Shown piece by piece: positions 1 to 28,156 of a DNA stretch of 28,156 bases. Position 1 is the first letter of the stretch; every line of letters starts with the position of its first letter. The stretch comes from Saccoglossus kowalevskii (Eukaryota; Hemichordata; Enteropneusta; Harrimaniidae): contig NW_003154107.1 in assembly GCF_000003605.2 (NCBI RefSeq), positions 1 through 28,156 on the forward strand, written 5' to 3'. Below the pieces are notes generated by a model, which was given only the letters and a program-made list of their open reading frames with translations, was not told the DNA's origin and did not search any database. The translations under genes and the position numbers were made by a program.

Positions 1-147
1 GGTAAATAACGACTAATACTATTTTGAAATTACGTAAAAATGTTCTTAAATTGCTCATACATGAACAAAATGAAGTGTTGGTAGGCATAGAGTGAATGAT
101 ATGGATACAAGTGTTTTATGTTGGCTAATATATAACATTAAAATAGA
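1..147. repeat. Partial array unit spacer at left edge
   Basis: Spacer of copy 1's neighbour, cut by the window edge. It is essentially the same as 25839-25985, and contains the palindrome TTACGTAA at 30-37. No gene is seen in it. Confidence 0.85.
30..37. promoter_or_regulatory. TTACGTAA palindrome in spacer
   Basis: Perfect 8-bp palindrome that matches a PAR/E4BP4-type bZIP consensus. One of two alternative forms found at the same place in nearly all spacers, about 60-70 bp upstream of a tRNA. Confidence 0.3.
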
Positions 148-219
148 AGGGAACAGCCGGGTTCGAACCAGGGACCTCTCGATCTGCAGTCGAATGCTCT
201 ACCACTGAGCTATATCCCC
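148..219 (-). tRNA. tRNA-Cys(GCA) copy 1, class I, G4:U69
   Basis: GCA anticodon and normal A and B boxes. Change at 152 turns C69 to U (G4:U69 wobble); change at 156 turns G65 to C, a mismatch with C49 at the base of the T stem. Near twin of copy 111. Confidence 0.85.
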
Positions 220-268
220 ACATGTATAAAATAAATATAGAACAATAACGACTGATACTATTTTGAAA

Positions 269-276
269 TTACGTCA
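269..276. promoter_or_regulatory. TTACGTCA element in spacer
   Basis: CRE/ATF-like octamer at the same spacer position as the TTACGTAA form of other units. Repeated in most units; binding is not shown by the sequence. Confidence 0.3.
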
Positions 277-383
277 TAATGTGCTTAAATTGTTCATACA
301 TAAACAAAATGAAGCGTTTAGGATAGAGTGAATGATCTGGACACAAGTGTTTTATGTTGGCAAATGCATAACATTAAAATAGA

Positions 384-455
384 AGTGAACACCCGGGTTC
401 GAACCAGGAACCTCTCGATCTGCAGTCGAATGCTCTACCACTGAGCTATATCCCC
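384..455 (-). tRNA. tRNA-Cys(GCA) copy 2, class I variant
   Basis: Changes at 386 (C71 to A, mismatch with G2), 388 (C69 to U, G4:U69) and 409 (C48 to U). Boxes intact. Shares all three with copy 112. Confidence 0.82.
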
Positions 456-622
456 ACATGTTTAAAATAAATATAGAAAAATAACGACTAATACTATTTT
501 GAAATTACGTCATAATGTGCTTAAATTGTTCATACATAAATAAAATGATGTGTTGTTACGCATACAGTGAATGATATGGATACAAGGGGTTTATTTCTGC
601 TAATATATAACATTAAAATTAA

Positions 623-694
623 AGGAGACACCCGGGTTCAAACCAGGGACCTCTCGATCTGCAGTCGAATGCTCTACCACTGAGCTATATTCCC
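623..694 (-). tRNA. tRNA-Cys-like copy 3, class II (C56U)
   Basis: C56 is U, which damages the B box. Also G3:U70 (626) and G4 to A (691), an A·C mismatch. GCA anticodon kept. Probably weak or silent. Confidence 0.65.
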
Positions 695-850
695 ACATGT
701 ATAAAATAAATATAGAACAATAACGACTGATACTATTTTGAAATTACGTCATTATGTGCTTAAATTGTTCATACAGAAACAAAATGAAGCGTTTAGGATA
801 GAGTGAATGATCTGGACACAAGTGTTTTATGTTGGCAAATGCATAACATT

Positions 851-854
851 AAAA
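851..854 (-). terminator. Pol III T4 terminator, class I type (copy 4)
   Basis: TTTT on the minus strand begins five bases after U73. The same run is at the same distance after nearly all class I copies; it is reduced or lost after copies 39, 46, 51, 54, 57, 85 and 95. Confidence 0.75.
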
Positions 855-869
855 TAGAAGGGGACACCC

Positions 870-880
870 GGGTTCGAACC
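870..880 (-). promoter_or_regulatory. B box of reference copy 4
   Basis: Reads GGTTCGAACCC on the minus strand, a perfect match to the B box consensus GGTTCGANNCC bound by TFIIIC. Class I copies share it. Class II reads GGTTTGAACCC, and class III reads GGTTTAAACCC. Confidence 0.9.
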
Positions 881-912
881 AGGGACCTCTCGATCTGCAG
901 TCGAATGCTCTA

Positions 913-923
913 CCACTGAGCTA
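913..923 (-). promoter_or_regulatory. A box of reference copy 4
   Basis: Reads TAGCTCAGTGG on the minus strand, tRNA positions 8-19, close to the A box consensus TRGCNNAGYGG. Confidence 0.85.
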
Positions 924-939
924 TATCCCCACATGTTTA

Positions 940-950
940 AAATAAATATA
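940..950 (-). promoter_or_regulatory. AT-rich TATA-like stretch upstream of copy 4
   Basis: Reads TATATTTATTT on the minus strand, about 10-20 bp before the mature 5' end. It recurs in almost every unit. It could help place TFIIIB, but the whole spacer is AT-rich, so the call is weak. Confidence 0.3.
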
Positions 951-1097
951 GAAAAATAACGACTAATACTATTTTGAAATTACGTCATAATGTGCTTAAA
1001 TTGTTCATACATAAATAAAATGAAGTGTTGTTACGCATACAGTGAATGATATGGATACAAGGGGTTTATTTCTGCTAATGTATAACATTAAAATTAA

Positions 1098-1169
1098 AGG
1101 AGACACCCGGGTTCAAACCAGGGACCTCTCGATCTGCAGTCGAATGCTCTACCACTGAGCTATATCCCC
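1098..1169 (-). tRNA. tRNA-Cys-like copy 5, class II, G3:U70
   Basis: C56U in the T loop and B box; C70 to U gives a G3:U70 wobble. Otherwise folds as copy 4. Confidence 0.68.
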
Positions 1170-1333
1170 ACATGTTTAAAACAAAGATAGAAAAATAACT
1201 ACTGATACAATTTTAAAATTACGTCATAATGTGCTTAAATTGTTCATCATAAACAAAATGAAGCGTTTAGGCATAGAGTGAATGATCTGGACACAAGTGT
1301 TTTATGTTGGCTAATATATAACATTAAAATAGA

Positions 1334-1405
1334 AAGGGACACCCGGGTTCGAACCAGGGACCTCTCGATCTGCAGTCGAATGCTCTACCACTGAGCTATA
1401 TCCCC
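1334..1405 (-). tRNA. tRNA-Cys(GCA) copy 6, class I, G1:U72
   Basis: Only difference from copy 4 is C72 to U, a G1:U72 wobble at the end of the acceptor stem. Same variant in copies 17, 30, 59 and 98. Confidence 0.9.
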
Positions 1406-1569
1406 ACATGATTAAAATAAATGTAGAAAAATAACGACTGATACTATTTTGAAATTACGTCATAATGTGCTTGAATTGTTCATGCATTAACAAAATAAAG
1501 TGTTTAGGATAGAGTGAATGATCTGGACACAAGTGTTTTATGTTGGCAAATGCATAACATTAAAATAGA

Positions 1570-1641
1570 AGGGGACACCCGGGTTCGAACCAGGTACCTC
1601 TCGATCTGCAGTCGAATGCTCTACCACTGAGCTATATCCCA
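1570..1641 (-). tRNA. tRNA-Cys(GCA) copy 7, class I variant
   Basis: G1 is U (1641), mismatched with C72, and C48 is A (1595), which removes the usual 15:48 tertiary pair. Boxes intact. Same pair of changes in copies 18 and 109. Confidence 0.82.
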
Positions 1642-1801
1642 ACATGTTCAAAATAAATATAGGAAAATAACGACTGATACTATATTGAAATTACGTATAA
1701 ACTGTGCTTAAATTGTTCATACATAAACAAAATGAAGTGTTGTTCGGCATACAGTGAATTATATGGATACAAGGGGTTTATTTCTGCTAATATATAACAT
1801 T

Positions 1802-1805
1802 AAAA
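1802..1805 (-). terminator. Pol III T4 terminator, class II type (copy 8)
   Basis: TTTT on the minus strand five bases after U73, in the class II version of the downstream flank. Confidence 0.7.
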
Positions 1806-1809
1806 TTAA

Positions 1810-1881
1810 AGGGGACACCCGGGTTCAAACCAGGGACCTCTCGATCTGCAGTCCAATGCTCTACCACTGAGCTATATCCCC
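1810..1881 (-). tRNA. tRNA-Cys-like copy 8, class II with anticodon stem mismatch
   Basis: C56U, plus C29 to G at 1854, a G·G mismatch with G41 in the anticodon stem. Same in copies 10, 19 and 58. Confidence 0.6.
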
Positions 1882-2046
1882 ACATGTTTAAAATAAATAT
1901 AGAAAAATAACTACTGATACTATTTTAAAATTACGTCATAATGTGCTTAAATTGTTCATACATAAACAAAATGAAGTGTTTAGGCATAGAGTGAATGATC
2001 TGGACACAAGTGTTTTATGTTGGCTAATGTATAACATTAAAATAGA

Positions 2047-2118
2047 AGGGGACACCCGGGTTCGAACCAGGGACCTCTCGATCTGCAGTCGAATGCTCTA
2101 CCACTGAGCTATATCCCC
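2047..2118 (-). tRNA. tRNA-Cys(GCA) copy 9, class I consensus
   Basis: Identical to copy 4, with a T4 terminator just downstream. Confidence 0.95.
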
Positions 2119-2285
2119 ACATGTTTAAAATAAATATAGAAAAATAACGACTAATACTATTTTGAAATTACGTCATAATGTGCTTAAATTGTTCATACAT
2201 AAATAAAATGATGTGTTGTTACGCATACAGTGAATGATATGGATACAAGGGGTTTATTTCTGCTAATATATAACATTAAAATTAA

Positions 2286-2357
2286 AGGGGACACCCGGGT
2301 TCAAACCAGGGACCTCTCGATCTGCAGTCCAATGCTCTACCACTGAGCTATATCCCC
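2286..2357 (-). tRNA. tRNA-Cys-like copy 10, class II with anticodon stem mismatch
   Basis: Same as copy 8 (C56U, C29G). With copy 11 it repeats copies 8-9 at 476 bp. Confidence 0.6.
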
Positions 2358-2522
2358 ACATGTTTAAAATAAATATAGAAAAATAACTACTGATACTATT
2401 TTAAAATTACGTCATAATGTGCTTAAATTGTTCATACATAAACAAAATGAAGTGTTTAGGCATAGAGTGAATGATCTGGACACAAGTGTTTTATGTTGGC
2501 TAATGTATAACATTAAAATAGA

Positions 2523-2594
2523 AGGGGACACCCGGGTTCGAACCAGGGACCTCTCGATCTGCAGTCGAATGCTCTACCACTGAGCTATATCCCC
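2523..2594 (-). tRNA. tRNA-Cys(GCA) copy 11, class I consensus
   Basis: Identical to copy 4, with the class I terminator. Confidence 0.95.
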
Positions 2595-2761
2595 ACATGT
2601 TTAAAATAAATATAGAAAAATAACGACTAATACTATTTTGAAATTACGTCATAATGTGCTTAAATTGTTCATACATAAATAAAATGATGTGTTGTTACGC
2701 ATACAGTGAATGATATGGATACAAGGGGTTTATTTCTGCTAATATATAACATTAAAATTAA

Positions 2762-2833
2762 AGGAGACACCCGGGTTCAAACCAGGGAACTCTCGATCTG
2801 CAGTCGAATGCTCTACCACTGAGCTATATTCCC
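2762..2833 (-). tRNA. tRNA-Cys-like copy 12, class II variant
   Basis: C56U, G3:U70, G4 to A (2830), plus a further change near 2790 in the variable region. Likely non-functional. Confidence 0.6.
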
Positions 2834-2997
2834 ACATGTATATAATAAATATAGAACAATAACGACTGATACTATTTTGAAATTACGTCATTATGTGCTT
2901 AAATTGTTCATACAGAAACAAAATGAAGCGTTTAGGATAGAGTGAATGATCTGGACACAAGTGTTTTATGTTGGCAAATGCATAACATTAAAATAGA

Positions 2998-3069
2998 AGG
3001 GGACACCCGGGTTCGAACCAGGGACCTCTCGATCTGCAGTCGAATGCTCTACCACTGAGCTATATCCCC
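2998..3069 (-). tRNA. tRNA-Cys(GCA) copy 13, class I consensus
   Basis: Identical to copy 4. Confidence 0.95.
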
Positions 3070-3236
3070 ACATGTTTAAAATAAATATAGAAAAATAACG
3101 ACTAATACTATTTTGAAATTACGTCATAATGTGCTTAAATTGTTCATACATAAATAAAATGATGTGTTGTTACGCATACAGTGAATGATATGGATACAAG
3201 GGGTTTATTTCTGCTAATATATAACATTAAAATTAA

Positions 3237-3308
3237 AGGAGACACCCGGGTTCAAACCAGGGACCTCTCGATCTGCAGTCGAATGCTCTACCACTGAGCT
3301 ATATTCCC
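3237..3308 (-). tRNA. tRNA-Cys-like copy 14, class II variant
   Basis: C56U, G3:U70 and G4 to A, as in copy 3, of which it is the 2614-bp duplicate. Confidence 0.63.
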
Positions 3309-3472
3309 ACATGTATAAAATAAATATAGAACAATAACGACTGATACTATTTTGAAATTACGTCATTATGTGCTTAAATTGTTCATACAGAAACAAAATG
3401 AAGCGTTTAGGATAGAGTGAATGATCTGGACACAAGTGTTTTATGTTGGCAAATGCATAACATTAAAATAGA

Positions 3473-3544
3473 AGGGGACACCCGGGTTCGAACCAGGGAC
3501 CTCTCGATCTGCAGTCGAATGCTCTACCACTGAGCTATATCCCC
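3473..3544 (-). tRNA. tRNA-Cys(GCA) copy 15, class I consensus
   Basis: Identical to copy 4, of which it is the 2614-bp duplicate. Confidence 0.95.
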
Positions 3545-3711
3545 ACATGTTTAAAATAAATATAGAAAAATAACGACTAATACTATTTTGAAATTACGTC
3601 ATAATGTGCTTAAATTGTTCATACATAAATAAAATGAAGTGTTGTTACGCATACAGTGAATGATATGGATACAAGGGGTTTATTTCTGCTAATATATAAC
3701 ATTAAAATTAA

Positions 3712-3783
3712 AGGAGACACCCGGGTTCAAACCAGGGACCTCTCGATCTGCAGTCGAATGCTCTACCACTGAGCTATATCCCC
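3712..3783 (-). tRNA. tRNA-Cys-like copy 16, class II, G3:U70
   Basis: Duplicate of copy 5: C56U and G3:U70, no other change. Confidence 0.67.
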
Positions 3784-3947
3784 ACATGTTTAAAACAAAG
3801 ATAGAAAAATAACTACTGATACAATTTTAAAATTACGTCATAATGTGCTTAAATTGTTCATCATAAACAAAATGAAGCGTTTAGGCATAGAGTGAATGAT
3901 CTGGACACAAGTGTTTTATGTTGGCTAATATATAACATTAAAATAGA

Positions 3948-4019
3948 AAGGGACACCCGGGTTCGAACCAGGGACCTCTCGATCTGCAGTCGAATGCTCT
4001 ACCACTGAGCTATATCCCC
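3948..4019 (-). tRNA. tRNA-Cys(GCA) copy 17, class I, G1:U72
   Basis: Duplicate of copy 6; only G1:U72 differs from consensus. Confidence 0.9.
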
Positions 4020-4183
4020 ACATGATTAAAATAAATGTAGAAAAATAACGACTGATACTATTTTGAAATTACGTCATAATGTGCTTGAATTGTTCATGCA
4101 TTAACAAAATAAAGTGTTTAGGATAGAGTGAATGATCTGGACACAAGTGTTTTATGTTGGCAAATGCATAACATTAAAATAGA

Positions 4184-4255
4184 AGGGGACACCCGGGTTC
4201 GAACCAGGTACCTCTCGATCTGCAGTCGAATGCTCTACCACTGAGCTATATCCCA
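4184..4255 (-). tRNA. tRNA-Cys(GCA) copy 18, class I variant
   Basis: Duplicate of copy 7 with the same G1-to-U and C48-to-A changes. Confidence 0.82.
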
Positions 4256-4423
4256 ACATGTTCAAAATAAATATAGGAAAATAACGACTGATACTATATT
4301 GAAATTACGTATAAACTGTGCTTAAATTGTTCATACATAAACAAAATGAAGTGTTGTTCGGCATACAGTGAATTATATGGATACAAGGGGTTTATTTCTG
4401 CTAATATATAACATTAAAATTAA

Positions 4424-4495
4424 AGGGGACACCCGGGTTCAAACCAGGGACCTCTCGATCTGCAGTCCAATGCTCTACCACTGAGCTATATCCCC
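4424..4495 (-). tRNA. tRNA-Cys-like copy 19, class II with anticodon stem mismatch
   Basis: Duplicate of copy 8: C56U and C29G. Confidence 0.6.
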
Positions 4496-4660
4496 ACATG
4501 TTTAAAATAAATATAGAAAAATAACTACTGATACTATTTTAAAATTACGTCATAATGTGCTTAAATTGTTCATACATAAACAAAATGAAGTGTTTAGGCA
4601 TAGAGTGAATGATCTGGACACAAGTGTTTTATGTTGGCTAATGTATAACATTAAAATAGA

Positions 4661-4732
4661 AGGGGACACCCGTGTTCGAACCAGGGACCTCTCGATCTGC
4701 AGTCGAATGCTCTACCACTGAGCTATATCCCC
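4661..4732 (-). tRNA. tRNA-Cys(GCA) copy 20, class I, C61 lost
   Basis: Single change at 4673 turns C61 to A. This breaks the G53:C61 pair that closes the T loop and hits a conserved B box base. Its parent, copy 9, is intact. Confidence 0.75.
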
Positions 4733-4873
4733 ACATGATTAAAATAAATATCGGAAAATAACGACTGATACTGTTTTGAAATTACGTAAAAAATGTGCTT
4801 AAATTGTTCATACATAAACAAAATGAAGTGTTGTTCGGCATAGAGTGAATGATATGAATACAAGGGGTTTATT

Positions 4874-4887
4874 TGAGCTATATCCCC
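4874..4887 (-). pseudogene. tRNA-Cys 5' remnant (copy 21)
   Basis: Only about the first 14 tRNA bases remain, joined directly to class II type spacer; the rest of the gene and its terminator flank are deleted. No B box, so no tRNA is expected. Confidence 0.85.
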
Positions 4888-5055
4888 ACATGTTTAAAAT
4901 AAATATAGGGAAATAACCACTGATACTATTTTGAAAGTACGTAAAAAATGTGCTTAAATTGTTCATACATAAACAAAATGAAGTGTTGTTCGGCATAGAG
5001 TGAATGATATGAATACAAGGGGTTTATTTGTGCTAATATACAACATTAAAATTAA

Positions 5056-5115
5056 AGGGGACACCCGGGACCTCTCGATCTGCAGTCGAATGCTCTACCA
5101 CTAAGCTATATCCCC
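5056..5115 (-). pseudogene. tRNA-Cys pseudogene copy 22, class IV (T-arm deletion)
   Basis: 60 nt long. Twelve bases of the T arm, including the B box core, are missing between two GGG runs on the plus strand. C13 is U. Anticodon GCA remains. Confidence 0.88.
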
Positions 5116-5280
5116 ACATCTTTAAAATAAATATAAGGAAAAAACTACTGATACAATTTTAAAATTACGTCATAATGTGCTTAAATTGTTCATACATAAA
5201 CAAAATGAAGCGTTTAGGCATAGAGTGAATGATCTGGACACAAGTGTTTTATGTTGGCTAATGTATAACATTAAAATAGA

Positions 5281-5350
5281 AGGGGACACCCGGGTTTAAA
5301 GCGAGGACCTCTCGATCTCAAGTCGAGCTCTACCACTGAGCTATATCCCC
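5281..5350 (-). pseudogene. tRNA pseudogene copy 23, class III, UGA anticodon
   Basis: 70 nt. Two bases missing at the D stem/anticodon stem junction, altered T arm, and the loop reads CTTGAGA, so the anticodon is UGA (a serine anticodon) not GCA. Very unlikely to act as a tRNA. Related to copies 45 and 68. Confidence 0.8.
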
Positions 5351-5515
5351 ACAAGTTTAAAATAAATATAGAAAAATAACTAATGATACAATTTTAAAAT
5401 TACGTCAAATTGTGCTTACATTTTTATTACATAAACAAAATGAAGTGTTTTGACATAGAGTGAATGATCTGGACACAAGTGTTTTCTGTTCGCTAATGCA
5501 TAACATTAAAATAGA

Positions 5516-5587
5516 AGGGGACACCCGGGTTCGAACCAGGGACCTCTCGATCTGCAGTCGAATGCTCTACCACTGAGCTATATCCCC
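5516..5587 (-). tRNA. tRNA-Cys(GCA) copy 24, class I consensus
   Basis: Identical to copy 4, although its downstream spacer has private changes. Confidence 0.95.
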
Positions 5588-5753
5588 ACATGTCTAAAAT
5601 TAATATAGGAAAATAACGACTGATACTACTTTGAAATTACGTAAAATGTGCTTAAATTGTTCATACATAAACATACTGAAGTGTTGTTACGCATACAGTG
5701 AATGATATGGATACAAGGGGTTTATTTGAACTAATATATAACATTAAAATTAA

Positions 5754-5825
5754 AGGGGACACCCGGGTTCAAACCAGGGACCTCTCGATCTGCAGTCGAA
5801 TGCTCTACCACTGAGCTATATCCCC
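5754..5825 (-). tRNA. tRNA-Cys-like copy 25, class II
   Basis: C56U is the only change from consensus. Confidence 0.7.
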
Positions 5826-5992
5826 TCATGTTTAAAATAAATATAGGAAAATAACGACTGATACTATTTTGAAATTACGTAAAAATGTGCTTAAATTGTT
5901 CATACATAAACATACTGAAGTGTTGTTACGCATAGAGTGAACGATCTGGACACAAGTGTTTTATTTTGGCTAATGTATAACATAAAAATTGA

Positions 5993-6062
5993 AGGGGACA
6001 CCCGGGTTTAAACCGAGGACCTCTCGATCTACAGTCGAGCTCTACCACTGAGCTATATCCCC
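5993..6062 (-). pseudogene. tRNA pseudogene copy 26, class III, GUA anticodon
   Basis: Class III (2-nt deletion, C56U, G57A) with C35 changed to U, so the loop shows GUA, a tyrosine anticodon. Followed by a T5 run. Structure is damaged. Confidence 0.78.
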
Positions 6063-6227
6063 ACAAGTTTAAAATAAATATAGAAAAATAACGACTGATA
6101 CGATTTTGAAATTACGTCATAATGTGCTTAAATTATTCATACATAAACAAAATGAAGTGTTTAGGCATAGAGTGAAAGATCTGGACACAAGTGTTTTATG
6201 TTGGCTAATATATAACATTAAAATAGA

Positions 6228-6299
6228 AGGGGACACCCGGGTTCGAACCAGGGACCTCTCGATCTGCAGTCGAATGCTCTACCACTGAGCTATATCCCC
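6228..6299 (-). tRNA. tRNA-Cys(GCA) copy 27, class I consensus
   Basis: Identical to copy 4. Confidence 0.95.
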
Positions 6300-6466
6300 A
6301 CATGTTTAAAATAATTATAGAAAAATAACGACTGATATTATTTTGAAATTACGTCATAATGTGCTTAAATTGTTCATGCATAAATAAAATGAAGTGTTGT
6401 TACGCATACAGTGAATGATATGGATACAAGGGGTTTATTTGTGCTAATATATAACATTAAAATTAA

Positions 6467-6538
6467 AGGGGACACCCGGGTTCAAACCAGGGACCTCTCG
6501 ATCTGCAGTCGAATGCTCTATCACTGAGCTATATCCCC
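6467..6538 (-). tRNA. tRNA-Cys-like copy 28, class II with A19:U56
   Basis: C56U is joined by G19 to A (6521), so the elbow pair 19:56 can form as A:U. B box and end of A box are still altered. Confidence 0.68.
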
Positions 6539-6705
6539 ACATGTTTAAACTAAATATAGGTAAATAACGACTAATACTATTTTGAAATTACATAAAAATG
6601 TGCTTAAATTGTTCATACATGAACAAACTGAAGTGTTGGTAGGCATAGAGTGAATGATATGGATACAAGTGTTTTAAGTTGGCTAATGTATAACATTAAA
6701 ATAGA

Positions 6706-6775
6706 AGGGGACACCCGGGTTTAAACCGAGGACCTCTCGATCTGCAGTCGAGCTCTACCACTGAGCTATATCCCC
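6706..6775 (-). pseudogene. tRNA-Cys pseudogene copy 29, class III
   Basis: 70 nt. Lacks two bases around positions 26-27, leaving no linker and a 4-bp anticodon stem; T loop reads TTTAAAC. GCA anticodon kept. Confidence 0.75.
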
Positions 6776-6940
6776 ACATCTTTAAAATAAATATAGGAAA
6801 ATAACTACTGATACAATTTTGAAATTACGTCATAATGTGCTTAAATTATTCATACATAAACAAAATGAAGTGTTTAGGCATAGAGTGAAAGATCTGGACA
6901 CAAGTGTTTTATGTTGGCTAATATATAACATTAAAATAGA

Positions 6941-7012
6941 AAGGGACACCCGGGTTCGAACCAGGGACCTCTCGATCTGCAGTCGAATGCTCTACCACTG
7001 AGCTATATCCCC
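6941..7012 (-). tRNA. tRNA-Cys(GCA) copy 30, class I, G1:U72
   Basis: Only G1:U72 differs from consensus. Confidence 0.9.
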
Positions 7013-7180
7013 ACACTGTTTAAAATAATTATAGAAAAATAACGACTGATATTATTTTGAAATTACGTCATAATGTGCTTAAATTGTTCATGCATAAATA
7101 AAATGAAGTGTTGATACGCATACAGTGAATGATATGGATACATGGGGTTTATTTGTGCTAATATATAACATTAAAATTAA

Positions 7181-7252
7181 AGGGGACACCCGGGTTCAAA
7201 CCAGGGACCTCTCGATCTGCAGTCGAATGCTCTATCACTGAGCTATATCCCC
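7181..7252 (-). tRNA. tRNA-Cys-like copy 31, class II with A19:U56
   Basis: Same double change as copy 28. Confidence 0.68.
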
Positions 7253-7419
7253 ACATGTTTAAACTAAATATAGGTAAATAACGACTAATACTATTTTGAA
7301 ATTACGTAAAAATGTGCTTAAATTGTTCATGCATGAACAAACTGAAGTGTTGGTAGGCATAGAGTGAATGATATGGATACAAGTGTTTTATGTTGGCTAA
7401 TGTATAACATTAAAATAGA

Positions 7420-7491
7420 AGGGGACACCCGGGTTCGAACCAGGGACCTCTCGATCTGCAGTCGAATGCTCTACCACTGAGCTATATCCCC
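7420..7491 (-). tRNA. tRNA-Cys(GCA) copy 32, class I consensus
   Basis: Identical to copy 4, but it occupies the place where the surrounding trimer pattern would have class III; its downstream flank is of class I. Confidence 0.94.
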
Positions 7492-7658
7492 ACATGTTTA
7501 AAATAATTATAGAAAAATAACGACTGATATTATTTTGAAATTACGTCATAATGTGCTTAAATTGTTCATGCATAAATAAAATGAAGTGTTGTTACGCATA
7601 CAGTGAATGATATGGATACAAGGGGTTTATTTGTGCTAATATATAACATTAAAATTAA

Positions 7659-7730
7659 AGGGGACACCCGGGTTCAAACCAGGGACCTCTCGATCTGCAG
7701 TCGAATGCTCTACCACTCAGCTATATCCCC
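7659..7730 (-). tRNA. tRNA-Cys-like copy 33, class II, D stem mismatch
   Basis: C56U, plus C13 to G (7718), a mismatch with G22 in the D stem. Confidence 0.6.
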
Positions 7731-7898
7731 TCATGTTTAAAATAAATATAGGAAAATAACGACTGATACTATTTTGAAATTACGTAAAAATGTGCTTAAA
7801 TTGTTCATACATAAACATACTGAAGTGTTGTTACGCATAGAGTGAACGATCTGGACACAAGTGTTTTATGTTGGCTAATGTATAACATTAAAAATTGA

Positions 7899-7968
7899 AG
7901 GGGACACCCGGGTTTAAACCGAGGACCTCTCGATCTGCAGTCGAGCTCTACCACTGAGCTATATCCCC
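7899..7968 (-). pseudogene. tRNA-Cys pseudogene copy 34, class III
   Basis: Standard class III: 2-nt deletion, TTTAAAC T loop, T5 run downstream at 7890-7894. Confidence 0.75.
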
Positions 7969-8135
7969 ACAAGTTTAAAATAAATATAGAAAAATAACGA
8001 CTGATACGATTTTGAAATTACGTCATAATGTGCTTAAATTATTCATACACAAACAAAATGAAGTGTTGTTACGCATACAGTGAATGATATAGATACAAGG
8101 GGTTTATCTGTGCTAATATATTACATTAAAATTAA

Positions 8136-8207
8136 AGGGGACGCCCGGGTTCAAACCAGGGACCTCTCGATCTGCAGTCGAATGCTCTACCACTGAGCTA
8201 TATCCCC
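8136..8207 (-). tRNA. tRNA-Cys-like copy 35, class II, A7·C66
   Basis: C56U, and U66 to C (8143) gives an A7·C66 mismatch at the base of the acceptor stem. Confidence 0.6.
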
Positions 8208-8366
8208 TCATGTTTAAAAATAAATATAGGAAAATAACGACTGATACTATTTTGAAATTACGTAAAAATGTGCTTAAATTGTTCATACATAAACATACTG
8301 AGGTGTTGTTACGCATAGAGTGAATGATCTGGACACAAGTGTTTTATGTTGGCTAATGTATAACAT

Positions 8367-8371
8367 AAAAA
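8367..8371 (-). terminator. Pol III T5 terminator, class III type (copy 36)
   Basis: Class III flanks carry TTTTT, a longer run than class I or II, although the upstream class III gene is structurally damaged. Confidence 0.65.
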
Positions 8372-8375
8372 TTGA

Positions 8376-8445
8376 AGGGGACACCCGGGTTTAAACCGAG
8401 GACCTCTCGATCTGCAGTCGAGCTCTACCACTGAGCTATATCCCC
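8376..8445 (-). pseudogene. tRNA-Cys pseudogene copy 36, class III
   Basis: Standard class III with T5 terminator at 8367-8371. Confidence 0.75.
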
Positions 8446-8612
8446 ACAAGTTTAAAATAAATATAGAAAAATAACGACTGATACGATTTTGAAATTACGT
8501 CATAATGTGCTTAAATTATTCATACACAAACAAAATGAAGTGTTGTTACGCATACAGTGAATGATATAGATACAAGGGGTTTATCTGTGCTAATATATTA
8601 CATTAAAATTAA

Positions 8613-8684
8613 AGGGGACGCCCGGGTTCAAACCAGGGACCTCTCGATCTGCAGTCGAATGCTCTACCACTGAGCTATATCCCC
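8613..8684 (-). tRNA. tRNA-Cys-like copy 37, class II, A7·C66
   Basis: 477-bp duplicate of copy 35 with the same changes. Confidence 0.6.
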
Positions 8685-8852
8685 TCATGTTTAAAAATAA
8701 ATATAGGAAAATAACGACTGATACTATTTTGAAATTACGTAAAAATGTGCTTAAATTGTTCATACATAAACATACTGAGGTGTTGTTACGCATAGAGTGA
8801 ATGATCTGGACACAACTGTTTTATGTTGGCTAATGTATAACATAAAAATTGA

Positions 8853-8922
8853 AGGGGACACCCGGGTTTAAACCGAGGACCTCTCGATCTGCAGTCGAGC
8901 TCTACCACTGAGCTATATCCCC
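8853..8922 (-). pseudogene. tRNA-Cys pseudogene copy 38, class III
   Basis: 477-bp duplicate of copy 36. Confidence 0.75.
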
Positions 8923-9087
8923 ACAAGTTTAAAATAAATATAGATAAATAACGACTGATACGATTTTGAAATTACGTCCTAATGTGCTTAAATTGTTCAT
9001 ACATAAACAAAATGAAGTGTTTAGGCATAGAGTGAAAGATCTGGACACAAGTGTTTTATGTTGGCTAATATATAACATTAAAGTAGA

Positions 9088-9159
9088 AGGGGACACCCGG
9101 GTTCGAACCAGGGACCTCTCGATCTGCAGTCGAATGCTCTACCACTGAGCTATATCCCC
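9088..9159 (-). tRNA. tRNA-Cys(GCA) copy 39, class I consensus, T3 only downstream
   Basis: tRNA body identical to copy 4. The usual T4 run is interrupted to TTT; the next T4 on the minus strand is at 9009-9012, about 76 bases on. Confidence 0.92.
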
Positions 9160-9326
9160 ACAAGTTTAAAATAAATATAGAAAAATAACGACTGATACGA
9201 TTTTGAAATTACGTCATAATGTGCTTAAATTATTCATACACAAACAAAATGAAGTGTTGTTACGCATACAGTGAATGATATAGATACAAGGGGTTTATCT
9301 GTGCTAATATATTACATTAAAATTAA

Positions 9327-9398
9327 AGGGGACGCCCGGGTTCAAACCAGGGACCTCTCGATCTGCAGTCGAATGCTCTACCACTGAGCTATATCACC
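9327..9398 (-). tRNA. tRNA-Cys-like copy 40, class II, acceptor damage
   Basis: C56U, A7·C66, and G3 to U (9396), a second acceptor mismatch. Confidence 0.55.
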
Positions 9399-9566
9399 TC
9401 ATGTTTAAAAATAAATATAGGAAAATAACGACTGATACTATTTTGAAATTACGTAAAAATGTGCTTAAATTGTTCATACATAAACATACTGAAGTGTTGT
9501 TACGCATAGAGTGAATGATATGAATACAAGGGGTTTATTTGTGCTAATATACAACATTAAAATTAA

Positions 9567-9626
9567 AGGGGACACCCGGGACCTCTCGATCTGCAGTCGA
9601 ATGCTCTACCACTAAGCTATATCCCC
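9567..9626 (-). pseudogene. tRNA-Cys pseudogene copy 41, class IV
   Basis: 60 nt, the same 12-bp T-arm deletion and C13-to-U change as copy 22. Confidence 0.87.
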
Positions 9627-9791
9627 ACATCTTTAAAATAAATATAAGAAAATAACTACTGATACGATTTTGAAATTACGTCATAATGTGCTTAAATTGT
9701 TCATACATAAACAAAATGAAGTGTTTAGGCATAGAGTGAAAGATCTGGACACAAGTGTTTTATGTTGGCTAATATATAACATTAAAATAGA

Positions 9792-9863
9792 AGAGAACAT
9801 CCGGGTTCGAACCAGGGACCTCTCGATCTGCAGTCGAATGCTCTACCACTGAGCTATATCCCC
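9792..9863 (-). tRNA. tRNA-Cys(GCA) copy 42, class I, weak acceptor
   Basis: G2:U71 (9794), G4:U69 (9796) and G65 to A (9800, mismatch with C49). Boxes intact. Confidence 0.75.
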
Positions 9864-10030
9864 ACATGTTTAAAATAATTATAGAAAAATAACGACTGAT
9901 ATTATTTTGAAATTACGTCATAATGTGCTTAAATTGTTCATGCATAAATAAAATGAAGTGTTCTTACGCATACAGTGAATGATATGGATACAAGGGGTTT
10001 ATTTGTGCTAATATATAACATTAAAATTAA

Positions 10031-10102
10031 AGGGGACACCCGGGTTCAAACCAGGGACCTCTCGATCTGCAGTCGAATGCTCTGCCACTGAGCTATATCC
10101 CC
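10031..10102 (-). tRNA. tRNA-Cys-like copy 43, class II
   Basis: C56U, and U20 to C in the D loop, a tolerant position. Confidence 0.66.
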
Positions 10103-10270
10103 ACATGTTTCAAAAAAATATCGGAAAATAACGACTGATACTATTTTGAAATTACGTAAAAAATGTGCTTAAATTGTTCATACATAAACAAAATGAAGTG
10201 TTGTTCGGCATAGAGTGAATGATATGAATACAAGGGGTTTATTTGTGCTAATATACAACATTAAAATTAA

Positions 10271-10330
10271 AGGGGACACCCGGGACCTCTCGATCTGCAG
10301 TCGAATGCTCTACCACTAAGCTATATCCCC
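10271..10330 (-). pseudogene. tRNA-Cys pseudogene copy 44, class IV
   Basis: 60 nt, same deletion as copy 22, which it duplicates at about 5215 bp. Confidence 0.87.
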
Positions 10331-10496
10331 ACATCTTTAAAATAAATATAAGAAAATAACTACTGATACAATTTTAAAATTACGTCATAATGTGCTTAAA
10401 TTGTTCATACATAAACAAAATGAAGCGTTTAGGCATAGAGTGAATGATCTGGACACAAGTGTTTTATGTTAGCTAATGTATAACATTAAAATAGAA

Positions 10497-10565
10497 AGGG
10501 GACACCCGGGTTAAAGCGAGGACCTCTCGATCTCAAGTCGAGCTCTACCACTGAGCTATATCCCC
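10497..10565 (-). pseudogene. tRNA pseudogene copy 45, class III, UGA anticodon
   Basis: 69 nt: as copy 23 but with one more base lost from the T loop. Anticodon reads UGA. Confidence 0.8.
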
Positions 10566-10730
10566 ACAAGTTTAAAATAAATATAGAAAAATAACTAATG
10601 ATACAATTTTAAAATTACGTCAAATTGTGCTTACATTTTTAATACATAAACAAAATGAAGTGTTTTGACATAGAGTGAATGATCTGGACACAAGTGTTTT
10701 ATGTTCGCTAATGCATAACATTAAAGTAGA

Positions 10731-10802
10731 AGGGGACACCCGGGTTCGAACCAGGGACCTCTCGATCTGCAGTCGAATGCTCTACCACTGAGCTATATCC
10801 CC
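10731..10802 (-). tRNA. tRNA-Cys(GCA) copy 46, class I consensus, T3 only downstream
   Basis: Body identical to copy 4; downstream run reduced to TTT. Confidence 0.92.
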
Positions 10803-10969
10803 CCATGTCGAAAATTAACATAGGAAAATAACGACTGATACTATTTTGAAATGACGTAAAAATGTGCTTAAATTGTTCATACATAAACATACTGAAGTGT
10901 TGTTACGCATACAGTGAATGATATGGATACAAGGCGTTTATTTGAGCTAATATATAACATTAAAATTAA

Positions 10970-11041
10970 AGGGGACACCCGGGTTCAAACCAGGGACCTC
11001 TCGATCTGCAGTCGAATGCTCTACCACTGAGCTATATCCCC
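10970..11041 (-). tRNA. tRNA-Cys-like copy 47, class II
   Basis: C56U only. Confidence 0.7.
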
Positions 11042-11208
11042 TCATGTTTAAAATAAATATAGGAAAATAACGACTGATACTATTTTGAAATTACGTAAAA
11101 ATGTGCTTAAATTGTTCATACATAAACATACTGAAGTGTTGTTACGCATAGAGTGAATGATCTGGACACAAGTGTTTTATGTTGGCTAATGTATAACATA
11201 AAAATTGA

Positions 11209-11278
11209 AGGGGACACCCGGGTTTAAACCGAGGACCTCTCGATCTGCAGTCGAGCTCTACCACTGAGCTATATCCCC
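11209..11278 (-). pseudogene. tRNA-Cys pseudogene copy 48, class III
   Basis: Standard class III; unlike its duplicate copy 26 it keeps GCA. Confidence 0.75.
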
Positions 11279-11445
11279 ACAAGTTTAAAATAAATATAGA
11301 AAAATAACGACTGATACGATTTTGAAATTACGTCATAATGTGCTTAAATTATTCATACACAAACAAAATGAAGTGTTGTTACGCATACAGTGAATGATAT
11401 AGATACAAGGGGTTTATCTGTGCTAATATATTACATTAAAATTAA

Positions 11446-11517
11446 AGGGGACGCCCGGGTTCAAACCAGGGACCTCTCGATCTGCAGTCGAATGCTCTGC
11501 CACTGAGCTACATCCCC
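11446..11517 (-). tRNA. tRNA-Cys-like copy 49, class II, G7:C66 restored
   Basis: C56U and U20C. U66 to C is matched by A7 to G (11511), so a G7:C66 Watson-Crick pair replaces the A7·C66 mismatch of its relatives. Confidence 0.66.
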
Positions 11518-11685
11518 TCATGTTTAAAAATAAATATAGGAAAATAACGACTGATACTATTTTGAAATTACGTAAAAATGTGCTTAAATTGTTCATACAT
11601 AAACATACTGAGGTGTTGTTACGCATAGAGTGAATGATCTGGACACAAGTGTTTTATGTTGGCTAATGTATAACATAAAAATTGA

Positions 11686-11755
11686 AGGGGACACCCGGGT
11701 TTAAACCGAGGACCTCTCGATCTGCAGTCGAGCTCTACCACTGAGCTATATCCCC
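11686..11755 (-). pseudogene. tRNA-Cys pseudogene copy 50, class III
   Basis: Standard class III with T5 run downstream. Confidence 0.75.
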
Positions 11756-11920
11756 ACAAGTTTAAAATAAATATAGATAAATAACGACTGATACGATTTT
11801 GAAATTACGTCATAATGTGCTTAAATTGTTCATACATAAACAAAATGAAGTGTTTAGGCATAGAGTGAAAGATCTGGACACAAGTGTTTTATGTTGGCTA
11901 ATATATAACATTAAAGTAGA

Positions 11921-11992
11921 AGGGGACACCCGGGTTCGAACCAGGGACCTCTCGATCTGCAGTCGAATGCTCTACCACTGAGCTATATCCCC
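11921..11992 (-). tRNA. tRNA-Cys(GCA) copy 51, class I consensus, T3 only downstream
   Basis: 2833-bp duplicate of copy 39, with the same terminator change. Confidence 0.92.
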
Positions 11993-12159
11993 ACAAGTTT
12001 AAAATAAATATAGAAAAATAACGACTGATACGATTTTGAAATTACGTCATAATGTGCTTAAATTATTCATACACAAACAAAATGAAGTGTTGTTACGCAT
12101 ACAGTGAATGATATAGATACAAGGGGTTTATCTGTGCTAATATATTACATTAAAATTAA

Positions 12160-12231
12160 AGGGGACGCCCGGGTTCAAACCAGGGACCTCTCGATCTGCA
12201 GTCGAATGCTCTACCACTGAGCTATATCCCC
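12160..12231 (-). tRNA. tRNA-Cys-like copy 52, class II, A7·C66
   Basis: C56U and the A7·C66 mismatch; lacks the G3 change of copy 40. Confidence 0.6.
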
Positions 12232-12399
12232 TCATGTTTAAAAATAAATATAGGAAAATAACGACTGATACTATTTTGAAATTACGTAAAAATGTGCTTA
12301 AATTGTTCATACATAAACATACTGAAGTGTTGTTACGCATAGAGTGAATGATCTGGACACAAGTGTTTAATGTTGGCTAATGTATAACATAAAAATTGA

Positions 12400-12469
12400 A
12401 GGGGACACCCGGGTTTAAACCGAGGACCTCTCGATCTGCAGTCGAGCTCTACCACTGAGCTATATCCCC
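12400..12469 (-). pseudogene. tRNA-Cys pseudogene copy 53, class III
   Basis: Standard class III. Confidence 0.75.
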
Positions 12470-12634
12470 ACAAGTTTAAAATAAATATAGATAAATAACG
12501 ACTGATACGATTTTGAAATTACGTCATAATGTGCTTAAATTGTTCATACATAAACAAAATGAAGTGTTTAGGCATAGAGTGTAAGATCTGGACACAAGTG
12601 TTTTATGTTGGCTAATATATAACATTAAAGTAGA

Positions 12635-12706
12635 AGGGGACACCCGGGTTCGAACCAGGGACCTCTCGATCTGCAGTCGAATGCTCTACCACTGAGCTAT
12701 ATCCCA
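12635..12706 (-). tRNA. tRNA-Cys(GCA) copy 54, class I, U1 and T3 downstream
   Basis: G1 is U (12706), mismatched with C72, and the terminator is only TTT. Boxes intact. Confidence 0.82.
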
Positions 12707-12848
12707 ACATGATTTAAAATAAATATCGGGAAATAACGACTGATACTATTTTGAAATTACGTAAAAAATGTGCTTAAATTGTTCATACATAAACAAAATG
12801 AAGTGTTGTTCGGCATAGAGTAAATGATATGAATACAAGGGGTTTATT

Positions 12849-12862
12849 TGAGCTATATCCCC
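12849..12862 (-). pseudogene. tRNA-Cys 5' remnant (copy 55)
   Basis: Same junction as copy 21: spacer joined to the first tRNA bases. Confidence 0.85.
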
Positions 12863-13030
12863 ACATGTTTAAAATAAATATAGGAAAATAACGACTGATA
12901 CTATTTTGAAAGTACGTAAAAAATGTGCTTTAATAGTTCATACATAAACAAAATGAAGTGTTGTTCGGCATAGAGTGAATGATATAAATACAAGGGGTTT
13001 ATTTGTGCTAATATACAACATTAAAATTAA

Positions 13031-13090
13031 AGGGGACACCCGGGACCTCTCGATCAGCAGTCGAAAGCTCTACCACTGAGCTATATCCCC
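13031..13090 (-). pseudogene. tRNA pseudogene copy 56, class IV, GCU anticodon
   Basis: T-arm deletion as in copy 22; A36 is U so the anticodon reads GCU (serine), and a further change is at position 26. Not a working tRNA. Confidence 0.83.
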
Positions 13091-13258
13091 CAGATATTTA
13101 AACTATATACAGGAAAATAACGACTGATAATATTTTGAAATTACGTAAAAATGTGCTTAAATTGTTCATACATAAACAAAATGAAGTTTTGATGGGCATA
13201 GAGGGAATGATATGGATACAAGTGTTTTATGTTGGCTAATATATAACATTATAATAGA

Positions 13259-13330
13259 AGGGGACACCCGGGTTCGGACCAGGGACCTCTCGATCTGCAG
13301 TCGAATGCTCTACCACTGAGCTATATCCCC
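13259..13330 (-). tRNA. tRNA-Cys(GCA) copy 57, class I, U55 lost, no T4
   Basis: U55 is C (13277), hitting an invariant B box base, and the downstream flank has no T4 run. Likely silent. Confidence 0.7.
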
Positions 13331-13497
13331 ACATGTTTAAAATAAATATAGAAAAATAACGACTAATACTATTTTGAAATTACGTCATAATGTGCTTAAA
13401 TTGTTCATACATAAATAAAACGAAGTGTTGTTACGTATACAGTGAATGATATGGATAAAAGGGGTTTATTTCTGCTAATATATAACATTAAAATTAA

Positions 13498-13569
13498 AGG
13501 GGACACCCGGGTTCAAACCAGGGACCTCTCGATCTGCAGTCCAATGCTCTACCACTGAGCTATATCCCC
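13498..13569 (-). tRNA. tRNA-Cys-like copy 58, class II with anticodon stem mismatch
   Basis: C56U and C29G as in copy 8. Confidence 0.6.
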
Positions 13570-13733
13570 ACATGTTTAAAATAAATATAGAAAAATAACT
13601 ACTGATACAATTTTAAAATTACGTCATAATGTGCTTAAATTGTTCATCATAAACAAAATGAAGCGTTTAAGCATAGAGTGAATGATCTGGACACAAGTGT
13701 TTTATGTTGGCTAATATATAACATTAAAATAGA

Positions 13734-13805
13734 AAGGGACACCCGGGTTCGAACCAGGGACCTCTCGATCTGCAGTCGAATGCTCTACCACTGAGCTATA
13801 TCCCC
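13734..13805 (-). tRNA. tRNA-Cys(GCA) copy 59, class I, G1:U72
   Basis: Only G1:U72 differs from consensus. Confidence 0.9.
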
Positions 13806-13969
13806 ACATAATTAAAATAAATGTAGAAAAATAACGACTGATACTATTTTGAAATTACGTCATAATGTGCTTGAATTGTTCATGCATTAACAAAATAAAG
13901 TGTTTAGGATAGAGTGAATGATCTGGACACAAGTGTTTTATGTTGGCAAATGCATAACATTAAAATAGA

Positions 13970-14041
13970 AGGGGACACCCGGGTTCGAACCAGGGACCTC
14001 TCGATCTGCAGTCGAATGCTCTACCACTGAGCTATATCCCC
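13970..14041 (-). tRNA. tRNA-Cys(GCA) copy 60, class I consensus
   Basis: Identical to copy 4; lacks the G1 and C48 changes seen in related copies 7 and 18. Confidence 0.95.
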
Positions 14042-14208
14042 ACATGTTTAAACTAAATATAGGTAAATAACGACTGATACGATTTTGAAATTACGTCATA
14101 ATGTGCTTAAATTGTTCATGCATAAATAAAATGAAGTGTTGTTACGCATACAGTGAATGATATGGATACAAGGGGTTTATTTGTGCTAATATATAACATT
14201 AAAATTAA

Positions 14209-14280
14209 AGGGGACACCCGGGTTCAAACCAGGGACCTCTCGATCTGCAGTCGAATGCTCTATCACTGAGCTATATCCCC
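14209..14280 (-). tRNA. tRNA-Cys-like copy 61, class II with A19:U56
   Basis: C56U with G19A, as copy 28. Confidence 0.68.
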
Positions 14281-14447
14281 ACATGTTTAAACTAAATATA
14301 GGTAAATAACGACTAATACTATTTTGAAATTACGTAAAAATGTGCTTAAATTGTTCATACATGAACAAACTGAAGTGTTGGTAGGCATAGAGTGAATGAT
14401 ATGGATACAAGTGTTTTATGTTGGCTAATGTATAACATTAAAATAGA

Positions 14448-14517
14448 AGGGGACACCCGGGTTTAAACCGAGGACCTCTCGATCTGCAGTCGAGCTCTAC
14501 AACTGAGCTATATCCCC
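14448..14517 (-). pseudogene. tRNA-Cys pseudogene copy 62, class III
   Basis: Class III with G19 to U, so no 19:56 pair can form. Confidence 0.76.
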
Positions 14518-14682
14518 ATATCTTTAAAATAAATATAGGAAAATAACTACTGATACAATTTTGAAATTACGTCATAATGTGCTTAAATTATTCATACATA
14601 AACAAAATGAAGTGTTTAGGCATAGAGTGAAAGATCTGGACACAAGTGTTTTATGTTGGCTAATATATAACATTAAAATAGA

Positions 14683-14754
14683 AGGGGACACCCGGGTTCG
14701 AACCAGGGACCTCTCGATCTGCAGTCGAATGCTCTACCACTGAGCTATATCCCC
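14683..14754 (-). tRNA. tRNA-Cys(GCA) copy 63, class I consensus
   Basis: Identical to copy 4. Confidence 0.95.
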
Positions 14755-14921
14755 ACATGTTTAAACTAAATATAGGTAAATAACGACTAATACTATTTTG
14801 AAATTACGTAAAAATGTGCTTAAATTGTTCATACATGAACAAACTGAAGTGTTGGTAGGCATAGAGTGAATGATATGGATACAAGTGTTTTATGTTGGCT
14901 AATGTATAACATTAAAATAGA

Positions 14922-14991
14922 AGGGGACACCCGGGTTTAAACCGAGGACTTCTCGATCTGCAGTCGAGCTCTATCACTGAGCTATATCCCC
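14922..14991 (-). pseudogene. tRNA-Cys pseudogene copy 64, class III with A19
   Basis: Class III with G19 to A (pairs with U56) and a further change at 14950. Confidence 0.74.
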
Positions 14992-15156
14992 ACATGTTTA
15001 AAATAAATATAGGAAAATAACTACTGATACAATTTTAAAATTACGTCATAATGTGCTTAAATTGTTCATACATAAACAAAATGAAGCGTTTAGGCATAGA
15101 GTGAATGATCTGGACACAAGTGTTTTATGTTGGCTAATATATAACATTAAAATAGA

Positions 15157-15226
15157 AGGGGACACCCGGGTTCGAACCAGGGACCTCTCGATCTGCAGTC
15201 GAGCTCTACCACTGAGCTATATCCCC
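15157..15226 (-). pseudogene. tRNA-Cys copy 65, I/III chimera
   Basis: The 3' half has a perfect class I T arm and B box; the 5' half has the class III 2-nt deletion. The exchange point lies within the tRNA. Could be transcribed, but the anticodon stem is short. Confidence 0.75.
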
Positions 15227-15391
15227 ACAAGTTTAAAATAAATATAGAAAAATAACTAATGATACAATTTTAAAATTATGTCAAATTGTGCTTACATTTT
15301 AAATACATAAACAAAATGAAGTGTTTTGACATAGAGTGAATGATCTGAACACAAGTGTTTTTTGTTCGCTAATGCATAACATTAAAACAGA

Positions 15392-15463
15392 AGGGAACAC
15401 CCGGGTTCGAACCAGGGACCTCTCGATCTGCAGTCGAATGCTCTACCACTTAGGTATATCCCC
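15392..15463 (-). pseudogene. tRNA-Cys copy 66, class I, broken D stem
   Basis: G4:U69, plus changes at G10 and C13 that break the D stem and A box. B box intact, GCA kept. Confidence 0.7.
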
Positions 15464-15634
15464 ACATGTTTAAAATAAATACATATAGAAAAATAACGAC
15501 TGATACTATATTAAAATTACGTCATAATGTGCTTAAATTGTTCATGCATAAATAAAATGAAGTGTTGTTACGCATACAGTGAATGATATAGATACAAGGG
15601 GTTTATCTGTGCTAATATTTTACATTAAAATTAA

Positions 15635-15706
15635 AGAGGACACCCGGGTTCAAACCAGGGACCTCTCGATCTGCAGTCGAATGCTCTATCACTGAGCTAT
15701 ATCCCC
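15635..15706 (-). tRNA. tRNA-Cys-like copy 67, class II with A19:U56
   Basis: C56U, G19A and a G2:U71 wobble. Confidence 0.66.
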
Positions 15707-15873
15707 ACATGTTTAAACTAAATATAGGTAAATAACGACTAATACTATTTTGAAATTACATAAAAATGTGCTTAAATTGTTCATACATGAACAAACTGAA
15801 GTGTTGGTAGGCATAGAGTGAATGATATGGATACAAGTGTTTTATGTTGGCTAATGTATAACATTAAAATAGA

Positions 15874-15943
15874 AGGGGACACCCGGGTTTAAACCGAGGA
15901 CCTCTCGATCTCAAGTCGAGCTCTACCACTGAGCTATATCCCC
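15874..15943 (-). pseudogene. tRNA pseudogene copy 68, class III, UGA anticodon
   Basis: Class III body with the UGA anticodon of copies 23 and 45 but the ordinary class III T arm. Confidence 0.78.
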
Positions 15944-16108
15944 ACATCTTTAAAATAAATATAGGAAAATAACTACTGATACAATTTTGAAATTACGTCA
16001 TAATGTGCTTAAATTATTCATACATAAACAAAATGAAGTGTTTAGGCATAGAGTGAAAGATCTGGACACAAGTGTTTTATGTTGGCTAATATATAACATT
16101 AAAATAGA

Positions 16109-16180
16109 AGGGGACACCCGGGTTCGAACCAGGGACCTCTCGATCTGCAGTCGAATGCTCTACCACTGAGCTATATCCCC
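16109..16180 (-). tRNA. tRNA-Cys(GCA) copy 69, class I consensus
   Basis: Identical to copy 4. Confidence 0.95.
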
Positions 16181-16347
16181 ACATGTTTAAAATAATTATA
16201 GAAAAATAACGACTGATATTATTTTGAAATTACGTCATAATGTGCTTAAATTGTTCATGCATAAATAAAATGAAGTGTTGTTACGCATACAGTGAATGAT
16301 ATGGATACAAGGGGTTTATTTGTGCTAATATATAACATTAAAATTAA

Positions 16348-16419
16348 AGGGGACACCCGGGTTCAAACCAGGGACCTCTCGATCTGCAGTCGAATGCTCT
16401 ATCACTGAGCTATATCCCC
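16348..16419 (-). tRNA. tRNA-Cys-like copy 70, class II with A19:U56
   Basis: C56U with G19A. Confidence 0.68.
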
Positions 16420-16586
16420 ACATGTTTAAACTAAATATAGGTAAATAACGACTAATACTATTTTGAAATTACGTAAAAATGTGCTTAAATTGTTCATACA
16501 TGAACAAACTGAAGTGTTGGTAGGCATAGAGTGAATGATATGGATACAAGTGTTTTATGTTGGCTAATGTATAACATTAAAATAGA

Positions 16587-16656
16587 AGGGGACACCCGGG
16601 TTTAAACCGAGGACCTCTCGATCTGCAGTCGAGCTCTACAACTGAGCTATATCCCC
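16587..16656 (-). pseudogene. tRNA-Cys pseudogene copy 71, class III
   Basis: Class III with G19 to U, as copy 62. Confidence 0.76.
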
Positions 16657-16819
16657 ATATCTTTAAAATAAATATAGGAAAATAACTACTGATACAATTT
16701 TAAAATTACGTCATTATGTGCTTAAATTGTTCATACATAAACAAAATGAAGCGTTTAAGCATAGAGTGAATGATCTGGACACAGTGTTTTATGTTGGCTA
16801 TATATAACATTAAAATAGA

Positions 16820-16888
16820 AGGGACACCCGGGTTCGAACCAGGACTCTCGATCTGCAGTCGAATGCTCTACCACTGAGCTATATCCCC
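16820..16888 (-). pseudogene. tRNA-Cys copy 72, class I with three 1-nt deletions
   Basis: 69 nt: one G lost from the acceptor 3' strand and two bases lost from the variable/anticodon region near 16841-16850. B box intact but folding is damaged. Confidence 0.75.
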
Positions 16889-17054
16889 ACATGTCTAAAT
16901 TTAATATAGGAAAATAACGACTGATACTATTTTGAAATTACGTAAAATGTGCTTAAATTGTTCATACATAAACATACTGAAGTGTTGTTACGCATACAGT
17001 GAATGATATGGATACAAGGGGTTTATTTGTGCTAATATATAACATTAAAATTAA

Positions 17055-17126
17055 AGGGGACACCCGGGTTCAAACCAGGGACCTCTCGATCTGCAGTCGA
17101 ATGCTCTATCACTGAGCTATATCCCC
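17055..17126 (-). tRNA. tRNA-Cys-like copy 73, class II with A19:U56
   Basis: C56U with G19A. Confidence 0.68.
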
Positions 17127-17293
17127 ACATGTTTAAACTAAATATAGGTAAATAACGACTGATACTATTTTGAAATTACGTAAAAATGTGCTTAAATTGT
17201 TCATACATAAACATACTGAAGTGTTGTTACGCATAGAGTGAATGATCTGGACACAAGTGTTTTATGTTGGCTAATGTATAACATAAAAATTGA

Positions 17294-17363
17294 AGGGGAC
17301 ACCCGGGTTTAAACCGAGGACCTCTCGATCTGCAGTCGAGCTCTACCACTGAGCTACATCCCC
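17294..17363 (-). pseudogene. tRNA-Cys pseudogene copy 74, class III
   Basis: Class III with A7 to G, a G7:U66 wobble. Confidence 0.75.
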
Positions 17364-17528
17364 ACAAGTTTAAAATAAATATAGAAAAATAACGACTGAT
17401 ACGATTTTGAAATTACGTCATAATGTGCTTAAATTGTTCATACATAAACAAAATGAAGTGTTTAAGCATAGAGTGAAAGATCTGGACACAAGTGTTTTAT
17501 GTTGGCTAATATATAACATTAAAATAGA

Positions 17529-17599
17529 AGGGGACACCCGGGTTCGATCCAGGGACCTCTCGAATGCAGTCGAATGCTCTACCACTGAGCTATATCCCC
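17529..17599 (-). pseudogene. tRNA-Cys copy 75, damaged class I
   Basis: 71 nt: U54 is A in the B box, and one base is lost in the 3' side of the anticodon loop or stem near 17561-17570. Confidence 0.76.
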
Positions 17600-17766
17600 A
17601 CATGTTTAAAATAATTACAGAAAAATAACGACTGATATTATTTTGAAATTACGTCATAATGTGCTTAAATTGTTCATGCATAAATAAAATGAAGTGTTGC
17701 TACGCATACAGTGAATGATATGGATACAAGGGGTTTATTTGTGCTAATATATAACATTAAAATTAA

Positions 17767-17838
17767 AGGGGACACCCGGGTTCAAACCAGGGACCTCTCG
17801 ATCTGCAGTCGAATGCTCTATCACTGAGCTATATCCCC
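17767..17838 (-). tRNA. tRNA-Cys-like copy 76, class II with A19:U56
   Basis: 712-bp duplicate of copy 73. Confidence 0.68.
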
Positions 17839-18005
17839 ACATGTTTAAACTAAATATAGGTAAATAACGACTGATACTATTTTGAAATTACGTAAAAATG
17901 TGCTTAAATTGTTCATACATAAACATACTGAAGTGTTGTTACGCATAGAGTGAATTATCTGGACACAAGTGTTTTATGTTGGCTAATGTATAACATAAAA
18001 ATTGA

Positions 18006-18075
18006 AGGGGACACCCGGGTTTAAACCGAGGACCTCTCGATCTGCAGTCGAGCTCTACCACTGAGCTACATCCCC
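18006..18075 (-). pseudogene. tRNA-Cys pseudogene copy 77, class III
   Basis: 712-bp duplicate of copy 74, with A7 to G. Confidence 0.75.
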
Positions 18076-18240
18076 ACAAGTTTAAAATAAATATAGAAAA
18101 ATAACGACTGATACGATTTTGAAATTACGTCATAATGTGCTTAAATTGTTCATACATAAACAAAATGAAGTGTTTAAGCATAGAGTGAAAGATCTGGACA
18201 CAAGTGTTTTATGTTGGCAAATATATAACATTAAAATAGA

Positions 18241-18312
18241 AGGGGACACCCGGGTTCGAACCAGGGACCTCTCGATCTGCAGTCGAATGCTCTACCACTG
18301 AGCTATATCCCC
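18241..18312 (-). tRNA. tRNA-Cys(GCA) copy 78, class I consensus
   Basis: Identical to copy 4; the undamaged relative of copy 75. Confidence 0.95.
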
Positions 18313-18480
18313 ACATGTTTAAAATAATTATAGAAAAATAACGACTGATATTATTTTGAAATTACGTCATAATGTGCTTAAATTGTTCATGCATAAATAA
18401 AATGAAGTGTTGTTACGCATACAGTGAATGATATGGATACAAGGGGTTTATTTGTGCTAATATATAAACATTAAAATTAA

Positions 18481-18552
18481 AGGGGACACCCGGGTTCAAA
18501 CCAGGGACCTCCCGATCTGCAGTCGAATGCTCTATCACTGAGCTATATCCCC
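18481..18552 (-). tRNA. tRNA-Cys-like copy 79, class II with A19:U56
   Basis: C56U, G19A and A42 to G (18512), a U28·G42 wobble. Confidence 0.65.
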
Positions 18553-18719
18553 ACATGTTTAAACTAAATATAGGTAAATAACGACTAATACTATTTTGAA
18601 ATTACGTAAAAATGTGCTTAAATTGTTCATACATGAACAAACTGAAGTGTTGGTAGGCATAGAGTGAATGATATGGATACAAGTGTTTTATGTTGGCTAA
18701 TGTATAACATTAAAATAGA

Positions 18720-18791
18720 AGGGGACACCCGGGTTTAAACCGAGGACCTCTCGATCTGCAGTCGAATGCTCTACCACTGAGCTATATCCTC
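18720..18791 (-). pseudogene. tRNA-Cys copy 80, III/I chimera
   Basis: Full 72 nt: class III T arm (TTTAAAC) joined to an undeleted D/anticodon region. G2 is A (18790). The mirror image of copies 65 and 81. Confidence 0.72.
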
Positions 18792-18956
18792 ACATCTTTA
18801 AAATAAATATAGGAAAATAACTACTGATACAATTTTAAAATTACGTCATAATGTGCTTAAATTGTTCATACATAAACAAAATGAAGCGTTTAGGCATAGA
18901 GTGAATGATCTGGACACAAGTGTTTTATGTTGGCTAATATATATCATTAAAATAGA

Positions 18957-19026
18957 AGGGGACACCCGGGTTCGAACCACGGACCTCTCGATCTGCAGTC
19001 GAGCTCTACCACTGAGCTATATCCCC
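18957..19026 (-). pseudogene. tRNA-Cys copy 81, I/III chimera
   Basis: Class I T loop with the class III 2-nt deletion, plus one extra mismatch at the start of the T stem. Confidence 0.74.
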
Positions 19027-19191
19027 ACATGTTTAAAATAAATATAGAAAAATAACTAATGATACAATTTTAAAATTACGTCAAATTGTGCTTACATTTT
19101 TAATACATAAACAAAATGAAGTGTTTTGACATAGAGTGAATGATCTGGACACAAGTGTTTTATGTTCGCTAATGCATAACATTAAAATAGA

Positions 19192-19263
19192 ATAGGACAC
19201 CCGGGTTCGAACCAGGGACCTCTCGATCTGCAGTCGAATGCTCTACCACTAAGGTATATTCCC
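19192..19263 (-). pseudogene. tRNA-Cys copy 82, decayed class I
   Basis: C72 to A and C71 to U, D stem altered at 10 and 13, G4 to A. B box intact. Shares the D stem damage with copy 66. Confidence 0.72.
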
Positions 19264-19430
19264 ACATGTTTAAAATAAATATAGAAAAATAACGACTGAT
19301 ACTATTTTAAAATTACGTCATAATGTGCTTAAATTGTTCATACATAAATAAAATGAAGTGTTGTTACGCATACAGTGAATGATATAGATACAAGGGTTTT
19401 ATCTGTGCTAATATATTACATTAAAATTAA

Positions 19431-19502
19431 AGGGGACACCCGGGTTCAATCCAGGGACCTCTCGATCTGCAGTCGAATGCTCTACCACTGAGCTATATCC
19501 CC
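19431..19502 (-). tRNA. tRNA-Cys-like copy 83, class II, U54 lost
   Basis: C56U plus U54 to A, two hits in the B box. Confidence 0.58.
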
Positions 19503-19670
19503 TCATGTTTAAAAATAAATATAGGAAAATAACGACTGATACTATTTTGAAATTACGTAAAAATGTGCTTAAATTGTTCATACATAAACATACTGAAGTG
19601 TTGTTACGCATAGAGTGAATGATCTGGACACAAGTGTTTTATGTTGGTTAATGTATAACATAAAAATTGA

Positions 19671-19740
19671 AGGGGACACCCGGGTTTAAACCGAGGACCT
19701 CTCGATCTGCAGTCGAGCTCTACCACTGAGCTATATCCCC
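19671..19740 (-). pseudogene. tRNA-Cys pseudogene copy 84, class III
   Basis: Standard class III with T5 run. Confidence 0.75.
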
Positions 19741-19905
19741 ACAAGTTTAAAATAAATATAGAAAAATAACGACTGATACGATTTTGAAATTACGTCATAA
19801 TGTGCTTAAATTGTTCATACATAAACAAAGTGAAGTGTTTAGGCATAGAGTGAAAGATCTGGACACAAGTGTTTTATGTTGGCTAATATATAACATTTAA
19901 ATAGA

Positions 19906-19977
19906 AGGGGACACCCGGGTTCGAACCAGGGAACTCTCGATCTGCAGTCGAATACTCTACCACTGAGCTATATCCCC
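19906..19977 (-). tRNA. tRNA-Cys(GCA) copy 85, class I variant, no T4
   Basis: C25 to U (G10:U25) and a change in the variable region; downstream T run is only TTT. Confidence 0.8.
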
Positions 19978-20144
19978 ACATGTTTAAAATAATTATAGAA
20001 AAATAACGACTGATATTATTTTGAAATTACGTCATAATGTGCTTAAATTGTTCATGCATAAATAAAATGAAGTGTTGTTACGCATACAGTGAATGATATG
20101 GATACAAGGGGTTTATTTGTGCTAATATATAACATTAAAATTAA

Positions 20145-20216
20145 AGGGGACACCCGGGTTCAAACCAGGTACCTCTCGATCTGCAGTCGAATGCTCTATC
20201 ACTGAGCTATATCCCC
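20145..20216 (-). tRNA. tRNA-Cys-like copy 86, class II with A19:U56
   Basis: C56U, G19A and C48 to A. Confidence 0.64.
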
Positions 20217-20383
20217 ACATGTTTAAACTAAATATAGGTAAATAGCGACTAATACTATTTTGAAATTACGTAAAAATGTGCTTAAATTGTTCATACATGA
20301 ACAAACTGAAGTGTTGGTAGGCATAGAGTGAATGATATGGATACAAGTGTTTTATGTTGGCTAATGTATAACATTAAAATAGA

Positions 20384-20453
20384 AGGGAACACCCGGGTTT
20401 AAACCGAGGACCTCTCGATCTGCAGTCGAGCTCTACAACTGAGCTATATCACC
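20384..20453 (-). pseudogene. tRNA-Cys pseudogene copy 87, class III
   Basis: Class III with G4:U69, G3 to U and G19 to U. Confidence 0.76.
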
Positions 20454-20618
20454 ACATCTTTAAAATAAATATAGGAAAATAACTACTGATACAATTTTAA
20501 AATTACGTCATAATGTGCTTAAATTGTTCATACATAAACAAAATGAAGCGTTTAGGCATAGAGTGAATGATCTGGACACAAGTGTTTTATGTTGGCTAAT
20601 ATATAACATTAAAATAGA

Positions 20619-20690
20619 AGGGGACACCCGGGTTCGAACCAGGTACCTCTCGATCTGCAGTCGAATGCTCTACTACTGAGCTATATCCCC
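20619..20690 (-). tRNA. tRNA-Cys(GCA) copy 88, class I variant
   Basis: C48 to A, and the conserved D-loop G18 is A. B box intact. Confidence 0.78.
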
Positions 20691-20854
20691 ACATGATTAA
20701 AATAAATGTAGAAAAATAACGACTGATACTATTTTGAAATTACGTCATAATGTGCTTGAATTGTTCATGCATTAACAAAATAAAGTGTTTAGGATAGAGT
20801 GAATGATCTGGACACAAGTGTTTTATGTTGGCAAATGCATAACATTAAAATAGA

Positions 20855-20926
20855 AGGGGACACCCGGGTTCGAACCAGGGACCTCTCGATCTGCAGTCGA
20901 ATGCTCTACCACTGAGCTATATCCCC
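20855..20926 (-). tRNA. tRNA-Cys(GCA) copy 89, class I consensus
   Basis: Identical to copy 4. It stands just left of the remnant block, as copy 20 does 16194 bp earlier. Confidence 0.95.
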
Positions 20927-21067
20927 ACATGTTTAAAATAAATATCGGAAAATAACGACTGATACTGTTTTGAAATTACGTAAAAAATGTGCTTAAATTG
21001 TTCATACATAAACAAAATGAAGTGTTGTTCGGCATAGAGTGAATGATATGAATACAAGGGGTTTATT

Positions 21068-21081
21068 TGAGCTATATCCCC
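21068..21081 (-). pseudogene. tRNA-Cys 5' remnant (copy 90)
   Basis: Same junction and flanks as copy 21. Confidence 0.85.
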
Positions 21082-21249
21082 ACATGTTTAAAATAAATAT
21101 AGGGAAATAACCACTGATACTATTTTGAAAGTACGTAAAAAATGTGCTTAAATTGTTCATACATAAACAAAATGAAGTGTTGTTCGGCATAGAGTGAATG
21201 ATATGAATACAAGGGGTTTATTTGTGCTAATATACAACATTAAAATTAA

Positions 21250-21309
21250 AGGGGACACCCGGGACCTCTCGATCTGCAGTCGAATGCTCTACCACTAAGC
21301 TATATCCCC
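21250..21309 (-). pseudogene. tRNA-Cys pseudogene copy 91, class IV
   Basis: 60 nt, T-arm deletion, duplicate of copy 22. Confidence 0.87.
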
Positions 21310-21474
21310 ACATCTTTAAAATAAATATAAGAAAATAACTACTGATACAATTTTAAAATTACGTCATAATGTGCTTAAATTGTTCATACATAAACAAAAT
21401 GAAGCGTTTAGGCATAGAGTGAATGATCTGGACACAAGTGTTTTATGTTGGCTAATATATAACATTAAAATAGA

Positions 21475-21546
21475 AGAGGGCACCCGGGTTCGAACCAGGG
21501 ACCTCTCGATCTGCAGTAGAATGCTCTACCACTGAGCTATATCCCC
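21475..21546 (-). tRNA. tRNA-Cys(GCA) copy 92, class I variant
   Basis: G2:U71, U68 to C (21480, mismatch with A5) and G30 to U in the anticodon stem. Boxes intact. Confidence 0.75.
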
Positions 21547-21713
21547 ACATGTTTAAAATAAATATAGAAAAATAACGACTGATACTATTTTGAAATTACG
21601 TCATAATGTGCTTAAATTGTTCATACATAAATAAAATGAAGTGTTGTTACGCATACAGTGAATGATGTGGATACAAGGGGTTTATTTGTGCTAATATATA
21701 ACATTAAAATTAA

Positions 21714-21785
21714 AGGGGACACCCGGGTTCAAACCAGGGACCTCTCGATCTGCAGTCGAATGCTCTACCACTGAGCTATAACCCC
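21714..21785 (-). tRNA. tRNA-Cys-like copy 93, class II
   Basis: C56U and A5 to U (21781), mismatch with U68. Confidence 0.63.
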
Positions 21786-21953
21786 ACATGTTTAAACTAA
21801 ATATAGGTAAATAACGACTAATACTATTTTGAAATTACGTCATAATGTGCTTAAATTGTTTCATACATAAATAAAATGAAGTGTTGTTACGCATACAGTG
21901 AATGATATGGATACAAGGGGTTTATTTCTGCTAATATATAACATTAAAATTAA

Positions 21954-22025
21954 AGGGGACACCCGGGTTCAAACCAGGGACCTCTCGATCTGCAGTCGAA
22001 TGCTCTACCACTGAGCTATATCCCC
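21954..22025 (-). tRNA. tRNA-Cys-like copy 94, class II
   Basis: C56U only. Two class II copies in a row (93, 94) break the alternation. Confidence 0.7.
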
Positions 22026-22189
22026 ACATGTTTAAAATAAATATAGAAAAATAACTACTGATACAATTTTAAAATTACGTCATAATGTGCTTAAATTGTT
22101 CATCATAAACAAAATAAAGCGTTTAGGCATAGAGTGAATGATCTGGACACAAGTGTTTTATGTTGGCTAATATATAACAGTAGAATAGA

Positions 22190-22261
22190 AGGGGACACCC
22201 GAGTTCGAACCGGGGACCTCTCGATCTGCAGTCGAATGCTCTACCACTGAGCTATATCCCC
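22190..22261 (-). tRNA. tRNA-Cys(GCA) copy 95, class I, C61U, no T4
   Basis: C61 to U (22202) weakens the B box and gives G53:U61; T stem pair 51:63 becomes C:G. The flank has lost its T4 run. Confidence 0.75.
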
Positions 22262-22427
22262 ACATGTTTAAAATAATATAGAAAAATAACGACTAATACT
22301 ATTTTGAAATTACGTCATAATGTGCTTAAATTGTTCATACATAAATAAAATGAAGTGTTGTTACGCATATAGTGAATGATATGGATACAAGGGGTTTATT
22401 TCTGCTAATATATAACATTAAAATTAA

Positions 22428-22498
22428 AGGGGACACCCGGGTTCAAACCAGGGCCTCTCGATCTGCAGTCGAATGCTCTACCACTGAGCTATATCCCC
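22428..22498 (-). tRNA. tRNA-Cys-like copy 96, class II, 71 nt
   Basis: C56U and loss of one base in the variable loop, which may be tolerated. Confidence 0.64.
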
Positions 22499-22662
22499 AC
22501 ATGTTTAAAATAAATATAGAAAAATAACTACTGATACAATTTTAAAATTACGTCATAATGTGCTTAAATTGTTCATCATAAACAAAATGAAGCGTTTAGG
22601 CATAGAGTGAATGATCTGGACACAAGTGTTTTATGTTGGCTAATATATAACATTAAAATAGA

Positions 22663-22734
22663 AGGGCACATTCGGGTTCGAACCAGGGACCTCTCGATCT
22701 GCAGTCGAATGCTCTAACACTGAGCTATATCCCC
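22663..22734 (-). pseudogene. tRNA-Cys copy 97, decayed class I
   Basis: Acceptor change at 22667, T stem changes at 22671-22672, and G19 to U. Several mismatches. Confidence 0.7.
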
Positions 22735-22898
22735 ACATGTATAAAATAAATATAGAACAATAACGACTGATACTATTTTGAAATTACGTCATAATGTGCT
22801 TAAATTGTTCATACATAAACAAAATGAAGCGTTTAGGATAGAGTGAATGATCTGGACACAAGTGTTTTATGTTGGCTAATATATAACATTAAAATAGA

Positions 22899-22970
22899 AA
22901 GGGACACCCGGGTTCGAACCAGGGACCTCTCGATCTGCAGTCGAATGCTCTACCACTGAGCTATATCCCC
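22899..22970 (-). tRNA. tRNA-Cys(GCA) copy 98, class I, G1:U72
   Basis: Only G1:U72 differs from consensus. Confidence 0.9.
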
Positions 22971-23134
22971 ACGTGATTAAAATAAATGTAGAAAAATAAC
23001 GACTGATACTATTTTGAAATTACGTCATAATGTGCTTGAGTTGTTCATGCATAAACAAAATAAAGTGTTTAGGATAGAGTGAATGATCTGGACACAAGTG
23101 TTTTATGTTGGCAAATGCATAACATTAAAATAGA

Positions 23135-23206
23135 AGGGGACACCCGGGTTCGAACCAGGGACCTCCAGATCTGCAGTCGAATGCTCTACCACTGAGCTAT
23201 ATCCCC
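23135..23206 (-). tRNA. tRNA-Cys(GCA) copy 99, class I, anticodon stem change
   Basis: Two adjacent changes on the 3' side of the anticodon stem: A42 to G and G41 to U (mismatch with C29). Confidence 0.78.
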
Positions 23207-23373
23207 ACATGTTTAAACTAAATATAGGTAAATAACGACTAATACTATTTTGAAATTACGTAAAAATGTTCTTAAATTGCTCATACATGAACAAAATGAA
23301 GTGTTGGTAGGCATAGAGTGAATGATATGAATACATGGGGTTTATTTGTACTAATATACAACATTAAAATTAA

Positions 23374-23445
23374 AGGGGACACCCGGGTTTGAACCAGGGA
23401 CCTGTCGATCTGCAGTCGAATGCTCCACCACTGAGCTATATCCCC
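23374..23445 (-). tRNA. tRNA-Cys(GCA) copy 100, class V
   Basis: T loop TTCAAAC: C56 kept, G57 to A, still a valid B box. G43 to C opens pair 27:43 and A21 is G. Downstream flank is of class II type. Confidence 0.8.
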
Positions 23446-23612
23446 ACATGTTTAAACTAAATATAGGTAAATAACGACTAATACTATTTTGAAATTACGT
23501 AAAAATGTTCTTAAATTTCTCATACGTGAACAAAATGAAGTGTTGGTAGGCATAGAGTGAATGATATGGATACAAGTGTTTTATGTTGGCTACTATATAA
23601 CATTAAAATAGA

Positions 23613-23684
23613 AGGAGACACGCGGGTTCGAACCAGGGACCTCTCGATCTGCAGTCGAATGCTCTACCACTGAGCTATATCCCC
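23613..23684 (-). tRNA. tRNA-Cys(GCA) copy 101, class I, G3:U70
   Basis: G3:U70, and G64 to C (mismatch with C50 in the T stem). Confidence 0.78.
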
Positions 23685-23848
23685 ACATGTATAAAATAAA
23701 TATAGAACAATAACGACTGATACTATTTTGAAATTACGTCATATTGTGCTTAAATTGTTCATACATAAACAAAATGAAGCGTTTAGGATAGAGTGAATGA
23801 TCTGGACACATGTGTTTTATGTTGGCAAATGCATAACATTAAAATAGA

Positions 23849-23920
23849 AAGGGAAACCCGGGTTCAAACCAGGGACCTCTCGATCTGCAGGCGAATGCTC
23901 TACCACTGAGCTATATCCCC
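23849..23920 (-). tRNA. tRNA-Cys-like copy 102, class II T loop in class I flank
   Basis: C56U, G1:U72, an acceptor change, and A31 to C in the anticodon stem. The downstream flank is class I, so this is a recombinant. Confidence 0.6.
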
Positions 23921-24087
23921 ACATGTTTAAAATAAATATAGAACAATAACGACTAATACTATTTTGAAATTACGTCATAATGTGCTTAAATTGTTCATAC
24001 ATAAATAAAATGAAGTGTTGTTACGCATACAGTGAATGATATGGATACAAGGGGTTTATTTCTGCTAATATATAACATTAAAATTAA

Positions 24088-24159
24088 AGGGGACACCCGG
24101 GTTCAAACCAGGGACCTCTCGATCTGCTGTCGAATGCTCTACCACTGAGCTATATCCCC
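24088..24159 (-). tRNA. tRNA-Cys-like copy 103, class II, U33A
   Basis: C56U, and the invariant U33 before the anticodon is A. Duplicate at copy 113. Confidence 0.6.
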
Positions 24160-24323
24160 ACATGTTTAAAATAAATATAGAAAAATAACTACTGATACAA
24201 TTTTAAAATTACGTCATAATGTGCTTAAATTGTTCATCATAAACAAAATGAAGCGTTTAGGCATAGAGTGAATGATCTGGACACAAGTGTTTTATGTTGG
24301 CTAATATATAACATTAAAATAGA

Positions 24324-24395
24324 AGAGGACATCCGGGTTCGAACCAGGGACCTCTCGATCTGCAGTCGAATGCTCTACCACTGAGCTATATCCCC
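24324..24395 (-). tRNA. tRNA-Cys(GCA) copy 104, class I variant
   Basis: G2:U71 and G65 to A (mismatch with C49). Confidence 0.82.
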
Positions 24396-24559
24396 ACATG
24401 TATAAAATAAATATAGAACAATAACGACTGATACTATTTTGAAATTACGTCATTATGTGCTTAAATTGTTCATACATAAACAAAATGAAGCGTTTAGGAT
24501 AGAGTGAATGATCTGGACACAAGTGTTTTATGTTGGCAAATGCATAACATTAAAATAGA

Positions 24560-24631
24560 AGAGGACACCCGGGTTCGAACCAGGGACCTCTCGATCTGCA
24601 GTCGAATGCTCTACCACTGAGCTATATCCCC
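24560..24631 (-). tRNA. tRNA-Cys(GCA) copy 105, class I, G2:U71
   Basis: Only G2:U71 differs from consensus. Confidence 0.9.
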
Positions 24632-24795
24632 ACATGTTTAAAACAAATATAGAAAAATAACTACTGATACAATTTTAAAATTACGTCATAATGTGCTTAA
24701 ATTGTTCATCATAAACAAAATGAAGCGTTTAGGCATAGAGTGAATGATCTGGACACAAGTGTTTTATGTTGGCAAATGCATAACATTAAAATAGA

Positions 24796-24867
24796 AGGGG
24801 ACACCCGGGTTCGAACCAGGGACCTCTCGATCTGCAGTAGAATGCTCTACCACTCAGCTATATCCCC
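24796..24867 (-). tRNA. tRNA-Cys(GCA) copy 106, class I, stem mismatches
   Basis: G30 to U (anticodon stem) and C13 to G (D stem). Duplicate at copy 116. Confidence 0.76.
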
Positions 24868-25034
24868 ACATGTTTAAAATAAATATAGAAAAATAACGAC
24901 TAATACTATTTTGAAATTACGTGATAATGTGCTTAAATTGTTCATACATAAATAAAATGAAGTGTTGTTACGCATACAGTGAATGATATGGATACAAGGG
25001 GTTTATTTCTGCTAATATATAACATTAAAATTAA

Positions 25035-25106
25035 AGGAGACACCCGGGTTCAAACCAGGGACCTCTCGATCTGCAGTCGAATGCTCTACCACTGAGCTAT
25101 ATCCCC
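25035..25106 (-). tRNA. tRNA-Cys-like copy 107, class II, G3:U70
   Basis: C56U and G3:U70. Confidence 0.67.
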
Positions 25107-25270
25107 ACATGTTTAAAACAAATATAGAAAAATAACTACTGATACAATTTTAAAATTACGTCATAATGTGCTTAAATTGTTCATCATAAACAAAATGAAG
25201 CGTTTAGGCATAGAGTGAATGATCTGGACACAAGTGTTTTATGTTGGCTAATATATAACATTAAAATAGA

Positions 25271-25342
25271 AAGGGACACCCGGGTTCGAACCAGGGACCT
25301 CTCGATCTGCAGTCGAAAGCTCTACCACTGAGCTATATCCCC
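25271..25342 (-). tRNA. tRNA-Cys(GCA) copy 108, class I, G1:U72
   Basis: G1:U72 and A26 to U. Confidence 0.87.
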
Positions 25343-25506
25343 ACATGATTAAAATAAATGTAGAAAAATAACGACTGATACTATTTTGAAATTACGTCAT
25401 AATGTGCTTGATTTGTTCATGCATTAACAAAATAAAGTGTTTAGGATAGAGTGAATGATCTGGACACAAGTGTTTTATGTTGGCAAATGCATAACATTAA
25501 AATAGA

Positions 25507-25578
25507 AGGGGACACCCGGGTTCGAACCAGGTACCTCTCGATCTGCAGTCGAATGCTCTACCACTGAGCTATATCCCA
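25507..25578 (-). tRNA. tRNA-Cys(GCA) copy 109, class I variant
   Basis: G1 to U and C48 to A, as copies 7 and 18. Confidence 0.82.
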
Positions 25579-25746
25579 ACATGTTTAAAATAAATATAGG
25601 AAAATAACGACTGATACTATATTGAAATTACGTATAAACTGTGCTTAAATTGTTCATACATAAACAAAATGAAGTGTTGTTCGGCATAGAGTGAATGATA
25701 TGAATACATGGGGTTTATTTGTACTAATATACAACATTAAAATTAA

Positions 25747-25818
25747 AGGGGACACCCGGGTTTGAACCAGGGACCTGTCGATCTGCAGTCGAAGGCTCTA
25801 CCACTGAGATATATCCCC
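25747..25818 (-). tRNA. tRNA-Cys copy 110, class V, decayed
   Basis: Class V T loop and G43C, plus A26 to C and G10 to U, which damages the D stem and A box. Confidence 0.7.
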
Positions 25819-25985
25819 ACATGTTTAAACTAAATATAGGTAAATAACGACTAATACTATTTTGAAATTACGTAAAAATGTTCTTAAATTGCTCATACAT
25901 GAACAAAATGAAGTGTTGGTAGGCATAGAGTGAATGATATGGATACAAGTGTTTTATGTTGGCTAATATATAACATTAAAATAGA

Positions 25986-26057
25986 AGGGAACACCCGGGT
26001 TCGAACCAGGGACCTCTCGATCTGCAGTCGAATGCTCTACCACTGAGCTATATCCCC
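25986..26057 (-). tRNA. tRNA-Cys(GCA) copy 111, class I, G4:U69
   Basis: The single change C69 to U gives G4:U69; everything else matches copy 4, with both boxes and T4 intact. Confidence 0.92.
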
Positions 26058-26221
26058 ACATGTATAAAATAAATATAGAACAATAACGACTGATACTATT
26101 TTGAAATTACGTCATAATGTGCTTAAATTGTTCATACATAAACAAAATGAAGCGTTTAGGATAGAGTGAATGATCTGGACACAAGTGTTTTATGTTGGCA
26201 AATGCATAACATTAAAATAGA

Positions 26222-26293
26222 AGTGAACACCCGGGTTCGAACCAGGAACCTCTCGATCTGCAGTCGAATGCTCTACCACTGAGCTATATCCCC
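26222..26293 (-). tRNA. tRNA-Cys(GCA) copy 112, class I variant
   Basis: Duplicate of copy 2: G2·A71, G4:U69 and C48 to U. Confidence 0.82.
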
Positions 26294-26461
26294 ACATGTT
26301 TTAAAAATAAATATAGAAAATAACGACTAATACTATTTTGAAATTACGTCATAATGTGCTTAAATTGTTCATACATAAATAAAATGAAGTGTTGTTACGC
26401 ATACAGTGAATGATATGGATACAAGGGGTTTATTTCTGCTAATATATAACATTAAAATTAA

Positions 26462-26533
26462 AGGGGACACCCGGGTTCAAACCAGGGACCTCTCGATCTG
26501 CTGTCGAATGCTCTACCACTGAGCTATATCCCC
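26462..26533 (-). tRNA. tRNA-Cys-like copy 113, class II, U33A
   Basis: Duplicate of copy 103. Confidence 0.6.
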
Positions 26534-26697
26534 ACATGTTTAAAATAAATATAGAAAAATAACTACTGATACAATTTTAAAATTACGTCATAATGTGCTT
26601 AAATTGTTCATCATAAACAAAATGAAGCGTTTAGGCATAGAGTGAATGATCTGGACACAAGTGTTTTATGTTGGCTAATATATAACATTAAAATAGA

Positions 26698-26769
26698 AGG
26701 GGACATCCGGGTTCGAACCAGGGACCTCTCGATCTGCAGTCGAATGTTCTACCACTGAGCTATATCCCC
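26698..26769 (-). tRNA. tRNA-Cys(GCA) copy 114, class I variant
   Basis: G65 to A (mismatch with C49) and G24 to A (mismatch in the D stem). Duplicate of copy 104, but without its G2:U71. Confidence 0.8.
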
Positions 26770-26933
26770 ACATGTATAAAATAAATATAGAACAATAACG
26801 ACTGATACTATTTTGAAATTACGTCATTATGTGCTTAAATTGTTCATACATAAACAAAATGAAGCGTTTAGGATAGAGTGAATGATCTGGACACAAGTGT
26901 TTTATGTTGGCAAATGCATAACATTAAAATAGA

Positions 26934-27005
26934 AGAGGACACCCGGGTTCGAACCAGGGACCTCTCGATCTGCAGTCGAATGCTCTACCACTGAGCTATA
27001 TCCCC
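26934..27005 (-). tRNA. tRNA-Cys(GCA) copy 115, class I, G2:U71
   Basis: Duplicate of copy 105. Confidence 0.9.
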
Positions 27006-27169
27006 ACATGTTTAAAACAAATATAGAAAAATAACTACTGATACAATTTTAAAATTACGTCATAATGTGCTTAAATTGTTCATCATAAACAAAATGAAGC
27101 GTTTAGGCATAGAGTGAATGATCTGGACACAAGTGTTTTATGTTGGCAAATGCATAACATTAAAATAGA

Positions 27170-27241
27170 AGGGGACACCCGGGTTCGAACCAGGGACCTC
27201 TCGATCTGCAGTAGAATGCTCTACCACTCAGCTATATCCCC
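27170..27241 (-). tRNA. tRNA-Cys(GCA) copy 116, class I, stem mismatches
   Basis: Duplicate of copy 106 (G30U, C13G). Confidence 0.76.
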
Positions 27242-27409
27242 ACATGTTTAAAATAAATATAGGAAAATAACGACTGATACTATATTGAAATTACGTATAA
27301 ACTGTGCTTAAATTGTTCATACATAAACAAAATGAAGTGTTGTTCGGCATAGAGTGAATGATATGAATACATGGGGTTTATTTGTACTAATATACAACAT
27401 TAAAATTAA

Positions 27410-27481
27410 AGGGGACACCCGGGTTTGAACCAGGGACCTGTCGATCTGCAGTCGAATGCTCTACCACTGAGCTATATCCCC
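27410..27481 (-). tRNA. tRNA-Cys(GCA) copy 117, class V
   Basis: Cleanest class V copy: T loop TTCAAAC with a valid B box; only G43C otherwise. Confidence 0.84.
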
Positions 27482-27648
27482 ACATGTTTAAACTAAATAT
27501 AGGTAAATAACGACTAATACTATTTTGAAATTACGTAAAAATGTTCTTAAATTGCTCATACATGAACAAAATGAAGTGTTGGTAGGCATAGAGTGAATGA
27601 TATGGATACAAGTGTTTTATGTTGGCTAATATATAACATTAAAATAGA

Positions 27649-27720
27649 ATGAGACACCCGAGTTCGAACCAGGGACCTCTCGATCTGCAGTCGAATGCTC
27701 TACCACTGAGCTATATCCCC
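27649..27720 (-). tRNA. tRNA-Cys(GCA) copy 118, class I variant
   Basis: C72 to A (mismatch with G1), G3:U70, and C61 to U in the B box. Confidence 0.75.
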
Positions 27721-27887
27721 ACATGTATAAAATAAATATAGAACAATAACGACTGATACTATTTTGAAATTACGTCATAATGTGCTTAAATTGTTCATAC
27801 ATAAATAAAATGAAGTGTTGTTACGCATACAGTGAATGATATGGATACAAGGGGTTTATTTCTGCTAATATATAACATTAAAATTAA

Positions 27888-27959
27888 AGGAGACACCCGG
27901 GTTCAAACCAGGGACCTCTCGATCTGCAGGCGAATGCTCTACCACTGAGCTATATCCCC
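27888..27959 (-). tRNA. tRNA-Cys-like copy 119, class II, G3:U70
   Basis: C56U, G3:U70 and A31 to C in the anticodon stem. Confidence 0.62.
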
Positions 27960-28127
27960 ACATGTTTAAAATTAATATAGGAAAATAACGACTGATACTA
28001 TTTTGAAATTACGTAAACATGTGCTTAAACTGTTCATACATAAACATACTGAAGTGTTGTTACGCATACAGTGAATGATATGAATACAAGTGTTTTATGT
28101 TGGCTAATATATAACATTTAAAATAGA

Positions 28128-28156
28128 AGGGACACCCGGGTTCGAACCAGAGACCT
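28128..28156 (-). tRNA. Partial tRNA-Cys copy 120 at window edge
   Basis: Only the 3' part is inside the window: acceptor 3' strand (one G short), T arm with intact TTCGAAC loop, and one change in the T stem/variable region. The anticodon lies outside. Confidence 0.75.

Follow-up and report, generated by a model that had tools for sequence, protein, structure and literature searches.

A tRNA-Cys satellite and further tRNA satellites in the genome of the hemichordate Saccoglossus kowalevskii

In Entamoeba histolytica, long tandem arrays are the main form of tRNA gene organisation. Tandem tRNA arrays, for which the consulted passages of PMC2888827 name this organism, are also seen at the locus considered here, a stretch of 28,156 nt from Saccoglossus kowalevskii (hereafter the window); unlike in E. 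histolytica, dispersed tRNA genes coexist here with decaying arrays. The cluster on chromosome 5 of Arabidopsis thaliana shares with our locus the isoacceptor, tRNA-Cys(GCA), and, as far as the covered passages of the report go, the short units (~0.4 kb in the plant), a pseudogene inside the array and a copy number that varies by whole units (PMC10701932). That cluster, in a plant, has 4-6 units against 332 in four contigs of an animal here, and higher-order repeats, which are present here, are not described in those passages (PMC10701932). The large clusters of Nematostella and teleosts hold at least fifty tDNAs with adjacent tDNAs mostly parallel, as is the case here, whereas in Nematostella and zebrafish most neighbouring pairs are heterogeneous, in contrast to the single isoacceptor per array and the short monomers found here (PMC2888827, passages covered). 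The human tRNA VNTR at 1q23.3 is likewise tandem and is unstable, with 9-43 units per allele, but its units differ from those here in their length of 7.3 kb, and they bind CTCF (PMC4041453, in the part consulted). Among the open-access papers listed, none describes a tRNA satellite from a hemichordate, as judged by titles and abstract openings.

Extent and architecture of the array

The window comprises the whole of contig C4368, and hence the array reaches both contig ends; it is built solely from tRNA-Cys(GCA) units, about 119 of them, arranged head to tail and all on the minus strand. Taking the tRNA 5' end as anchor yields 119 starts, and the complete units number 118, most of them 235-240 bp long; of the 108 tRNAs called by ARAGORN, each on the minus strand, 105 are Cys(GCA), while Tyr, Ser and an undetermined type have one call apiece, and 116 Rfam tRNA matches lie above the gathering score, with no other Rfam family reaching its own in the window. 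The neighbours are of one isoacceptor and lie within 1000 nt of each other, which makes the array a homogeneous tDNA cluster as defined in the passages covered of PMC2888827, interrupted on a strict reading by the Tyr, Ser and undetermined calls. Together with two further features of a satellite, a long head-to-tail run of similar units without other genes and the recurrence of unit classes in higher-order repeats, these counts bear out the original prediction that a tRNA-Cys gene has become a satellite of some 120 co-oriented units with no other gene in the window; truncated units also recur. That prediction further had the array running past both edges: it touches both contig ends, and its continuation beyond them is likely but was not seen. 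Altogether this satellite fills four whole contigs, C4368 and three more, over 77.3 kb and 332 complete units, and at no point was it seen to give way to unique sequence.

The units sort into classes A (intact), B, C and D, of which B has a changed T loop, C a 2-nt deletion, and both C and D carry deletions. They form higher-order repeats such as ACB, an order seen 39 times against a mean of 5.2 and a maximum of 15 in 2000 shuffles. Truncated units of 152-156 bp number 27 in the four contigs, three of them in the window, where the principal features are the following.

1..28156, minus strand: tRNA-Cys(GCA) satellite of 118 complete units, typically 235-240 bp (ARAGORN, Rfam, 5'-end anchoring)
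1..4880, minus strand: stretch better described by a 475-bp dimer (94% matches) than by a 236-bp monomer (89%)
5588..20690, minus strand: ACB trimers of ~713 bp each, 13 of the window's 13
6706..6775, minus strand: 70-nt tRNA typical of class C, in which 2 nt are deleted between the D and anticodon arms and the T loop is altered
5056..5115, minus strand: 60-nt tRNA without most of the T arm
9567-9626, 10271-10330, 13031-13090, 21250-21309: more 60-nt tRNAs without most of the T arm
Within 4719..5035, minus strand: 155-bp short unit whose tRNA ends after 14 nt
Within 12693-13010 and 20913-21229: more 155-bp short units
5993..6062, minus strand: tRNA-Tyr call by ARAGORN (altered anticodon call)
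15874-15943: Ser call by ARAGORN

Intact units, decay and constraint

Most window units are still called as tRNA by ARAGORN or Rfam. A strict tRNA checklist is passed by 22 of the 118 window units and by 56 of the 332 in the four contigs, so that the earlier estimate of perhaps half the copies being usable was too high, and intact tRNA genes do not make up the majority that would mark a functional array. Downstream of the tRNA, 80 of the 87 full-length window units have a T4 run, as do 187 of 203 overall; C56 is altered in 90 of these 203. The modal tRNA of class A is a perfect gene, identical to a dispersed single tRNA-Cys gene on contig C4510 with unrelated flanks, and 16 window units match that gene exactly.

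2047..2118, minus strand: intact tRNA-Cys, an example identical to the C4510 gene
2039..2042, minus strand: T4 run just downstream of this tRNA, resembling a Pol III terminator
859, 2523, 2998, 3473, 5516, 6228, 7420, 9088: lower coordinates of the other 15 exact copies, 1 to 8
10731, 11921, 13970, 14683, 16109, 18241, 20855: lower coordinates of these copies, 9 to 15

Genome-wide pattern searches found the tRNA-Cys core 210 times, 208 of them in the array contigs and only two elsewhere, and one 29-base piece of the spacer 237 times, every one in the four array contigs; reversed-pattern controls for both gave 0 matches in the genome. Similar DNA occurs in 48 phage records, but in none of them does any one place reach 80% coverage of the query, and the phage matches listed (20 of 48) correspond to tRNA genes or carry no annotation. 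Most of the cysteine tRNA is probably supplied by the two dispersed tRNA-Cys genes. The Cys array itself is probably silent or only weakly expressed; in parallel, the covered passages on the Arabidopsis tRNA-Cys cluster report it as largely silent (PMC10701932).

Across the whole set of units, the tRNA has a diversity of 0.055 against 0.108 for the spacer (permutation p 0.004, circular shift 0.013). Within classes, whose boundaries were drawn from whole units including the tRNA columns, which somewhat lowers tRNA diversity, the values are 0.047 against 0.056 in class A, not significant, and in full-length class B the tRNA shows lower diversity than its spacer (permutation p 0.041, circular shift 0.092), a gap that hints at some recent constraint. 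Substitutions that keep base pairs show no clear excess in class A (12 of 32, 9.1 expected) or class B (5 of 13, 4.0 expected). Selection on single units was accordingly set aside, as neither pair-keeping changes nor within-class diversity gave a clear signal. A19 is found only with T56, in 37 of 37 full-length units, which resembles compensation of the G19-C56 tertiary pair; we do not count A19-U56 as evidence of function because 40 of the 71 full-length class B units have G19 with T56, and by descent the change may be a single event.

Other tRNA satellites in the same genome

The genome also holds an Arg(TCG), a Trp(CCA) and two Phe-type satellites, so that with Cys the tRNA satellites number at least five and represent four isoacceptors; in this lineage, tRNA genes therefore appear to have given rise to satellites more than once. 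They stand at different stages: Trp consists of monomers with an intact consensus, Arg of dimers with one decayed partner, Cys of trimers with graded decay, and the Phe-type of a form whose copies, as far as read, bear an insert. In the part of the Arg satellite that was read (C237:1-10000), near-intact and decayed tRNAs strictly alternate, 18 and 18 of 36 anchors; the consensus of the intact tRNA is perfect, although the spacers of the two monomers barely align. Compared among dimers, the intact Arg tRNA varies no less than the spacer (diversity 0.032 against 0.029), and in the Trp and Phe-type samples the two do not differ significantly.

All Phe-type copies read carry an insert, a T-loop hairpin, and ARAGORN does not call them as tRNA. 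It is unlikely that a nuclear tRNA-Phe of this animal carries the insert as a non-canonical intron. Against a structural role of the insert, the T stem bearing the hairpin folds only in the two copies of the 459-bp family, and those on C913 and C47 give no cloverleaf fold; folding energies of the four copies are not clearly below those of shuffles (z -1.20, 0.24, -0.80, -0.34), and pair counts as high occur in 39 of 500 shuffles, a weak signal from four copies only. In the searched part of the genome, an uninterrupted tRNA-Phe was found neither among the 40 scored of 349 candidates nor in a second search (0 matches), nor with 0 or 1 mismatch among the matches listed; a normal gene could lie elsewhere, and the failed search was for that reason not used as evidence for an intron.

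Origin of the satellite and its meaning

We consider it quite likely that a tRNA-Cys(GCA) gene was amplified and is now a satellite shaped by unequal exchange or conversion, with decaying units and an intact Pol III gene as its consensus. On this account, the gene with ~165 bp of flank would have been amplified head to tail in a hemichordate genome, and unequal exchange or conversion would have driven both growth and homogenisation of the array. Most units would decay while the consensus remains an intact Pol III gene; selection, weak on single units, may yet maintain that gene in the array consensus over the long term, or else re-seeding from a functional gene, rather than selection, may produce the long-term constraint.

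That the copies are instead maintained for a high demand for tRNA-Cys, like rDNA arrays, is rather unlikely: the 56 units passing the full checklist and the prevalence of the T4 run fit such dosage, but most units are defective, with the C56 changes, the deletions of classes C and D and other anticodon calls in some units, and an equal argument would have to be made separately for the arrays of Trp, Arg and the Phe-type. A chromosomal element, in which each higher-order repeat would keep an intact Pol III gene bound by TFIIIC/Pol III with a boundary, centromere or folding role, seems to us similarly improbable; the strict Arg alternation and the perfect Arg consensus beside barely alignable spacers speak for it, whereas the diversity comparisons in Arg, Trp and the Phe-type samples give the tRNA no advantage over the spacer.

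The contigs terminate inside the array, as an inflated or misjoined repeat might, but such an artefact is very improbable because the four contigs differ in unit order; moreover, the longest stretch of at least 97% identity common to two contigs spans 1,969 columns (98.2%) and the longest exact one 848 bp. The same lengths led us to reject the contigs as haplotype copies or duplicates. SINEs typically have tRNA heads. Satellites derived from SINEs are reported in the consulted part of PMC10702118. A tRNA-headed retroposon in tandem is nevertheless scarcely credible as the source here, since in place of a tRNA head joined to a dispersed SINE body we find a T4 run directly after the tRNA and a 29-base spacer piece confined to the four array contigs.

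Returning to the amplified tRNA-Cys gene, large tRNA clusters are already known; new is the presence of several short-unit, single-isoacceptor tRNA satellites within one genome. It is conceivable, though unlikely, that tRNA genes are a recurrent satellite seed here of which each higher-order repeat retains one intact Pol III unit for a chromosomal job while the partner units decay. Essential Pol III genes appear to have been caught on the way to satellite DNA, repeatedly within a single genome and at differing stages. These stages make it testable whether a gene inside a satellite is maintained by selection, re-seeding or drift, and how promoters within satellites affect chromatin, and they make this genome well suited to studying how genes turn into satellites.

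Extent and unit structure of the tRNA-Cys satellite

The window is one complete contig, C4368, of a eukaryotic assembly of 572,110,611 bases in 4830 contigs, and it holds only tRNA-Cys(GCA) units, all on the minus strand. ARAGORN called 108 tRNAs in it, 105 of them Cys, and the Rfam scan gave 116 tRNA matches above the gathering score, with none to any other family above its own. We delimited 118 complete units here and found the same satellite in three further whole contigs:

C926, 28,897 bases: tRNA-Cys satellite
C682, 10,012 bases: tRNA-Cys satellite
C3449, 10,228 bases: tRNA-Cys satellite

Together the four contigs amount to 77,293 bases and 332 complete units, a count with no separate tally of partial units at contig ends or of units whose tRNA 5' end could not be recognised. 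In genome-wide searches, all 237 matches of a spacer pattern and 208 of the 210 matches of a tRNA-core pattern fell within them; judging from the gene sequences, the remaining two would be dispersed tRNA-Cys genes. There are at least two such genes (a lower bound), on C4510 (100% over 73 query bases) and C3532 (94% over 72), and the flanks of both, judged by eye, are unlike the satellite spacer.

A unit comprises a tRNA of ~72 nt, usually a T4 run, and a spacer of ~165 bp that is 74% AT; the run lies ~6 nt past the tRNA in 186 of the 203 full-length units and within 40 nt in 187.

Classes of tRNA-Cys unit, drawn by clustering at 8%, with diversity of tRNA and spacer
All: 332 units; tRNA 0.055, spacer 0.108
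A: 110 units; modal tRNA perfect; tRNA 0.047, spacer 0.056
B: 80 units; modal tRNA with G19A and C56T; tRNA 0.027, spacer 0.047
C: 64 units; modal tRNA with a 2-nt deletion and several T-arm changes; tRNA 0.036, spacer 0.049
D: 53 units; tRNA 0.041, spacer 0.042
E-H: 25 units together; class E reversed, tRNA 0.034, spacer 0.023

The classes do not follow one another at random: 39 A-C-B trimers were counted, where 2000 shuffles averaged 5.2 and reached at most 15. Mean unit identity likewise peaks at lag 3, with 0.922; it is 0.899 for lag 1 and 0.902-0.913 for the rest of the lags compared. The longest stretches at ≥97% identity span 2,267 columns inside the window (97.9%) and 1,969 between two of the Cys contigs (98.2%). 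Truncations recur: every one of the 24 units measuring 226-229 bp, in which much of the T arm is missing, belongs to class D, and the 27 units of 152-156 bp, with the tRNA cut after 14 nt, comprise 18 of D, eight of B and one of A.

Integrity and constraint in the tRNA-Cys units

A strict checklist of 21 cloverleaf pairs, 13 conserved positions, the GCA anticodon and the T4 run was passed by 22 of the 118 window units and 56 of all 332; 16 and 45, respectively, are identical to the reference tRNA-Cys, the dispersed gene on C4510. C56, a position central to both the B box and the T loop, is altered in 36 of the 87 full-length window units. In class B, G19 is kept in 40 of 71 full-length units despite the modal G19A. 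Across the four contigs, and mainly in class B, A19 never occurs without T56 (37 of 37 full-length units), which looks like an A-U in place of the G19-C56 tertiary pair. Some Cys-type bodies bear other anticodon calls, being Trp, Tyr and Phe in the remaining Cys contigs (L-numbers denote individual genome stretches, with coordinates counted within each):

Window 5993-6062, minus strand: Tyr call (ARAGORN)
Window 15874-15943, minus strand: Ser call (ARAGORN)
L025 2945-3016: deviant call
L027 8359-8430: deviant call
L028 3114-3183: deviant call
L030 523-592: deviant call

Such units would possibly be harmful if expressed, which hints that the array may be silent.

Over all 332 units the tRNA has half the diversity of the spacer (permutation p 0.004, circular shift 0.013). 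None of the whole-class tests in A-E fell below 0.05; full-length class B units alone gave 0.041 by permutation and 0.092 by circular shift, and pair-keeping substitutions showed no clear excess. As the gap shrinks within classes and that excess is unclear, constraint is seen between classes and hardly among the present units.

Satellites of other isoacceptors

The Arg(TCG) core pattern (≤3 mismatches in 39) gave 161 matches, 100 with places listed, against none for the control. Satellites of three further types were read:

C237, 36,627 bases; C1937, 51,187; C3006, 16,305: Arg(TCG), among the matches listed (further stretches L040, L041, L042)
C577, 12,172 bases; C4826, 15,000: Trp(CCA), unit ~466 bp (stretches L043, L050, L052, L053)
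C4641, 49,891 bases; C544, 38,323; C4721, 11,900: Phe-type, 459-bp unit
C913, 50,532 bases: Phe-type, ~853-bp unit
L034-L038, L046, L047, L054, L055: Phe-type stretches with a 33-35-nt T-loop insert

In C237:1-10000 (L051), 36 tRNA anchors, called at a loose E-value of 10, strictly alternate between 18 near-intact (90-100% identity) and 18 decayed (76-81% over 40-60 nt) in a 565-bp dimer, the spacers of whose two monomers align locally over 19 bp at best, with 16 identities. Diversity over 16 dimers is 0.032 for the intact tRNA, 0.043 for the decayed tRNA and 0.029 for the spacer. The intact consensus is perfect; compared with the dispersed Arg gene on C3484 it has two changes, which jointly put a C-G pair in place of a G-U (pair assigned by hand). 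The Trp consensus is also canonical, and a sample of 14 units showed no significant difference between tRNA (0.047) and spacer (0.052) diversity. One of the 47 Trp core matches, on C3109, has array-like flanks inside a 158-kb scaffold and may be the edge of a Trp array.

All 79 Phe-type copies in the loci read share a common core as far as GGTTCAA, and none is uninterrupted: TCCCGGGTT or a one-base variant is reached after 33-35 nt in 72, the 3' part not being shown in the other seven. In a sample of 21 units, tRNA (0.038) and spacer (0.049) diversity did not differ significantly. Among four copies the mature parts are identical at 67-71 of 72-73 positions and the inserts at 21-30 of 35-36 aligned columns. 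In the six copies compared, a 7-bp hairpin within the insert is paired in all 42 cells, and two pairs are changed on both sides. The set takes in dispersed copies, on C47 and on C3373, and two copies are known in part only. The hairpin's paired percentage and covariation score were matched by four of 500 shuffles and its number of both-sides-changed pairs by 188; for the whole structure in the first four copies, 39 of 500 did equally well, and folding energies were not clearly lower than in shuffles. The insert with its covarying hairpin is shared by dispersed copies and by two satellites whose spacers are unrelated.

It is possible that the insert is a non-canonical intron, or else that it marks a pseudogene lineage that spread. 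Eukaryotic tRNA non-canonical introns are described for nucleomorphs and Cyanidioschyzon; elsewhere, short D- or T-arm insertions are supposed to mark pseudogenes (PMC4090602).

The assembly also contains a mitochondrial contig, C4830 (17,037 bases; L048, L049), with inverted COX1, nd5 adjoining cob, ND2 before ND1, a tRNA-Lys with UUU and, by frame counts, AAA used and AGG absent. These fit the traits given for S. kowalevskii: COX1 inversion, ND1/ND2 transposition, nd5-cob adjacency, AAA as Lys, no AGG and tRNA-Lys UUU (PMC3121625, PMC2697986). By such traits, rather than by sequence match, the animal is taken to be an acorn worm near S. kowalevskii.

Origin and scale of the arrays

Unequal exchange among units would account for the blocks of classes, the higher-order repeats and the recurrence of truncated units. 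That the Cys, Arg and Trp consensus sequences are canonical, next to spacers that have diverged and partners that have decayed, calls for constraint in the past or for a gene that re-seeded the arrays.

If the contigs, which were read in parts with pattern places spanning much of the remainder, are array throughout, the Cys, Arg, Trp and Phe-type arrays total ~359 kb. Among the 25,204 candidates that the Rfam tRNA model turned up genome-wide, 63 were scored; the genome may hold more tRNA arrays or repeats derived from tRNA.

Large tDNA clusters (PMC2888827) and a small tandem tRNA-Cys cluster (PMC10701932) are on record, so this kind of array is known. The novelty lies in how large the arrays are, in monomers that are short, confined to a single isoacceptor and arranged in higher-order repeats, and in the recurrence across four isoacceptors.
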